DNA of 64,000 nt from Jejuia pallidilutea. Its GTDB lineage: Bacteria; Bacteroidota; Bacteroidia; Flavobacteriales; Flavobacteriaceae. The notes beneath the pieces were generated by a model, which saw nothing but the letters and a program-made list of their open reading frames with translations, did not search any database and was not told where the DNA came from. Below are positions 1 through 64,000 of this stretch, piece after piece; positions within the stretch are counted from its first letter, which is position 1; every line of letters starts with the position of its first letter. The DNA lies in NCBI RefSeq assembly GCF_002973595.1, contig NZ_PVEO01000002.1, forward strand, positions 62,001 to 126,000, in the 5' to 3' direction. Made by a program: the position numbers and the translations under genes.

Positions 1-879
1 TATGGCTGCCTTGAAATGCCCAGGCATATCAATTTCCGGAACTACGGTAATGCATCTTTCTTCGGCGTAGGCCACAATTTCTTTTATTTGTTCTTGTGTA
101 AAGAAACCGCCGTATTTGCGCTCGCCATCAATGGTTTTAAACTTAGCTTCATCGATGGTATAAAGCTTGTTTTCTTGGGCACGTTCCATACAAATAGAAT
201 CTTGATTATTTGGTGTTCTCCACGCTCCTTTTTCGGTTAATAACGGATATTCTTTAATTTCAATTCTCCAACCTTGGTCGTCGGTTAAATGCATGTGATA
301 CGTGTTCATTTTATACAATGCCAAATAATCTAAAAAAGACTTTACCTCATCAATATCAATAAAATGGCGGCTAAAATCGTTATGCATACCACGCCATTTA
401 AAACGTGGCTCGTCCTCTATAACTACCGACGGTACATACCATTCTGCCGAAACTTTTTCCTTACTTTCTATCTCTATAGGCAATAATTGACGAATGGTTT
501 GAATAGCATTAAAAAATCCGCTTTCATCTGATGCACTAATGTTTATTAACATAGGGTTAACCACCAATTTATAAGCTCCTTTTTTTAACCCCGTAACACT
601 TTCAAATATCACAGATGCATCGGTTTCAGAATTCACTTCAGTAAAATTATATCCTGCAGCTGATGCAAATAACCCTTTCAAATAATTAGCTGCCTTTTGT
701 TGGCTGTTATCTTGTACAACCAGCTTTGTATCGGCATTAAATTCAAAAGAACCAGCATTTATTTGCAAACTTGTGGGTTTGGGTATTAAAGCAATATCTT
801 GCTTATTAAAAGAAGGATTTGTTTGCGTGCATGAAATAATTAATACTACTAAAATTAAAAATGTTAAGAGGTTTTTCAT
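1..879 (-). CDS. GH20 beta-N-acetylhexosaminidase, lipoprotein, 3' end outside window
   Basis: The first 293 codons of a GH20 exo-beta-hexosaminidase, which removes terminal beta-GlcNAc or GalNAc. The ATG at 879 opens a lipoprotein signal with lipobox Cys17. The GH20b-like N-terminal domain covers about residues 28-150. The TIM barrel begins with RHF (171-173), HLTDDQGWR (197-205) and VPEIDMPGH (280-288). The catalytic Asp-Glu pair (GGDE) would lie beyond the left edge, so activity cannot be judged. It resembles the GH20 at 40916-43252 in its N-terminal region (both have an IIPK/LIPK...SLQ pattern). It is the last visible gene of the long minus-strand operon, 10 nt after the sulfatase upstream. 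Family assignment is firm; the exact substrate is not. Confidence 0.93.
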   Translation of the reverse strand, partial: MKNLLTFLILVVLIISCTQTNPSFNKQDIALIPKPTSLQINAGSFEFNADTKLVVQDNSQQKAANYLKGLFASAAGYNFTEVNSETDASVIFESVTGLKKGAYKLVVNPMLINISASDESGFFNAIQTIRQLLPIEIESKEKVSAEWYVPSVVIEDEPRFKWRGMHNDFSRHFIDIDEVKSFLDYLALYKMNTYHMHLTDDQGWRIEIKEYPLLTEKGAWRTPNNQDSICMERAQENKLYTIDEAKFKTIDGERKYGGFFTQEQIKEIVAYAEERCITVVPEIDMPGHFKAAI

Positions 880-889
880 TGCTTAGGTT

Positions 890-2392
890 TTATTTTTCGT
901 TTGTTTGCGTACTACTCAACTTTAAAAATTGTTCTTCTGTTGCTAAGCCCATCATGTTATTTTTTCTATGCTTAACACGTTCGGCAGCCTTGTTTAAAAA
1001 TTCCAAATCTACATCGGTTGGCAAACCTTTTGTTTTGATATACTTTGGGTTATTATCTAAACTCGGTAAAGCATTAACCTTTTTTTGAAATTCGCTTACT
1101 ACAGATTGTAAGTTTGCATCATCTATTAAATTTTCAATTTCGTACGGGTCTGCTTTTAAATCGTAAAGTCTATGTACTTTTTGAAGCGTGTCCACATATA
1201 CTTTATACTGCTCGTTGCGCAACACACGATCTCTAAATTGAATAGCATTTACTAGCCATCCTTCTTTATTTATGTGCCCTGGTAAACCACCCATTGAAAG
1301 GATGTAATCACGATTGGTATGTGGAGCTTCTTCGTTTAACACCTTGGCAAACGAATGTCCGTCGAGGTTTAACTCAGATTCACTTTTTATACCAGCCAAC
1401 TCTAAAAACGTCGGCAAAATATCCGTAAAATCAACCAAAGCATCAGTTTCAAAATGTTTATCATCTGGAGTTTTCACAATAAACGGTGCATTAATTCCAT
1501 TCTCTGACAAGTAGGCTTTTCCGCCTCTAATATACTTACCTTCTCTTTTTCCTATGATGGCCGGCGAGGTACCGTTATCTGTGGTAAATACTAAATATGT
1601 GTTATCAGAAACTCCTGATTTTTTTAGATTATCAATAATCTTTCCGATGATAAAATCGGTATAACGCACCATAGCCAAGTGCTTTTCATATTTAGTTTTT
1701 ACATTTGGTTCTAAAGGTGTGTGTACGAATGGCGAGTGTGTTAAAACCATGGGATAATAAACACAAAACGGATTGTTTTTATTCTCATTTATAAAGTCGA
1801 TTATAAAATCTGAGAAAATATCTGGACCAAATTTACCTTCGTAAGTTTTGCTTCCTTCCTTTGTAAAAATGTAGGGGTCCCAATAACGTTTACCGCTCGG
1901 TGCGTTACCTGACTCAAAGCCCGTCCACACACAAAATTCATCGAAACCCACTTTTTCCATCACATTGGGTTCTATTCTAAAGTCGTTTATTTGCCATTTA
2001 CCAGCAATACAGGTTTTGTAGCCCGCTTCCTGTAACAATTTTGCAAAACTGGGATTTTTATCGGCATCGAAATTGGCACCATGGCCCCATCGTGGTACAT
2101 CGTAATGGTTTACCCATCCGTTTTCGTAAGGATATTGTCCTGTAATTAACGCCACACGACTAGGTGTGCATTGTGGCATGGAGTAAACATTGTTAAACTT
2201 AATGCTCTTAGTTACCAAAGCATCAATATTTGGCGTGTTCACCTCTGTGGCTCCATAGCTAGGAAACCATTCTTTTCCTAAGTCGTCAACCAAAATGAAT
2301 ATAAAATTAGGCTTTTTAGCTATTTTCGATGGTTTACAGGAAAACGCTAAAAACACTAATATTAAAAAGCTTATATTTTTGAATCTAGTCAT
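890..2392 (-). CDS. S1 family sulfatase (lipoprotein)
   Basis: Formylglycine-dependent sulfatase that hydrolyses a sulfate ester on a glycan, probably in the periplasm. The ATG at 2392 is preferred over an in-frame TTG at 2401; it gives 500 residues with lipobox LAFSC. Seen: metal-binding VDD near residue 36, sulfatase signature CTPSR with the convertible Cys at about residue 75, TGQYP after it, GKWQ, and a FTTDNGTSP metal/sulfate site in the second half. The usual GKWH is GKWQ here, a subfamily-type change at the active site. It lies 28 nt downstream of the GH29 gene. Sulfated position and sugar cannot be read from the sequence. Confidence 0.93.
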   Translation of the reverse strand: MTRFKNISFLILVFLAFSCKPSKIAKKPNFIFILVDDLGKEWFPSYGATEVNTPNIDALVTKSIKFNNVYSMPQCTPSRVALITGQYPYENGWVNHYDVPRWGHGANFDADKNPSFAKLLQEAGYKTCIAGKWQINDFRIEPNVMEKVGFDEFCVWTGFESGNAPSGKRYWDPYIFTKEGSKTYEGKFGPDIFSDFIIDFINENKNNPFCVYYPMVLTHSPFVHTPLEPNVKTKYEKHLAMVRYTDFIIGKIIDNLKKSGVSDNTYLVFTTDNGTSPAIIGKREGKYIRGGKAYLSENGINAPFIVKTPDDKHFETDALVDFTDILPTFLELAGIKSESELNLDGHSFAKVLNEEAPHTNRDYILSMGGLPGHINKEGWLVNAIQFRDRVLRNEQYKVYVDTLQKVHRLYDLKADPYEIENLIDDANLQSVVSEFQKKVNALPSLDNNPKYIKTKGLPTDVDLEFLNKAAERVKHRKNNMMGLATEEQFLKLSSTQTNEK

Positions 2393-2420
2393 AGTTCTCA
2401 ATGAAAATCAGGGAGATTAA

Positions 2421-3722
2421 CTATTTAATCTTTAACTTCAATATTTCATCTATAGCATCAATATTTTTACTGTCTAAATAAATAAACGTACCTTCTTTCA
2501 TTTGTTTAAACCTAATTTTTGTTTTACCATCAAATGATGTTGCAGAAACTATTTTTTCTTTCAACTCTGGAATGAATATATACGGTTCTGAAGTTGGATT
2601 TAAAATATGCACATATAAAATATTGTCTTTTTTAGTAATGGTCCCCCAATCTTGTGAAGCAATGACGCCTCCTCGGGTACCATAAATGCTTTCACCGTAT
2701 TTGCTGGTCCATGCTCCAATTTCACCTAATGTATCTACAAATTCTGGTTGAATTTTGCCATTAGGCATAGGCCCTACATTTAATAATAAATTACCGTTTT
2801 TACCAGCTGCCTTTACCAAAAAGTGAATTAACTGTTTGGTAGATTTAAACTTCTTGTCATAAATGCTATATCCCCATTTTCCTGCCATGGTTGCACAAGA
2901 TTCTAATGGCAACTGACTTACATGAACGCCTGCGCTATAACCACCGTGATTTTCTCCTGGTAAATCTCTTTCAAATGTTTGAACATCTTCGCCTGCAATA
3001 GGTTGAATATGATGATTGTTCGCAATTAACGTATTAGGACTTAATTTGTGAATTAATGAATATATTTCATCATACTCCCAATTTGCTTCTTTTTGATCCC
3101 AGTGGCCATCAAACCAAATCATGCCAATTTCACCGTAATTCGTTAATAATTCAGTAAGTTGGGCTTTCATAAAATCCACATATTCATCCCAAGCTTCGGC
3201 ATCTCCTTTTTTACCCTGCTTATAATCTTCACGTTTCCAGTCTAATAAAGAATAGTAGAAATTTAATTTAATCCCTTCTTTTTTACAAGCTTCTGCTAAT
3301 TCTTTCATAGGATCTTTACCATATGGTGTAGCATCTATAATATTAAAATCACTAGCATCCGTATCGAACATACTAAAACTGTCGTGGTGACGTGAGGTAA
3401 TGGTGATGTATTTCATCCCTGATTGTTTTGCAAGTTTTACCCACGCTTCTGCATTAAAATCTTGTGGATTGAAAAAGTCGGCTAATCTTGAGTAATTATC
3501 TGGTTTTATTTTCTTTATAAACATTACCCATTCGCCATCCGCTAAAACGCTGTAAATTCCCCAATGAATAAACATACCAAATTTCATGTCCTGAAATGCT
3601 TTACGCGCCTCCAAGTTGCCCTGTGTTGGCGTATATTCTGGCATTGGGTATTCGTAATGTTTCTGTGCACTAGCAACGGTTACGATAAAACTCATTAAAA
3701 CGACTAAAACTGACTTTCTCAT
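2421..3722 (-). CDS. GH29 alpha-L-fucosidase
   Basis: Retaining alpha-L-fucosidase acting on fucose branches of the target glycan. The 433-residue product starts with a type I signal peptide ending near ASAQ (residue 20). GH29 signatures are FGMFIHWGIYS (48-58), SRHHDSFSMFD (110-120) and MIWFDGHWD (201-209), with Asp205 the expected nucleophile. The C-terminal third is a beta-rich domain typical of the family. It is one of three GH29 genes in the operon; the three share little beyond the core motifs, suggesting different linkages. Neighbours are a sulfatase and a GH92 alpha-mannosidase. Confidence 0.93.
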   Translation of the reverse strand: MRKSVLVVLMSFIVTVASAQKHYEYPMPEYTPTQGNLEARKAFQDMKFGMFIHWGIYSVLADGEWVMFIKKIKPDNYSRLADFFNPQDFNAEAWVKLAKQSGMKYITITSRHHDSFSMFDTDASDFNIIDATPYGKDPMKELAEACKKEGIKLNFYYSLLDWKREDYKQGKKGDAEAWDEYVDFMKAQLTELLTNYGEIGMIWFDGHWDQKEANWEYDEIYSLIHKLSPNTLIANNHHIQPIAGEDVQTFERDLPGENHGGYSAGVHVSQLPLESCATMAGKWGYSIYDKKFKSTKQLIHFLVKAAGKNGNLLLNVGPMPNGKIQPEFVDTLGEIGAWTSKYGESIYGTRGGVIASQDWGTITKKDNILYVHILNPTSEPYIFIPELKEKIVSATSFDGKTKIRFKQMKEGTFIYLDSKNIDAIDEILKLKIK

Positions 3723-3749
3723 TATATCTATTATTTAATTCTTTAACAT

Positions 3750-6053
3750 TTAATTTATTTTGGGTGTGGCTCCCATTTCAAACTCTAAAACACCACCATT
3801 TACAATTTCTTCGTGGGTAATCCAATATCTATCTAAAGTTTTACCGTTTAGTTTTATGGATTGGATATACATGTTTTCAGCTGAATTATTATGTGCTATA
3901 ATTTTGAATGTTTTCCCTGAATAATATGCGTTATCCAACTTAATTTCAACCTCATTAAACACCGGACTTGTAATTTGATATTTATTATCTCCCGGATTAA
4001 TGGGGTGAATGCCGATGGATGCTAAAACGTACCACGCCGACATCTGCCCTACATCTTCATTACCGCACAAACCATAAGCATCGGTACCATAAGCTTTATC
4101 GCAAATTTTTCGCGTGTATTTTTGAGTTAAATGGGGTGCCCCAGCTTCGTTTAACATAAACGGTACATGGTGCACAGGCTCGTTGGGGTGGTTGTAATAA
4201 TTGTTCCAAAGGAAATCTTCTGGTGTATTTTCAAAGAATGAAATGAGTTCATTTTTAAAGGCTTCCTCGCCTCCCATTAATGCTTTTAACCCATCAATAT
4301 CATGCGGTACAAACCATCCTTGTTGGTATGGATTACTTTCTATACACCCTTGTCCGTGTTTGGTTTTCCCTTTCCACTCTAACCACACACCTGCACTATC
4401 TTTGGCTCGAAACCAATTGACATCATCGTTCCAAATATTCTTGTAATTTTTACTTCTTTTGAAATACTCATCGGCAATTTCATTTTTACCTAGCGATTTT
4501 GCCATAGTTGCTAAACACCAATCGGAATACGCATATTCTAACGTTTTGGAAATGTGTTTATGCGAATACCCTAACGCGCCATTTCCTGTATTATTAACCG
4601 TATTTAACGAATATTGAAATGCTTTCTCCACATCGTAGTTACGAATGCCTTTCTGATATGCATCGTTAATGACTGAAACCGCAGGATTCCCCAACATTAC
4701 TCCCGAGTAAGAATTAAGCATTTCCCAGCGTGGTAAATATTCGCGACCGCTAAATTCTGCCATTTGTAACAACGAATTGATTTCATCATTAACTAAGCTC
4801 GGATTGATTATCGTTTGAAGCGGAAACTGTGAACGGAACACATCCCAACCACTAAAAATGGTACGATAGGTAAAATCGTTTGTTTGATGCACTTTCTTAT
4901 CGGCACCCATATAATTTCCGTTAACATCTGAGAAGGCTCGTGGGTCAATTAAGGTATGATAAAGCGCAGTATAAAAAATGGTTTTCTCCCTATCGGTGGC
5001 ACCCGAAACCGAAATATTTGAAATGGCTTTGCTCCATAAATTGCGCGCTTCCTGTCTGGTTTTATCGAAATCCCAGTGGTTAATATCGTGCTCCAAATTT
5101 TCTTTTGCGCCTTCAATACTTACAAATGAAATACCGCTCTTTACTAAAACCTGCTCACCTTCTTCCGTTTTAAAATTGGTGAAAAAGCCTAAATGCTTCC
5201 CTTGCATTTCGGTAGTATCGGTATAGATTTTGGCATTTTTTACAGCATCTTGATAATTATCCCTGCGAATAAAACGCATTTTTCGCGGTACATCAGGAAT
5301 ATCTGCACTCCAAATTCCGTAATCTTTTAACGGCTTGCTAAACTGACAATAGAAATACACGACATAATCGGCATTTCCTGCTCCAGCGCCCCAGCCGCCT
5401 CCTTCTGGCGGGCACTTCATCCAACCTTGAATGGTATTTTCGTTTACAACTTTTATGTACTGCTCCGTGGAAGTTCCGCCCACTCTTCGAGACAAATCGA
5501 TTTGAACGCGAGAGCTATCGCTTTCTGGATACGTAAAACGAATGATTCCTGCTCTTGGCGCCGATGTTAATTCGGTGCGAACCTTATAATCGTCTAAGGT
5601 TACCGCATAATATCCTGCTTGGGTCACTTCGGTATCGTGTGAATAGCGCGAACGATAACCGTCTTCTGGATTTTCGGGCACACCACGATTGGTATTTAGT
5701 TTACCTACCGTTGGCGTAACCAAAAAATTTCCTAAATCGCCAAACCAACCAATACCGCTCATGTGCGTAAAACTGAAACCTTCCATGGTGGTGTGTTCAT
5801 AGGAATACCCAGGCCCATTATCGCCATCGGAAACCGTATCTGGACTCAATTGTACCAAACCGAAAGGTGTTGCCGACCCCGGAAATGTTTTACCAAAACC
5901 ATGGGCATCCTTCGATTTTTTGCCATAGGTAACCGCTCCTATTATAGGATCGATATAATCCACAGGTTCTTTTTCGTCAGCTTTGTCTTTTTTCGTATTT
6001 GGTGCGCATGATGCCATCACCAAAACACTTAGCACTACACAAAACCTATACAT
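3750..6053 (-). CDS. GH92 alpha-mannosidase (lipoprotein)
   Basis: Calcium-dependent inverting exo-alpha-mannosidase of family GH92, expected to trim alpha-mannose from N-glycans or related mannosides. Two in-frame ATGs exist (6077 and 6053). The second is preferred because AGAAGGA lies just upstream and it opens directly into a lipoprotein signal (VMASC); this gives 767 residues. GH92 signatures seen: YIDPIIG and FPGSATPFG near the N-terminus, GFSFTHMSGIG, LYHTLIDPR mid-protein, and GNEDVGQMSAWYV near the C-terminus. It lies between a sulfatase and a GH29. It is the only GH92 in the sulfatase operon; two more are in the N-glycan operon. Confidence 0.94.
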   Translation of the reverse strand: MYRFCVVLSVLVMASCAPNTKKDKADEKEPVDYIDPIIGAVTYGKKSKDAHGFGKTFPGSATPFGLVQLSPDTVSDGDNGPGYSYEHTTMEGFSFTHMSGIGWFGDLGNFLVTPTVGKLNTNRGVPENPEDGYRSRYSHDTEVTQAGYYAVTLDDYKVRTELTSAPRAGIIRFTYPESDSSRVQIDLSRRVGGTSTEQYIKVVNENTIQGWMKCPPEGGGWGAGAGNADYVVYFYCQFSKPLKDYGIWSADIPDVPRKMRFIRRDNYQDAVKNAKIYTDTTEMQGKHLGFFTNFKTEEGEQVLVKSGISFVSIEGAKENLEHDINHWDFDKTRQEARNLWSKAISNISVSGATDREKTIFYTALYHTLIDPRAFSDVNGNYMGADKKVHQTNDFTYRTIFSGWDVFRSQFPLQTIINPSLVNDEINSLLQMAEFSGREYLPRWEMLNSYSGVMLGNPAVSVINDAYQKGIRNYDVEKAFQYSLNTVNNTGNGALGYSHKHISKTLEYAYSDWCLATMAKSLGKNEIADEYFKRSKNYKNIWNDDVNWFRAKDSAGVWLEWKGKTKHGQGCIESNPYQQGWFVPHDIDGLKALMGGEEAFKNELISFFENTPEDFLWNNYYNHPNEPVHHVPFMLNEAGAPHLTQKYTRKICDKAYGTDAYGLCGNEDVGQMSAWYVLASIGIHPINPGDNKYQITSPVFNEVEIKLDNAYYSGKTFKIIAHNNSAENMYIQSIKLNGKTLDRYWITHEEIVNGGVLEFEMGATPKIN

Positions 6054-6111
6054 TATTTTCCTTCTATTAATTATCATTCTTCAATTTTATCTTATTGATT
6101 ATTGAACTGCA

Positions 6112-7599
6112 TTAGTGTTCGTCTGACGATGTCGCACTAGCTGTTTTAAAAATATCAACCTGCACATCGTTTGTTTGAGATGCTCCGCATGTGGTTCTTC
6201 CTTTCTCCACAATCTCTGTCAACTCCTTGGTTAGTTTCTTAACCACTCTAGGATACTTGTCGTACACATTTGTAGTTTCTTCTGGATCCTTTTCCATGTT
6301 GTACAACTGGATTTCAGGAAGATTAAGTTCTCTCGCCCTTTTGTCGGTTGGGTTGGTCCATCCACCTGAACCTGGTGTTAGTTCTAACTTCCATGTTTTA
6401 TTTCTAATGGAAAACTTTCCATGTATAGAATGATGCACCACCAATTTATGGTCTGTTTTGGCATTTTTGTTCTTAAGCATCGGTAATATGCTGTAAGAAT
6501 CAACACCTGCGTTTTCTGGAAGTTCTACACCAGTTATTTCCGCACATGTGGCCATTAAACTGGTTTGACAAATCAATTTATCGTTTTCTGAATTCGCTTC
6601 CACAACCCCCGGCCATCTCACTATAAAAGGAATGCGGTGACCGCCTTCCCAAATATCAGATTTATAACCTCTAAAATTAGCACTAGGATAATGCCCGAAT
6701 TCTTTTTCTAGTTGACCTGCTTTTGAAACCGGTGCTGAACACCCGTTATCACTTGTAAAAAACACAATAGTATTATCTGCAACACCATTTTCCTCGAGTG
6801 CTTTTAAAACACGACCAACCACATAATCGGTTTCCATTACAAAATCGGCATAAGCGCCCATACCACTTTTACCTTGCCACGCTTCTGAAGGCACCACAGG
6901 ACTATGTGGCGAGTTTAAGGCCAAATACATAAAAAATGGCGCGTCGTCACCTGCTTCTTTTGCGATATACTCTGTGGCATGGTCACCCAAAAACTGTAAC
7001 ATTTTAATGGGTTCCATTTTATCAATCACCTTATCGTCTTTTATCACCGTTTTCATCACTCTTGAGTGGTGAAATCCAATGTAAGAATCGAAACCACGAG
7101 TTATCGGACCATCTGGCACTGTTGAGCCTATGGCGGGACCAATTACTTTTTTCCCATCGTAAACCTCAGCAGGGTTACCGTGTTCATCTAAAAACTGAAA
7201 TCCTAAATGCCATTTACCAATAGCGGTGGTATTATAGCCAACTTGTTTTAGCATTTTTGGAACGGTTAGAATATCATCTGTAATTAGTGGGTCTAATTCT
7301 TCGCCCCCACTTAAAACACCTTGTTGTAATCTGGAACGCCACGCATAACGCCCCGTTAACACCGCATATCTTGATGGCGTACAAACAGCAGATGCTGAAT
7401 GCGCGTCGGTAAACGTCATACCTTCTTTTGATAAAGCATCAACTTCTGGCGTTAAAATTTTTCCTTTTTCTGGGTTTAAAGCTTGTATATCGCCATAGCC
7501 CAAATCGTCACAAATAATGTAAACAATATTAGGTTTCTGCTGTGCATAAGCACAACTTACAAAAAGTGTTAATGCTAATACTAATTTTGATATTCTCAT
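6112..7599 (-). CDS. S1 family sulfatase
   Basis: Cys-type sulfatase of 495 residues with an N-terminal export signal (cleavage near AYAQ). Seen: CDDLGYGD metal site (residues 30-37), CTPSRYAVLTGRY with modifiable Cys73, GKWHLG, TSDNGCS and a short C-terminal subdomain. The RYxWR...QGV sequence after the signature is shared with the sulfatase at 14403-15968, so the two are paralogues of one S1 subfamily. My recollection is that this pattern occurs among galactose/GalNAc 6-O-sulfatases, but this is a weak guess. It starts 5 nt after the GH20 gene upstream, pointing to co-transcription and possibly coupled removal of sulfate and hexosamine. Confidence 0.93.
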   Translation of the reverse strand: MRISKLVLALTLFVSCAYAQQKPNIVYIICDDLGYGDIQALNPEKGKILTPEVDALSKEGMTFTDAHSASAVCTPSRYAVLTGRYAWRSRLQQGVLSGGEELDPLITDDILTVPKMLKQVGYNTTAIGKWHLGFQFLDEHGNPAEVYDGKKVIGPAIGSTVPDGPITRGFDSYIGFHHSRVMKTVIKDDKVIDKMEPIKMLQFLGDHATEYIAKEAGDDAPFFMYLALNSPHSPVVPSEAWQGKSGMGAYADFVMETDYVVGRVLKALEENGVADNTIVFFTSDNGCSAPVSKAGQLEKEFGHYPSANFRGYKSDIWEGGHRIPFIVRWPGVVEANSENDKLICQTSLMATCAEITGVELPENAGVDSYSILPMLKNKNAKTDHKLVVHHSIHGKFSIRNKTWKLELTPGSGGWTNPTDKRARELNLPEIQLYNMEKDPEETTNVYDKYPRVVKKLTKELTEIVEKGRTTCGASQTNDVQVDIFKTASATSSDEH

Positions 7600-7604
7600 G
7601 TGTT

Positions 7605-9467
7605 TTACTTTAATCTTATTTCGGTTATTGCTCCCAAAAGTTCACCGTTCTCTTTAAATAATCCTGCTTTTAAAAGTTGTTTAGCGGTAGTTGTAAAATG
7701 CCCAGTATATTTTGTGGACTCCAATGAAGGATCTGTGCCATCTAAGGTGTAATATATATCATAACCAACCGCTTCGGTATCTAAATACACAATAGCTTCA
7801 TTACGTAATTCATTCACCGCAAATGCAGGATAAATGCTAAACACACTTTTCGCATAATTAACGCCATCTCTATCCAACCTTTTAAAGTGTGAATCTTCTA
7901 ATGCCTTTTGAAAACGTTCCCAACTTTTTACTTCGGGCTTGCTCCATGACACTTCGGCACTGGCCAAAGTTCTCGGATACAACATATATTCGCAGTGTTC
8001 TTCGGTTGGAGTAAATTCTGCCCATAAACAGGTTTGATTCCCCAAAACTAAATTTGCCTCTTCTTGGGTTAATTCTGAAGGAATGGGTTCATGACTATAC
8101 ACTTTTGATAAAGGCAACACCACTTTTGGGCCCACAGGCTCCATAAACGATGGACCTTGCACCTGACTGATGTATGAATAGGTGTAGGATGTCATAATTG
8201 TTGGATAACCCTCACGCGGCGCTTGCAATTGCGGTTGATGTTTACCACGTCTCCAAGCCATAATCGTTGCGCCTTTTACACCGTTGCCGCTTAACACTTC
8301 GTCCCAACCAATCATCGTTTTATGTTGTGCTGATACGATGTTGTGCATCCGTTGGATAAAATGACTTTGAAGTTCTTCTTCATCCTCCAAATGGTGTTCT
8401 TCCATTGTTTTTTGACAATACGGACACTTTTTCCAATTCGATTTATTGCACTCGTCGCCACCAATATGGAAATATTTTGAAGGGAATAGTGCCGCTACCT
8501 CTTCAATAACGTCTTCTAAAAATTGGTAGGTTGTTTCTTTTCCGGCGCACAACGCATTATTTGGCGCCTTACCTCCAACAGCAACTTCAAAATTCACCCC
8601 TTCTGGCACCTCATCATAACAGAACAAATTCGGATACGCAGCAATTAAAGCTTTACTATGTGCAGGCACATCAATTTCTGGAATAATTTCAACATTTCTG
8701 GTTTTGGCATACTGAATAATTTCCTTGATATCTTCCTGAGTATAAAATCCGCCAACAGGTTTGGGCTCATCGGCTGTTGCAGCCTTTCGTTCCCACCAAG
8801 GAATATCACCTCTATCAGCTCTCCATGCGCCTTTTTTCGTGAGGTTTGGATATTTTTTAATTTCAATGCGCCAACCTTGGTCGTCAGTTAAATGTAAATG
8901 GAACTTATTGATTTTATAAGACGATACTACATCAATTTGTTTCAGTACAAAATCCTTGGTTTGAAAATGGCGCGACACATCTAGCATAACTCCTCGCCAT
9001 GAAAATCTTGGACTGTCTTTAACCAACATACTCGGCACCGCAGTTTCTTGGTTTACCCTAACCGGAATGGCTTGACGAAGTGTTTGGAACCCGTTAAATA
9101 ACCCCGCATAATCAGTTGCTTGAATAGTAATTTTTGAAGGAGAAACGTTTAAAATATAGCCTTCTGGTTTTATGCTGCTGGAACGCACTTTTTCAAAAGC
9201 GATGTAATTAGAGCTGGCGCTTATTCTACCTTTTTTAACAGGTACATCTAACTTTAAATCGTTCTTAAATTGAGCCGTTACAATGGGTTTTAAATCGTTA
9301 TAAAACGCTTTTGGAATAAAAACTTGTGTTTGTGCATTTAAATTAAATCCGCCCGACGAAACCTCCACAGATTCGGGTTGCGGTATAAATGCATTTTGAA
9401 CCACTTGAGCCTTAACTTGAAGAGTAAAGACAAAAATTAATAGTATAAGTGCTAGTTTTTTCATCAT
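7605..9467 (-). CDS. GH20 beta-N-acetylhexosaminidase
   Basis: Exo-beta-N-acetylhexosaminidase using substrate-assisted catalysis. The 620-residue product has a signal peptide ending near QVKAQ (residue 21) and a GH20b domain (about 25-150). The TIM barrel carries RHF (166-168), HLTDDQGWR (192-200), PEIDVPAH (263-270) and HIGGDE, with Asp338/Glu339 the catalytic pair. A short beta-rich segment at about 540-620 resembles the chitobiase C-terminal domain. It abuts the SGNH hydrolase upstream with no intergenic base. Substrate is probably beta-GlcNAc or GalNAc exposed after sulfatase action; that is inference from context. Confidence 0.95.
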   Translation of the reverse strand: MMKKLALILLIFVFTLQVKAQVVQNAFIPQPESVEVSSGGFNLNAQTQVFIPKAFYNDLKPIVTAQFKNDLKLDVPVKKGRISASSNYIAFEKVRSSSIKPEGYILNVSPSKITIQATDYAGLFNGFQTLRQAIPVRVNQETAVPSMLVKDSPRFSWRGVMLDVSRHFQTKDFVLKQIDVVSSYKINKFHLHLTDDQGWRIEIKKYPNLTKKGAWRADRGDIPWWERKAATADEPKPVGGFYTQEDIKEIIQYAKTRNVEIIPEIDVPAHSKALIAAYPNLFCYDEVPEGVNFEVAVGGKAPNNALCAGKETTYQFLEDVIEEVAALFPSKYFHIGGDECNKSNWKKCPYCQKTMEEHHLEDEEELQSHFIQRMHNIVSAQHKTMIGWDEVLSGNGVKGATIMAWRRGKHQPQLQAPREGYPTIMTSYTYSYISQVQGPSFMEPVGPKVVLPLSKVYSHEPIPSELTQEEANLVLGNQTCLWAEFTPTEEHCEYMLYPRTLASAEVSWSKPEVKSWERFQKALEDSHFKRLDRDGVNYAKSVFSIYPAFAVNELRNEAIVYLDTEAVGYDIYYTLDGTDPSLESTKYTGHFTTTAKQLLKAGLFKENGELLGAITEIRLK

Positions 9468-10256
9468 TTATAAGTTTTCGGCAATTACTTGAGCAACGCG
9501 TTTACCTTGTTCGGTTTTACCTAATTCATTGTAATGCACATTGGCCGGTTTTATATACCATTCTTTTTCATTGGGCTTGGTAAACCCGTACAAATCGTTA
9601 ATTTTTATTGATGGATAATTGGCTAAAACCTCAAGCGCCGCTTTGTTGTATTTTACGCTATCGCCACCAAATCGTCCGGCATCGCCTTCGTCTGGAACAG
9701 GTGTTGTAGTAGCAAAAATGAGTTTTGCTTTTGGGTATTCCTTTAAAAGATACTTGCAGATGTCGTGCAGGTTTTCTTTATACTTTTCTACACTATTTAC
9801 TAGTTTACCATTGTCCCTATCCAGCTTTCCGTTTTTTACATATTTTAAATCATGTAACCCCACATTAAAGTGAATGACATCCCAAGTAAAATCCCAACCA
9901 CCTTTTAAATAAGGTTGAAACATGGTAGTTTTCATGGTTTCCATAAACGGAATAAACTTGTTACTTGATTGTCCGTTTTTATGAAAGCGAAATACATTAG
10001 CTTTCCCCTCTAATTCTTTTCTCACGGTTGGTGTATATCCGATAGAAATGGAATCGCCATAAATAAACACATTAGGCAATTTTTTATTCGGGTGAACATA
10101 CTGAAATGCTTCCCCTTTATTAGCTAATTTTTTCCATGCTTCGCGAGCTACTTCCTCATCATATCTATCGCCAAAAAGATTGAATGATGCACAAGACGAT
10201 GCGCCCATATATAAGGTAGTTGCTCCTAAGTATTTTACAAAATGTCTTCTTTTCAT
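9468..10256 (-). CDS. SGNH/GDSL-family hydrolase, Tat-type lipoprotein
   Basis: A 262-residue SGNH-fold hydrolase, most likely a carbohydrate esterase or deacetylase. The N-terminus KRRHFVK followed by GASSC looks like a Tat signal with a lipobox. Block I is YGDSISIGY with Ser69 the nucleophile; a block III-like HFNVGLHD is present. Near the C-terminus VHYNELG supplies the His (241), but the residue three before it is Ala rather than the usual Asp, so the DxxH block is atypical. It sits between GH20 and GH30 with 0 and 8 nt spacing. It may remove O-acetyl or other acyl groups that would block the neighbouring glycosidases; the substrate is unknown. Confidence 0.82.
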   Translation of the reverse strand: MKRRHFVKYLGATTLYMGASSCASFNLFGDRYDEEVAREAWKKLANKGEAFQYVHPNKKLPNVFIYGDSISIGYTPTVRKELEGKANVFRFHKNGQSSNKFIPFMETMKTTMFQPYLKGGWDFTWDVIHFNVGLHDLKYVKNGKLDRDNGKLVNSVEKYKENLHDICKYLLKEYPKAKLIFATTTPVPDEGDAGRFGGDSVKYNKAALEVLANYPSIKINDLYGFTKPNEKEWYIKPANVHYNELGKTEQGKRVAQVIAENL

Positions 10257-10264
10257 AAATGCTT

Positions 10265-11692
10265 CTATAAAGTCACCGTTAACGTGTTGAACGACTTAGC
10301 TTCTAATGTAGCCTTAATGTCTTTATCGTTTATTTTTAATTCTAAACCCTGATTTTCTTCCGCGGTGTTGTAGGCCAAAATCACCACTTCGTTTTTTGCT
10401 TCGTTATAAAAAACGATGGCATTTTCATCATCTCCCGTAGCTTTTAATTTAACCGAACCTGGTGCCACAAATGCACTTAAATGTTTCATTAAATAAAACT
10501 CAGGATTGTAAGTAATAGCTTTGGTGTTACTATCAATTGAAATCATGGAGTTTTGCTTCCAGCCCCATTGGCTTTTGCCGGTTTCATCCAATACCATATT
10601 CCAGTACATATATGAATTGGCGCCATTTTCAAAATAGTGTTTCATTAAATTGAAGGTATATTCGGCGGCGTTCCAATCGTTGGAGCCATCACCACACTCC
10701 GTTTCAGTTTGCATAAGCTCCATATCTGGATAAGTGGCGTGAACCGCTTCAATAGCGCCTTTTCCAGCCCATTGAAATCCAATTCCTTTTATATAATCCT
10801 TGGCATTTTTATATTCTACAATATCCGTTACACGCTCTAATTGCGGACGCTCAACTGTTCCTAACCAAATTTCGGTATCTAGGTTTTCTTCTTTAAACTT
10901 AGGCCCCAAGTAATCGGCTATTAAAATCCCTAAATCTTGCGGCTTCCATACACATGATGGAAAATTTTGAGCCGAGTTGTATTCGTTTTGCACATGTACG
11001 GCCGTAATGTCAATTCCTTCCTTTTCGTAGGCTTTCACAAATTTAGCAAAGTATAGAGCATAGGCTTCAAAGTACTCTGGTTCTGTAATGAAACGAGACA
11101 CCAATTCTTCGGTAGAACTCCACTCCTCTGGTAAGTCGTTAAATTCCGGATTAGACTTACAAGCATAGTGTTTGCTGTGTTTCATCCATGATGGCGGACA
11201 CCAAGGCGAGGCCCAAACTTCAACATCTGGGTTTATTTTCTGTGCTTCTTTTATATATGGAATTAATCGTTTTTTATCTCTATCGATAGAAAAATTCTCC
11301 ATGGCAAAATCACCTTCAGTTTCGTTATGGCTGTACCAATCTACCGCGTAGTCGTTGGCTCCAATAGGCATTCTGCATACACTGAATTTACATCCCGTTT
11401 CTAGGTTAAATAAATCGTTTAAAATTTGTTGCTTCTCCTCTGGAGTTACCATGTTAAGAGCTTCCCAACCCAACTCGTTAAAACATCCGCCAAAACCCGT
11501 AATTTTTTGTTCTTGGTTTTTGGTATCCACTGAAATAGTTAGGTCTGCCGCAGTTTTAGCCCCCTTCCCTTCATAAGTTTTTTGCTCCCAAACATTAGTA
11601 TTGGTACTACTTACCCAAGTCACTTTTGTGTCTTCTTTACACGATGAAAAAACAACAATTGCCCCTAATATTATGCCCTTTATAAGTTTCAT
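10265..11692 (-). CDS. GH30 glycosidase (lipoprotein)
   Basis: Retaining GH30 enzyme (family includes beta-glucosylceramidases, beta-1,6-glucanases and beta-xylosidases). The 475-residue lipoprotein has lipobox VFSSC (Cys19). Visible: GFGGCFNELG near 66-75, SPWCPPSWM (162-170), acid/base Glu237 in HVQNEY, and candidate nucleophile Glu330 in MQTETECG. The C-terminal part forms the usual side beta-domain. It is followed by a GH3 gene 7 nt upstream in map position; the same GH30/GH3 pairing recurs at 24441-28449. The sugar removed is not evident; beta-glucose, beta-xylose or beta-fucose are possible. Confidence 0.92.
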   Translation of the reverse strand: MKLIKGIILGAIVVFSSCKEDTKVTWVSSTNTNVWEQKTYEGKGAKTAADLTISVDTKNQEQKITGFGGCFNELGWEALNMVTPEEKQQILNDLFNLETGCKFSVCRMPIGANDYAVDWYSHNETEGDFAMENFSIDRDKKRLIPYIKEAQKINPDVEVWASPWCPPSWMKHSKHYACKSNPEFNDLPEEWSSTEELVSRFITEPEYFEAYALYFAKFVKAYEKEGIDITAVHVQNEYNSAQNFPSCVWKPQDLGILIADYLGPKFKEENLDTEIWLGTVERPQLERVTDIVEYKNAKDYIKGIGFQWAGKGAIEAVHATYPDMELMQTETECGDGSNDWNAAEYTFNLMKHYFENGANSYMYWNMVLDETGKSQWGWKQNSMISIDSNTKAITYNPEFYLMKHLSAFVAPGSVKLKATGDDENAIVFYNEAKNEVVILAYNTAEENQGLELKINDKDIKATLEAKSFNTLTVTL

Positions 11693-11699
11693 TTCAGTT

Positions 11700-14390
11700 T
11701 TATTTTACAGTTAAAATTCCTCTTAGTTTAATATCTTTTGATGATGCTCCAATCATGATTCTAAAATCACCTGCTTCAACAACACGTTTTAAATTTATAT
11801 CTAACATTGATAATGCTTCTGAATTTAATGTGAACGTTACTTTTTTAGATTCGCCCGCTTTTAATGCCATACGTTGGAAACCTTTAAGCGATTTTATAGG
11901 TTGTGCAACAGATGACAATTCATCGCGTATGTACAGTTGCACCACTTCTTCTCCATCTAAAGCTCCTGTGTTTTTTATGGTACAGGTTACTTCCACGGCT
12001 TCATTTGGTGCTATGTTATTTTTACTGAATTCTAAATTTGAATATTCAAACGTGGTGTAGCTCAATCCGAATCCGAATGGAAATAATGGTTGCCCTGTTA
12101 AATTATGATAGTTATCCCCACGACCTGTAGGTTTGTTGTTGTAGTACAACGGGCATTGCGCTTCGTCTACTGGGAACGTAATTGGCAAACGTCCCGCAGG
12201 GTTTTCATCTCCAAACAAAATATCTGCAAACCCATTTCCGCCATTTTCACCAGCATACCACGCCATGATAATACTATCCACTTCGTTAATCCAATTGGCC
12301 ATAGTAATGGCACTACCACCAACTAAAACCACAACCGTTGGTTTGCCTGTTGCGGCAACTGCTTTTATCAAGGCTTCCTGATGCCCCGGTAAAGCCAACA
12401 AAGCACGGTCTCTAAATTCGCCTTCGTGGATTCCCGCAAAAACTACAGCCACATCGCTTTTTTCTGCAGCAGAAACTGCGTCTTTTATTTGTTGTTCCCA
12501 CTCTTGTTCTACTTCGGCATCCCAAACTAGTTTAAATTTGGCATTTCCCGCCGACTCGTAAAATTCAATTTTCACATCATACGCTTTGCCTTCTTCAAAA
12601 GAAAATTCCTTTAAAATGGCATTATAGGATTGCTTTTGCCAATTATCGATGAACAGTTTACCATCTAAATACATGCGGTAACCATCATTACCTTCAATTC
12701 CTATTTTAAACTTTCCAAATTTTGGAGCTTTAATCTTACCCGTCCAACGCACTGAATACCAATCGTACGGCAGACTTTCATGCGGTGAAAAGAGTGTCCA
12801 TCCAAATCCGATTTTCTTATCAATACGCTCCACTTTTGGTGTACCGCTTAGAGTAATATTATCAAAGTAATCGCCTTTTAACCCCTCAACAACCTTACCA
12901 TCTTTTGTTGTAAACAAGTATTTTGATGGAATAACTTGATGATTTTCTTCTTTTAGGGAAACGCCTTCAGCATAGTTAATATTGGCTTCACCTATTTTAG
13001 CAGCCACACCGTTGTAAAATGACACTAAATCGTTTCCCGGACCACTATAGCCGCCTAAACGAACGTTTTTAGCATCATGACCAATTAAGGCTACTGTTTT
13101 ACCCGATTTATTTACTGGCAATGTGTTGTTACTATTTTTAAGTAACACCATAGATTTTGATGCCGTTTTTCTAGCTAATTCTCGGTGTGTTTTATGTCCG
13201 TTCCATTTATCGGCTTCTTTAGCATCAACGTAAGGGTCTTCAAATAAACCTAAATCAAATTTTATTTTCAAAATACGGCTTACCGCTTCATCAATCGCTT
13301 CAATATCTACCATATCTTTTTCATAAGCTTCCCAAAATAATGAGTAGTGATTGTAGTTGGTTTGAAACATCACATCTAAACCGCCTTCAACCGCATCTTC
13401 TGTAGCTTCGGCATAATTTGCAGCCGTAAAATGCAAAACGTTGGCGCCACCTGTTGCACCAGCATCAGAAATTACAAAACCATCGAATCTCCATTCGTCT
13501 TTTAATTTATCGCGTAACAACCAAGAATTTGACGTACATGGAGTTCCATCTAAAGAGTTATAAGCCGTCATCACCGAACGTGCTCCCGCTTTTTGAAATA
13601 CGGCTTTAAACGCTGGGAAATAAATTTCCTCAAGCAAGCGTTCGTTAAAACTAATGGGGTAACTATCGCGACCACCAGCACCTACGTTTGCAACGAAATG
13701 TTTTGGTGTGGTAATAACACCTTCATTTTCAAACTCACTTATGAATGCTAAACCCATTTGCGTGGTTAAATAGGGGTCTTCACCATAGGTTTCCTCAACA
13801 CGTCCCCAACGTACATCGCGTGCAATATTTAAAACCGGAGATAGAATTTGACGAATACCACGCGTTTTAGTTTCTTTTGTAATAGCAGCTGCAACATCGC
13901 CAACTAAATTAGTATCCCAAGTAGCGGCTAAACCAATAGCTTGCGGATATACGGTAGCACCATCGCGCGCCAAACCATGTAAAGCTTCGTTAAACGGGAT
14001 GATTGGAATACCTAAACGGGTTTCTTCTAAAAAGTACTTTTGAAGCGCGTTAATTTCGTTTGCCATATCTTGAGCACTTCCGGTAGAACCGTAATCCATA
14101 ATTTGCTCTGCGGCATTATCATTTTTTCCTTTAGATGAAATTTGAAAACCGAAAATACCGTGTTTTAACTTGTCTTTCCCGATACTTAAATCGCCAGGAA
14201 TCATAAACATTTGCCAGAACTTTTCTTCTAAAGTCATACGGCTTAACAAATCTTGCACACGTTCTTCTACAGGTAACTTAGGGTTTTTGTAAGGTGGGTC
14301 TTTTTTTGTAGAAAAGGCCAAAGACATAGTTAAAATCCCTCCTAAAACTACCAATACTACAATGTATTTTATGCTATTAATTTTTTTCAT
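11700..14390 (-). CDS. GH3 beta-glycosidase with inserted PA14 domain
   Basis: Retaining GH3 enzyme, 896 residues. An N-terminal hydrophobic signal (about 7-27) is followed by the GH3 TIM barrel with PVLNIARDVRWGR, KHFVAN and the nucleophile Asp309 in FVISDAGA. The C-terminal GH3 domain is interrupted by a PA14 domain (about 500-650; recognisable by GNDGYRMYLDGKLFIDNW). It resumes with AVVFAGIHEGEFRDRALLALPG and ends in a fibronectin III-like domain. This architecture is common among beta-glucosidases and beta-xylosidases. It is spaced 7 and 12 nt from its neighbours (GH30 and a sulfatase). Substrate specificity is not visible. Confidence 0.94.
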   Translation of the reverse strand: MKKINSIKYIVVLVVLGGILTMSLAFSTKKDPPYKNPKLPVEERVQDLLSRMTLEEKFWQMFMIPGDLSIGKDKLKHGIFGFQISSKGKNDNAAEQIMDYGSTGSAQDMANEINALQKYFLEETRLGIPIIPFNEALHGLARDGATVYPQAIGLAATWDTNLVGDVAAAITKETKTRGIRQILSPVLNIARDVRWGRVEETYGEDPYLTTQMGLAFISEFENEGVITTPKHFVANVGAGGRDSYPISFNERLLEEIYFPAFKAVFQKAGARSVMTAYNSLDGTPCTSNSWLLRDKLKDEWRFDGFVISDAGATGGANVLHFTAANYAEATEDAVEGGLDVMFQTNYNHYSLFWEAYEKDMVDIEAIDEAVSRILKIKFDLGLFEDPYVDAKEADKWNGHKTHRELARKTASKSMVLLKNSNNTLPVNKSGKTVALIGHDAKNVRLGGYSGPGNDLVSFYNGVAAKIGEANINYAEGVSLKEENHQVIPSKYLFTTKDGKVVEGLKGDYFDNITLSGTPKVERIDKKIGFGWTLFSPHESLPYDWYSVRWTGKIKAPKFGKFKIGIEGNDGYRMYLDGKLFIDNWQKQSYNAILKEFSFEEGKAYDVKIEFYESAGNAKFKLVWDAEVEQEWEQQIKDAVSAAEKSDVAVVFAGIHEGEFRDRALLALPGHQEALIKAVAATGKPTVVVLVGGSAITMANWINEVDSIIMAWYAGENGGNGFADILFGDENPAGRLPITFPVDEAQCPLYYNNKPTGRGDNYHNLTGQPLFPFGFGLSYTTFEYSNLEFSKNNIAPNEAVEVTCTIKNTGALDGEEVVQLYIRDELSSVAQPIKSLKGFQRMALKAGESKKVTFTLNSEALSMLDINLKRVVEAGDFRIMIGASSKDIKLRGILTVK

Positions 14391-14402
14391 CTGATTTGTT
14401 TA

Positions 14403-15968
14403 CTATAATTCAATTTCCTTTAGTTTATCTAATTGTGGCCATGAATCTGTACCGTCGTTTTCTTGTTTTGCACCCGTAGTGCTTCTACCGTCGTTTATAA
14501 TTTTTAATACCTCGGCTTTAAATTCTTTTACAATTTCAGGATGTTCTGCTTGTAAATTTTTGGTTTCGCCTGCATCTCTTTTTATGTTGTACAATTGCAC
14601 TTTTGGAAGTGTATCGTAAATGGCTTTTTTGGTGTTACTATTTGGGAAACTCCATCCGCCTGAACCTTTACAAAAATTCACTTTGTAATCACCTTTTCTA
14701 TATGCGAACTCCCCACGAACTGAATGGTGAATGATGCTTTCACGTTTTGGCGTTTCACTATTAGGTAAATGACTAAAACTATCTTCTGCCACGTTATCTG
14801 CTAAATCTATATTTAATATATCGGCTACTGTGGCAAAAAAGTCTGTTGTACAAACAAGCTGTTCTGTTTTTGTTGGCTGAATGTTATTTTTCCATGTCAT
14901 AATATATGGCACGCAATGACCACCTTCAAAAATATCAGATTTTGTACCTCTATAAACATAGCTTGGATTATGTCCTTTAGATTTTAACTGCTTAAAGTTT
15001 GCCGTAGGAGAGCAGCCGTTATCACTTGTAAAAACGATTAATGTATTTTCTGAAATGCCATTAGCTTCTAGAGCCTTTGTAACCTCACCAACAACCCAAT
15101 CGACCATGATTACAAAATCTGCGTACGGATTTTCTAACCCACTTTTACCTTTAAAAGCATCTGTTGGTAAAATTGGTGTGTGTGGTGCAGGAAGCGGCAT
15201 ATACACAAAAAACGGATCGTCCTTTTTTGCATTCTCATTGATATAACTTACAGTTCGATTTGTGATTTCTGGTAAGGCTTGCTCATGGGTAAAATCGTCC
15301 GCTGTTAAACCTTTTCTCCAAAATCCTTGTCCAGTGCCTTTCGTATTTTTTGTCGGCACACTTGTTGGCATATCGTTCTCTACCCAAACGTAAGGTGGCA
15401 TATCTAAAGAACCACAAAAGCCGTAGCTATAATCGAATCCGTGCGTGTTCGGACCATTTTTTATGGGTTTTGTAAAATCTACAACAGGTCTAGATTTTAG
15501 GTTATCAATATCTATTCCGAGAGAATCTGGTTGTGTAATGTCCCAGTCCCAACCCAAGTGCCATTTCCCAATAAAAGCAGTATTGTAACCGCTGTCTTTT
15601 AAAACATCAGCAATAGTAGTTCGGTTTGGTTTTATTAATGATTTTGAATACCCACTCACCACGCCTTGTTTTAATGATGTACGCCAATTGTAACGGCCAG
15701 TTAAAATACCATAACGTGTTGGTGTACAAACCGCAGAACTTGTGTGGGCATCAGTATACATTACGCCGTTTGAAGCCAGCGCGTCGATATTAGGCGTTTC
15801 AATTTTTGAATTCTCATTGTAAATAGACACATCGCCAATACCTAAATCATCAGCAAGAATGTAAATGATGTTTGGTTTTGTAATGGTCGTATTTTTCGCT
15901 TCTTTTTCTTTACAAGCGAAGAAAACGATACTAATTAAGGTTATTTGTAAAACTGATTTTATGGACAT
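14403..15968 (-). CDS. S1 family sulfatase (lipoprotein)
   Basis: A 521-residue sulfatase with lipobox FFAC (Cys19). Seen: ADDLGIGD (39-46), signature CTPTRYGILTGRY with Cys81, GKWHLGW, TSDNGCSP, and a C-terminal subdomain. Thr replaces Ser in CxPSR; this is a tolerated variant of the maturation motif, not damage. It shares the RYxWR...QGV block with the sulfatase at 6112-7599. Its ATG overlaps the stop of the next upstream sulfatase by one base (TAATG), suggesting translational coupling of the two sulfatases. Confidence 0.93.
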   Translation of the reverse strand: MSIKSVLQITLISIVFFACKEKEAKNTTITKPNIIYILADDLGIGDVSIYNENSKIETPNIDALASNGVMYTDAHTSSAVCTPTRYGILTGRYNWRTSLKQGVVSGYSKSLIKPNRTTIADVLKDSGYNTAFIGKWHLGWDWDITQPDSLGIDIDNLKSRPVVDFTKPIKNGPNTHGFDYSYGFCGSLDMPPYVWVENDMPTSVPTKNTKGTGQGFWRKGLTADDFTHEQALPEITNRTVSYINENAKKDDPFFVYMPLPAPHTPILPTDAFKGKSGLENPYADFVIMVDWVVGEVTKALEANGISENTLIVFTSDNGCSPTANFKQLKSKGHNPSYVYRGTKSDIFEGGHCVPYIMTWKNNIQPTKTEQLVCTTDFFATVADILNIDLADNVAEDSFSHLPNSETPKRESIIHHSVRGEFAYRKGDYKVNFCKGSGGWSFPNSNTKKAIYDTLPKVQLYNIKRDAGETKNLQAEHPEIVKEFKAEVLKIINDGRSTTGAKQENDGTDSWPQLDKLKEIEL

Positions 15969-17356
15969 TATTTTTTTAATAAATGGTCTTGATTTCTTTT
16001 GTTTTGTTGTAATTCATTATCAAATTCCTCCATCATGCTTCGCAACTTTTTAACAATTTTTGGATGTTGTGATGCTACATTATTTTTTTCAGAAATGTCT
16101 TTCTCTAAATGGAATAATTGAACACCATCTTTTTCTGTTATTCTTAGCTTCCAATCACCTTTACGAACCGCTTCTAAAGTTGATTCTTTGTAATAATAAA
16201 ATCCTTCTTTTTTATGCGGCGATTTGCTTTTTTTACCAGATAATAATTTCCAAATATTTTTTCCGTCTATTTCCTTTTCTGGTAAATTAGCATCCGTTAC
16301 ATGTGCAATTGTTGGTAAAAAGTCTATTGTTGAAGCTACTTCGTGTGTAACGGTTCCTTTCTTTATTTTACCAGACCACTTTGCAATCATTGGCACACGC
16401 ATTCCGCCTTCATAGGTTAAAAATTTACCACCTCTTAAAGGTAATGCACTACCGCCTTTATCGCCTTTTGAAGTCCAAGGTCCATTATCTGAAGTAAAAA
16501 TAACGAGCGTGTTTTTATCAATATTTAAATTTTCTAATGTTTTTAAAATTTCACCAACGCCCCAATCTATTTCTTCAATAACATCACCATACAATCCTCG
16601 CGCACTTTTTCCTTTAAAATTTTCAGAAGCAAAAAGCGGTACATGAGGCATTGAGTGTGCTAAGTATAAAAAGAAGGGTTCTTCTTTATGCTCTGATATA
16701 AAATTTACTGCTTGCTGTGTATAGCGTTTAGAAAGTGTACTTTGATCTACCGGGTATTCTACAATTTCATCTTGTTGAAATAAGGGCACTCTACTTTTTC
16801 TCCATTTTTTTTGACGTAAACTATCTATGGTCATCCCTTCTCTAAAAACAACGTTTTTATTCACTTTTGCCTTTGGGTTAACAGACATATCGTTACTAAA
16901 CGGTATACCATAATAAAAATCGAACCCTTGTTGTGTTGGTAAATATTGTGCTTCGTCCCCAAGATGCCATTTACCAATACAAGCTGTTGCATAATTTTTA
17001 GTTTTAAGCATATCTGCAATAGTTGTTTCTTCGCTCGATAAACCACCTGCAATATTTGGCCACAATACTTCTGGTACACCTATTCGTTGTGGATAAGCAC
17101 CTGTTAACAAGGCTGCTCTTGAAGGCGAACAAATAGACGATGCCGAATAAAAATTAGTGAATTTTATACCTTCTGAAGCCATTTTATCCAAGTTCGGTGT
17201 TTTTATTAACGGCGAACCAAATACCCCAACATCTTGATAGCCTTGATCGTCTGTAAAAATGATGATGATATTTGGGGTTGATGCATTGGCTTGTGCTTTA
17301 ATTGAAAGATTCCAACTAAAGACAAGAAGTAGTGTGATGATGACTAACTTTTTCAT
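15968..17356 (-). CDS. S1 family sulfatase
   Basis: A 462-residue exported sulfatase (signal cleavage near IKAQA). Motifs: FTDDQGYQD (34-42), CSPSRAALLTG with Cys76, GKWHLGD, TSDNGPW, and RGGKFLTYEGGMRVP. The last block is characteristic of compact GalNAc/arylsulfatase-like S1 subfamilies. It is related to the sulfatase at 21496-22824 (both have the CSP[ST]RAALLTG and QR[IV]G pattern). It overlaps the next gene by one base at 15968 and lies 6 nt from the GH95 gene. Confidence 0.93.
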   Translation of the reverse strand: MKKLVIITLLLVFSWNLSIKAQANASTPNIIIIFTDDQGYQDVGVFGSPLIKTPNLDKMASEGIKFTNFYSASSICSPSRAALLTGAYPQRIGVPEVLWPNIAGGLSSEETTIADMLKTKNYATACIGKWHLGDEAQYLPTQQGFDFYYGIPFSNDMSVNPKAKVNKNVVFREGMTIDSLRQKKWRKSRVPLFQQDEIVEYPVDQSTLSKRYTQQAVNFISEHKEEPFFLYLAHSMPHVPLFASENFKGKSARGLYGDVIEEIDWGVGEILKTLENLNIDKNTLVIFTSDNGPWTSKGDKGGSALPLRGGKFLTYEGGMRVPMIAKWSGKIKKGTVTHEVASTIDFLPTIAHVTDANLPEKEIDGKNIWKLLSGKKSKSPHKKEGFYYYKESTLEAVRKGDWKLRITEKDGVQLFHLEKDISEKNNVASQHPKIVKKLRSMMEEFDNELQQNKRNQDHLLKK

Positions 17357-17362
17357 GGTTTA

Positions 17363-19699
17363 TTATTTTGAATTTAAATTACCATCAAATGTATAAGTTT
17401 CTCCTTTAGATGTATTAAACTCTATGTGCCTATTTCTATAACTTAACGTGCATTTTCCGCCTGCTTTTGATAAAACTTCAACATTTTTTAATTCTGAATT
17501 CTCCCAACTAAAACTCAACTCAAAACCACCTCTCGCCACAATTCCAGACACGCGACCTTGTGGTAAGGCGCTTGGTAATGCAGGTAACAATTCTATTTTA
17601 TCTAAATGACTTTGTAAAATCATTTCTAAAATACCCGAAGCGCCACCAAAATTTCCATCAATTTGAAATGGTGGATGTGCATCGAACAGATTGGGGTAAG
17701 AGCCACCACCAACTTTCCCATTTGGTCGTTCGGCAGGACTCAGCAGTTTGTGAAGCAGTTTATAAGCATGGTCGCCATCTCTAAAACGTGACCAAAAATT
17801 AATTTTCCAGGCTAAACTCCAACCAGTACCATTATCACCACGGTATAATAGAGATTGTTTAGCAGCTTCCATCGAATCAGGTGTGTCTTCGTAATTTATT
17901 TCTTTTCCTGGATGCACCGCCCAAAGGTGCGATACATGCCTATGGTGATTCTCAGGGTCATCCTTATCTTCCATCCATTCTTGTAATTGCCCATGCTTGC
18001 CAATTTGGTTAGGTGCAATTTTATCAATCATGGTTTTTAAGGTTGAAGCAAATTCTTGGTCGGTATTTAATAGTTTTGAAGCTTCAATCGTACTTCTAAA
18101 TAAAGCGCGAATGAGTTGATGGTCCATGGTGGGGCCTGCTACCAATCCGCCTATTTCTGGGGAGTTTGATGGTGAACTTATTAAATAGCCTGTATTCGGA
18201 TCTTCATATAAAAACTGGCTGTAAAATAGGGCTGCATTTCGCATTAGTGGATAACGCTTTTCTAAGAACACTTTGTCTTGGGTATACAAATAATGCTCCC
18301 AAATGTGTGACGACAACCAAGCAGCGCCACCTAACCAAATACCATGGTGGGAAGCGTTTACCGGAGCTGCACCTCGCCAAATATCAACATTGTGGTGCAC
18401 TATCCAACCATCTGCGTTATAGTGCGCTTTGGCCACTTTTGCTCCTGTAACCGAAAGGTCTTCAATTAAATCGAATAAAGGTTCGTGGCATTCACTTAAA
18501 TTATACATTTCAACCGGCCAATAATTCATTTCTAAATTAATATTGGTCGTGTAGCTACTAAACCATGGCGGTGTTAATTTATCGTTCCAAATACCTTGAA
18601 GTGTTGCAGGTTTCGTTCCCGGTCTGCTGCTAGCAATGGTTAAATATCGTGCGTATTCTACGTACAAAGCCAATAATTGTGGGTCGTTTGGTGTTTCGCT
18701 GAAATCTGAAATACGTTGGTCGGTTGGGTTTTTCGACTTTCCGTTATCGCCAAAACTTAGCTGAAAACGGTTGTATAATTTTTGGTAATCATCGATGTGT
18801 TTCGCTTTAACGGTATCGTAATTTGTGTTTGAAACTTTGGCTAAAGTTTCAGGCACTATCTTTTCAGGTTCACCGGAAACGTCTTTAAAATCGATATAAT
18901 TAGTTGCCGCTGTTAGGTAAATTGTAGCATTTGAAGCTTCGCTAACTTGAAGCTTGCCTGCAACATTTTTAATGGTGCCGTTTGTGTTTACTTTTAAGGT
19001 TGAAACTCCGCGTAACACTCCATCTTTTACCTTTACCACCAAGGTTTGCGAGTCGTTTGAAGTGATAACCGATTTATCTTCGTGAATGGCATCTAACCAT
19101 AAATCGAAATTAAGCGCTTTATCCGTACTCGAAGTTAAATTTACCGCAATAATGTGGTCTGGATAACTCACTAGTACTTCACGCTTATATTCTACACCGT
19201 TAATCGTGTATGACACCGAACTAATCGCATCGTTTAAATTTAAAACTCGTTTATAGTTGGTGACATTTTCATGGTTTTTAAAGCTGATATACATATCACC
19301 AAACGGTTGATAATGCACCTGTTTTAGAGGTTCGCTCATAAACTCATCTTGTGCCAACTTATGTGCTTCCCTGCTTTTACCTTCTGTTAAAAGCTGTCTT
19401 ATTTCACCTAAGTAATTCCCGGCATCCTCGTTGGAATAATCGTGTGGTTGACCCCGCCATAAGGTTTCTTCATTAAACTGAATATGTTCTTGCGCCACAC
19501 CACCATAAATCATGGCTCCTAAAGTTCCATTACCAACAGGTAAAGCTTCTGTCCATTTTTTAGCCGGCTCATCGTATTGTAACTTAAATTCGGCTTTTTG
19601 TTGTACTTCGACTTTAGAATTTTCACAGTTAACCAGTGTAAATCCTAAAACGAAGACACATAGTGTTTTTATGGTATTATTGACTATTTGTATTTTCAT
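17363..19699 (-). CDS. GH95 alpha-L-fucosidase / alpha-L-galactosidase
   Basis: Inverting GH95 enzyme of 778 residues, usually cleaving alpha-1,2-linked L-fucose (some members act on L-galactose). The export signal runs to about residue 25; the LVNC sequence is only a weak lipobox. The N-terminal beta-domain begins with WTEALPVGNGTLGAM. The (alpha/alpha)6 barrel carries TTNINLEMNYWP with Asn386 and Asn388, SNSPE with Glu515, and FQIDGNFGG with Asp681. These match the catalytic Asn/Asn/Glu/Asp set known for bifidobacterial AfcA. It lies among four sulfatases, consistent with a sulfated and fucosylated substrate. Confidence 0.94.
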   Translation of the reverse strand: MKIQIVNNTIKTLCVFVLGFTLVNCENSKVEVQQKAEFKLQYDEPAKKWTEALPVGNGTLGAMIYGGVAQEHIQFNEETLWRGQPHDYSNEDAGNYLGEIRQLLTEGKSREAHKLAQDEFMSEPLKQVHYQPFGDMYISFKNHENVTNYKRVLNLNDAISSVSYTINGVEYKREVLVSYPDHIIAVNLTSSTDKALNFDLWLDAIHEDKSVITSNDSQTLVVKVKDGVLRGVSTLKVNTNGTIKNVAGKLQVSEASNATIYLTAATNYIDFKDVSGEPEKIVPETLAKVSNTNYDTVKAKHIDDYQKLYNRFQLSFGDNGKSKNPTDQRISDFSETPNDPQLLALYVEYARYLTIASSRPGTKPATLQGIWNDKLTPPWFSSYTTNINLEMNYWPVEMYNLSECHEPLFDLIEDLSVTGAKVAKAHYNADGWIVHHNVDIWRGAAPVNASHHGIWLGGAAWLSSHIWEHYLYTQDKVFLEKRYPLMRNAALFYSQFLYEDPNTGYLISSPSNSPEIGGLVAGPTMDHQLIRALFRSTIEASKLLNTDQEFASTLKTMIDKIAPNQIGKHGQLQEWMEDKDDPENHHRHVSHLWAVHPGKEINYEDTPDSMEAAKQSLLYRGDNGTGWSLAWKINFWSRFRDGDHAYKLLHKLLSPAERPNGKVGGGSYPNLFDAHPPFQIDGNFGGASGILEMILQSHLDKIELLPALPSALPQGRVSGIVARGGFELSFSWENSELKNVEVLSKAGGKCTLSYRNRHIEFNTSKGETYTFDGNLNSK

Positions 19700-19716
19700 T
19701 TCAAAAAGCTCTTATT

Positions 19717-21489
19717 TTATCCTTTTATTTCGACGTAAAACGGATAGGCATATTTTAATTCGCCCTTACGTTGTAAATAGGTTTTTGGCATAATGGTTAT
19801 TTCACCCTTTTGCAATTCAATATTATTAAAACTGAAACTGGTTTGTCCATTAGCTTCTATATTTATGGATTTTGTTTGCGTACCTAAATCTAACTCTAGT
19901 GTACCTGTCGTATTTATTGGCGCATCGAAATGCACAATAATATCGAAGGTTTTAGTTTCATCTACGATAACATCCCAATAAATAAATTCCTTTTTAATAC
20001 CTTCTTTTTTTAAGAAAAGGGCATCGTTTTGGTTTAACATCACTGGATTTTCGTGAACAGTGCCAATGATTGGCTTTGGTGAATTTACGATGTGTTCGGA
20101 TGTTTCCATGGTGTTTAACCAAGTGTCCATTTCATTTTTTAATTCTGAAACCAAATCTTGGTGTTCTGCTGATATATCGTTTTGCTCATAAGGGTCTTCT
20201 TTTAAATTGAACAATTCAAACTTATCATTCCCTTCTTCATCTTTACCGACGCCAACTAATTTCATATCACCTTTTCTTGTAGATACATTTCTGTAATGCA
20301 CTGGAGCTGTTCTTGCCCAATATCTGTTAATAATACGCTCTGGTAAATCTTTCTCTTCTTGCATCAATAACGGTAACAAACTTTGGCCTTTAATATTTAA
20401 ACTATCAGGCAACTTAGCTCCTGTAAATTCAACTAAAGTTGGTAAAACATCATAATGTGCAGCAGGTGTGTTTATGTCTCTGGCTTCTTTAAAAGCCTTT
20501 GGGTAATGCCAAAAACTCGGTACACGAACTCCGCCTTGAAAAACCGAACCTTTCTTACCCCTCATACCAGCAATATATCTTGGGTGCTGCGGACCGTTGT
20601 CTGTCATAAAAATAACTAGAGTGTTTTCGTCTATGCCTAAATCTTCTAGTTTTTTAAATAGTAATCTTAAATTATCATCAATATTGGTGACCATTCCATA
20701 GACTTTTCTAGAGTTTTCTCTACTGTGGTCGGTAACGTTTGGATAGGGTTTTCCTTGGTTAATTAAACCTGCATCGATATCTACATCTTTGTACATATCG
20801 TAATATTTTTGAGGCAGTTGTAATGGGCCATGAGGGGCATTGTACGATAAATACATAAAGAATGGATGCTCTTTATTCTCCTCTACATAATCCATAGCTG
20901 CTTCGGTAAACACATCGGTACAATACCCTTGTGTTTGTACTTGTTTACCGTTTTTCCAAAGGATGGAATTGAAATAGCTGCTATCTCTTTTTAAGGTATT
21001 TGGCCAATCGCCATATTGCCCAATACCTCCAGATAAATGATTTAAAGTAAAATCGAAACCTTGGTCTTGTGGACGCATAGGATAATTATCACCTAAATGC
21101 CACTTGCCAATCATTCCCGTTTTATAACCTGCTTCTTTTAAAATTTCGGCTATCGTAACTTCTGAGGGTGCCATCATAGCACCACCTCTGTACGTATCGT
21201 GTACACCAGCTGTCATGGCGTACTTGCCCGTCATTAGTGCAGCTCGTGTGGGTGCACACACAGGGTTTACCGAAAAATCATCGAAACGCACACTTCTTCT
21301 CGCTAAACTATCCAGTACAGGTGTTTTAATATGCGGATTACCATAATACCCTAAATCGCCAAAACCTTGATCGTCTGTTATAATTAAAATAACGTTTGGT
21401 TTAGAAGTTGTTACTGACTTTTCAACGTTAGCACAACTGCTTAAAACCAATAGAAACAGAATTATATTTAGGTATATTATTCGATTCAT
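19717..21489 (-). CDS. S1 family sulfatase with extra C-terminal beta domain (lipoprotein)
   Basis: The largest sulfatase here (590 residues), lipobox VLSSC (Cys19). Motifs: TDDQGFGDLGYYG (38-50), CAPTRAALMTGKY with Cys78, GKWHLGDNYPM, and MTDNGPQHPRY. The catalytic part ends near residue 470. About 110 further residues look like a beta-sandwich (alternating hydrophobic strands such as FDIIVHFDAP and GTLELDLG) and are absent from the other eight sulfatases. This tail may bind carbohydrate or cap the active site; its role is unknown. It lies between the GH95 and another sulfatase. Confidence 0.92.
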   Translation of the reverse strand: MNRIIYLNIILFLLVLSSCANVEKSVTTSKPNVILIITDDQGFGDLGYYGNPHIKTPVLDSLARRSVRFDDFSVNPVCAPTRAALMTGKYAMTAGVHDTYRGGAMMAPSEVTIAEILKEAGYKTGMIGKWHLGDNYPMRPQDQGFDFTLNHLSGGIGQYGDWPNTLKRDSSYFNSILWKNGKQVQTQGYCTDVFTEAAMDYVEENKEHPFFMYLSYNAPHGPLQLPQKYYDMYKDVDIDAGLINQGKPYPNVTDHSRENSRKVYGMVTNIDDNLRLLFKKLEDLGIDENTLVIFMTDNGPQHPRYIAGMRGKKGSVFQGGVRVPSFWHYPKAFKEARDINTPAAHYDVLPTLVEFTGAKLPDSLNIKGQSLLPLLMQEEKDLPERIINRYWARTAPVHYRNVSTRKGDMKLVGVGKDEEGNDKFELFNLKEDPYEQNDISAEHQDLVSELKNEMDTWLNTMETSEHIVNSPKPIIGTVHENPVMLNQNDALFLKKEGIKKEFIYWDVIVDETKTFDIIVHFDAPINTTGTLELDLGTQTKSINIEANGQTSFSFNNIELQKGEITIMPKTYLQRKGELKYAYPFYVEIKG

Positions 21490-21495
21490 AATTAA

Positions 21496-22824
21496 TTAGT
21501 TTTTGGAAGTTGCATATACATCGTTAGACCAATCTTCCAATTTTTTCAGCATCGTTTTTACCAACTCTGGATGCTGACTAGCTATATTATTATTTTCGCC
21601 TAAATCTTCTCTTAAATTGAAAAGTAAAGGTTCAGCGTCTTTGTTTCTCAGGATAAGTTTCCAATCGCCTTGACGCATCGCTTTTCTTCCTGCGTAACCC
21701 CAAAACACATCACGTTCAGGTAAAGGTACTCCTTTAAAAAGGTTATCCTTTAAACTGATGCCATCTAAATCGTCTGGAATTTCACTACCTACAATATCCA
21801 TTATGGTTGGAAACAAATCCATAGTTAAAATGGTTTCATTATTAACTTGATTAGGTTGAATGGTTCCTGGATACCAAGCCATGGCCGATACGCGATGACC
21901 GCCTTCCCACAGGGTAGATTTATAGCCTCTTAAACCGCCGTTGCTTCCCACTTTTTGAGACGCTCCGTTGTCTGAACAGAAAAAAACCAAGGTGTTTTTA
22001 TCAATTTTTAATTCTTTTAGGGTTTTCATCACTTCGCCAATGCCTTCATCCATAACCTCAACCATTTCTTTGTAAATGGCGTTAAGTTCTTCGTCTGACA
22101 CTTTGTTTTTTTGCTTAGCACCATTTTTCCAACCTACGTAGCGTTCGGCTGGAGATTGACGACCTTGAAACGGACCATGAGGTGCCTCATGCGGAATGTA
22201 AAGCAAAAAAGGTTCGTCTTTATGGCGTTTGATAAAATCAACTGAATGTTTGGTGATTAAGTCTGTAGAATAGCCTTTTTCATTTTTAATGGTATCGCCA
22301 ACCCACCAATCTTCATAACCTTCTTGGTCTATATGGGAATGGTAATCTACATTCCCGGAAACATAACCAATATATTCATCGAACCCTTGATTAATAGGGT
22401 TAAATTCCTTTTTATAACCCACGTGCCACTTACCAAACATACCTGTAACGTAGCCTGCTTTTTTAATGGCATCGGCAAAAGTTTTTTCACTGATAGCTAA
22501 CCCTTTGTCGCGATGATGCTTTGCGGTTACCACACCATCAATACCCACACGTTGTTGATACTTGCCCGTTAAAAGCGCTGCTCTGGTTGGACTACAAACA
22601 GGACCATTAGCATGAAAATCTGTAAACTTGATACCTTCTGCAGCCATTTTATCAAGATGCGGCGTATTGATGAAAGAACTCCCATAACACGACAAATCGC
22701 CATAGCCCATATCATCGGCCATTATGATGATGATGTTGGGTTTGACATCTTTCTGTGCTGAACAACTACATGTTGCAAAGGTTAAGAAGCAAATGCTAAA
22801 CAGTTTTTTGAATGTAGTAATCAT
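21496..22824 (-). CDS. S1 family sulfatase
   Basis: A 442-residue sulfatase. A longer frame extends upstream to 22929 but would overlap the preceding sulfatase by about 70 nt. The ATG at 22824 opens directly into an export signal (FSICFLTFATCSC), with a possible lipobox Cys19 or Cys21, so it is chosen. Motifs: MADDMGYGDLSCYG, CSPTRAALLTGKY with Cys77, GKWHVGY, CSDNGAS, and RGYKSTLWEGGHR. It is related to the sulfatase at 15968-17356. The specific sulfate position is unknown. Confidence 0.92.
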   Translation of the reverse strand: MITTFKKLFSICFLTFATCSCSAQKDVKPNIIIIMADDMGYGDLSCYGSSFINTPHLDKMAAEGIKFTDFHANGPVCSPTRAALLTGKYQQRVGIDGVVTAKHHRDKGLAISEKTFADAIKKAGYVTGMFGKWHVGYKKEFNPINQGFDEYIGYVSGNVDYHSHIDQEGYEDWWVGDTIKNEKGYSTDLITKHSVDFIKRHKDEPFLLYIPHEAPHGPFQGRQSPAERYVGWKNGAKQKNKVSDEELNAIYKEMVEVMDEGIGEVMKTLKELKIDKNTLVFFCSDNGASQKVGSNGGLRGYKSTLWEGGHRVSAMAWYPGTIQPNQVNNETILTMDLFPTIMDIVGSEIPDDLDGISLKDNLFKGVPLPERDVFWGYAGRKAMRQGDWKLILRNKDAEPLLFNLREDLGENNNIASQHPELVKTMLKKLEDWSNDVYATSKN

Positions 22825-22855
22825 ATTTATTTGATTAAATGCAATTCTTCGTGAA

Positions 22856-24430
22856 TTAATCGTTCCAGTGGTTTTCAATAATTTGAAGGATTTCTGGATT
22901 ATCAGCATCAGTATCTCGAAGCATGTCACGTTGCTTTAAGATTTCGGCTTTCATTTCTTTAATAATCTCCTGATATTCTGGGTCGTTGTAGGCATTATGC
23001 AACTCCTTTGGGTCTTTTTCTAAATCATAAAAATCCCAGAATTGATTTTGAGCCGCACCTTTAAATCCGTTGCCGTAAAAGAACGCCAATTTGTAACGCT
23101 GTCCGCGGATACCAAAATGTCCGGGTCTGTCTTTTGAATGGTCCCAGTAACGGTAATACCCATAATCTCTCCAATCGTTAGGCGTATGTCCTTTTAAATT
23201 TTCACGGAAACTGTGCCCTTGCATATCGCTTGGATAATCGATTCCAGCATAGTCTGCGAACAATGCTGAAAAATCCACATTTTCAATTAAATCCTTGTTT
23301 CTGGCTCCTGCTCTCACCTCCTTTGGATAACGAATGACGAAAGGCATGTGAATAGACTCTTCGAAAATTAAACGTTTATCGAACCAACCGTGTTCACCTA
23401 AGAAATACCCTTGGTCTGCCGTATAAATAACTACCGTATTTTCTGCAAGCCCTGATGCTTCTAAATAAGCTAACAGTTTACCAATGTTGTCATCTACAGC
23501 GGCACCAGAACGCATAAAATCTTTCACCATTTTTTGGTAGGTTTTATATCTAGCTTCTTCTTTGGTTAAACCATCAACTGAAAAAGGTAACCCGGGATAA
23601 TTCATAAAATCTTTACGTAATTCAGGGTTGGCTGTAGCATCTAAATAGCGTTGGGTTAAATTATCCATAGACTGCCCTAAAAACGAACGCCCAGTGGTTG
23701 ATGCACTACTATCGTAAAACGACTCTGGCACTGGAATTTCATCATCTTTATAAAGGTGAGCAAAACGCTCTGGATAATCGTAAGGTTCGTGAGTGGCTTT
23801 AAAATGACACATGGCCATAAACGGTTTGTTTTTATCACGATTTTCAATCCAATCGATAGTCTTATCAGCAATAATATCGGTACTGTAACCTTTATATTGC
23901 TTACCGCCTTCGTAATAATCTTTCCAGTTATCTTTTGTCTTTAAAAATGGGTCGTGGTATTCTCCCTGACCAGGAAGCACGCAGTAATAATCGAAACCAG
24001 CAGGCTCTTGTTTTAAATGCCATTTTCCTATAATAGAGGTTTGGTAACCACCTTTTTGCATTTCTTTGGCGATGTTATTGTACTGTGGTGATAAACCAGC
24101 ATCTAAAATTTTAACCCCATTTACATGACTATATTGCCCCGTTAAAATAGTGGCTCTACTTGGTGTACAAATAGAATTAGATACCAAACAATTTTCTAAC
24201 ACCGTGCCTTCTTCTGCCAATCGTGAAATATTTGGTGTATGCACGAAATCTTCTAAAATACCTCCGTAAATACCCCAAGCCTGTGAGGTATGGTCATCAG
24301 ACATAATGAACAAAATATTCGGTCTTTCTACTTTTGATTCGCTTTCAGCTTTCTTTTGGTTTTCCTTACAACTTGTAATGGTTACCAAAAGCAATAAAAC
24401 CAGCCCGCTAAATTGAAGTGCTCGATTCAT
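22856..24430 (-). CDS. S1 family sulfatase, GlcNAc-6-sulfatase-like (lipoprotein)
   Basis: A 524-residue sulfatase. The ATG at 24430 is preferred over one at 24454 because the longer form overlaps the GH3 gene and the shorter opens into a clean lipoprotein signal (ITSC, Cys21). Motifs: MSDDHTSQAWGIYGG, NSICTPSRATILTGQYSHVNG with Cys88, GKWHL, and YFLGEHGWFDKR. The MSDDH, NSIC and GEHGWFDKR features are shared with the sulfatase at 32701-34332. They recall the subfamily that contains bacterial N-acetylglucosamine-6-sulfatases (S1_11); that assignment is from memory and needs a profile search. Confidence 0.9.
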   Translation of the reverse strand: MNRALQFSGLVLLLLVTITSCKENQKKAESESKVERPNILFIMSDDHTSQAWGIYGGILEDFVHTPNISRLAEEGTVLENCLVSNSICTPSRATILTGQYSHVNGVKILDAGLSPQYNNIAKEMQKGGYQTSIIGKWHLKQEPAGFDYYCVLPGQGEYHDPFLKTKDNWKDYYEGGKQYKGYSTDIIADKTIDWIENRDKNKPFMAMCHFKATHEPYDYPERFAHLYKDDEIPVPESFYDSSASTTGRSFLGQSMDNLTQRYLDATANPELRKDFMNYPGLPFSVDGLTKEEARYKTYQKMVKDFMRSGAAVDDNIGKLLAYLEASGLAENTVVIYTADQGYFLGEHGWFDKRLIFEESIHMPFVIRYPKEVRAGARNKDLIENVDFSALFADYAGIDYPSDMQGHSFRENLKGHTPNDWRDYGYYRYWDHSKDRPGHFGIRGQRYKLAFFYGNGFKGAAQNQFWDFYDLEKDPKELHNAYNDPEYQEIIKEMKAEILKQRDMLRDTDADNPEILQIIENHWND

Positions 24431-24440
24431 TTTGAAATAT

Positions 24441-27032
24441 TTATTTTGTAACATGAAGTTCTACGGTTTCAAATTTGTTGGATGATGGCCCTATACCAAT
24501 TTCAAAAACACCAGGTTCTACTACTTTTTTACGCAATTGCGTATCAAAAAACCATAAATCTTCAGGTGTGATTTCAAAACTTACTTTGGTAGATTTACCA
24601 GGTTTTAAAGACACTCGTTTAATGCCTCGCAAACTTTTTAATGGTCGTTTTACCGAACTTTCAACATCTTTAATATACAATTGCACCACCTCATCGCCTG
24701 CAACATCTCCAACATTAGTCACCTTAACGGAAACGGTAGTTGTTCCTGTTGTGCTGATTTTATCTTTTGATAATTTTAATGTATCATATTTAAAATTGGT
24801 GTAGCTCAATCCGTAACCAAATGGGTATAAAGCTTCACCCTTAAAATAGCGATACGTTCTGCCTTTCATATTATAATTTACAAAAGGCAATAAATCTTTA
24901 TGCGATTTATAAAAGGTTACTGGCAAACGTCCAGAAGGATTATAATCACCAAACAACACATCGGCAATGGCGGTTCCTCCAAGTTCACCTGGGTACCAAG
25001 CCTCTACAATGGCCGGTAAATTATCGTTTTCCCAGTTTATTGCTAGTGCACTTCCGTTTAATAATACTAATACAACAGGTGTTCCTGTTTCATGAAGCGC
25101 TTTTAATAATTCTTTTTGAATTTCTGGTAACTCGATATCGGTTTTATCGCCCCCATCAAATCCTTTGTAGTTTACTGGCATTTGTTCACCCTCAACACTT
25201 GGGGTAATCCCTCCAACAAACACAACCACTTCTGATTTTTTTGCTAATTCAATAGCTTTTTCAAACGATGTTTTTTCTGGTGAAGCCCACATGAATTTTA
25301 ATTTAGCGGGATAACCTTCGTGATAGTATTTGATATTTACTTTATACGATTTTCCTTTTTCAAGTTGAATAGATTCATCTATTACGCGTCGTTTTGGTTC
25401 ATTAGTATTGTCAACAATTACTTTACCATCTATAGCCAAGGTGTAACCTTTGTGATGACTTTGAAGTCCTAATCTATATTCACCAGAAACATCAACCTTA
25501 ATATCTCCTGTATATTCCACTGCAAATTTAGCCTCATTCAAACCTTTAACAGGATTTAAGTTCCAGTTTGAGTTTACCACTTCTTCCACCCTTGTGGTCA
25601 CTGGAGTTCCTGCAAAATCGTGATTATTATAATATTTAGCTTGTAAACCATTTTCGCCTTCAAAACTCAAAAATTCAGCAGGAACTAAAGATATGGTCGG
25701 TTCCTTAGAAATCAACTCAGAACCAGCTTCATAATATACTTTTGTGTTTTCTGAAACTTTACTTTTTATACCATCTAATGGTGTGAAATATTGCGATGGA
25801 AATCCGTTGTAGTTTCCTAAAAGCACCTCTAAATCGTTAGCATTAGGCCCTACAACAGCAATAGATTTTAAATCCTTTTTTAAGGGTAACGTCTTATTTT
25901 CATTTTTTAATAATACGATAGACTTTTGAGCGGTTTCCAAGGCTAAAGCTCTGTGCTTTTCGGAACTTACCACATCCATTGGAATACTTGCATAAGGCAC
26001 CATTTCTGTGGGGTCGAACATGCCTAATTTAAAACGGGCTTTAAAAATTCGTTTTAAAGATACATCTACTTCATCTTCTTTAAGTAATCCGGCTTTAACC
26101 GCACTTTTTAAATACTCGTAACGCGATCCACAGTTTAAATCGGTACCCGCCAAAACAGCAACTGCTGCGGCCTCTTCTTTAGAATCGGCATAGTTATGAT
26201 AATCATAAATATCTCGAATAGCATTACAATCTGAAACCACGTAACCATCAAAACCCCAATCTTTTCGTAAAATGTCGTCAAGAAGTAAGTCGCTCGCACA
26301 ACAAGGTTTCCCCATATATCTGTTGTATGCCCCCATAATTGAATAGGCTTTTCCTTGTTTTACTGTAGCTTCAAAAGCAGGTAAATAGGTATCATATAAA
26401 TCTCGCTCGGTCGTTATGGCATCAAAAAAGTGCCTTTCTGGTTCCGGACCACTATGTACTGCAAAATGTTTAGGTGTGGCCACTAGCTTTAGATATTTTT
26501 CATCGTCACCTTGCATACCCTTTACAAAGCTTACGCCCATTCTTGAAGTTAAATACGGATCTTCGCCGTAGGTTTCTTGACCACGCCCCCAACGTGGGTC
26601 TCTGAAAATATTAATATTTGGCGTCCAATAGGTTAACCCTTCGTAGCGCTTATACGAATTGTTACGTTGCGCTTCATGATGTTTTGCTCGAGCTTCATCA
26701 GAAATGACTACCGCATCTTTATAAATTAAATCGGTATCGAAGGTTGCTGCTAAACCAATGGCTTGCGGAAATACTGTGGCTTTTCCGGCACGAGCCACCC
26801 CGTGTAAACACTCATTCCAGTACTCGTGTGCTGGTACATTCAATCTTGGAATCGCAGGCGCATCGTTCATCATTTGTCCTACTTTTTCCTCTAATGTCAT
26901 TCTAGACACTAAATCGTCTACACGCTCATCAAAGGATAAAGATGGATTTAAATAGGGTACGTTTTCTTGGGCATTCATTATTACGGAAACCAAGGTAAAC
27001 GTTAGTAATGGTATTAATTTTGAAATTTTCAT
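24441..27032 (-). CDS. GH3 beta-glycosidase with PA14 domain
   Basis: An 863-residue exported GH3 enzyme (signal ends near MNAQ, residue 21). TIM barrel motifs: WNECLHGVARAG, PRWGRGQETYGEDPY, KHFAVHSGPEPERH, and nucleophile Asp268 in YVVSDCNAI. A PA14 domain (about 475-610) is inserted in the C-terminal GH3 domain, and a fibronectin III-like domain ends the protein. The NECLHGVAR and SGPE(P/S)ERH style is frequent in beta-xylosidase-type GH3 enzymes, so beta-xylose is a reasonable but unproven guess. Its neighbour at 27052 is a GH30, mirroring the pair at 10265-14390. Confidence 0.94.
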   Translation of the reverse strand: MKISKLIPLLTFTLVSVIMNAQENVPYLNPSLSFDERVDDLVSRMTLEEKVGQMMNDAPAIPRLNVPAHEYWNECLHGVARAGKATVFPQAIGLAATFDTDLIYKDAVVISDEARAKHHEAQRNNSYKRYEGLTYWTPNINIFRDPRWGRGQETYGEDPYLTSRMGVSFVKGMQGDDEKYLKLVATPKHFAVHSGPEPERHFFDAITTERDLYDTYLPAFEATVKQGKAYSIMGAYNRYMGKPCCASDLLLDDILRKDWGFDGYVVSDCNAIRDIYDYHNYADSKEEAAAVAVLAGTDLNCGSRYEYLKSAVKAGLLKEDEVDVSLKRIFKARFKLGMFDPTEMVPYASIPMDVVSSEKHRALALETAQKSIVLLKNENKTLPLKKDLKSIAVVGPNANDLEVLLGNYNGFPSQYFTPLDGIKSKVSENTKVYYEAGSELISKEPTISLVPAEFLSFEGENGLQAKYYNNHDFAGTPVTTRVEEVVNSNWNLNPVKGLNEAKFAVEYTGDIKVDVSGEYRLGLQSHHKGYTLAIDGKVIVDNTNEPKRRVIDESIQLEKGKSYKVNIKYYHEGYPAKLKFMWASPEKTSFEKAIELAKKSEVVVFVGGITPSVEGEQMPVNYKGFDGGDKTDIELPEIQKELLKALHETGTPVVLVLLNGSALAINWENDNLPAIVEAWYPGELGGTAIADVLFGDYNPSGRLPVTFYKSHKDLLPFVNYNMKGRTYRYFKGEALYPFGYGLSYTNFKYDTLKLSKDKISTTGTTTVSVKVTNVGDVAGDEVVQLYIKDVESSVKRPLKSLRGIKRVSLKPGKSTKVSFEITPEDLWFFDTQLRKKVVEPGVFEIGIGPSSNKFETVELHVTK

Positions 27033-27051
27033 TTGTTATAATGACTAGTAG

Positions 27052-28449
27052 TTATTTATTGTAATTCACTTCCACCACCGAAATGGTATTTGCTGGAATA
27101 TCGACAACTTGTGCGTGGTCATCTTTCAACCAGATATCGAATGTTTTTACTTTATCTGATTCATTTTTTATGAACAGATAAATAGTATTATCGTCTTTAA
27201 GCGTCATAGTATCACCGTACCAAGAAGCTGAAGCTACACGTTTCATTCCTGGTTTCATAAACCTACCAAATAGTGCCATTGCCGCGTAATCTGGATTGTA
27301 TGTTACCGTTTTTTCTTGTCTGTCAATTGTAATTAAGCTATTCTGCTTCCAACCCCAACCGCTGGAAGAATCTTCATTTAAAATCATGTTCCAATAACAG
27401 AAGTTTGGTACACCATGATTAATAAACGAGGCTACCTCATTAAATCTTGAAAAAGCTTGGTCTACGCTATTTTTTCCACCATAGCAATTGCCCTCTGTAT
27501 GCAACAACTTTATGTCAGGAAATACCGTTTTCATATTCTCAACCTGTCTTGAACTCATATATTGCACGCCAATACCATCAACCGCTTCTCGCCATGTTTT
27601 GTTTGAAACAAATTCTAAACCATCTAAACGCTTTGCGGTACGAAATGAACCTGCCCAAATTTCGGCTGGCACATTGTCTTTCTGAAACTGCGGACGTAAA
27701 TAGTTAATAACGAACTCACCCATTTGCTTTGGCGGCATATGGCACGAAGGGTATTTAGTTGAAATATCCTGTTCGTTTTGAATAACTATTTTATTAACAG
27801 TGATGCCTTCTTTAGCATAAGCATCCACATATTTTGAAAAATATTTAGCATACGCCTTATAAATTTTAGGGTCGTCTTTTAAAACGTTTTTCTCCGGAAA
27901 TTCTTCACCTCTATCCATTAGTCCAGATGCTTTCATCCAACCTGGAGGACTCCAAGGCGATGCGAACAACTCCATTTCTGGATTGTATTTGTAAGCCATT
28001 TTAATGTATGGAATAACACTGTTCCGTTCTCTTTCTATAGAAAACTTTTTCATTTCAAAATCGTTTGGAACTTCACTATAGCTGTAAGCATCTATACCAA
28101 AATCGCTAGCACCAATGGCCGTTCTACAAACTGTAAAATTTGCACCATTGGCATCGAAAAGGTTTTTCATAATTTCGTTTTGCTGCGCTTCACTTAACGA
28201 CATTAAAGCTTCTCCTCCAATTTCGTTAAAAGCACCGCCTATACCTGTTATGGTTTGAAAAGTAATATCTGGGTAGATACGTATTGAAATCCCTTGTCCT
28301 TCTGAATTTGCTTCCTGTGTTTTAATTGGGTTTGATGCAATATCTTGCCCTTCAATGAGCTCTACATAATGCACTTTCGCTTTATTTTGAGCATTAATAG
28401 AGACTATTACAACTAAAAAAGTAATCGTTATACAAACTAACTTTTTCAT
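27052..28449 (-). CDS. GH30 glycosidase
   Basis: A 465-residue exported GH30 enzyme (signal cleavage near INAQ, residue 21). Seen: GIGGAFNEIGGEAL (69-82), SPWSPPGWM (164-172), acid/base Glu226 in VIQNEQ, nucleophile Glu319 in LLHTEGNC, and WGWKQNSLITID shared with the other GH30 (10265-11692). The two are clear paralogues, but one is a lipoprotein and the other has a type I signal, so they may act in different places. It lies 6 nt from a GH29 gene and 19 nt from the GH3. Confidence 0.92.
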   Translation of the reverse strand: MKKLVCITITFLVVIVSINAQNKAKVHYVELIEGQDIASNPIKTQEANSEGQGISIRIYPDITFQTITGIGGAFNEIGGEALMSLSEAQQNEIMKNLFDANGANFTVCRTAIGASDFGIDAYSYSEVPNDFEMKKFSIERERNSVIPYIKMAYKYNPEMELFASPWSPPGWMKASGLMDRGEEFPEKNVLKDDPKIYKAYAKYFSKYVDAYAKEGITVNKIVIQNEQDISTKYPSCHMPPKQMGEFVINYLRPQFQKDNVPAEIWAGSFRTAKRLDGLEFVSNKTWREAVDGIGVQYMSSRQVENMKTVFPDIKLLHTEGNCYGGKNSVDQAFSRFNEVASFINHGVPNFCYWNMILNEDSSSGWGWKQNSLITIDRQEKTVTYNPDYAAMALFGRFMKPGMKRVASASWYGDTMTLKDDNTIYLFIKNESDKVKTFDIWLKDDHAQVVDIPANTISVVEVNYNK

Positions 28450-28455
28450 GATGAT

Positions 28456-30060
28456 TTACTTTTTAAATTTTGCTTTTAAAACCACCGGATAACTTGCACC
28501 ATTTACAGCAGGCATGTTTATGGTTAATCCTTTGTTGGTTTGTTTAAATGACAGTTTTCCACCATCGTATAATTGTGTCAATTCTTTTAAAATTCCAGGA
28601 TTAACCTCGCTTGTTTTTGCAAACGAAGGAATTACAAATTCGCCTCCTTTTGGATTCATTACGATAATGTAAAAATCGTCTCCCTTAGTGGTGAAACGTA
28701 CTTCATCGTGTGCAAAAGCTGGAGTTGCCGTTGTACGTTGGTTAAAATGCTCCCCATGTTTTTGGTTTTCTGTGGCGTTTCTCAGTTCGCCTTCTACGGT
28801 CTCAACATCTTCTCCACGAACACTTTTCCCGTCTCCAAAAACTTTCCAAGGGCGTGTACCGTAAATGGCTTCACCATTAATTTTTAACCAATTGCCCACT
28901 ATTTTCACGCTCTTTTTTATTTCATACGGAATAGTGCCATCTGGATTCAACTCCATACTCAACAACAAGTTTCCGTTTTTACTAACAGCCTCAATAAGCA
29001 TTTCAAGAATGGTGCGTGCATTATGTGTTAAGTGTCTGTCTTTTTTGTAAAACCAATCGGTAAACGTAATTTCAGATTGCCAAGGATATTCTCTCAGTGT
29101 ATTACTTCCGCCAGATTCTACTTCGTTAACCGTTCCTTTTGCTTTTCTTTTCAATAGCATTACGGCATCAATTTTTCCATTTTCCTTCAGGCTATTGTTA
29201 TAAAGTTTTCGAGTTACTTCTTTACCATATTCACCGTAAGTGAAGTTGAACCCGTCGTTATAGAGTAAATCTGGCTTGTATTTATTTACCAGCTCTAAAT
29301 GGCGTTTTAACCAATTTTCTTTAATGCCTTCAATAATCTCAGGGGTGCGGTCTTCTGGTGCAGGACCGTATAAATCCTTTGGGTCTAAACCTTCCCACCA
29401 CTTGCCTTTACCATCGGCCTTGGTTAAACGTCCATCGTAGGGCACTCCGGCTTTTTCACCATCTTTATCGGAACCGAAGGTAGGTTTCCACCAATTTAAA
29501 AAGCGGTCGTCGTGACTAGTCACTCCAAATTTTAAACCTGCGTTACGTGTAGCTTGTTCAAATTCGCCAATGATATCTTTTTTAGGGCCTACATTCACTG
29601 AATTCCACGGGTGATGTGAAGAATCGAACAAATCGAAATGGTCATGGTGATTTGCCAATGCGACAATATATTTTGCACCATTTTCTTTTGAAAAATTGAT
29701 TAAATATTCAGCATCAAAATTTTCGGCCTTCCACTCGTTAATGACATCTTTAAATCCAAATTCTGAAGGATGTCCGTAGGTTTGTAAATGATACGGATAC
29801 GCCATTTTACCAAACTTTTGACGCCCCACATCTTGCATATACATATGGCGCGCATACCAACCGCCGCCTTGTTCGGGCACCGCTTGCGGCCCCCAGTGGA
29901 ACCAAATGCCGAACTTAGCATCTCTAAACCATTCTGGGCATTCGTATTGGTTGGCGAGTTCGTCCCAAGACAACTCGCTTTCTTGCGCATTAGTTTGGAA
30001 TGAGAACAGCGACATGCAAATTCCTATGATAAAAAAACTAAGTATGTTTACTCGTTTCAT
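28456..30060 (-). CDS. GH29 alpha-L-fucosidase, divergent
   Basis: A 534-residue exported protein (signal ends near TNAQ) of the GH29 family. The core motifs are KFGIWFHWGPQA (49-60), ANHHDHFDLFD (136-146) and DLLYNDGF (264-271). Asp269 is the likely nucleophile, in a YNDG rather than the usual WFDG context. A long insertion (about 185-245, with WWKP and a WWEGLDPKD segment) is missing from the other two GH29 proteins. Specificity may therefore differ; sulfated or internal fucose or another 6-deoxy sugar cannot be excluded. It sits beside a GH30 and a sulfatase. Confidence 0.88.
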   Translation of the reverse strand: MKRVNILSFFIIGICMSLFSFQTNAQESELSWDELANQYECPEWFRDAKFGIWFHWGPQAVPEQGGGWYARHMYMQDVGRQKFGKMAYPYHLQTYGHPSEFGFKDVINEWKAENFDAEYLINFSKENGAKYIVALANHHDHFDLFDSSHHPWNSVNVGPKKDIIGEFEQATRNAGLKFGVTSHDDRFLNWWKPTFGSDKDGEKAGVPYDGRLTKADGKGKWWEGLDPKDLYGPAPEDRTPEIIEGIKENWLKRHLELVNKYKPDLLYNDGFNFTYGEYGKEVTRKLYNNSLKENGKIDAVMLLKRKAKGTVNEVESGGSNTLREYPWQSEITFTDWFYKKDRHLTHNARTILEMLIEAVSKNGNLLLSMELNPDGTIPYEIKKSVKIVGNWLKINGEAIYGTRPWKVFGDGKSVRGEDVETVEGELRNATENQKHGEHFNQRTTATPAFAHDEVRFTTKGDDFYIIVMNPKGGEFVIPSFAKTSEVNPGILKELTQLYDGGKLSFKQTNKGLTINMPAVNGASYPVVLKAKFKK

Positions 30061-30075
30061 GTGCTTTTCTGGATT

Positions 30076-31596
30076 TTAATTTTTGAAATTATAAGCTTCG
30101 GGGTTACCGAAAAGTCCGAATTCAGCTTTAGTTAAATCGGCAAGGTCACCGGTTTCTTCAATTAATTTCTGAAGCTCAAGTTTTAAATCTTCTTTTATAT
30201 TCGTGTAATTTTCATCATCAATTAAATTAATCAACTCCCACGGGTCGTTTTTAAGGTTGAATAATTGATAGGTGTACTCCTCTTTTTTAGCACTCACAAT
30301 TAATTTAAAGTCACCTTTACGCACCGCTCTATGGCCGCCATAATTATTAACATGTGCCTTGTAAGCTTCACCTGGCCAAGAATTATAGGCATAAAACATA
30401 CTTTCTCTCACAGCTTCCTGTTCTCCCGTTATTACAGGTGTTAAATTTTCGGTTTGAACAGATTCAGGAATTTCCAAGCCGGTTAACCCACATAAAGTTG
30501 GGAAGATGTCGTGCAAATATGCCAAAGCATCCTTCTTTTGGTTTTTTGGAATATTGGGTCCGCAAAATACCATCGGTACACTCACGCTATGCTCGTACAC
30601 ATTTTGTTTACCTAGAAGTCCGTGTTGCCCCAGTGCCAAACCGTTATCTCCAGCCAAAACAATGATGGTATTGTCGGCTTGCCCAGAAACTTCAAGGGCT
30701 TTTAAAATTCTACCAATTTGTGTGTCGGTAGCGGTAATCATCGCGTAGTAATCGGATATTTCTTTTTGAACAATACTTTCTGTTCTTGGAAAAGGCGCTA
30801 AAACTTCATCTCGAATATGATCATCGGCAACTTCAAAAGGATGTTGTGGCATAAAGTTTTCTGGCAAAGCAATATCTTTTGCTGGATACATGTCATGGAA
30901 TTCCTGTGGCGCTGTTCTTGGGTCATGTGGTGCAGTGAAGGCTACATACATTAAAAACGGCTGATCTTCTTTATAAGAATCAATAAACCCAATGGCTGCA
31001 TCGGCAAATACTTCACTACTAAATTTATCTTCGTTTTTATATGGCTCAGACCAACCTGTTTCAGGCGTATAATCTTTCACCTTGGTTCCAAAATGTGTGG
31101 TCATTCCACCTAAAAATGCCGATTTCACATAATCAAACCCACGCTCTACCCAGGGCTCTCCGTTGTGCTGTTTTCCCGTTGCAAACGTGGTATAACCATT
31201 AGCTTTAAAGTGCTCCGGAAAGGTTAATTTATCACTTTGGCCTCTCTCTTCTTTATTATATGCAAATTGCGCATATACGTTAGGCTCAATATTAAAATAA
31301 TGGCGCCCCGTCATCAGCATCGCTCTACTTGGCGAACAAACAGCAGCTGTTGTAGCACCTAAAATGTATGAATTAGTAAAGGCTGTACCGTTTTTAACCA
31401 GCCCATCCATATTAGGCGTTTGCACGTTATATTGGTTTAAAGCACCAATAGTACCATTACGTTGGTCGTCGGTAAAAAGAAATAGAATATTGGGTTTGCT
31501 AGTTTCTGTTTTAGAGTTTTCCTTAGTATTCTTGCAACCAGTTGCTATAACCGCCACAAGAAGCATTATTGAAAATCGTATGTTTATAGTGCTCAT
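30076..31596 (-). CDS. S1 family sulfatase (lipoprotein)
   Basis: A 506-residue sulfatase with lipobox IATGC (Cys21). Motifs: FTDDQRNGTIGAL (41-53), VCSPSRAMLMTGRH with Cys87, GKQHNGEPW in place of the usual GKWHLG, and LAGDNGLALGQHG. The GKQHNG active-site change and GQHGLLGKQ loop set it apart from the other eight sulfatases, suggesting another substrate subfamily. It is spaced 11 and 15 nt from two GH29 genes, so desulfation of fucose or of the sugar bearing fucose is plausible. Confidence 0.92.
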   Translation of the reverse strand: MSTINIRFSIMLLVAVIATGCKNTKENSKTETSKPNILFLFTDDQRNGTIGALNQYNVQTPNMDGLVKNGTAFTNSYILGATTAAVCSPSRAMLMTGRHYFNIEPNVYAQFAYNKEERGQSDKLTFPEHFKANGYTTFATGKQHNGEPWVERGFDYVKSAFLGGMTTHFGTKVKDYTPETGWSEPYKNEDKFSSEVFADAAIGFIDSYKEDQPFLMYVAFTAPHDPRTAPQEFHDMYPAKDIALPENFMPQHPFEVADDHIRDEVLAPFPRTESIVQKEISDYYAMITATDTQIGRILKALEVSGQADNTIIVLAGDNGLALGQHGLLGKQNVYEHSVSVPMVFCGPNIPKNQKKDALAYLHDIFPTLCGLTGLEIPESVQTENLTPVITGEQEAVRESMFYAYNSWPGEAYKAHVNNYGGHRAVRKGDFKLIVSAKKEEYTYQLFNLKNDPWELINLIDDENYTNIKEDLKLELQKLIEETGDLADLTKAEFGLFGNPEAYNFKN

Positions 31597-31607
31597 TTTA
31601 CCCTTAA

Positions 31608-32675
31608 TTAGTTGTCTTCATTTCTAATCATTTCACCCACTTTTCTTAAAATTTCGGCTGATTTCTCTGGCACTACACCATTACCATCGGGACCAACATT
31701 AAGTAATAAGTTACCCCCTTTTTGATTGATGTCCTTTAGTTTTTCATACACTACCTGAGGTGATTTCCATGCGGTATCTTTTATTTTAAAGCCCCAAGAA
31801 TCGTTTAGCGTATAACAAGCTTCCCAGTTGTGTTTAACAATTGAATCTAAATGAAACTGCTCTGGTGTACCGAAATCTTTTTTGAATATTTTACGTTTTG
31901 ATACTCGGTTATTTATAATTATACTCGGTTTTAATTCTCTGATATATTGATATAAATCGTTGCCATCTTCTACGGTCCACCAATCTACCCAATCCCCATC
32001 AAACCACATGATATTGGTGTCGTAATTTTCAATTAATTCCTTTATTTGATTTTTCATGTAGGTAACATATCTATCTTTTTTACCTTCATGCATTTTCATC
32101 ATTCCCCAGCCATTACCTTCTTCAACGTATTGCGAGCCTTCGTGCCAATCGGTAATACTATAATACGTCCCAAAAACAATACCGTGCTTTTTACATGCGT
32201 CTGCTAACTCTTGAATAAAATCTCTACCCTTCATTGGGGTATTGGCAATATCAAATTCTGTATACTTAGAATCCCATAAACAAAACCCTTCATGATGTTT
32301 GGTTGTAATTACCAAATATTTCATTTCGGAATCTTTGGCTAGTTTTACTATTTTGTCTGCATCGAAATCTTTAGGGTTCCAAGTGTCTAATAATTTCACA
32401 TATTCTTCTGATGGTATATTTTGGTTGCCCTGAATCCATTCGGCATAACGCCCTTTATCATTTCCTTTATAAATACCCCCTAACTGACTGTACAATCCGA
32501 AATGAATAAACATGCCATATTTTGCATCGTTAAACCATTGCATGCGTTTTGCAAAATCTTCTTCAGATTCTTCTAAGTAATTAATAGGTGCTTTTGCGAC
32601 TTCATTGGCTTTTTCTTGTTTACATGATACTAGAAAACCACCAACTAATAATAATATGCATAAGTATTGTTTCAT
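31608..32675 (-). CDS. GH29 alpha-L-fucosidase (lipoprotein)
   Basis: A compact 355-residue GH29 enzyme with lipobox FLVSC (Cys18). Motifs: KYGMFIHFGLYS (52-63), TTKHHEGFCLWD (124-135), and NIMWFDGDW (221-229) with Asp226 the predicted nucleophile. It ends soon after the barrel (RKVGEMIRNEDN) and lacks the C-terminal beta-domain seen in the GH29 at 2421-3722, so it is short for the family though not obviously truncated. It is the second gene of the long operon, 25 nt after the first sulfatase. Confidence 0.92.
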   Translation of the reverse strand: MKQYLCILLLVGGFLVSCKQEKANEVAKAPINYLEESEEDFAKRMQWFNDAKYGMFIHFGLYSQLGGIYKGNDKGRYAEWIQGNQNIPSEEYVKLLDTWNPKDFDADKIVKLAKDSEMKYLVITTKHHEGFCLWDSKYTEFDIANTPMKGRDFIQELADACKKHGIVFGTYYSITDWHEGSQYVEEGNGWGMMKMHEGKKDRYVTYMKNQIKELIENYDTNIMWFDGDWVDWWTVEDGNDLYQYIRELKPSIIINNRVSKRKIFKKDFGTPEQFHLDSIVKHNWEACYTLNDSWGFKIKDTAWKSPQVVYEKLKDINQKGGNLLLNVGPDGNGVVPEKSAEILRKVGEMIRNEDN

Positions 32676-32700
32676 TTGATTAGTTTTTGTCTGTTAGATT

Positions 32701-34332
32701 TTAATGTTTGCCTTGTTTAAAATTTAAATAACGCTTTAAATGCTGCTGATTTAAGGAGTCGCTATCTTTATACTTTAATCGTAATTCTTTTAAGTGTTTA
32801 TGCATTCTATCTTTAACATCGGCGTAATTTTCGTCGTTGTAAACGTTTTGCATTTCAGATGGGTCTTTCTCTAGATCGTAGAGTTCCCAAGTATCAATAT
32901 CATAATAAAAATGTATCAATTTATAGCGGTTGGTCCTTACACCGTAATGTCTTTTAACATGATGTTCCCCAGGAAATTCATAGTAGGTGTAATAAATAGC
33001 ATCTCTCCATTCGCTGGCTTCACCTTTTACTAATTTTCTAAACGATTCACCTTGAATATCCTCCGGAATATCAACCCCGGCATAATCTAAAAACGTAGGT
33101 GCAAAATCTAAATTTTGTACAAGTTCATCAACAACTGTACCCGGTTTAATTTCTTTAGGGTATTTCACCAAAATTGGTGTTCTAAACGATTCTTCATACA
33201 TAAACCTCTTATCAAACCAACCATGTTCGCCTAAATAAAATCCTTGATCGGAGGTGTACACCACAATAGTATTTTCTTCTAATCCGTTTTCCTTTAAATA
33301 ATCTAAAACCTCACCCACACCATCGTCTACAGATTGAATAGTTCTTAAATAATCGTGCATGTAACGGTTATATTTCCAAAGTGCTAATTCTTTACCTTCT
33401 AGCTTTTTTGCCTTAAAATCTGCAATTATAGGATCGTAGTATGCATCCCACGCTACTTTTTGCTCATCGGTCATTCTATCATACTTTTTTTGAAACATGC
33501 CTCTGTAGCGTGTTTTAATTTCCCCTTCTTTATCCAACATTTTTAAGTCGTAAACCAAATCCATATGCTCATAAATTCCCATTTCATGAGCAGCGGCAGC
33601 AGGTCTTCCTTCGTAATCATCAAAGAAATTTGCTGGAGGATCAAACGTTACATCATCCATTAACGTAAAATACTTTTCTTCGGGCATCCAAGTTCTGTGT
33701 GGCGCTTTTTGGTGGTAAAGCATTAAAAAGGGTTTGTCTTTCTCCCTTTTATTTTCTAACCAATCTAACGCAATGTCGGTAGTAACCTTGGTTATGTATC
33801 CTGGATAGGTTTTTTTAATACCATTTTCAATAAACTCTGGCGCATAATATTGTCCTTGTCCGGGAAGTACATTAGAGTAATCAAACCCTTGCGGTAAACC
33901 ATCTAAATGAATTTTACCAATCATGGCAGTTTGATATCCATTTTTTTGAAGTGTTTTTGCAAAATTGTCTTGATCCCAGTTAAACGGACTAACATTATCT
34001 ACTTTGCCATTTATATGACTATGTTTACCCGTTAACATCACCGCTCTACTTGGTGCACAAATAGAGTTCGTTACGAACCCGCGATTAAAAATGGCGCCTT
34101 CCGTGGCAATTCTATCTATATTAGGTGTTTGATTTAAACCATGTCCGTAAGCACTTATGGCCTGAAACGCATGGTCATCACTCATTATAAATACAATATT
34201 TGGTTTATTGTTATTTGAAGTCTCCTTTTTTTCTTTACAACTTGCTAACATTATTACAACTGCACTAAAAAAAGTTAGATTGATAAACTGATGTATAACT
34301 TTATTTTTATTTTTAGATTTTGTATTGGTCAT
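32701..34332 (-). CDS. S1 family sulfatase, GlcNAc-6-sulfatase-like; first gene of the long operon
   Basis: A 543-residue sulfatase. An upstream in-frame TTG (34347) exists, but the ATG at 34332 is chosen. The signal carries lipobox MLASC. Motifs: MSDDHAFQAISAYG, TNSICAPSRAVMLTGKHSHING (Cys93), GKIHLDG in place of GKWHLG, and FYLGEHGWFDKRF. It is a paralogue of the sulfatase at 22856-24430 and recalls N-acetylglucosamine-6-sulfatases (S1_11) from memory. It heads the roughly 34-kb minus-strand operon; a 14-bp candidate operator lies at 34516-34529, about 184 bp upstream of the ATG. Confidence 0.91.
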   Translation of the reverse strand: MTNTKSKNKNKVIHQFINLTFFSAVVIMLASCKEKKETSNNNKPNIVFIMSDDHAFQAISAYGHGLNQTPNIDRIATEGAIFNRGFVTNSICAPSRAVMLTGKHSHINGKVDNVSPFNWDQDNFAKTLQKNGYQTAMIGKIHLDGLPQGFDYSNVLPGQGQYYAPEFIENGIKKTYPGYITKVTTDIALDWLENKREKDKPFLMLYHQKAPHRTWMPEEKYFTLMDDVTFDPPANFFDDYEGRPAAAAHEMGIYEHMDLVYDLKMLDKEGEIKTRYRGMFQKKYDRMTDEQKVAWDAYYDPIIADFKAKKLEGKELALWKYNRYMHDYLRTIQSVDDGVGEVLDYLKENGLEENTIVVYTSDQGFYLGEHGWFDKRFMYEESFRTPILVKYPKEIKPGTVVDELVQNLDFAPTFLDYAGVDIPEDIQGESFRKLVKGEASEWRDAIYYTYYEFPGEHHVKRHYGVRTNRYKLIHFYYDIDTWELYDLEKDPSEMQNVYNDENYADVKDRMHKHLKELRLKYKDSDSLNQQHLKRYLNFKQGKH

Positions 34333-34515
34333 TTTTTTGTAATTCAATAGTTTAGGTTATTAATAGAAATTGTAGCAACTATTTTAAAATACAATTAGTT
34401 CCTCAGCAAGCCCTAAAATTAAACAGAAAGACTAAATTAGACCTTCCTTTTATCGTTTAATAATTTAAACAAATGACTATAAAGTAAAGCACAAAAAAAC
34501 GTTGATTAAAATTAG

Positions 34516-34529
34516 TTCGACCAATAACA
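34516..34529 (-). promoter_or_regulatory. candidate LytTR-regulon operator, sulfatase operon copy
   Basis: Minus-strand sequence TGTTATTGGTCGAA, matching the consensus NGTTRTYBGTCKAW seen at five other places. It also shares an upstream half with the LamG copies: CCAACA, four bases, TTTAGA, two bases, then the 14-mer, in the same register. A partial TAnnTT box follows 29 bp downstream. Function as an operator is inferred. Confidence 0.6.
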
Positions 34530-34687
34530 AATCTAAAAAGGTGTTGGTAATAAATACTGATGAATTATTAAAAAACAGATAGGTTTCTCGAAAATGTTTG
34601 CTTAAAAAAATTTACTAGTCAAATTATTATAATAACAAAAGAAGTTAATGGTATAATAGTTTGTTTTTATGCTTTAAATATTATGGC

Positions 34688-34724
34688 AAAAAAAAAAAAC
34701 AGTACTAAAAAAATAGTACTGTTT
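34688..34724 (-). terminator. Rho-independent terminator after LamG gene
   Basis: On the minus strand an 11-bp perfect stem (arms 34714-34724 and 34697-34707, 6-nt loop) is followed by a run of T (the A-run at 34688-34698 on the plus strand). It lies about 30 bp after the stop of the LamG gene at 34755, so it closes that unit before the sulfatase operon. Confidence 0.85.
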
Positions 34725-34754
34725 GACTTAAAACTTTAATAATCGATTTACGAA

Positions 34755-35858
34755 TTAGTTTTTAAGAATTTTTAAGTTGGCTACTTTATTATCTTCTATA
34801 ACTTTAACAATATATAAACCAGAATTTAAGTTTCTCATATCAACAGAATTACCAGAAGTTCTTATAATATTTTTTCCAGTAATATCAAATACACTAATTT
34901 GCAACGATTTGTTGCTTTTAGTTTCAAGATACAAAAAGTCTTCTACAGCATTTGGGTAGGCTTTAAGTTCACCAAAAGCAAAATTTCCTGTACTCAGTAC
35001 ATTTTCATTGTAAAGCGCCAGAATTTCTGCCGCAGAAAGTTCTTCGTCAAAAATTCTAACGTCGTCTATTCCGCCACCGTCAAACCATTTTTGGTTATTA
35101 GCCCTCGTACCAATAATAACTTTGTCATCGGTTGTAGCCATTACATTTGATGCACCATTTGTGCCACCTCCATCATGAGTAACCTCAACACCATCGATGT
35201 ACATTTTAATAGCTGATATTAATTCGGTTCCTCCACCTGTAGTATAGGCTACATGATGCCAGTTACCATCTTCTATTACTACAGGGTCGTAATCATAATT
35301 TAAACCAGCCCCACCTATTCCTAATTGCATTCTATCATTAGCTCCAGCAATTTGTAAAGTGTTTCTAGCAAAAGTAGCACCATTTGGAGTTCCACCAATT
35401 TGTACTATCACATGTGATCCATTGGTACTGTTGTTTCTATCATCGTACCTAAACCAAGCAGATACTGTTCGTGCATCGTTACCAGTAATACCTAAATTGG
35501 CGTTACTTATAATTTGAGCATCATAACTTCCACCTCCATTTTGAATTAATGGGAAATTAGCATCTACACCTTCTTCTCCTATTGCAGAAAAGTTTATGGC
35601 ATAAGACCCTTCTATACTACCAGGTACTGAACCTATACCTGTTAAAAATGAAGTAATAGTACCAGTAGAATATGGCACTGAAACTCCCGTGCTTTGGTTT
35701 CCTTCAACGGCGAAGGTTAAACCAAGGCTTCCATCATTATCTAAATTGTTTTCAAACTTTAAATGTACTAACGGTGTTGGTGTTTGTGCTTGCACCGTTG
35801 CAAATGCTAAAAACAAGATTGCAACAAATGTTAATTTTTTAAGTAATTTTTTCATCAT
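34755..35858 (-). CDS. LamG-domain protein with T9SS sorting domain (copy 2)
   Basis: A 367-residue secreted protein: signal peptide (1-24, ends VQAQ), one LamG/concanavalin-like jelly-roll domain (about 28-275; strand motifs VSAWFRYDD, WHHVAYT, MYIDGVEV, IDDVRIFDEELSAAEI), then a type IX sorting domain (about 295-367; LKAYPNAVEDFLYLET, GLYIVKV, ending KNLKILKN-like). No glycosidase catalytic residues are visible; a surface glycan-binding role is the most economical guess. Its signal peptide and last 75 or so residues are almost identical to the neighbour at 36210-37313 while the middle differs. It is transcribed alone, with its own operator-like element and terminator. Confidence 0.88.
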   Translation of the reverse strand: MMKKLLKKLTFVAILFLAFATVQAQTPTPLVHLKFENNLDNDGSLGLTFAVEGNQSTGVSVPYSTGTITSFLTGIGSVPGSIEGSYAINFSAIGEEGVDANFPLIQNGGGSYDAQIISNANLGITGNDARTVSAWFRYDDRNNSTNGSHVIVQIGGTPNGATFARNTLQIAGANDRMQLGIGGAGLNYDYDPVVIEDGNWHHVAYTTGGGTELISAIKMYIDGVEVTHDGGGTNGASNVMATTDDKVIIGTRANNQKWFDGGGIDDVRIFDEELSAAEILALYNENVLSTGNFAFGELKAYPNAVEDFLYLETKSNKSLQISVFDITGKNIIRTSGNSVDMRNLNSGLYIVKVIEDNKVANLKILKN

Positions 35859-35918
35859 ATGTTAATTTTGTAGATTAATGATTAAATATATGTAGCGGTA
35901 GCAGGCAATCCTTTTTTT

Positions 35919-35932
35919 TTCGACGGACAACA
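35919..35932 (-). promoter_or_regulatory. candidate LytTR-regulon operator, LamG copy 2
   Basis: Minus-strand TGTTGTCCGTCGAA, 61 bp before the ATG. Exactly 28 bp separate it from a minus-strand TATATTTA (35883-35890), a close match to the Bacteroidota -7 box TAnnTTTG. A T-run follows the element on the plus strand. Conserved in sequence and position with the LamG copy 1 site. Confidence 0.68.
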
Positions 35933-36141
35933 CTTCTAAAGCCTTGTTGGTTAAAATATAATTTTATAGTTATTAAACAGTTACAATAAAAAGTTTGATT
36001 AATTTTTATAATTAGTCAAATTAAAATATCAGTTTTTTAGAAATCAAACTGCTAGTAGTTTTGTTGTGAAATATCTGTTTAACCTAGCTTTCAATATTTA
36101 TTCCTTAAATTTTGAAATTACTTGGTCAAATTTTTGAAATG

Positions 36142-36178
36142 AAAAAAATCCTGTTATATGATTTAGATATAACAGGAT
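36142..36178 (-). terminator. Rho-independent terminator after LamG gene (copy 1)
   Basis: A 12-bp perfect stem (36148-36159 and 36167-36178, 7-nt loop) followed on the minus strand by a T-run (plus-strand A-run 36142-36148). It starts about 32 bp after the stop of the LamG gene at 36210. Confidence 0.87.
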
Positions 36179-36209
36179 ATATTTTATAGTTTAATAAATT
36201 CTTAATTAA

Positions 36210-37313
36210 TTATTTTTTTAGAATTTTTAAGTTAGCTACTTTATTGTCTTCTCTAACCTTAACAATGTACATACCAGAATTTAAAGCGCTCATATCTACA
36301 GATGTACCATAGCTTCTTATAATATTTTTTCCAGTAATATCAAATACACTAATTTGTAACGATTTATCACTTGTGGTTTCAAGATATAAAAAGTCTTCTA
36401 CAGCATTTGGATATGCTTTAAGTTCATTTTCACCAAAAGCTACATCTCCTACAGAAAGTGCATTACCCCCATTAAAAGTGTTTAAAACTTGAGCCGGTGT
36501 TAGGGCAAAATCGTAAATCCTGAGGTCGTCTAGACTACCTCCGTCAAACCATTTGCTTCTAAATTGTAAGTCCATAGCTATAGAGATTGGAGAATCTACT
36601 GTAGACAAAGGGCCAGCACCTAATGTTGCGTTGGCTGGAGTGTTTGGCACAAGTACACCATCTAAATAAAAAGCGATGTCTTCTACCTTAGTACCTGGAT
36701 AAGTAACCGCTACATGGTGCCAAGGTGAATTGGCAGGAGTAACTACGTCCATAATTTTAGATCTTCTGGTTATATTATCAGCACCTTCAAATAAAGCAGT
36801 AGATCTACCAGCTGTGTATATTGTTACAAGTCCTCCATTATTTGCATCGACTATAAAAAGGAACCTCCCTTGGTCGGGCACACTAAAACCAGGACCAAAA
36901 TTAGCTATACAATAATTACCATTACTGGTTGTTAAGTCGTCATCAAATCTAACCCAAGCGGTTACACTACGTGCAGCATTTCCTGTAATACCAGAATTTG
37001 CGTTACTTTGAATACCAGCGTCGTCATTATTTTGAATTAATGGTACATTAGGATCAACTGGATCAGCTGAAGCATCAATATTACCAAAATCTAAAGTAGA
37101 ATTACCTTCCTTACCAGGACTTAGATAAGCTAAATTAGCAGTTCCAACCTCTGTACCAGTAAGTGAAAATGTAAGACCACTTGAACCAGTAGCAGTTAAA
37201 TCATTTTCAAATCGTAAATGTACAAAAGCATCAGGGTCTTGTGCTTGAGCAGTCGCAAATATTAAGAATAGGATTGCAACAAAAAATAATTTTTTAAGTA
37301 ATTTTTTCATCAT
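36210..37313 (-). CDS. LamG-domain protein with T9SS sorting domain (copy 1)
   Basis: A 367-residue secreted paralogue of the neighbouring LamG protein. Signal peptide 1-24, LamG domain about 28-280 (VTAWVRFDDD, WHHVAVTYPG, FYLDGVLVP, LDDLRIYDFALTPAQV), then the same T9SS sorting tail (LKAYPNAVEDFLYLET...VANLKILKK). The two genes match almost perfectly at both ends and diverge in the binding domain, a pattern expected if the domain is under diversifying change or has been swapped. It has its own promoter-like element and terminator. The ligand is unknown. Confidence 0.88.
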   Translation of the reverse strand: MMKKLLKKLFFVAILFLIFATAQAQDPDAFVHLRFENDLTATGSSGLTFSLTGTEVGTANLAYLSPGKEGNSTLDFGNIDASADPVDPNVPLIQNNDDAGIQSNANSGITGNAARSVTAWVRFDDDLTTSNGNYCIANFGPGFSVPDQGRFLFIVDANNGGLVTIYTAGRSTALFEGADNITRRSKIMDVVTPANSPWHHVAVTYPGTKVEDIAFYLDGVLVPNTPANATLGAGPLSTVDSPISIAMDLQFRSKWFDGGSLDDLRIYDFALTPAQVLNTFNGGNALSVGDVAFGENELKAYPNAVEDFLYLETTSDKSLQISVFDITGKNIIRSYGTSVDMSALNSGMYIVKVREDNKVANLKILKK

Positions 37314-37373
37314 AAGTTTATTTTATTGATTAATATTTAAATTTATATAATAGTAGTGTGTACTCCTTTTTTT

Positions 37374-37387
37374 TTCGACGGACAACG
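37374..37387 (-). promoter_or_regulatory. candidate LytTR-regulon operator, LamG copy 1
   Basis: Minus-strand CGTTGTCCGTCGAA, 61 bp before the ATG, with TAAATTTA (37338-37345, minus) 28 bp downstream as a -7-like box. The flanking sequence back to about 37408 is nearly identical to that of the other LamG gene. Confidence 0.68.
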
Positions 37388-37519
37388 CTTCTAAAGCCTT
37401 GTTAGTCAAAAAAACTGCATCTTTTCAATTATTTCGTAGGAGTTTATTATTTCAATACGTCTGTTTTTCAATACATTAACCTACACAACAAGCTTAATTA
37501 TCTTAATTAAAAATACTTA

Positions 37520-38698
37520 CTATTCGTACGTTATGTATGCAGAAACCAACCAATGATTCGCTTTTCCTTCTTCAGCCTTTGTTGCGGGAATAGTTATTTT
37601 GATACTGTGTTTTCCGGCTTCTAAATCACCTAAATCTACTGCGAATGGCTCTACTTTAGACCCAGGACACCAGTTAGACCTAGAAAGATCTGATGAAGCT
37701 AAGCGTTCTTCTATTTCTTTTACCGCACGTTTTCTTGTTTTTGGGTCTCTATAATACGCAGAATCTTTTCTTAACCAAACACCCGAAGTTGGGTTAAACC
37801 GTCTAAAAGAAGCACAATCATCACGCCATGGGATTGTATCTAATACTAATTTATTATCGAAGTAAACACTGTTTTTTATTTTGGTAAACTCATCGCCTCC
37901 TCTATGACCGCCATGACCTGTGGTGATATAATGCAATTTTACATTCTTCAGGTTTTTTGGTAATTGAAAATTATATTCTAATGGTCCATCAGCGAAGAAA
38001 TAAGGTAATGCTTGTCCTTTACCATACTTTACGGTGTTCACTAACGACATTACTTTGCGCTGTTTTTTAGCTCTTCCAGAATAGCTCAAAGTTACATCAA
38101 ATTTATAGCCTGTTTTTGTCCATGAGTCTATCCAAACGCCGATATAGAATGTACCGGTAACCACATCTTCTAAATGCGAAATATCCTGATTCCAAACCAC
38201 TTCTTTTTCCCACTTCGGAATGTAAACAGGTTTTAAATACTTACGCTCATCGTTACTATAATGTCCAACACCAAAAGGTGTCATAAAACGTAACAATTCT
38301 ATAACTGGTGTGTAATTACTGGTAGGTAAAACGCCGCCATGTTTCTCTGTGACATAAGATGCCTTTGGGAAATTTGCGTTTCCGTTTGCCACGTCTAGAA
38401 TTGAAATATCATCAGGATTGGTAATTACAAAACAAGAACCAGATTTATCCCATTTATCACCATTAGATCTTAACTTCAATTTTAAGTGTACATCAGTACC
38501 GTTCTCAAAGGTGGGTACGGTTACTTTTTTAATTACCAGGCGCCCACCAAATAATCTTATAACCTCAGGGTCAATATTAGTGCTATCGGGCTTTCCATAA
38601 TTTATAATTTGATTGGAAAAAACAGTTTGTTCTACACTATTTTGAGAAGACGTTATACCACAAACAACCAGTGATATAGCGATAATTATTTTTTTCAT
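37520..38698 (-). CDS. PNGase F-like peptide-N-glycosidase
   Basis: A 392-residue exported protein (signal to about residue 19) of the PNGase F fold, which hydrolyses the amide linking N-glycans to asparagine. Two jelly-roll domains are expected. Visible landmarks: GDKWDK with Asp84 at the place of PNGase F Asp60, LLRFMTPFGVGH (135-146), WIDSW with Asp191 where PNGase F has Glu118, GHGGHRGGDE with Glu270 at the place of Glu206, and SNWCPG. Alignment to the Elizabethkingia enzyme is from memory. It is last in the N-glycan operon and overlaps the GH92 gene by 4 nt (ATGA). It has no T9SS tail, so it is probably periplasmic, unlike the larger relative at 53820. Confidence 0.88.
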   Translation of the reverse strand: MKKIIIAISLVVCGITSSQNSVEQTVFSNQIINYGKPDSTNIDPEVIRLFGGRLVIKKVTVPTFENGTDVHLKLKLRSNGDKWDKSGSCFVITNPDDISILDVANGNANFPKASYVTEKHGGVLPTSNYTPVIELLRFMTPFGVGHYSNDERKYLKPVYIPKWEKEVVWNQDISHLEDVVTGTFYIGVWIDSWTKTGYKFDVTLSYSGRAKKQRKVMSLVNTVKYGKGQALPYFFADGPLEYNFQLPKNLKNVKLHYITTGHGGHRGGDEFTKIKNSVYFDNKLVLDTIPWRDDCASFRRFNPTSGVWLRKDSAYYRDPKTRKRAVKEIEERLASSDLSRSNWCPGSKVEPFAVDLGDLEAGKHSIKITIPATKAEEGKANHWLVSAYITYE

Positions 38699-40914
38699 TT
38701 TAGATGGATATTAAGTACGGCATCGTTTACCAAATCGGAGTGATTTACAAAATAACCCTTGTGAGGTTTACCATTTAGTTCTATGTTATTGATAGTTCCG
38801 TTAGGATTTCCAGTTCTTTTTATTACAAGCTGTTTACCCTTGTAATATTTGGCATCTAAATCGATAGTAATTTTATCGAACATTGGCGCTGTTATCGTAT
38901 AAAATGGTTCTCCCGGGGAAATAGGATAAATACCCATCATACTATAAATTAACCACGCCGACATCGTACCAGTATCATCATTTCCAGGTAATCCATCAGG
39001 TGTGTTTTTAAAATATTGCGCTACTAAACCTCTTACTAGATTTTGACTTCGTTTTTCTTCGCCCTTTACATAATTAAACAAGAATGGATACCCAATATCG
39101 GGTTCGTTTGCCATATCGAATTGGTTGGTATCGAAAACCTTTTGTAATTGTTTGGCAAACTCTTTTTTACCCCCCATAAGTTTCATTAATCCTTTGGTAT
39201 CGTGCGATACCATGAATGCATATTGATACGCATTACCTTCTATAAAGCCAATATTTTTGGTAAAATTGGCACCTGCAAGCGGATTAAAAGGCGTGTACCA
39301 AGAACCGTCTGGGTTCTTAGGGCGTAACAATTTAAGTTTTGTATCGTATAAATTTCTATAGGTTAAAGATTGCTTTGAAAACCTTTTATAATCGTCCTTT
39401 TTACCTAATCGTTTTGCTAAAAGTGCGATAGCAAAATCGCTAATATTATACTCTTGGGTTGTTGATACCGAACCCGCATTTTTAGTCGTTAAAAACCCGT
39501 TAGAAATATATTCTTGTATACCTGGTCTTAATGGATTGTTTTCTAATTGAGTAGCACTTTTTCGCATTGCGGTATATGCCTTTTCTACATCGAAATCAGT
39601 AATCCCTTTTAAATACGTATCGGTGAGTATAATGCCTGCAGGGTCTCCAACCATAGTTGTAGTTTCGGTTGCATTTAATTCCCATTTCGGTAACCAGCCA
39701 CTTTCATCGTAAATTTGAAGCATACTTTTAACCATGTTCGATTGTTGCTTAGGATACACTAACGACATAAGCTGATGCAGGTTACGATATGTATCCCAAA
39801 ATGAAAATACTGTAAAACGAGTACCATTGGTTTTTAAAGTTTCCCGCGTTGCCATACTCGGGTATTCTCCATTATAATCGTTTAGGGTATTTGGGTGAAT
39901 TAATGTGTGGTATAAGGCCGTATAAAAAATAGTTTTGTCGTCTTTACTGCCTCCTTCAACTTTTATTTTTGATAGTAACTTATTCCAATTAGATTTAGTT
40001 GATGCGTAGATTGCTTCAAATGATAATTGTTCTGTTTCTTTCTTTAAATTCTCTCGAGCATTCTCTATACTAATATAAGATATCCCTACCTTAACTTCCA
40101 CCTGAGTTGGCTCCTTAAAGTGATATTTAAAATAGGCACCAATACTATCACCTATCACTTCTTTTTTAAAGCCTTCCATAGTTCTGGTTTTACCATTGTA
40201 AGGCATCCATTGGGCTTCATGTCCGTTATTTTTATATGGTGTTTTCCAAGTGCCGTAAGAATCGGCGGGTTTACTGAATTGCGCTACAAAGTACAGCGGA
40301 TACGCCTCTTCTGGTTTATAGTAACAAAACGATCCAACAGTACGCTTACCTTCAATTTCTGTAGGTGATACTATTTTTAAAGATGCCCCCATTTCATTTG
40401 TTAAGCCTAAGCCTAAATTGAGTAAAATATTAGATTCTCCCTTCGGGAACGAATACCTTGAAACGCCAACTCTTGTAGATGCCGTAGTTTCAACTTTAAC
40501 GTTATACTTATTTAATTCTGTGCTATAATATCCTGCTTTGGCAACTTCATTTTTATAAGTACTGCCATATTTTAGATGATTAGTTTCTACTGCACCCGTA
40601 GTAGGCATTAATAGCACAACACCTAAATCTGGACAACCTACTCCGCTTAAATTAACATGTGAAAAACCTGTTAAAAATGTATTTTCATGAACGTACGGAT
40701 TAGACAACCATCTGCTATCTTTTTCCATAGTATTTTGAGAGCCGGAAACGTTAAACGGCGAGACACTTGCCATTCCACGAGGCGCAATAGCCCCAGGATT
40801 TGTAGCTCCAAAATTTGAAGTTCCAATAAAAGGATTTACATAATCTACAACCTCTTGTGCTTCTACTACAAATTGCCAAAATAACAGCACTATTAAAAAA
40901 CACGTAATTCTCAT
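38695..40914 (-). CDS. GH92 alpha-mannosidase
   Basis: A 739-residue exported GH92 enzyme (signal cleavage near VEAQ, residue 20). Motifs: YVNPFIGTSNFG, NPGAIAPRGMASVSPF (an unusual form of the PGAT.PFG block), GFSHVNLSGVGCPDLG, LYHTLIHPN, and GNDDTGTMSAW near the C-terminus. The ARG-type substitution and GNDD instead of GNED separate it from the other two GH92 proteins, so it may act on another alpha-mannose linkage. It overlaps the PNGase gene by 4 nt and is 1 nt from the GH20. Confidence 0.93.
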   Translation of the reverse strand: MRITCFLIVLLFWQFVVEAQEVVDYVNPFIGTSNFGATNPGAIAPRGMASVSPFNVSGSQNTMEKDSRWLSNPYVHENTFLTGFSHVNLSGVGCPDLGVVLLMPTTGAVETNHLKYGSTYKNEVAKAGYYSTELNKYNVKVETTASTRVGVSRYSFPKGESNILLNLGLGLTNEMGASLKIVSPTEIEGKRTVGSFCYYKPEEAYPLYFVAQFSKPADSYGTWKTPYKNNGHEAQWMPYNGKTRTMEGFKKEVIGDSIGAYFKYHFKEPTQVEVKVGISYISIENARENLKKETEQLSFEAIYASTKSNWNKLLSKIKVEGGSKDDKTIFYTALYHTLIHPNTLNDYNGEYPSMATRETLKTNGTRFTVFSFWDTYRNLHQLMSLVYPKQQSNMVKSMLQIYDESGWLPKWELNATETTTMVGDPAGIILTDTYLKGITDFDVEKAYTAMRKSATQLENNPLRPGIQEYISNGFLTTKNAGSVSTTQEYNISDFAIALLAKRLGKKDDYKRFSKQSLTYRNLYDTKLKLLRPKNPDGSWYTPFNPLAGANFTKNIGFIEGNAYQYAFMVSHDTKGLMKLMGGKKEFAKQLQKVFDTNQFDMANEPDIGYPFLFNYVKGEEKRSQNLVRGLVAQYFKNTPDGLPGNDDTGTMSAWLIYSMMGIYPISPGEPFYTITAPMFDKITIDLDAKYYKGKQLVIKRTGNPNGTINNIELNGKPHKGYFVNHSDLVNDAVLNIHLK

Positions 40915-40915
40915 T

Positions 40916-43252
40916 TTAATGTATTAAAATTTCATCTACAAAAATCCAACCCTCATTTCGTTCTCTTATATGATGAGATAAACTTAGTTTTACTTTTACA
41001 ACTCTTGCTTTTATGGGCTCGAATTCTAAATTAAACTCTTTGAGTTCTGTTTCTTTATTGGGTTTAAAAGCCCGATTAAAAGATTTTACTTCTACAAATT
41101 CCTTTCCGTTTTTCGAAACAAAAACTTGTATCTTGGAGGGATAAAAGATAGCATTTTTTTGATTCTCCATACTTCCGATGGTTACGCGTTTAATGTCTTT
41201 CTCCTCTCCTAAATCAATAATAACTTCTGCATCTTCGTTTAACCAAGCCTGCCACCTTCCATCGCGGAAATTTTTAGTTCCACGTAAGGTATTTACAAGA
41301 TTAAAATCTCCAGACCCTTGATATCTGTTATGGTATTTGGTGATATAATCTACTTTACTAGATACTGCTTTATGAAATGTTATGGTATCTTTAAACACCA
41401 TTCCTGTTGGCTTATTCTCCTTAAACATAGCGGCCTTAACCACTGTGGTACGCTTTAATTTAATAGGCGTGACAAACTTTGCAGACTGTTCGTTTAATTC
41501 TGCATCACCAAAAGCATACCGAATATCTGAATCTAGAAATTCATTGTGCAACGTTAGTTCCACAGATTTATCTTCAGCATTCGCTTCTACTTTTGAAGTA
41601 ATAATATAAGCACTTTTAGCATAGTTAATATCTAATAACTCGAAACGTTGCATCATAGTTTTTAAACGTCCAGAAAAATCGTTCCAATCTCTTAATTCTT
41701 TAGGGCTCCATAGCGTTTCGGATAATGCAGTTAACCTCGGAAAAATCATGTATTGCGAATGGTCTTCCGTTGGTATATGTTCTGCCCAAACATTGGCTTG
41801 CCCACCTAAAATATGTTTTGCTTCTTCCGTACTTAGTTCATCAACAATTGGTTCAAAATCGTACACTTTACTTACTGTGATTACCGAGCCACCTGCTTTG
41901 GGTTCATACTCTGGAGGTCCTTGGTAATAATCGAAATAGCAATATCCAACCGGAGACATTATAGCATCGTTTCCATATTTTGCAGCTTCAACACCTCCTT
42001 TAACACCGCGCCAACTCATAACAGTGGCTTCCGGAGCTAAACCACCTTCTAAAATTTCATCCCAGCCTATTAATTTTTTTCCTTTTGAATTTATAAACTT
42101 TTCTATTCGTTTTATAAAATAACTTTGAAGTTCTTCTACATTTTTTAACCCTTCTTGGGCGATACGTTTTTTACAATGTACGCACTTCTCCCAATTGGTT
42201 TTAGTAGCTTCATCCCCTCCAATATGTATGTATCTAGAGGGAAATATTTCCATAACCTCTAACAAGATATCTTCTAAAAACTGAAAGGTACTTTCTTTTC
42301 CAGCACAATATATATCGGTAATTGGCCATAAAGCACCTGAAGGCACCGCAATTGGTTGCTCATGACATGATAATTCTGGATACGCTGCAATAGCGCTTGA
42401 AACGTGCGCAGGCATTTCTATTTCTGGCACTACTTCAACACCCTTTAAAGCAGCATAAGCTACAATGTCTTTTAAATCTTCTTGAGTTAAATAACCACCG
42501 TAAGTACCTTTTTCTTTCGGGTTATTTTCTGTTCTTGAATTCCAAGGCAAATGTTCTTGATCTACGCGCCACGCACCAACTTCGGTAAGTTTTGGATATT
42601 TTTTTATTTCGATACGCCACCCTTGGTCGTCTACCAAATGCAAGTGTAAAATGTTTAATTTATGAAGAGACAACGCATCAATCGTTTCTTTTATATATGC
42701 TTTATTGAAAAAATGACGTGATAAATCCAACATTAATCCACGCCAAGGAAATCTAGGTCCATCAACAATATCAACATTTGGGATTTGCCAATCTATATCT
42801 TTTACAACTGTTGTGCTTTCTATTTCTACTGGTAATAATTGTCTTAAGCTTTGTACAGCGTATAAAAATCCTGAGCTATCGGATGCGGAAATTGTTATTC
42901 CGTTTTCGTTAACCTTTAATGCATAAGCTTCAGCATCTAAACCAACATCAGTTTTAAAAGCAACATAATTGTTTTTGGGAATTGTACTTACAATAGGCAA
43001 ATTCCAACCCGAAGCATTTTTAAATTTATCAATGAGTAATTGAGCCGCTATTTTTTGTTGTTGGTTGGAAGCTACAAAAACGGTGTTTTCGTTAAACTGA
43101 AACACGCCTGAATTCAGTTGTAAACTCCCTACTTTTGGTATAATTTGTATATCTGATTCTTGATATGCAATACTAGCTTTCTCCTTGCAGGCATTTAGTA
43201 AAACAAAGGTAACGGCTAGAATAGAAAAACAACTAAAACATCTGATTTTCAT
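40916..43252 (-). CDS. GH20 beta-N-acetylhexosaminidase with discoidin-like C-terminus (lipoprotein)
   Basis: A 778-residue lipoprotein (LLNAC, Cys22). GH20b domain about 35-160; TIM barrel with RHF (179-181), HLVDDQGWR (205-213), PEIEMPAH (276-283) and HIGGDE with catalytic Asp347/Glu348. A chitobiase C-terminal-like stretch (about 560-640) leads to an F5/8 type C (discoidin-like) domain (about 650-778; GRWQAWLNEDAEVIIDLG, HIRERNEGWIFVDEI). The tail probably binds glycan. In the N-glycan operon it would remove antennal GlcNAc or split chitobiose. Confidence 0.95.
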   Translation of the reverse strand: MKIRCFSCFSILAVTFVLLNACKEKASIAYQESDIQIIPKVGSLQLNSGVFQFNENTVFVASNQQQKIAAQLLIDKFKNASGWNLPIVSTIPKNNYVAFKTDVGLDAEAYALKVNENGITISASDSSGFLYAVQSLRQLLPVEIESTTVVKDIDWQIPNVDIVDGPRFPWRGLMLDLSRHFFNKAYIKETIDALSLHKLNILHLHLVDDQGWRIEIKKYPKLTEVGAWRVDQEHLPWNSRTENNPKEKGTYGGYLTQEDLKDIVAYAALKGVEVVPEIEMPAHVSSAIAAYPELSCHEQPIAVPSGALWPITDIYCAGKESTFQFLEDILLEVMEIFPSRYIHIGGDEATKTNWEKCVHCKKRIAQEGLKNVEELQSYFIKRIEKFINSKGKKLIGWDEILEGGLAPEATVMSWRGVKGGVEAAKYGNDAIMSPVGYCYFDYYQGPPEYEPKAGGSVITVSKVYDFEPIVDELSTEEAKHILGGQANVWAEHIPTEDHSQYMIFPRLTALSETLWSPKELRDWNDFSGRLKTMMQRFELLDINYAKSAYIITSKVEANAEDKSVELTLHNEFLDSDIRYAFGDAELNEQSAKFVTPIKLKRTTVVKAAMFKENKPTGMVFKDTITFHKAVSSKVDYITKYHNRYQGSGDFNLVNTLRGTKNFRDGRWQAWLNEDAEVIIDLGEEKDIKRVTIGSMENQKNAIFYPSKIQVFVSKNGKEFVEVKSFNRAFKPNKETELKEFNLEFEPIKARVVKVKLSLSHHIRERNEGWIFVDEILIH

Positions 43253-43263
43253 AGCCTTGAATT

Positions 43264-44280
43264 TTATTTGTTTTTACTTAATTTAAATTCAGATTTCTCC
43301 ATACGATTTCCGTTTTTCTCATCAAAAACAGCATAATCAAATCCGGGACGCAAACTAAAACCACCATAGTCGCCTTGTTTATTTACGGCTATAAAACCAA
43401 CTTGTAAATACTCTAAATCTTTATGGTTTGCGTGTTTTTTATAAATACGCTCTACAATTGCTTTACATGCTTCTGTTGGCGATTTACCTTGACGCATTAA
43501 CTCTACCACCATGGCACTTCCAGCGGTTCTTATCACAGCTTCTCCAAGACCTGTTGCGGCCGCTGCGCCTATATCGTTATCTAAAAATAATCCGGCCCCA
43601 ATAATTGGAGAATCTCCCACACGACCGTGCATTTTCCAAGCAGCTCCACTTGTGGTACATCCGCCATATATATCACCTTGTTCATCAAGTACTAACATAC
43701 TAATGGTATCGTGATTTTCAATATTAATTACTGGGGCGTATTTAGACTTTTCTAGCCAGTTTTTCCAAGCTTGTTTAGATTTTTCTGTGAGTAAATTTTC
43801 TTCTACAAATCCTTCGGAAAGCGCAAATTGTTTAGCGCCTTCGCCCACTAACATCACGTGGGGTGTTTTATCTAAAACTTTTTTAGCAACCGCTATTGGA
43901 TGTTTTATACCTTCTAAAAAGGCAACAGAACCACAATCGCTATTATGATTCATAATACAAGCATCTAAGGTAACTTTACCTTCTCTATCTGGAAAGCCTC
44001 CGTACCCTACACTTCTAACATTTGGATCTGCTTCTGGTACACCAACTCCAGCTACAATAGCATCTAATGCCGGGGCACCTTTTTTAAGTTGACTCCAAGC
44101 TTCCTCGTTTGCCGCTAAACCATGTCTCCAAGTAGAAATAACAATAGGTTTTTTTACTGTTTTGGGCAATGTACCATTAACTTCATCTGCTTTCTTCGAA
44201 GTATCGGTACAACCAATAACAGTACTTAACCCAACAGTACCAAGTGCTGCTTTTTTAATAAAATCTCTTCTTTTGGACAT
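43264..44280 (-). CDS. N4-(beta-N-acetylglucosaminyl)-L-asparaginase (glycosylasparaginase)
   Basis: Ntn-hydrolase that cleaves GlcNAc-Asn to release asparagine-side aspartate and the amino sugar, the last step of N-glycopeptide breakdown. 338 residues; Tat-type signal SKRRDFIKKA with possible lipobox IGC. Autocatalytic cleavage is expected between Asp191 and Thr192 in ENHDTISMLVLD; Thr192 becomes the N-terminal nucleophile. GGCTTSG and GRVGDSPIIGAG are the known substrate-site blocks. It is 11 nt from the GH20 and 9 nt from the GHL10-like gene. Export suggests it works on periplasmic Asn-linked stubs, for instance where PNGase has not acted. Confidence 0.95.
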   Translation of the reverse strand: MSKRRDFIKKAALGTVGLSTVIGCTDTSKKADEVNGTLPKTVKKPIVISTWRHGLAANEEAWSQLKKGAPALDAIVAGVGVPEADPNVRSVGYGGFPDREGKVTLDACIMNHNSDCGSVAFLEGIKHPIAVAKKVLDKTPHVMLVGEGAKQFALSEGFVEENLLTEKSKQAWKNWLEKSKYAPVINIENHDTISMLVLDEQGDIYGGCTTSGAAWKMHGRVGDSPIIGAGLFLDNDIGAAAATGLGEAVIRTAGSAMVVELMRQGKSPTEACKAIVERIYKKHANHKDLEYLQVGFIAVNKQGDYGGFSLRPGFDYAVFDEKNGNRMEKSEFKLSKNK

Positions 44281-44289
44281 TTTAATTCT

Positions 44290-45405
44290 TTATTCTTTTG
44301 AGCTTTTAATGACCTCAAATTGAGCTTCCGTCATGGTATAATCATCAAAAAACGCCACACCTTTAGCGCCGTTATCCTTAGCCTCTTGTATGGCTACTTT
44401 TAAATCTTCTGGCGTTAATTTTGGCGTATATAAACCCGTGTGTAATTCTACTGGTTTATCTTCTAAATCTTGAACACCTTGCTTTGTGGCATACCCAATC
44501 CAATCTAATTCTTCGTTATAAAAATTATAATAAATCATAGGCAATACCATATCAATGTTCCATTTATCCCAACGTTGGCGTACCATATGGTCGGCCATTT
44601 CCGGATAAGGAAATACAGCGGCGCTTAATTTTTTATCGTATTTATGTACCAAATCGTAAGCATCGTTTACTAAAGATCTTATTTCATTTAACCTAAAGTT
44701 TTTCCACTCCATATCTATGGCTGGATTCTTCATTTTTCTTGGATCTTTATGATGCATAGCCATAAATTTTTCCACACTAGCATCGGAATAATCGAAATCG
44801 TAATCTGGTAATTCTTCTTCCTGTTTTAAGTTGTATTTAGGCAATAATCCTATAGGTAAAAATACGTCTGGATAACGTATATAATCTAAATGCACACTGG
44901 CAACGCCTTCAACTTTTGCTAAGCCTTCCACCAAACTTAAAATATGCTTTTTAGCTTCTGGATGACTTGGTGATAACCATTGGTAATACCCAACATATGG
45001 TCTGTCTTCTTTTTTAAAGCACGATTTTCCGCTACGACTTACCATGTACCATTCCGGGTGTTTTAATGCCGTTGTATCTCCTGGTCTGTTGGTAGTAAAC
45101 ATCCACGCATGAACTTCTAGTCCTTCTTTTTTTGCAAGTGGCGTTAAGCGTTTAAGTAATATAGGATCTGCGCCAGTGTTTAATAAAACGGCATCGAACC
45201 CATAACTTTTTAATTTTTTAAAATGTGCAGTATATGCTGAATCTGATTTTTTATGCCCCACAGTCATCCAACTCCAATATTTAAATTTTGAAGTAGGTTG
45301 TTCTGTAGACACTTCCTCACTTTCCGTTACTTTCTTTTCTACACTGTTATTACAGGCTATAATTGATAATAAAATAATTCCGAAAAAAACTTTTACTAAT
45401 TTCAT
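44290..45405 (-). CDS. GHL10-like (family 10-like) glycosidase, putative lipoprotein
   Basis: A 371-residue lipoprotein (lipobox IIAC, Cys18). The sequence looks like a TIM-barrel protein of the hydrolase-like GHL10/DUF187 group: SYGFDAVLLNTGADP, GLEVHAWMF, SVHLDYIRYPD (with candidate acidic residue in LDYIRYP), MVLPMIYYN, and GVAFFDDYTM at the end. The family has few characterised members. Its position between glycosylasparaginase and a CBM9-like gene in an N-glycan operon makes an endo- or exo-glycosidase on the glycan core a fair guess, but no function is shown. Confidence 0.72.
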   Translation of the reverse strand: MKLVKVFFGIILLSIIACNNSVEKKVTESEEVSTEQPTSKFKYWSWMTVGHKKSDSAYTAHFKKLKSYGFDAVLLNTGADPILLKRLTPLAKKEGLEVHAWMFTTNRPGDTTALKHPEWYMVSRSGKSCFKKEDRPYVGYYQWLSPSHPEAKKHILSLVEGLAKVEGVASVHLDYIRYPDVFLPIGLLPKYNLKQEEELPDYDFDYSDASVEKFMAMHHKDPRKMKNPAIDMEWKNFRLNEIRSLVNDAYDLVHKYDKKLSAAVFPYPEMADHMVRQRWDKWNIDMVLPMIYYNFYNEELDWIGYATKQGVQDLEDKPVELHTGLYTPKLTPEDLKVAIQEAKDNGAKGVAFFDDYTMTEAQFEVIKSSKE

Positions 45406-45407
45406 AT

Positions 45408-46478
45408 TTATTTATTTGTAATGAATTTACTGTCCTCTCTGATGATTAATTGATGTCCAGAAAAAGGACTTTTTACTGATACATTCCAACCCTGACTATG
45501 GTTCTCAAGAATTGGTTTAATAGTTTCATTTTCTATTGAAATAGGTTCTGCTAAGAGACTGTCTAAAGAAGTTGCCCAAAGTCCATTTTTGCCGAAATAT
45601 TGCTTTTGAGCTCTGTACAATTCAAACAGTTTCCATTTAATTTTTTCATCGTTTGAAATTGTAAAACTATCCTTTTCACCTGCTTCTTTTGAAGAAAAAA
45701 ATACATAACCCCATTTTTCGGGTTCATGCATATTTACTACACCAGTAGGCGACCACACCCAATTGTATTCATGATGAAGTTTTCCATTTGCATCTCGTTT
45801 TCTTTGATATTGCCCATCTACAATTTGGTAATCCCAATTTACTCTAGAGAAATTTACTCTCCAAAATTCGTCTTTGGGCACATTTTTATGAAAGTAGCCT
45901 TTTTTATAGGCTTTCCATGGAATGGCAATTTCTAACATCCAGCCTTTGTCGGTATCGTTCGGATTATTTATTGTACCATTTACCTTCACTGCCGATTTTA
46001 AACCCGTTATATTCCAATCGTTTAACACAACGTTTTCATCTCTATAGGGTTTGCTAATAAATAAATCCCAAGGTGTATTTAGTGCGTTTATTTCTAATTC
46101 GTAATAATTATGCGAATCGCCATCAGGATCGATAAAAATCTCAAAATCGTTATTATGAAAAATTATAGTATCACGTTTTACTAAATGTCCCCATACATGC
46201 GGTTCTTCCATTATTGCCAAAATGTAGAAATAGGTATTATCCCAAAGCATTTTTACGTGTGTACTATATTTTGGCTTCTTCACACCTTCTATATCAATAA
46301 AAGCATCGGTCCATTCTACCTCACTCCATACAACATCAGTATCCTCGCCATCAATTTCTATAGCTTCAGAAGTTTTGTACGCTACATACTTTTTTGGAAT
46401 AATAGACGTATTTGATTGAGCACACGCCAACAGCGACATGCAGTATAACACCAATAAATATCTACAATTTATATTCAT
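45408..46478 (-). CDS. CBM9-like carbohydrate-binding lipoprotein
   Basis: A 356-residue lipoprotein (SLLACAQ, Cys19). Residues about 30-240 match the CBM9-like family pattern seen alone in many Bacteroidota: AIEIDGEDTDVVW, MLWDNTYFYILAIMEEPH, FEIFIDPDGDSHNYYELEIN, EIAIPWKAY, FWRVNFSRVNW. The C-terminal roughly 100 residues are helical or extended and do not resemble a known domain. It probably binds a glycan at the membrane. It lies 2 nt from the GHL10-like gene and 3 nt from GH130. Confidence 0.8.
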   Translation of the reverse strand: MNINCRYLLVLYCMSLLACAQSNTSIIPKKYVAYKTSEAIEIDGEDTDVVWSEVEWTDAFIDIEGVKKPKYSTHVKMLWDNTYFYILAIMEEPHVWGHLVKRDTIIFHNNDFEIFIDPDGDSHNYYELEINALNTPWDLFISKPYRDENVVLNDWNITGLKSAVKVNGTINNPNDTDKGWMLEIAIPWKAYKKGYFHKNVPKDEFWRVNFSRVNWDYQIVDGQYQRKRDANGKLHHEYNWVWSPTGVVNMHEPEKWGYVFFSSKEAGEKDSFTISNDEKIKWKLFELYRAQKQYFGKNGLWATSLDSLLAEPISIENETIKPILENHSQGWNVSVKSPFSGHQLIIREDSKFITNK

Positions 46479-46481
46479 TAT

Positions 46482-47450
46482 TTAAAGACTGTTACGCTTT
46501 GTAAATTCTATAACTTCACTTAGTTTACCAAAGGCTAAAGCTACAACAGTATCTGCCGCTCCATAATATACGGCTAACTTATCTTCTTCTTCATCATGTA
46601 ATGCCGCACAAGGAAACACCACGTTTGGTACATCGCCAGCTTGTTCGTAATTTACAGCTGGCCCCAATAAATAAGGTTGTGTTCTGTACTTTACTTTATC
46701 GGGCTCATTTTCATCCAAAAGAGCGGCACCCATAGCGTATCTAAATCCGTTACAGGTATTAATAACACCGTGATAAAGCATTAGCCAACCTTCTTTGGTT
46801 AAAATAGGAATTGGTCCTGCACCTATTTTTGTACATTGCCACGCGCTATCTTCAAAGTTTGCAGCTTTCATGACACATCGGTGCTCTCCCCAATATTTCA
46901 TATCTGGACTATAACTAACGTAAATATCACCAAATGGTGTATGGCCATTATCACTTGGTCTGCTTAACATGGCATACTTTCCATTTATTTTTTGTGGAAA
47001 TAAAACGCCATTTCTATTAAAGGGTAAAAACGCATTTTCGCACTGAAAAAACGCTTTAAAATCGAACGTATAACCTATACCAATTGTTGGTCCGTGATAG
47101 CCGTTACACCAAGTAATCCAATAACGATCTTCAATAAACACAACTCGCGGATCGTATTTATAATCTGACTCTATCATCGATGTATTGCCTTCTTGAAACT
47201 CTATAGGTTCATGCGCTATGTCCCAATGAATACCATCTTTACTAAACCCTGCAAAAATATTCATCTGCACCGCTTTATTATCACATCTAAACACCCCAGC
47301 AAAACCATCTTCAAACGGTACTACTGCACTGTTGAAAATACTATTAGAGCTAGGAATTGCATAACGGTCTATTATAGGGTTTTCTGTATACCTCCACATT
47401 ACATCATTACAATGTTCTGGTCGTTCTTGCCAAGGTATCGTTGTCTTCAT
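46482..47450 (-). CDS. GH130 beta-mannoside phosphorylase
   Basis: A 322-residue protein; the ATG at 47450 is used, as the frame's upstream start is TTG. It has no signal peptide, so it is cytoplasmic. GH130 five-bladed propeller motifs: [29 protein letters not shown] with the likely catalytic Asp, WLMLYHGV, and the final [20 protein letters not shown]. The family phosphorolyses beta-1,4-mannosides; in N-glycan loci the substrate is Man-beta-1,4-GlcNAc, giving mannose-1-phosphate and GlcNAc. The symporter gene directly upstream (32 nt) is the natural importer. Exact specificity is inferred. Confidence 0.92.
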
Positions 47451-47488
47451 CTTCAATCTATTAAATTTTTTTTAAGTTGTGTTAAATC

Positions 47489-49369
47489 TTAATCTTCGGA
47501 TATGCTACGAACCTTATCCAACCAAGTAAACTTTAAAATTATGGTTGTAATAGAAAAAATAGCTAGTGTAATCCACATTTTAGGATAATCTCGTATCATG
47601 AAATAAATAGGTAACAAAATCATACTCGATTGCCAAATAATACCAATAGCACAATTTAACATATCTATGCCAAAGTTATTATTTTTAGTAATGTTTTTAT
47701 CATCGGTTTTTAGTGCTTTAAGCACAGGGTTCCACCAACCCCAAGGTCTTACATTTTTGTAAAATGCTTTTAAGGTGTTCATAGAGGTTGCTGGCGTTAA
47801 CCATGTTCCTAAGAAGGAACCCAATAACGATACAAAAAATATAGCTGGAAACATGTAAATCGCAGAAATATGTGATACATTATAGAACCATGAACCTACA
47901 TCAAAATTATCTTTATTCTGATCGAGCACAAACTGAATTGTAGCAATGAAGAGACCCGACGTCATACCCCAAAAATAGCCCCAACCGTTAAAGCGCCACC
48001 AAATCCATTTTAAAAAGTTCGCAGCAACATAACCCCCATAGAGTGCACTTGTTATCCAAAGCGTTATCGCGTTTATAGAATCTGCAAAAAAGCCCATAAT
48101 AACACCAAGTATTACCACAGCAAAAGAGGCGATATGACTTGCTTTTATATAGTGTTTAGGTGTTGCATTTGTTTTAAAGTATTTTTTATAAATATCGTTT
48201 ACTATATAAGCTGGACCAGAATTTACAAATGCCGAAAATGTAGACATAAAGGCCGCCAATAAACCTGCAAGTAATAAGCCTTTTATTCCAACAGGCACAT
48301 GGTTATTAATAACATTAGGTAAAATTATTTCTAAATCGCCAAGATTTAAGGTGGGAGACACTGCCAATTCTGGAGCAATAAACACCAAGGCCAAAACAAC
48401 TATACCTCCAATAAGTAAATAGCGTGGAATGAATAAAATTAAATTTGTAAATCCACTCATGTAAGCTGCTTCTTTTACCGAGCGCGTAGATAAAATACGC
48501 TGCATATCGTAGCTTGGTGTAGGACCAGCAACACTAGCAAAAAAGCCTTTGAACAGACACATCCCTATAAATGCGCCAAACATTTTATACCCTTGTGTGT
48601 CTACCAAATTATTAAAGGCTTCAAACTTACCTGTCCAAGTACCTTCTAAAGTGTTTCCGAAGAAAATCGTGCTCCATTCAGTTGAAATAACATTTTGAAT
48701 TTCTACATCAGACACTGTAACAAAGGCATAAACTGCTATTAAAATTCCTGCAATTACCATGATACCATATTGCAATACTTCGGTTGCCACCACTGAAAAC
48801 ATACCACCTTTTATGGTGTAAATTGTAGTAAGAAAAATAATGATTAGTGCATAACTTTGACTAGATGTGAGTAGTACACTCCCATTTATTAGTAAGCTTA
48901 AATCCCAAGGTAAAATTATGGTCATGAATTTACCAACGCCTTCAAAAAAGTAAGCGATAAAACCAACAGAAGCTACTATGGCAAAAATAGCAACAATTAA
49001 ATGTGATGCTCTTCCGGATCTATCATCGCCAAAGCGTGTTAAAATCCACTCGGAACCCGTCATTATATTAGAACGCCGAATCCAAACGGCAAGGAAAACC
49101 ATTATGAATACCTGGTTCCAAATAGGCCACATCCACATAAACATAAAACTCTTGGCTCCGTAGAGAAACAAAAGTCCGACCATCCACGCGGTTCCAGAAA
49201 CATCAAACATACCGGAACCATTACTTAAGCCCAAATAGTACCATTTTATGCTTTTTCCACCTAAGAAATAAGAATTTAACCCTTTGGAGGCACGTTTAGA
49301 AACCCAAATACCAACCCCAAGTGTTAATATTACATACAGAACTATAATTAAAACATCAATAATGTCCAT
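47489..49369 (-). CDS. SSS-family sodium:solute symporter
   Basis: A 626-residue integral inner-membrane protein of the sodium:solute symporter family. The ATG at 49369 overlaps the stop of the GH92 gene by one base (TAATG), so it is chosen over an upstream frame extension. N-terminal LTLGVGIWVSKRASKGLNSYFLGGK and NGSGMFDVSGTAW are typical of the family, and about 13-14 hydrophobic segments are visible. The substrate is not readable; adjacency to GH130 suggests a mannosyl-GlcNAc disaccharide or monosaccharide. It is the second gene of the N-glycan operon. Confidence 0.92.
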   Translation of the reverse strand: MDIIDVLIIVLYVILTLGVGIWVSKRASKGLNSYFLGGKSIKWYYLGLSNGSGMFDVSGTAWMVGLLFLYGAKSFMFMWMWPIWNQVFIMVFLAVWIRRSNIMTGSEWILTRFGDDRSGRASHLIVAIFAIVASVGFIAYFFEGVGKFMTIILPWDLSLLINGSVLLTSSQSYALIIIFLTTIYTIKGGMFSVVATEVLQYGIMVIAGILIAVYAFVTVSDVEIQNVISTEWSTIFFGNTLEGTWTGKFEAFNNLVDTQGYKMFGAFIGMCLFKGFFASVAGPTPSYDMQRILSTRSVKEAAYMSGFTNLILFIPRYLLIGGIVVLALVFIAPELAVSPTLNLGDLEIILPNVINNHVPVGIKGLLLAGLLAAFMSTFSAFVNSGPAYIVNDIYKKYFKTNATPKHYIKASHIASFAVVILGVIMGFFADSINAITLWITSALYGGYVAANFLKWIWWRFNGWGYFWGMTSGLFIATIQFVLDQNKDNFDVGSWFYNVSHISAIYMFPAIFFVSLLGSFLGTWLTPATSMNTLKAFYKNVRPWGWWNPVLKALKTDDKNITKNNNFGIDMLNCAIGIIWQSSMILLPIYFMIRDYPKMWITLAIFSITTIILKFTWLDKVRSISED

Positions 49370-51621
49370 TAAAACTCGGTTTTTGTAGTCCCCCAATCTT
49401 TATTTGGAGATGCGCCCATTACAAAATGAAGTATACCGCCGTTTAAGATCGTTTCATGAGAAATTGAAGTATTATTAAAAGGCTCACCATTTAAAGTAGC
49501 AGATTGTATATAAATGTTTTTATCTGACACATGTTCTGCTTCAATAGTGAATGTTTTTCCGTTAGGTAAATTAAATGTTGAAGTATCAAAAATTGGGCTT
49601 CCAATTTCATACTCAGTTGAAGCAGGATTCATAGGATACAACCCTACAGAACTCAACACATACCACGCACTCATTTGTCCGCAATCTTCATTACCACTTA
49701 AACCATTTGGTGATGTGTTGTACTGAGAATCTAGTATTTGTCGAGACATAAACTGTGTGCGCCACGGTTTACCAACACCATTAAACATATATGCAATATG
49801 ATGACTTGGTTCGTTTCCGTGAGCATACTGCCCAATTAATCCTGAAATATCAGCAGATACGTTTGTTCCTGTAATCTCAGAACTTTCTGTAAACAGTTGC
49901 TCTAATCTTTCTGTAAATATTTCGTTCCCACCATGTAACATGGCTAAGTCTTCCACAGCATGTGGCACAAACCAGCTGTGTTGCCACGCGTTACCCTCGG
50001 TATAATCGGTATGTTCTCTATGGTTGGAGTATTTGGGGTCGAATGGTTCGTGCCAAGAAACACCATCAATAGATTTTCCTCTCATAAAGCCTGTTCCTTT
50101 ATCAAACAAATGTTCATAAGCTTTAGATCGATTTAAAAATAATTTATAGTCGTCTTCTTTTCCTAAAGCTTTAGCCATTTGTGCTACGCACCAGTCATCG
50201 TAGGCGTACTCTAGTGTAATCGTTACAGATTCATCTAATAAATTATAAGGAATGTAGCCATACTTTTTATAATGGTTTAATCCGCGTTCATCTTGCATCA
50301 TAGTGGTTTTCATGGCTTCATAGGCTTTTTCAGCATCAAACCCTTTTATACCTTTTAAATAAGCCTCTACAATAACAGGAATAGAATGATACCCCGTCAT
50401 GGTATTGGTTTCATTGGCATAAAGTGTCCAAACGGGTAATATGTTTTTAGTTTCGTAATACGACAACATAGAATTTATAATATCTGAAACCACATTCGGC
50501 GACGTTAACGTTAACAAAGGGTGTTCTGCCCTAAAGGTATCCCATAAGGACAGTGTGGAATACGCCGTAAAATCTTTGGCAGTTGCAATCTCATCATTCT
50601 CTTTTCGGTATTCACCATTTTTATCACTAAATGTAACAGGTGCAACGTGCGCATGGTACATCGCCGTGTAGAATATTGTTTTAAGCGAATCGGTATCAGT
50701 ATCTACAGTAATTTTAGATAACACCTCATTCCAAGTGTTTTCGGCTTTTGCCTTTACGCTTTCAAACTCAAAACCAGATGCTTCTAAATTAGCTTTAGCA
50801 TTTTCAATACCAACCGAAGACAGCGCTACTTTTACCTGTAACTCATTATTTTCAATATCATTAAAAAACAATTGTGCCGCAGTTTTTACACCTTTAATAT
50901 CTTTGGTATCAACACTTTTATTATCTGCAGCTAAATGATAGCCAATTATGGGTTTTGAGAACTTTGCTACAAAAAACACTTTTTGGTTTTTTGCCCACCC
51001 TGTACTAAATCTATGTCCAGAAATGGTAAAGTCGTCCTCTACTTTTAACCCAGAACTTGTGGCTTTATCCCAATTTATGGCGAACCCTAAATCTATAACT
51101 ACAGATTGTTCGTCGTTAGCTTTAAATGTATACTTATGGTAAGCTGTTCGTTTAGATGTTGTTAATTCTACATTTATATTATGGTCTTCTAAATACACCT
51201 GATAATATCCTGGAGAAGCATTTTCATTTTTATGATTATATAATGATTTATAATCTAACGAATCTCTAGATTTCGGCATCTTTACAATATTTACCTCTTT
51301 GTTTACTGGCATAAATATTATATCGGCCAAATCGCCAATACCAGTACCACTTAATGCTAAGTGACTAAAACCAACAGCAATAGAATCTGAATAATGATAG
51401 CCAGAACACCAGTCCCAACCGCTAATACCATTTACAGGCGTAACTTGCAACATTCCAAAAGGTACCGTTGCACCTGGGTAAGTATGCCCATGGCCACCAG
51501 TTCCTATAAAAGGATTTACATATTTTGTTAAAATTTGTGTGTTGTTGTGGTTTTTACTAATATTTTTGCTGCAACTAACTGCAAAAAGAATGAGTGTAAA
51601 AAGTAGTATTACTTGTTTCAT
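49369..51621 (-). CDS. GH92 alpha-mannosidase (lipoprotein), first gene of the N-glycan operon
   Basis: A 750-residue GH92 lipoprotein (LFAVSC, Cys17). Motifs: YVNPFIGTGGHGHTYPGATVPFG, GFSHLALSGTGIGDLAD, MYHAHVAPVTFSD, GNEDCGQMSAWYV, and a C-terminal beta-domain. It matches the standard GH92 pattern most closely of the three copies. It starts 127 bp from the divergent histidine kinase gene; a 14-bp candidate operator lies 61 bp upstream of its ATG. As first gene it may set the expression level of the whole nine-gene operon. Confidence 0.95.
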   Translation of the reverse strand: MKQVILLFTLILFAVSCSKNISKNHNNTQILTKYVNPFIGTGGHGHTYPGATVPFGMLQVTPVNGISGWDWCSGYHYSDSIAVGFSHLALSGTGIGDLADIIFMPVNKEVNIVKMPKSRDSLDYKSLYNHKNENASPGYYQVYLEDHNINVELTTSKRTAYHKYTFKANDEQSVVIDLGFAINWDKATSSGLKVEDDFTISGHRFSTGWAKNQKVFFVAKFSKPIIGYHLAADNKSVDTKDIKGVKTAAQLFFNDIENNELQVKVALSSVGIENAKANLEASGFEFESVKAKAENTWNEVLSKITVDTDTDSLKTIFYTAMYHAHVAPVTFSDKNGEYRKENDEIATAKDFTAYSTLSLWDTFRAEHPLLTLTSPNVVSDIINSMLSYYETKNILPVWTLYANETNTMTGYHSIPVIVEAYLKGIKGFDAEKAYEAMKTTMMQDERGLNHYKKYGYIPYNLLDESVTITLEYAYDDWCVAQMAKALGKEDDYKLFLNRSKAYEHLFDKGTGFMRGKSIDGVSWHEPFDPKYSNHREHTDYTEGNAWQHSWFVPHAVEDLAMLHGGNEIFTERLEQLFTESSEITGTNVSADISGLIGQYAHGNEPSHHIAYMFNGVGKPWRTQFMSRQILDSQYNTSPNGLSGNEDCGQMSAWYVLSSVGLYPMNPASTEYEIGSPIFDTSTFNLPNGKTFTIEAEHVSDKNIYIQSATLNGEPFNNTSISHETILNGGILHFVMGASPNKDWGTTKTEF

Positions 51622-51681
51622 TTAGGTTTTAGCATATTGATTTTATAAAATTTCATAATTTTAGTTATTAATGAAAGTAAT

Positions 51682-51695
51682 TTAGACGGATAACA
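51682..51695 (-). promoter_or_regulatory. candidate LytTR-regulon operator, N-glycan operon
   Basis: Minus-strand TGTTATCCGTCTAA in the gap between the divergent GH92 and histidine kinase genes, 61 bp before the GH92 ATG, the same distance as at both LamG genes. No clear TAnnTTTG box is at the expected spacing here. A shared position between divergent genes would also allow feedback on the regulator genes. Confidence 0.6.
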
Positions 51696-51748
51696 TAAGA
51701 ACTCGGCTAAACATCAAAAAAATAAACGACAAAGCTTTTTTATTTAGA

Positions 51749-52807
51749 ATGAAATTTAACTCAAACCAAAACTACAGAATATCAATATTTCATCATGTTA
51801 TATTTTGGTCGGTATATTTCCTATTCAATGTATTTAAATGGGGAAGTTATTTTGATGATTACGTATATTCTATTAAAACAAACTTATTTGGTTTCCCAAT
51901 CCACATGATCTTATGTTATTTCAACATATATTACTTAATGCCAAAATTTGTTTTTAAAAAAAGATACTTACCCTATATTATTATGATACTATCTGCCATA
52001 TTTATTATGGTAATAGTAAAATTTAACCTCACCTATTATTTAGTTAGTAATAATGTATGGCCCGAAGGCCCCGTACCTACAAACACGCTTACCCTTAACT
52101 ATGTTATTGATATGATGATTGGCGAACTTTACGTTATTACCTTTGTTACCGCCATTAAAATAACTTTAGACTTTTTAAAGGAACACAAACGGGTTGCCGA
52201 TTTGGAAAAAGCACAACTAGAAACAGAACTTTTGTTTTTAAAAACACAAATATCACCACATTTCTTTTTCAATACTCTTAACAACATATACTCTTTAGCT
52301 GTAGAAAATTCTAATAAAACACCTAAAATTATTCTAAAACTATCAGAATTAATGCGCTACCTCTTGTACGATACTGCTAGCAAAAGACAAAGCTTGGAAA
52401 ACGAAATACTCTGCATACAAAATTATATAGACTTAGAACGTATTCGCCATAACGATCAACTAGAAATAAACATGTCTATATCTGGCGATATACAAGACAA
52501 AGAAATAGCACCCATATTACTTTTATCGTTTATTGAAAACGCTTTTAAACATGGCGCCCATAAAAACATTGGAAACGTTAAAATTGATATAAGCTTAACC
52601 ATTAGAAAAGATTTTCTTTACTTTAGGATAGCCAATCCTATGCCCTCGAAAACTGAACATGAAGAACGTTTTAGTCACTCTAGCGGTATAGGCTTAGAAA
52701 ATGTAAAAAAACGACTAGCATTAGGGTACCATAAAAATGACTACAAGCTTATTATAAAAAATGTAAAAAATAAGTTTGTTGTAAAACTCAAAATAAAAGT
52801 AACTTAA
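51749..52807 (+). CDS. LytS-type sensor histidine kinase
   Basis: A 352-residue membrane sensor kinase. Four hydrophobic segments (about 12-30, 46-64, 74-97 and 115-140) precede a coiled stretch and the His_kinase domain, with the phosphoacceptor His171 in KTQISPHFFFNTLNN. An ATPase region follows (LLSFIENAFKHGAHK, GIGLENVKKRL). There is no large periplasmic sensor domain, unlike the hybrid two-component regulators usual for PULs. Its partner is the response regulator 55 nt downstream. What it senses is unknown; a membrane-embedded or indirect signal is likely. Confidence 0.93.
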   Translation: MKFNSNQNYRISIFHHVIFWSVYFLFNVFKWGSYFDDYVYSIKTNLFGFPIHMILCYFNIYYLMPKFVFKKRYLPYIIMILSAIFIMVIVKFNLTYYLVSNNVWPEGPVPTNTLTLNYVIDMMIGELYVITFVTAIKITLDFLKEHKRVADLEKAQLETELLFLKTQISPHFFFNTLNNIYSLAVENSNKTPKIILKLSELMRYLLYDTASKRQSLENEILCIQNYIDLERIRHNDQLEINMSISGDIQDKEIAPILLLSFIENAFKHGAHKNIGNVKIDISLTIRKDFLYFRIANPMPSKTEHEERFSHSSGIGLENVKKRLALGYHKNDYKLIIKNVKNKFVVKLKIKVT

Positions 52808-52862
52808 TGTTATTTTTCAGCATTTTTAAAAATAAATCAACAGAACAAAAAAGTTAATAGCA

Positions 52863-53573
52863 ATGAAAATAAAATGTTTAATAGTAGATGATGAGCCCTT
52901 GGCAATTAATGTTATTAAAAAATACCTAGAACAAATAGAGGAATTTGAGGTAATTAATACATTTACCAATGCTATAGATAGCTTAAACTTTTTAAAAACA
53001 AATGCTGTTGACGTTATTTTTTTAGATATAAACATGCCTGTTCTAGATGGCATTAATTTTATAAAAAGTTTAGAAAATCCACCCATGGTAATCATTACAA
53101 CTGCCTATAAAGAATTTGCAGTTGAAACTTATGAATTAGATGTATTGGATTATTTAATAAAGCCTATTGAGTTTCCTAGGTTTATGAAGGCCCTAAACAA
53201 AGTTAACAGAAGGCTCGAAAACAATAAAGCTATTTACGATACAACTAAGGAACGCCCCTATCTTTTTGTTAAAGTTGATAAAAAGAAAATGAAAAAAATA
53301 TTTTTGGACGAAATATTAACCGTTGAGTCCTTAAAAGATTACTTAAAAATTAATACTACTACAGGAAAGTATATTATACATAGTACCTTATCTGATTTTA
53401 CCGATTTACTACCATCCAGAGACTTTATAAGAATACATAGATCTTATACAATTGCTATTGACAAAATTGATGCCGTAGAAGGTAATAGTGTTGAAATAGA
53501 AGGTCTTAGATATGTTATAGGACGATCTTACATTGAAGCAGTAAAACAGAAAATATTAAATTCTTCTATATAG
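52863..53573 (+). CDS. LytTR-family response regulator
   Basis: A 236-residue regulator: receiver domain (1-120; VDDEP at 8-12, phosphoacceptor Asp55 in FLDINMP, conserved Lys in IKP) and a LytTR DNA-binding domain (about 135-236; ESLKDYLKI, RIHRSYTIAIDKI, GRSYIEAVKQK). LytTR proteins bind pairs of short direct repeats upstream of promoters. The 14-bp element repeated at this locus is the natural candidate target, but binding is inferred. It is the only transcription factor gene in the window. Confidence 0.94.
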   Translation: MKIKCLIVDDEPLAINVIKKYLEQIEEFEVINTFTNAIDSLNFLKTNAVDVIFLDINMPVLDGINFIKSLENPPMVIITTAYKEFAVETYELDVLDYLIKPIEFPRFMKALNKVNRRLENNKAIYDTTKERPYLFVKVDKKKMKKIFLDEILTVESLKDYLKINTTTGKYIIHSTLSDFTDLLPSRDFIRIHRSYTIAIDKIDAVEGNSVEIEGLRYVIGRSYIEAVKQKILNSSI

Positions 53574-53723
53574 AATACATCTTGCCTTTACTTTAAATGT
53601 TTTTTATCCTGTGTTATTTTTATGAGTGTTTTTTCACCCTTTTATATGCTGGCGTTTTAACCAAAGTAACCCCTTAAAAACCAAATAGTTTAGCTTAACA
53701 ACAATGCCTCATCGTTTGTACTT

Positions 53724-53737
53724 AGTTGTCTGTCTAT
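53724..53737 (+). promoter_or_regulatory. candidate LytTR-regulon operator, PNGase gene
   Basis: Plus-strand AGTTGTCTGTCTAT, 83 bp before the ATG of the large PNGase-like gene. It is the weakest match to the consensus (last base T). No convincing TAnnTTTG box was found at the spacing of 28-29 bp. The remainder of the 246-bp gap is AT-rich. Confidence 0.5.
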
Positions 53738-53819
53738 ACATTTACAGCATTTAGGGAAAAAATTAGATAGATACTTCTATTCTTTCTACATTAACTGTTT
53801 TAATCCTAAACAACATTTA

Positions 53820-56327
53820 ATGATGAAAAAATTACTTAAAAATTTAATGTTCATAATTTTGTTGGTTACTTCGTTTGTCACCTTCGGTCAGGCTAGTTTT
53901 CATTTTATAAATACACCTGCAGAATTTCATCCAGACGGTACTTTAGCTACTTCTTCACCCATTATTTTTGAGTTTCGTAATGTGCCTAATGATGCCAACA
54001 ACCTTATTAGTCTACGTTTTTATTTATATCCGAATGAAGATCCGCTTAGAGCATTTGATGATAATGGCGACCCCATTAATGATAATGTAAACTGGACAGG
54101 AGGCAATGATAAGATGAATATGTTGATGGGACTTTTAAATGATGCTGATGTAAATAATGGATTTTACAGAACAGAAACGGTAAATAATGGCGATGGTACC
54201 TTTACAAAAACCTATACCGTTTTTAATGTTTCCAATAATGGATCTGGCGATACTTATAAAAACGGAGGTATTGAAGATGGCGCCCATTATGCCCCTATAA
54301 TAAGAGTTGTACATGCTAACGGACAACCACGATACAATAATTCAGGAGTGCTGGGAATGGGTAATGGAAATAACCCACTTATAGTAGATCAAGCAACTTT
54401 AGATCAAAGTCCAGATATTATTGCTACCCACTTTGCATTTTCATATTATCCCCCAGAAGAAAACCAAACTACGGGCAATGGAGAATTTCCGCATATTACA
54501 GCAAACTCCTCCATTGATTTACTGGGAAGTGGAGATGGCTCTGGTAAACAAAACCAAATCATAACATTTGACCCGATAGGAAAGAAAAGTACCACTTCGT
54601 CGCCTTTTAATGTTACAGCCTCTTCTACTTCGGGTTTAACAAATATAACCTACAGTGTAGAATCTGGACCTGCAACAATAAGCGGTAATACCGTAACTTT
54701 AAATGGCTCAGTTGGAACCGTTACCTTAAAAGCGGAGCAGGATGGCAATGACGATTTTAATCCTGCTGAAACCTTTCAACAATTTGAAGTGATAGACCTT
54801 AGTACCTTCTCACCTTCCATTTCAACTCGACTAACAGAGGATTACCCTATAGAAATGCCATCATTTTATGCTTATCCTATTTATATAACATCTGCAATAG
54901 AAGAAGCCGAATTAATAGCTATAAATAATATAGAAGTTACGGTTGATGGTACCCCAATTACAGTTACAGATGAAAACAATTTACATTATGCACTGTGGAC
55001 ACCCAATGCTTATGGATTTCATACTATAAACATTACTGCCTATGGCTCTAACGGCATTAATACAACAATAACTAAAATTATTGAGGTAACTAATTCCATA
55101 AGTACCCAAAACGTTACAACCCTAGATGACGTTGTTATAGAGTTTAACAAAGAAAATAGCCGTAATTTCTATGGAACATATACAATGCCGCAGCATGTTG
55201 GTAGTTACAACCAAATTATTGCAAATTTATTGGTAGAATGTCCATCGGAAACAGGAGACTGTGATGATTGGGACCGTAGAGCATTTATTGACGTTAAGGG
55301 GCCAGATGGTAATTGGATTCAAATTATTCGATATATTACGCCCTATGGCGTAGGTTGTAATCATGCAATTGATTTAACCGATTATGCTAGCCTACTTCAA
55401 GGTGAAGTTGAATTTAGAATGTTTATTGACACTTGGGGAACAGGTGGTTGGCAAATATCTCTGGATTTTGATTTTCAACAGGGGTCACCCCAATATTTAT
55501 ATTCTAATGTTGATGAATTGTGGGATGGTTTCTGGGATCTTGGAGATCCAAATAATCTACAGCCTATTCCTGTTGTTAATTATAGTTACAACAGTAACGT
55601 AGAGAGTTCTCATTTGCGTCTATCAAATACTGGTCATGGCTGGGGAAGTAATAATTCTCAAAATGCTGCTGAGTTTTATGAGGCTACCAACTATATAGAT
55701 GTTGATGGCATACAAAATTACACACAACATTTATGGAACACGTGTAACCCAAATCCAGATAATTGTAGCCCTCAAAATGGCACTTGGAGATTTAATAGAG
55801 CGGGCTGGTGTCCTGGTACAATTGCGCCTCCTGACATTATAGATATGACGCCTCAAATTTCTAAAGGCACTGTAGATTTTAGGTATAGACTAGACCCTTC
55901 ATATGTTGATGAATGTCATCCAAACAACCCTAATTGTATTACTGGTGTAACTTGTAGTGATTGTAATGATGGATTTAACCCTAGATACCATATTGATGGA
56001 CAACTCATTAATTTTAGTAATACACCTTTAGTTCAAGGAACTTTAGATGTTACAACAATTAATAACACTGCTAACTACAAGTTGCACGCGTATCCAAATC
56101 CATCAAATGGTATTTTTCAAATATCGAGCTCAAGTCCATCTAATATTGGTAAATCTGTAATGTATGTAGTAACTGTTTCAGGTGAAATTATAAAATCTTA
56201 TTATTTCAATTCTGCTGAAGAACTAAACAATACCACATTCAATTTGTCATCATTAGCTAAAGGGCTTTATTTTGTTACTATAGAAAACAATGCTGGCCAA
56301 GGTAATTTAAAACTAATTATTGAATAA
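53820..56327 (+). CDS. large PNGase F-like protein, T9SS-secreted
   Basis: An 835-residue secreted protein. Signal peptide 1-23; an N-terminal region (about 26-230) I do not recognise; an Ig-like beta segment (about 245-325); another beta region (about 330-425); the PNGase-like part (about 430-745); and a T9SS sorting domain (about 755-835; AYPNPSNGIFQI...GLYFVTI). Landmarks: CDDWDR with Asp485 (PNGase F Asp60), RYITPYGVG, FIDTW with Asp537 where PNGase F has Glu118, NAAEF with Glu618 (Glu206), and RAGWCPG. Cysteine-rich segments in the C-terminal half suggest disulphides, fitting an extracellular protein. Likely the surface enzyme that frees N-glycans; the assignment is by motif comparison from memory. 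Confidence 0.84.
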   Translation: MMKKLLKNLMFIILLVTSFVTFGQASFHFINTPAEFHPDGTLATSSPIIFEFRNVPNDANNLISLRFYLYPNEDPLRAFDDNGDPINDNVNWTGGNDKMNMLMGLLNDADVNNGFYRTETVNNGDGTFTKTYTVFNVSNNGSGDTYKNGGIEDGAHYAPIIRVVHANGQPRYNNSGVLGMGNGNNPLIVDQATLDQSPDIIATHFAFSYYPPEENQTTGNGEFPHITANSSIDLLGSGDGSGKQNQIITFDPIGKKSTTSSPFNVTASSTSGLTNITYSVESGPATISGNTVTLNGSVGTVTLKAEQDGNDDFNPAETFQQFEVIDLSTFSPSISTRLTEDYPIEMPSFYAYPIYITSAIEEAELIAINNIEVTVDGTPITVTDENNLHYALWTPNAYGFHTINITAYGSNGINTTITKIIEVTNSISTQNVTTLDDVVIEFNKENSRNFYGTYTMPQHVGSYNQIIANLLVECPSETGDCDDWDRRAFIDVKGPDGNWIQIIRYITPYGVGCNHAIDLTDYASLLQGEVEFRMFIDTWGTGGWQISLDFDFQQGSPQYLYSNVDELWDGFWDLGDPNNLQPIPVVNYSYNSNVESSHLRLSNTGHGWGSNNSQNAAEFYEATNYIDVDGIQNYTQHLWNTCNPNPDNCSPQNGTWRFNRAGWCPGTIAPPDIIDMTPQISKGTVDFRYRLDPSYVDECHPNNPNCITGVTCSDCNDGFNPRYHIDGQLINFSNTPLVQGTLDVTTINNTANYKLHAYPNPSNGIFQISSSSPSNIGKSVMYVVTVSGEIIKSYYFNSAEELNNTTFNLSSLAKGLYFVTIENNAGQGNLKLIIE

Positions 56328-56877
56328 TAGTTCCTTTTAAGTACTATTAAGAAAGCAAAAACTTTAGCATAAATTTAGGTTTTGGCTTAATAAAAATACT
56401 ATGAACTGTTAAATACTAAATTATTAGAAACCTTAAAATAAACTTCATATAACAAATAATGAGCATTCAACATAAATACAGTATCATAATATTCATTACT
56501 CAATTAAGTTTCACAAATAATTAAGGTTTATTTAACATAATGTCTCATTTTTTGTCGAAGCGCTGAAGTTGTTGGTCGAATTTTTTCAACCCTAGAACAA
56601 AGAAATATTTAAGTTTAAACACTCAATATAAGGTAAGGAATAAGCATTTTCGGTTTAATATAATAATTGTCCATCTTTACACCTACTTTATTTTGGTATA
56701 AACGTATGAAACAACAGTAATTTACTTTTTGCTTAAATTCAATTTATTACTGAAGTTATAAAGCATAAGATAATTAAAACTAAACTAATAAAATTAAAAT
56801 TTCACTGTATGGTATAAAACTCTCATTCTAATATGAACAACTAATTAACTAATTGTATAATAATAACTAACAAGCTT
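56328..56877. other. intergenic region and leader ahead of susC
   Basis: 550 bp with no supported gene. A weak 7-bp stem (56325-56331 with 56343-56349) overlaps the stop of the preceding gene but has no T-run, so it is not called a terminator. The 14-bp element is at 56567-56580, with TAAGTTTA at 56610-56617. If transcription begins just after, the susC leader is about 250 nt, long enough for post-transcriptional control as known at other PULs; nothing specific was seen in it. Confidence 0.65.
56567..56580 (+). promoter_or_regulatory. candidate LytTR-regulon operator, susC
   Basis: Plus-strand AGTTGTTGGTCGAA. A second GTCGAA half-copy lies exactly 21 bp upstream (56554-56559), the two-turn spacing expected for LytTR direct repeats. 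A -7-like TAAGTTTA follows after 29 bp (56610-56617). Confidence 0.66.
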
Positions 56878-59800
56878 ATGAAAATCAAATTAAACAGTAG
56901 GTTTTTCTTTTTTAGAAAAAAACTGCCAATAACACTTATAAATGCACTCTTTTTTATGTGTATTACAAGTGCTTTTGGTGCATCTGTAACTAGTAAAACA
57001 ATCATCACAATTGAGAACAGTACACAGCAATCTGAAATTACTGGTACTGTAACTGACATAAATGGCCAACCTCTAGCAGGTGCCACTGTTTTAGAAAAAG
57101 GAACCCTTAATGGAGCACAAACAGATTTTGATGGAAAATTTTCAATAACACCATCAAATGCAAATGCTACTTTAGTGGTTTCATATATTGGATTCAAAAC
57201 TAAAGAAGTAGCAATTAACAATCAAACCAACATAGCTATAACTTTAGAAGAAGATGTATCTGCTCTTGATGAAGTTGTTGTTGTGGGTTATGGTACGCAA
57301 AAGAAAGTAAACGTAACTGCTGCTGTTTCTGAAATTGGAACCGAAGTATTTGAAAATAGACCTACGGCCAATGCCGCACGATCTTTACAAGGTACAGTTC
57401 CTGGTCTGATAATTTCTAATACGACTTCAGGTGGAGAGCCAGGTGCCGATTCTGCCATTAACATTCGTGGTTTTGTAACAAGCCAAGGCGGAGTTATTCA
57501 AGATAATCCACCTTTAGTACTTATTGATGGTATCCGCATGAGTATAAACGATATTAACCCCGAGGATATAGAGTCTGTTTCTGTACTTAAAGATGCAGCA
57601 GCAGCAGCTATATATGGTTCTAACGCATCGGCAGGTGCCATTTTGGTAACCACTAAAAGCGGTAAAAATGCAAAAGGTAAAGCTAGAATAAGTTACAGGA
57701 GTAATATATCTTTCACGCAACCAACTACATATCCAAAATCTGCAAGTCCTATAGACTTTGCTTACACTATAAATGATGCACGAATTAATAACCGCCAAAA
57801 TCCGTTTCATGATGAGACCGATTTAGCAAATATAAGAGCTAATATGGCAAATCCTGGGAGTGCGCCTTCTATAGTGAGTAATCCTACTGGTAATGCTTGG
57901 AATTATGGAGCGATTGGTATTGAAGGTACTGGAGCAACAAATTGGGATGACATCATCATAAAAAAATGGGCTCAAAGAACAAAACATGACTTAAGTATAT
58001 CTGGTGGCACAGAAAAAGTAAACTACTATGTTTCTGCTGGTGCTTATGATGAAGACGGATTATTAACTCATGGAGACGAATCTTTCCAAAGGTATAACTT
58101 AGATGCGAAATTTGGTGCACAGGTTAATAAATGGTTAACCATAGAACTTTATAGCAAGTTCTTAAAAAGTTTTACTGATTTCCCTACGCAGGACGGTAGA
58201 GGAAGTGTTATTAGAAATAAAACTCAGGTATTAGATTTACTTACAAAAATAAAACCTACACTGCCGCAATTCGATCCTATTTACGGTGAAGAATTAATTA
58301 CACATCAATATTATCCATTTTTTAAATACCAACGGTTTAAAACCAGAAATGATCAAGTAATTCTATCGCCTAAATTTATTGTTCAGGCCACAAAAGATCT
58401 CAAGTTAAACTTGGAATTAAACTATAGAAGAAATAACAATTTTCAAGAAACAATTCTTTTAGCGCATCAACAAATTGTTCCTAATGGTCTAGTAGATAGA
58501 AGACCTCAAGAACAATCTTCGTATTCACCTACAGTATCTAGAACCGAATATTTCTCACCAAATTTTTTCGCTACCTATGATAAAACTATAAATAATCATA
58601 ATTTTAATCTAACCGCAGGTTTTCAGAGTGAGGTAAATAATTTTTATGCGCTTGCTGGATCCTCACCTTATTTAATTACCAACAACGTTGTTTCATTAAA
58701 TGCTACGTTGGCGTCACCAGATCAACGTTCCGTTAGCGAAACTAAAAACCACTGGGCTACATTGGGTTATTTTGGTAGAATTAGATATAATTTTAAAGAA
58801 AAGTATTTATTGGAATTTACATACAGAAGAGATGGCTCTTCTCGTTTTGCTCCAGAAGACAGATGGGTAAGTGCTCCTAGTTTTTCTGCTGGGTACAACA
58901 TTGCTAAAGAAGATTTTTGGCCTTTAGAGAGTATTAATACATTTAAACTAAGAGGCTCATACGGTACTTTGGGCAGTCAGCAGGTCGCACCAATTTACGG
59001 CTATCTAGCACCTATAAATACAAATGGAACAACAGCATTCTTATTTGGTGGCCAACAAGGTAATTTTTCTCAAACACCTGGATTTGCAGGTGAAAGCTTA
59101 ACATGGGAAACTGTAAAAACTACAGACATAGGTTTTGATTTGGGTGCATTTAATAATAAGTTAACCGCGGCGTTTTCTTGGTATAGAGTAGATACAGAAG
59201 GCGTTATTGGCCCAGGTTTAGAGTTACCAGCAGTATTAGGAGCGACACCTCCTTTACGTAATGTTGGAACCGTTAGAGTACAAGGTTTTGATCTTGAAGT
59301 GACATGGAGACAACAATTTGGAGACTTTGGTTATAGTATAAGAGGAGTTCTAAATGATTATCAACAAACGGTTACTGAATTTCCAAATGAAACAAATCTA
59401 CTTACCAGTAATTTTGCAGGACGTGATTTAGGCGATATCTATGGCTATGAAACCGATGGCTTATTTCAAAGCAATGAGGAAGCTACCGAATATACTGATG
59501 CCGTAGACCAAAGCTTTATCAACGGTTTTGCTTATGAAGCGGGAGATTTAAAATATGTAGATCAAAATGGCGACGGTGTTATTAACAATGGTGACAACAC
59601 TGTAGAAAATAGTGGTGACCTTAAAGTTATAGGTAATTCTACGCCGCGTTACCAATATGGTTTTACGCTTAGCGTGAATTACAAAAATTGGGATTTCAAT
59701 GCCTTTTTACAGGGTGTAGCTAAACGTGATGTAAATATGGTGCAAGGTAATTCCCAAGGATTTAGAGGACCATCTAACGGGCCATTCCATGCCTTTGTTT

Positions 59801-60186
59801 GGGAGGGACATTTAGATTATTTTAGACCAGAAGACACTACAAACCCATTAGGCCCTAATTTAGATGCTTATTTTCCAAAACCGTACATGAATGGTGGTGG
59901 TAGAACCAATAAAAACTATAGACAAAACACCTCGCACTTTATACAAAATGGTGCTTATATGAGACTTAAAAGTTTACAAATAGGATATTCAATTCCTAAA
60001 GATGTTATTAAAAAACTTAACATTGATAATATAAGAATGTACGTTACAGGTGAAAATTTATTTACTGTTAGTGATTTAATGTTTTTCGATCCTGAACAAG
60101 TAAGAGGGAGTATAGATCTGTTAGGTAGTGCATCGTCCTACCCACTATCAAGAATAGTTTCATTTGGAGTAAATGTATCATTTTAA
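56878..60186 (+). CDS. susC-like: SusC-like TonB-dependent transporter
   Basis: A 1102-residue outer-membrane TonB-dependent importer. Signal peptide to about residue 35, carboxypeptidase-regulatory-like domain (about 52-125; ITGTVTDINGQPLAGATV), TonB box region DEVVVVGYG (131-139), plug domain (about 145-255), then the beta-barrel ending in a typical aromatic C-terminus (SFGVNVSF). No STN domain is present, so anti-sigma signalling is not expected. With SusD it should import oligosaccharides; this is the only SusCD pair in the window and probably serves the N-glycans. susD follows directly. Confidence 0.96.
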   Translation: MKIKLNSRFFFFRKKLPITLINALFFMCITSAFGASVTSKTIITIENSTQQSEITGTVTDINGQPLAGATVLEKGTLNGAQTDFDGKFSITPSNANATLVVSYIGFKTKEVAINNQTNIAITLEEDVSALDEVVVVGYGTQKKVNVTAAVSEIGTEVFENRPTANAARSLQGTVPGLIISNTTSGGEPGADSAINIRGFVTSQGGVIQDNPPLVLIDGIRMSINDINPEDIESVSVLKDAAAAAIYGSNASAGAILVTTKSGKNAKGKARISYRSNISFTQPTTYPKSASPIDFAYTINDARINNRQNPFHDETDLANIRANMANPGSAPSIVSNPTGNAWNYGAIGIEGTGATNWDDIIIKKWAQRTKHDLSISGGTEKVNYYVSAGAYDEDGLLTHGDESFQRYNLDAKFGAQVNKWLTIELYSKFLKSFTDFPTQDGRGSVIRNKTQVLDLLTKIKPTLPQFDPIYGEELITHQYYPFFKYQRFKTRNDQVILSPKFIVQATKDLKLNLELNYRRNNNFQETILLAHQQIVPNGLVDRRPQEQSSYSPTVSRTEYFSPNFFATYDKTINNHNFNLTAGFQSEVNNFYALAGSSPYLITNNVVSLNATLASPDQRSVSETKNHWATLGYFGRIRYNFKEKYLLEFTYRRDGSSRFAPEDRWVSAPSFSAGYNIAKEDFWPLESINTFKLRGSYGTLGSQQVAPIYGYLAPINTNGTTAFLFGGQQGNFSQTPGFAGESLTWETVKTTDIGFDLGAFNNKLTAAFSWYRVDTEGVIGPGLELPAVLGATPPLRNVGTVRVQGFDLEVTWRQQFGDFGYSIRGVLNDYQQTVTEFPNETNLLTSNFAGRDLGDIYGYETDGLFQSNEEATEYTDAVDQSFINGFAYEAGDLKYVDQNGDGVINNGDNTVENSGDLKVIGNSTPRYQYGFTLSVNYKNWDFNAFLQGVAKRDVNMVQGNSQGFRGPSNGPFHAFVWEGHLDYFRPEDTTNPLGPNLDAYFPKPYMNGGGRTNKNYRQNTSHFIQNGAYMRLKSLQIGYSIPKDVIKKLNIDNIRMYVTGENLFTVSDLMFFDPEQVRGSIDLLGSASSYPLSRIVSFGVNVSF

Positions 60187-60199
60187 AAAAAGAATAATT

Positions 60200-61921
60200 A
60201 TGAAAAATATATTAAAACTATTTATTCTAAGTTCAATATTTTCATTTACAGCTTGTGAAGATTTCTTAGAGAGAATTCCTTTAGATGATGTTTCTGAAGC
60301 ATCCTTTTACCGAAATGCCTCAGAACTTGAGGTTGCTGTAAATGGCTTTTATAACGATTTACCAGGGTGGCCAAATACAAGTGTTGGTTTTGCTATTTTA
60401 CCAGACGCCAACACAGATTTATTGCTAACCGAAGATCCTAGCAATAGGTTAAGTGGATTAAGCTATGAAATACCCGCAACTACTAGTGGTAGCATATGGA
60501 GCTGGAATGAAGTAAGAGAAGCTAACTGGCTTATAGACAAGTTAGACCAAGCATCAGCTAGTAGTGATACTGAGCAAATTTTAATTGACCAATACTCTGG
60601 TGAAGCTTATTTTTTTAGAGCTTACTATTATTTTGAATTATTAAGAAGATATGGAGATTTACCAATATATCCTGAATACTTTGACAACAATGACACCGAT
60701 CTTCTTTTTGCGCCAAGAGATCCTAGAAACGAAGTTGTAGATTTTATACTTTCAGATTTAGACACTGCTATAGGTCTAATGCAATCATTCGCCAACATCT
60801 CTACAAAACCAAGAATTAGTAGAGAAGCCGCTCAATTATTTAAAGCAAGAATAGCATTATATGAAGGTACTTGGGAAAAATACCATAATGGTACGCCTTT
60901 TGGTGTTGCAGGATCAGACGGAACTAATTATCTGCAAATAGCTGCTAATGCTGCTGAGGCTGTAATGAATAGTGGTGTATTTACTTTACACAGCGATTAC
61001 AGCACCTTATTTAATCAAGTAGGCTTAAGTGATAATAATGAGGTAATACTTTGGAGAGATTATGATGCTTTACAGTTCTCAAACATTAATAATGTACTAC
61101 AAATTTCTTGGCCTAATAGATGTGGATATACTAAGTTTGCCGTTGATAGTTATTTGTGTACAGACGGACAACCAATCTCAGTAAGCCCATTATTTAATGA
61201 TGGAGATAATGAAAGTTTAGCCACTATTGAAAATAATAGAGACCCAAGGCTAGCAGCCACAATCATGGTGCCTGGAGACGTAGTAGAAATAAGAGATGGA
61301 GAAACAACTCTATGGGAATTCCCAGACTGGACAGATGCCAACACAGGTAATACCGGTTATGAAAGCCAAAAGTATAGAAACGTAAACTATGATGCCGATT
61401 TTAACAATTTTACCTTAAATACATCTAGAATTATTATGCGTTATGCTGAAGCCTTACTAATATTTGCTGAAGCTAAGGCTGAATTAGGAACCATAACACA
61501 GTCTGATTTAGATAGATCCATTAACCAATTACGTAATCGTGTTGGTATGCCTGGAATTACACTAGGAGCCATAACTACCGATCCTAACTGGCCAAATTAT
61601 GGTTACACTTTAACACCTATTATTTATGAAGTACGCAGAGAACGTACTGTTGAATTAATGGCTGAAGGATTTAGAAATGATGACCTAAACAGATGGAGAG
61701 CACATGCCTTATTTGATGGAGACCAACCAAGAGGTGCATTTTATAATGATGGTATAGTGAATACTTTCCCTAATAATTCACCTTTAGATGCTGATGGTTT
61801 TTTATTACCATTTGCAGCCTTTGGTAATTTTAATTTTGATGAATCTAGAGCATATTTACAACCAATACCTCTAGATCAAATACAACTTAACCCTAACCTA
61901 ACACAAAACCCAGGTTGGTAA
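60200..61921 (+). CDS. susD-like: SusD/RagB-like glycan-binding lipoprotein
   Basis: A 573-residue lipoprotein (FTAC, Cys19) that caps the SusC barrel and binds glycans. A frame extension upstream to 60173 overlaps susC; the ATG at 60200 is the natural start, 13 nt after the susC stop. SusD landmarks: EDFLERIPLDDVSE near the N-terminus, GEAYFFRAYYYFELLRRYGDLP, RISREAAQLFKARIALYEGTWEKY, and the C-terminal RNDDLNRWRAHALFDGDQPRG with a final QIQLNPNLTQNPGW. Family firm; ligand inferred from the locus. Confidence 0.96.
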   Translation: MKNILKLFILSSIFSFTACEDFLERIPLDDVSEASFYRNASELEVAVNGFYNDLPGWPNTSVGFAILPDANTDLLLTEDPSNRLSGLSYEIPATTSGSIWSWNEVREANWLIDKLDQASASSDTEQILIDQYSGEAYFFRAYYYFELLRRYGDLPIYPEYFDNNDTDLLFAPRDPRNEVVDFILSDLDTAIGLMQSFANISTKPRISREAAQLFKARIALYEGTWEKYHNGTPFGVAGSDGTNYLQIAANAAEAVMNSGVFTLHSDYSTLFNQVGLSDNNEVILWRDYDALQFSNINNVLQISWPNRCGYTKFAVDSYLCTDGQPISVSPLFNDGDNESLATIENNRDPRLAATIMVPGDVVEIRDGETTLWEFPDWTDANTGNTGYESQKYRNVNYDADFNNFTLNTSRIIMRYAEALLIFAEAKAELGTITQSDLDRSINQLRNRVGMPGITLGAITTDPNWPNYGYTLTPIIYEVRRERTVELMAEGFRNDDLNRWRAHALFDGDQPRGAFYNDGIVNTFPNNSPLDADGFLLPFAAFGNFNFDESRAYLQPIPLDQIQLNPNLTQNPGW

Positions 61922-62165
61922 AAAAACAGTTGATTAATAGTTAAATTGTTTGAGTTAGTTTAGTTAATAAGGATTGCCCAAAATTAGGTTTTGTTAAAAT
62001 TTTTGTATGCTTTACATACAAACGCCTTACTCCTAATTTCTGGGCAATTCTTTATGTAAACAGTACTCTTAAACAATTAATAGTTACTTAAAAATGCTAT
62101 TAAAACAATAAAATATTAATGATGCGCAAAACTGTACTTACTAAAATATAATATAAAAAAACTAT
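61922..62165. other. intergenic region with nested hairpins between susD and permease
   Basis: 244 bp. It holds a nested structure: imperfect outer arms at 61973-61988 and 62032-62048 (16-17 bp, ATTGCCCA... and its complement) enclosing a perfect 8-bp inner stem (62002-62009 with 62015-62022, 5-nt loop). This could fold in RNA as a terminator or attenuator between susD and the permease, or be a short palindromic repeat. No open frame was seen. Confidence 0.65.
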
Positions 62166-63497
62166 ATGTCTTCATCTAAAAATACTGCAGCAACCAATAA
62201 TAATTTAGTACCAATAGTAATTATAGCTGGTTTATTCTTCATATTTGGTTTTGTAACGTGGATAAATGGTGCATTAATACCTTTTATGAAAACCATTAAC
62301 GAATTAACCGATGCACAATCGTACTTAGTTGCTTCAGCCTCATATATTTCATTTGTTGTTATGGCACTACCAGCATCTTTTATTTTAAATAAAATAGGCT
62401 ACAGAAAAGGCATGTCTCTAGGTTTAATAATAATGGCTATTGGAGCACTAATTTTTATTCCAGCTGCCGAAGCAAGAACATATTGGGTGTTTTTAACTGG
62501 CATTTTTATACAGGGCATTGGTATGACCTTATTACAAACCGCTGCAAATCCGTATATAACAATTTTAGGCCCAATTGAAAGTGGTGCCAAACGAATTGCT
62601 ATTATGGGAATAGCAAACAAAGTAGCTGGTGCATTAGGTTCATTAATATTTGGTGCATTATTGCTATCAGGAATAGATAAAGTAAAAGAACAACTCAACA
62701 CAGCATCAGTTGATGAAAAAGGAGTACTCTTAGATACCATGGCAGATAGTGTTTTTATGCCTTATTTAGTTATGGCTATGGTGCTTACAGTACTTGGTGT
62801 ATTAATTAGAAAAGCACCTCTTCCACATGTAGAAGCTACAGACAATGAAAATGAAACAAATGATTTTACTACAAAAACTAGTATTTTTCAGTTTCCACAC
62901 TTGTGGTTGGGCGTATTAACCCTGTTTGTTTATGTAGGCGCCGAGGTTATTGCTGGAGATACTATTATAGCTTATGGAATTTCATTAGGTTTTCCCGCTA
63001 CCGAAGCAAAATTTTTCACAACGTTAACCCTACTGGCTATGGTATTTACCTACGCTATAGGTGTTGCTCTAATACCAAAATACTTAAAACAAGGAACTGC
63101 TCTTAAAATTAGTGCAGTATTAGGAATAGTTTTTAGTGTCTGTATATTGTTAACTAACGGCTTTACATCCGTTTTATTTGTTGCGGCACTAGGTATTTCT
63201 AACGCCTTAGTTTGGCCTGCTGTATGGCCATTAACGTTAGAAGGTTTAGGAAAATTCACTAAAACAGGTTCTGCATTATTAATCATGGCCATTTCTGGTG
63301 GAGCCATTATCCCGCCTCTTTATGGTAGAATGGTTGATGCCAACAAACATGAACTTGTTACTAGTGGAATTAATGAAGTAAATGCCTTGGCAACAGCATC
63401 AACTAACAGTTATTGGATATTAATCCCCTGCTATATTATAATTCTGTTTTTTGCTGTTTGGGGACATAAATATAAAAGTTGGTCAAAATCAAAATAA
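62166..63497 (+). CDS. FHS-family MFS sugar permease (NagP/FucP-like)
   Basis: A 443-residue, about 12-helix inner-membrane sugar:proton symporter of the FHS branch (L-fucose, glucose/galactose and N-acetylglucosamine permeases). Diagnostic blocks: FFIFGFVTWINGALIPF, QTAANPYITILGP, GALGSLIFG, and GGAIIPPLYG. With nagB 21 nt downstream, N-acetylglucosamine is the most likely substrate; fucose is an alternative given the fucosidases. It carries a long hairpin ahead of it, so it may be expressed apart from susCD. Confidence 0.9.
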   Translation: MSSSKNTAATNNNLVPIVIIAGLFFIFGFVTWINGALIPFMKTINELTDAQSYLVASASYISFVVMALPASFILNKIGYRKGMSLGLIIMAIGALIFIPAAEARTYWVFLTGIFIQGIGMTLLQTAANPYITILGPIESGAKRIAIMGIANKVAGALGSLIFGALLLSGIDKVKEQLNTASVDEKGVLLDTMADSVFMPYLVMAMVLTVLGVLIRKAPLPHVEATDNENETNDFTTKTSIFQFPHLWLGVLTLFVYVGAEVIAGDTIIAYGISLGFPATEAKFFTTLTLLAMVFTYAIGVALIPKYLKQGTALKISAVLGIVFSVCILLTNGFTSVLFVAALGISNALVWPAVWPLTLEGLGKFTKTGSALLIMAISGGAIIPPLYGRMVDANKHELVTSGINEVNALATASTNSYWILIPCYIIILFFAVWGHKYKSWSKSK

Positions 63498-63518
63498 ATA
63501 TTAAATAAATAAAATACC

Positions 63519-64000
63519 ATGTTAAAGAGTAGTATAGACAAAGCAACAGGTTTTGAAAAAAGATTTGAAAATGTAGGTACAGTAGTTTTTGAAAACTCTA
63601 CTGTAGCTTCAAAAGCTGTAGCAAAGGAAATAGCAGATTTAATACGGGTAAAACAAGCCCAAAAACAACCATGTATTTTAGGATTAGCAACAGGATCGTC
63701 ACCAAAAGGACTTTATGCTGAATTGGTACGTTTACATAAAGAAGAAGGACTAAGCTTTAAAAATGTGGTATCCTTCAATTTAGATGAATACTATCCTATG
63801 GAACCAGATTCTGTGAATAGTTACGTGCGTTTTATGAAAGAACTTTTATTTAACCATGTAGATATTTTACCCGAAAATTACCATATCCCTGATGGCCTAT
63901 TACCTAAAGAAGATATTGCTGATTACTGTAGTCAGTACGAAGCTAAAATTGAAGCTTTGGGAGGTATCGATTTACAGATATTAGGAATTGGCGGTAACGG
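63519..64000 (+). CDS. nagB: glucosamine-6-phosphate deaminase NagB, 3' end outside window
   Basis: The first 160 codons of NagB, which converts glucosamine-6-phosphate to fructose-6-phosphate and ammonia in the cytoplasm. Starts at ATG 63519, 21 nt after the permease. Motifs: ATGSSPKGLYAEL phosphate site, VVSFNLDEYYPM, NSYVRFMKELLFNHVDI, and LGIGGNG at the edge. Bacteroidota NagB often carries a C-terminal LmbE-like domain; that part would lie outside. It ties the locus to N-acetylglucosamine catabolism. Confidence 0.96.
   Translation, partial: MLKSSIDKATGFEKRFENVGTVVFENSTVASKAVAKEIADLIRVKQAQKQPCILGLATGSSPKGLYAELVRLHKEEGLSFKNVVSFNLDEYYPMEPDSVNSYVRFMKELLFNHVDILPENYHIPDGLLPKEDIADYCSQYEAKIEALGGIDLQILGIGGN

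Follow-up and report, generated by a model that had tools for sequence, protein, structure and literature searches.

A putative two-part LytTR operator ahead of the transcription units of an N-glycan and sulfated-glycan degradation locus in Jejuia pallidilutea

How can the many transcription units of a large glycan degradation locus be brought under common control? The question is raised by a 64,000-nucleotide stretch of Jejuia pallidilutea DNA (hereafter the window, meaning the whole stretch analysed), in which a short element recurs ahead of several units. A reading of this DNA from the sequence only had named a LytTR protein as the sole regulator in the window. A LytTR regulator is indeed present and has a receiver domain as well as a LytTR DNA-binding domain, but it is not alone, as the gene of a LytS-type kinase (PF06580) adjoins it with 55 bp between the two. 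The pair and the predicted target units are as follows.

51749 to 52807, plus strand: LytS-type sensor histidine kinase, probable partner kinase (PF06580 His_kinase, 4.2e-23)
52863 to 53573, plus strand: LytTR response regulator, probable, predicted binder of the element (PF00072 Response_reg, 3e-21; PF04397 LytTR, 3.8e-17)
890 to 34347, minus strand: predicted target unit, a same-strand run of sulfatase, GH29, GH92, GH20, GDSL, GH3, GH30 and GH95 genes
34755 to 35858, minus strand: predicted target, LamG protein 1, with a type IX sorting tail
36210 to 37313, minus strand: predicted target, LamG protein 2, with a type IX sorting tail
37520 to 51621, minus strand: predicted target, N-glycan operon (GH92, SSF transporter, GH130, CBM9-like, GHL10, asparaginase-like, GH20, GH92, PNGase F)
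53820 to 56327, plus strand: predicted target, second PNGase F-like protein, with a type IX sorting tail
56878 to 61921, plus strand: predicted target, susC-susD pair

PNGase had earlier been set apart from the N-glycan operon. A PNGase gene does follow the element copy at 53725, but the GH92-led operon also ends in a PNGase F of its own (37520 to 38698). No site was assigned to lytS, and thus autoregulation was not seen.

The pattern NGTTRTYBGTCKAW has six exact matches in the window and none besides, at the places and on the strands first reported, as compared to 0.07 in shuffled sequence. All six are intergenic and oriented toward the next gene. Three copies had been placed 61 bp from the ATG; at 35919, 37374 and 51682 there are 60 bases between element and ATG, which makes 61 if counted to the A. 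A -7-like box, claimed for three copies, was found exact at three, with one mismatch at two more and absent at 53725. The copies are listed with their parts.

34516 to 34528, minus strand: copy 1, GTTATTGGTCGAA, preceding the sulfatase/GH operon; distal half inverted, ACCAAC (34543 to 34548); -7-like box TTACTTTA (34480 to 34487, one mismatch)
35919 to 35931, minus strand: copy 2, GTTGTCCGTCGAA, preceding LamG gene 1; distal half inverted, ACCAAC (35946 to 35951); -7 box TATATTTA (35883 to 35890, exact)
37374 to 37386, minus strand: copy 3, GTTGTCCGTCGAA, a duplicate of copy 2 that precedes LamG gene 2; distal half ACTAAC (37401 to 37406); -7 box TAAATTTA (37338 to 37345, exact)
51682 to 51694, minus strand: copy 4, GTTATCCGTCTAA, preceding the GH92-led N-glycan operon within the gap that this operon shares with lytS; distal half direct, within 51703 to 51715, GATGTTTAGCCGA, containing GTTTAG 21 bp upstream; -7 box AAATTTTA (51646 to 51653, one mismatch)
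53725 to 53737, plus strand: copy 5, GTTGTCTGTCTAT, preceding the second PNGase gene, the weakest copy; no distal half at either expected place and no -7 box at the conserved distance
56568 to 56580, plus strand: copy 6, GTTGTTGGTCGAA, ahead of susC; distal half direct, ATTTTTTGTCGAA (56547 to 56559); -7 box TAAGTTTA (56610 to 56617, exact)

All six copies are real, but the two LamG copies are duplicated promoters and the number of independent copies is thus five. Since the six copies were the source of the pattern, the genome-wide count is the fair test. A scan of the 4.11-Mb genome gave 10 exact matches, 6 of them inside 22 kb of the locus, and the reversed pattern gave 9. The four matches outside overlap reading frames in two cases and in the other two are intergenic but face the 3' end of a neighbour, so that none of the four precedes a gene. 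The element is rare outside the locus in its own genome, as for a single-locus regulon, and the check on its frequency, by which the first proposal could have failed, came out in its favour. Composite patterns were searched in six genomes. With a 28-base gap there were 19 matches against 2 in the control. Judged by contig positions, 16 of the 19 share a contig with lytTR and are no more than about 40 kb away from it, and one is a promoter of the chitin-type locus; in the own genome all four are inside the window. A 29-base gap gave 14 matches against 11 in the control, and in the own genome one of three in the window, the other two having one mismatch and no gene start nearby. From the 33 matches of both searches, 8 that were not previously known were read for the downstream gene. 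A dyad pattern without the -7 box gave, with one mismatch allowed, 10 matches against 28 in the control and none at known sites, and the core with one mismatch gave 93 against 155; in this relaxed form the core by itself is therefore not specific.

Conservation was followed in loci of close relatives of the LytTR regulator (58 to 84% identity). The best 80 of 449 confirmed loci were used; they were taken as orthologous from identity and context and come from related genomes, so that the counts are not independent. In these 80 loci the motif gave 88 matches against 6 for the reversed pattern, with at least one match in 60, and the conservation looked for in related loci was thereby found. With the window included, 90 of 94 matches from the best 80 of 449 loci are intergenic and face the next gene. 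The window copy most often kept in relatives is that at 51682 (conservation profile at a 75% similarity cut). The predicted targets form a coherent set: GH92, GH29 fucosidase, SusC, NagB-like (Glucosamine_iso and PIG-L), sulfatase, MFS and SSF transporters, PNGase and LamG. Element and box together were found in 78 of the best 80 of 449 loci (170 sites). Read in reverse, the 80 loci yielded 8 sites, and 12 loci from a paralogous LytSR clade yielded 1; the reversed and paralogous loci are a partial answer to the fact that the weight matrix and the box distance were learned from the loci counted. The two loci without element and box (L101 and L115) both have the exact 13-mer. When the box requirement was dropped, the 12 paralogous loci gave 15 matrix matches against 24 in the control. 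The single paralogous match (L153, 16382) immediately precedes a NagB-like gene, the best LytTR of that genome being the 54% paralogue, and the tie between the element and the regulator clade may thus not be strict.

Spacing and box were analysed on 47 of 90 sites that are intergenic, gene-facing, with full flanks and less than 70% alike (13, 12 and 21 by class). A TAnnTTTR box of -7 type lies 28 or 29 bases downstream of the element (offset 41/42, at most one mismatch) at 44 of the 47, placing the element just upstream of the putative core promoter and its predicted start, the position of an activator. The sites, their tie to close LytTR relatives and the box distance can be read directly from the sequence. 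GTTNRK occurs exactly 21 bp upstream at 12 of 13 non-redundant GH92 sites and at 8 of 12 SusC/MFS/NagB sites; at other spacings it mostly occurs 0 to 3 times, the exceptions being 8, 6 and 5 GH92 sites at 11, 27 and 28 bp. Non-redundant NagB sites have the direct half at 21 bp in only 7 of 16 cases. The 21-bp repeat is thus present at most GH92 and SusC sites and at part of the NagB sites, as it is in the window at 51682 and 56568. The 14-mer taken at first for the operator is conserved, but it appears to be only the promoter-proximal half of a two-part site, and one class of sites has an inverted distal half.

The element lies at a median of 59 bp from the gene start for GH92, 62 bp for NagB and 75 bp for GH29. 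A fairly fixed distance of this kind would also suit a -35 or -10 type core motif, read by an alternative sigma factor (ECF, for example) dedicated to the locus, and the CGTC/GGTC core resembles ECF -10 motifs. We regard such a sigma factor as very improbable: an ordinary TAnnTTTR -7 box stands at a fixed distance downstream of the element, many sites have a partner half 21 bp upstream, element and LytTR gene occur together, and no sigma or anti-sigma family was found among the 37 window proteins scanned with Pfam.

At GH29, LamG and sulfatase sites the layout is different from that of the textbook LytTR operator. The direct half at 21 bp was found in 2 of 21 such sites and an inverted half at 23 bp in 12 of 21; in the window, the copies at 34516, 35919 and 37374 have ACCAAC or ACTAAC as distal half, not a direct one. 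These numbers could mean that two proteins are used, with LytTR bound to the element and a different activator to ACCAA-AC. We consider this rather unlikely, as the inverted half read on the opposite strand is GTTGGT, the element's own word, and it recurs at non-orthologous genes (fucosidase, LamG, sulfatase and two SusC). If LytTR itself occupies them, inverted-half sites would probe the flexibility of the LytTR dimer. The two layouts separated only once the sites were split by target gene; pooled self-similarity over all classes was blurred, with several offsets above the null. With a leave-one-out matrix over the pooled sites, 9 of 47 had their best upstream match in direct orientation at 21, and 11 of 47 had theirs in inverted orientation at 24; 300 shuffles yielded at most 5 for any single offset. 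In a spacing grid over the N-glycan loci, 21/42 gave 51 matches, 45 of them with the element, and 25/38 also gave 51, 42 with the element, which are mostly the same sites in a second register. The 38 matches at 21/34 include none with the element, and four examples resemble one conserved sequence elsewhere; 20/37 (26 matches) and 19/37 (25) were mixed. A third LytTR set of 17 loci, each about 3.7 kb or less with short flanks, gave one 21/42 match and no clear peak.

Taken from sequence comparison, it is very probable that the LytS/LytTR pair activates the N-glycan/sulfated-glycan locus via the predicted operator. The kinase would control the regulator on a signal, and a dimer of the phosphorylated regulator would bind two half-sites separated by about two helical turns, directly upstream of a weak promoter of Flavobacteriaceae type with its TAnnTTTR box 28 to 29 bp below the element. 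Thus bound, it would activate the whole degradation locus. We infer that the LytTR protein of the window is the one that binds, that it activates and does not repress, that a dimer is the occupant and that the signal is derived from the glycan. That the whole locus is one LytTR regulon, as first suggested, is supported by 78 of the best 80 of 449 loci against 1 of 12, by the 21-bp half and by the paralogous layout described below, but the copy at 53725 is weak. For N-glycan use in Flavobacteriaceae, the reading would provide an operator and a regulon that can be tested, and it names a likely regulator. An attenuator was considered as an idea and set aside, as was chance.

GH92 homologues with and without the regulator bear on a further possibility, that the element is the operator of another regulator encoded elsewhere (a general GlcNAc/N-glycan regulator, for instance) and that the LytTR genes are mere neighbours. 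Since element and regulator were sampled via the LytTR gene, their linkage is partly by design, which gives this possibility some room. Genomes without a close LytTR relative also speak for it: L153 may have a site, ahead of its NagB-like gene, and in G017 the GH92 gene is preceded by one that scores 13.6 and has a matching half upstream, the best LytTR of this genome being a 50% relative encoded on a different contig. Among the 8 GH92 homologues most like that of the window (60 to 100% identity), 6 are in genomes with a LytTR relative (59 to 100%), and all 6 have a site, with scores of 14.8 to 21.3, the G017 score being just under the lowest. Against this possibility, the GH92 homologue of G034, a genome without a close LytTR relative, has no site (best score 1.1), and no site above 10.6 was found upstream of 22 more distant GH92 homologues, two of which (G030 and G047) have the regulator but lie inside the operon. 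Moreover, the 21-bp repeat is of LytTR type, and the paralogous LytTR clade has a related half-site in the same promoter phase. A regulator from elsewhere is therefore judged improbable, if a little less so than the sigma factor. In G034 a hybrid AraC-type regulator lies about 2.5 kb from the GH92 homologue.

Hybrid two-component systems of AraC type (HTCS) are local sensor-regulators of polysaccharide utilization loci. The window pair is likewise local, and the regulator of G034 is of the HTCS kind; an HTCS is a single fused protein with an AraC-type HTH, whereas the window system consists of two proteins and a LytTR domain. Among known LytTR operators, the canonical form is described as a pair of 9-bp repeats 10 to 13 bp apart (PMC11347149), in LytTR regulatory systems mostly 12 bp apart and just upstream of -35 (PMC6193735), and AgrA as binding two direct repeats near -60 (PMC4227749). 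The operators of AgrA, HdrR/BrsR and RcoM/CoxC share direct repeats with that of the window, which differs in its promoter, of Flavobacteriaceae type and with the box in fixed phase, in the extended CKAA end of the half-site and in the site class with an inverted distal half. The operator had been called new; it is new in sequence but not in kind. No description of it was found in the titles and abstracts among the matches listed from open-licence PubMed Central papers.

The nearest parallel is CusS/CusR of the Flavobacterium johnsoniae chitin locus (ChiUL), where neither growth on chitin nor ChiA remained after cusS and cusR had been deleted, according to the excerpt of PMC5127042. That excerpt names no operator for CusS/CusR; it presents a two-component pair beside SusC/D genes (PMC5127042), and the N-glycan pair is placed likewise. 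The matching locus of F. johnsoniae CI04, which has the ChiUL gene content, also encodes a LytS-type kinase and a LytTR regulator. This pair differs from that of the window in belonging to the other clade (48 to 49% identity to the window LytTR), in its half-site sequence and in serving chitin, not N-glycan. Eleven SusC promoters of the paralogous clade were examined, from 9 of the 12 paralogous loci and two from CI04; L154, L157 and L158 were left out because susC does not adjoin lytS likewise. Of the 17 spacings compared, 21 bp came out best in 11 of 11; all 11 also have a -7 box at 42 bp from the second half, exact in 4 and with a single mismatch in 7, so these chitin-type promoters have the predicted layout half-21-half-42-box. 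If the rule holds, regulons of other LytTR regulators of the family may be readable from genomes. We put forward tentatively, at somewhat less than even likelihood, that LytS/LytTR pairs are general local regulators of polysaccharide loci in Flavobacteriaceae and share one way of building promoters (half-site, 21 bp, half-site, 42 bp, TAnnTTTG box), a single LytTR reading both layouts, the direct one ahead of import and mannosidase genes and the one with an inverted distal half ahead of genes for fucosidases, lectins and sulfatases. Promoters of one regulon could in this way differ in strength or in timing. Both SusC promoters of CI04 have the 21-bp repeat, and their boxes, at 42 bp from the second half, are exact.

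Six exact matches to the 14-bp element NGTTRTYBGTCKAW are present in the window, at the positions and on the strands claimed by the sequence-only reading, and a regulator pair separates the GH92-led operon from the second PNGase gene:

34516, minus strand, element copy ahead of the sulfatase operon
35919, minus strand, element copy ahead of a LamG gene
37374, minus strand, element copy ahead of a LamG gene
51682, minus strand, element copy ahead of the GH92-led N-glycan operon
51749-52807, LytS-type histidine kinase
52863-53573, LytTR response regulator
53725, plus strand, element copy ahead of the second PNGase gene
56568, plus strand, element copy ahead of susC

It had been claimed that a LytTR protein is the only regulator here; the LytTR protein is indeed there but the kinase had been overlooked. 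Shuffles give a chance expectation of 0.07 for the element in the window, a value that is too flattering because the pattern was derived from the same six copies. Both LamG genes with their promoters (34755-37386) resemble recent duplicates, so that the copies at 35919 and 37374 do not count as independent. In its own genome (4.11 Mb) the element has ten exact matches versus nine for the reversed pattern, and six of the ten are confined to 22 kb of the window. The other four overlap reading frames (two) or lie in gaps directed at the 3' end of a neighbour (two), and hence the scan for frequent occurrence elsewhere found no outside match ahead of a gene. In most of 119 related genomes the 13-mer (without the leading N) is not commoner than the reversed control (table judged by eye, without totals); the element is therefore rare and its clustering in the window is local.

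Conservation was found in the related loci. A scan of named genomes confirmed 449 loci, and the best 80, whose LytTR relatives show 58-84% identity, were taken as orthologous by identity and context; they include Flavobacterium, Tamlana, Formosa, Maribacter, Gelidibacter, Tenacibaculum, Wenyingzhuangia, Hyunsoonleella and others. These 80 (1.59 Mb) contain 88 exact elements versus 6 for the reversal, with at least one in 60 of the 80. Adding the window's six brings the total to 94 sites, 90 of which lie in gaps directed at the next gene, mostly 56-84 bp from the ATG; three fall within reading frames and one is in a gap but away from any gene start. By similarity to window proteins the targets of the 90 are GH92 (42), GH29 fucosidase (27) and SusC (7), with fewer sulfatase (2), MFS (2), LamG (2), SSF (1) and PNGase (1) genes. 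Six target genes are without a window homologue: five belong to one NagB-like family (sequences compared by eye), one of which (locus L051) carries the Pfam domains Glucosamine_iso and PIG-L, and the sixth is CutC by Pfam (L114 of a Formosa MAG, 6714-7608). The window's own MFS transporter (62166-63497) has no element, and those of L042, L117 and, by eye, genome G004 have one. The sulfatase operon holds two GH3 plus GH30 pairs (10265-14390 and 24441-28449), as if a module had been duplicated.

Of the eight GH92 homologues nearest to that of the window (60-100% identity), six come from genomes whose LytTR relative shows 59-100% identity, and a site is present at every one of these six (scores 14.8-21.3). 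The homologue of genome G034, which has no such relative, shows no site (best score 1.1); about 2.5 kb away stands a two-component regulator of the hybrid AraC type, which includes a periplasmic-binding domain (L152, 12069-14873), and an exchange of regulator type is possible. A strict tie between element and regulator is doubtful because genome G017 keeps a site with matching upstream half before its GH92 gene (L151, 11814; score 13.6) without a close LytTR relative, its best LytTR being 50% alike and on another contig; a long LamG/type IX tail protein occupies the place of lytS. In 22 more distant GH92 homologues no upstream site scored above 10.6, reversed controls reaching 8.1. In two genomes (G030, G047) an SSF transporter gene faces lytS and the site precedes the SSF operon, not GH92.

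TAnnTTTR is the -7 type box of Bacteroidetes. Such a box had been seen downstream of three copies, and it proved to be a general rule: with up to one mismatch tolerated, 44 of 47 non-redundant sites have a box whose first base is at offset 41 or 42 from the element start, and in 24 of the 47 an exact box falls within offsets 38-45. A search for a weight-matrix score of at least 11 plus a box at the conserved distance gave 170 sites in 78 of the best 80 loci, versus 8 sites in 8 loci when these were read backwards, counts which are not independent of the loci because matrix and box were learned from them. Including the window there are 175 sites, of which 167 are intergenic and gene-facing (GH92 66, NagB-like 44, GH29 35, SusC 8, SSF 6, others 8).

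LytTR half-sites have the consensus GTTNRK. When it was scored upstream of the element with one mismatch allowed, a sharp peak was observed at 21 bp, in 12 of 13 GH92 and 8 of 12 SusC/MFS/NagB non-redundant sites, and in 7 of 16 NagB sites of a larger set. The 14-bp element is thus half of a site. The literature describes LytTR sites as two 9-bp direct repeats separated by 10-13 bp (PMC11347149), and mostly by 12 bp in LytTR regulatory systems (PMC6193735); a 9-bp repeat and a 12-bp gap add up to the same 21. For AgrA, the proximal repeats are centred near -60 (PMC4227749). Where the target is a fucosidase, LamG or sulfatase gene, the upstream half is mostly inverted (ACCAAC-like, GTTGGT on the other strand), at 23 bp in 12 of 21 non-redundant sites versus a direct half at 21 bp in 2. 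Of the 25 GH29 sites in the larger set, 14 have an inverted and 3 a direct upstream half, and 8 show neither form; the background rates are 3% for inverted and 7% for direct. Both layouts exist within the window, direct at 51682 and 56568 and inverted at 34516, 35919 and 37374; the copy at 53725 has neither half at the expected places. Most likely, the LytS/LytTR pair would activate the locus through this predicted operator of two parts, which directly precedes a weak promoter. Systems of this kind have been described before. By a title and abstract search of open-licence PubMed Central papers, what appears to be new is the sequence of the operator, the regulon and, in Flavobacteriaceae, the constant phase relative to the promoter.

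Twelve loci around a paralogous LytTR (46-52% identity) represent a second clade. They yielded one element-plus-box site (L153, 16382), which may be real because a NagB-like gene stands directly after it. Eleven SusC promoters were examined, from nine of these loci and two from Flavobacterium johnsoniae CI04. In all eleven the repeat TGTYGTYYRT has 21 bp as the best of 17 spacings, a result that is partly circular because the half-site form was defined after viewing them. The box follows the second half at a distance of 42 bp in all eleven (4 exact, 7 with one mismatch); this distance was carried over from the N-glycan sites, but had been counted by hand beforehand in two of the promoters. In these promoters the second clade shares its grammar with the N-glycan clade. 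In the CI04 locus (L178) both SusC promoters (10269-10593 and 16436-17090) carry the 21-bp-period repeat with an exact box at 42 bp. Its genes, GH20, NagB-like, two SusC, LytS-type kinase, LytTR regulator and MFS transporter, and by eye a chitinase-like frame, are those described for the F. johnsoniae chitin utilization locus (ChiUL), and we infer that its LytS/LytTR pair is cusSR. The text of the ChiUL paper has no word starting with LytT or LytS; deletion of cusS and cusR there leads to no growth on chitin and absence of ChiA (PMC5127042).

A composite search of six genomes with one mismatch allowed gave 19 matches versus 2 in the control for a 28-base gap, and 14 versus 11 for a 29-base gap. 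The downstream gene was examined by eye for 8 of these 33, picked as not already known sites; three have no glycan-related gene downstream, and five face a SusC, an MFS sugar transporter, a NagB-like, a GH92-like and a putative glycosidase gene.
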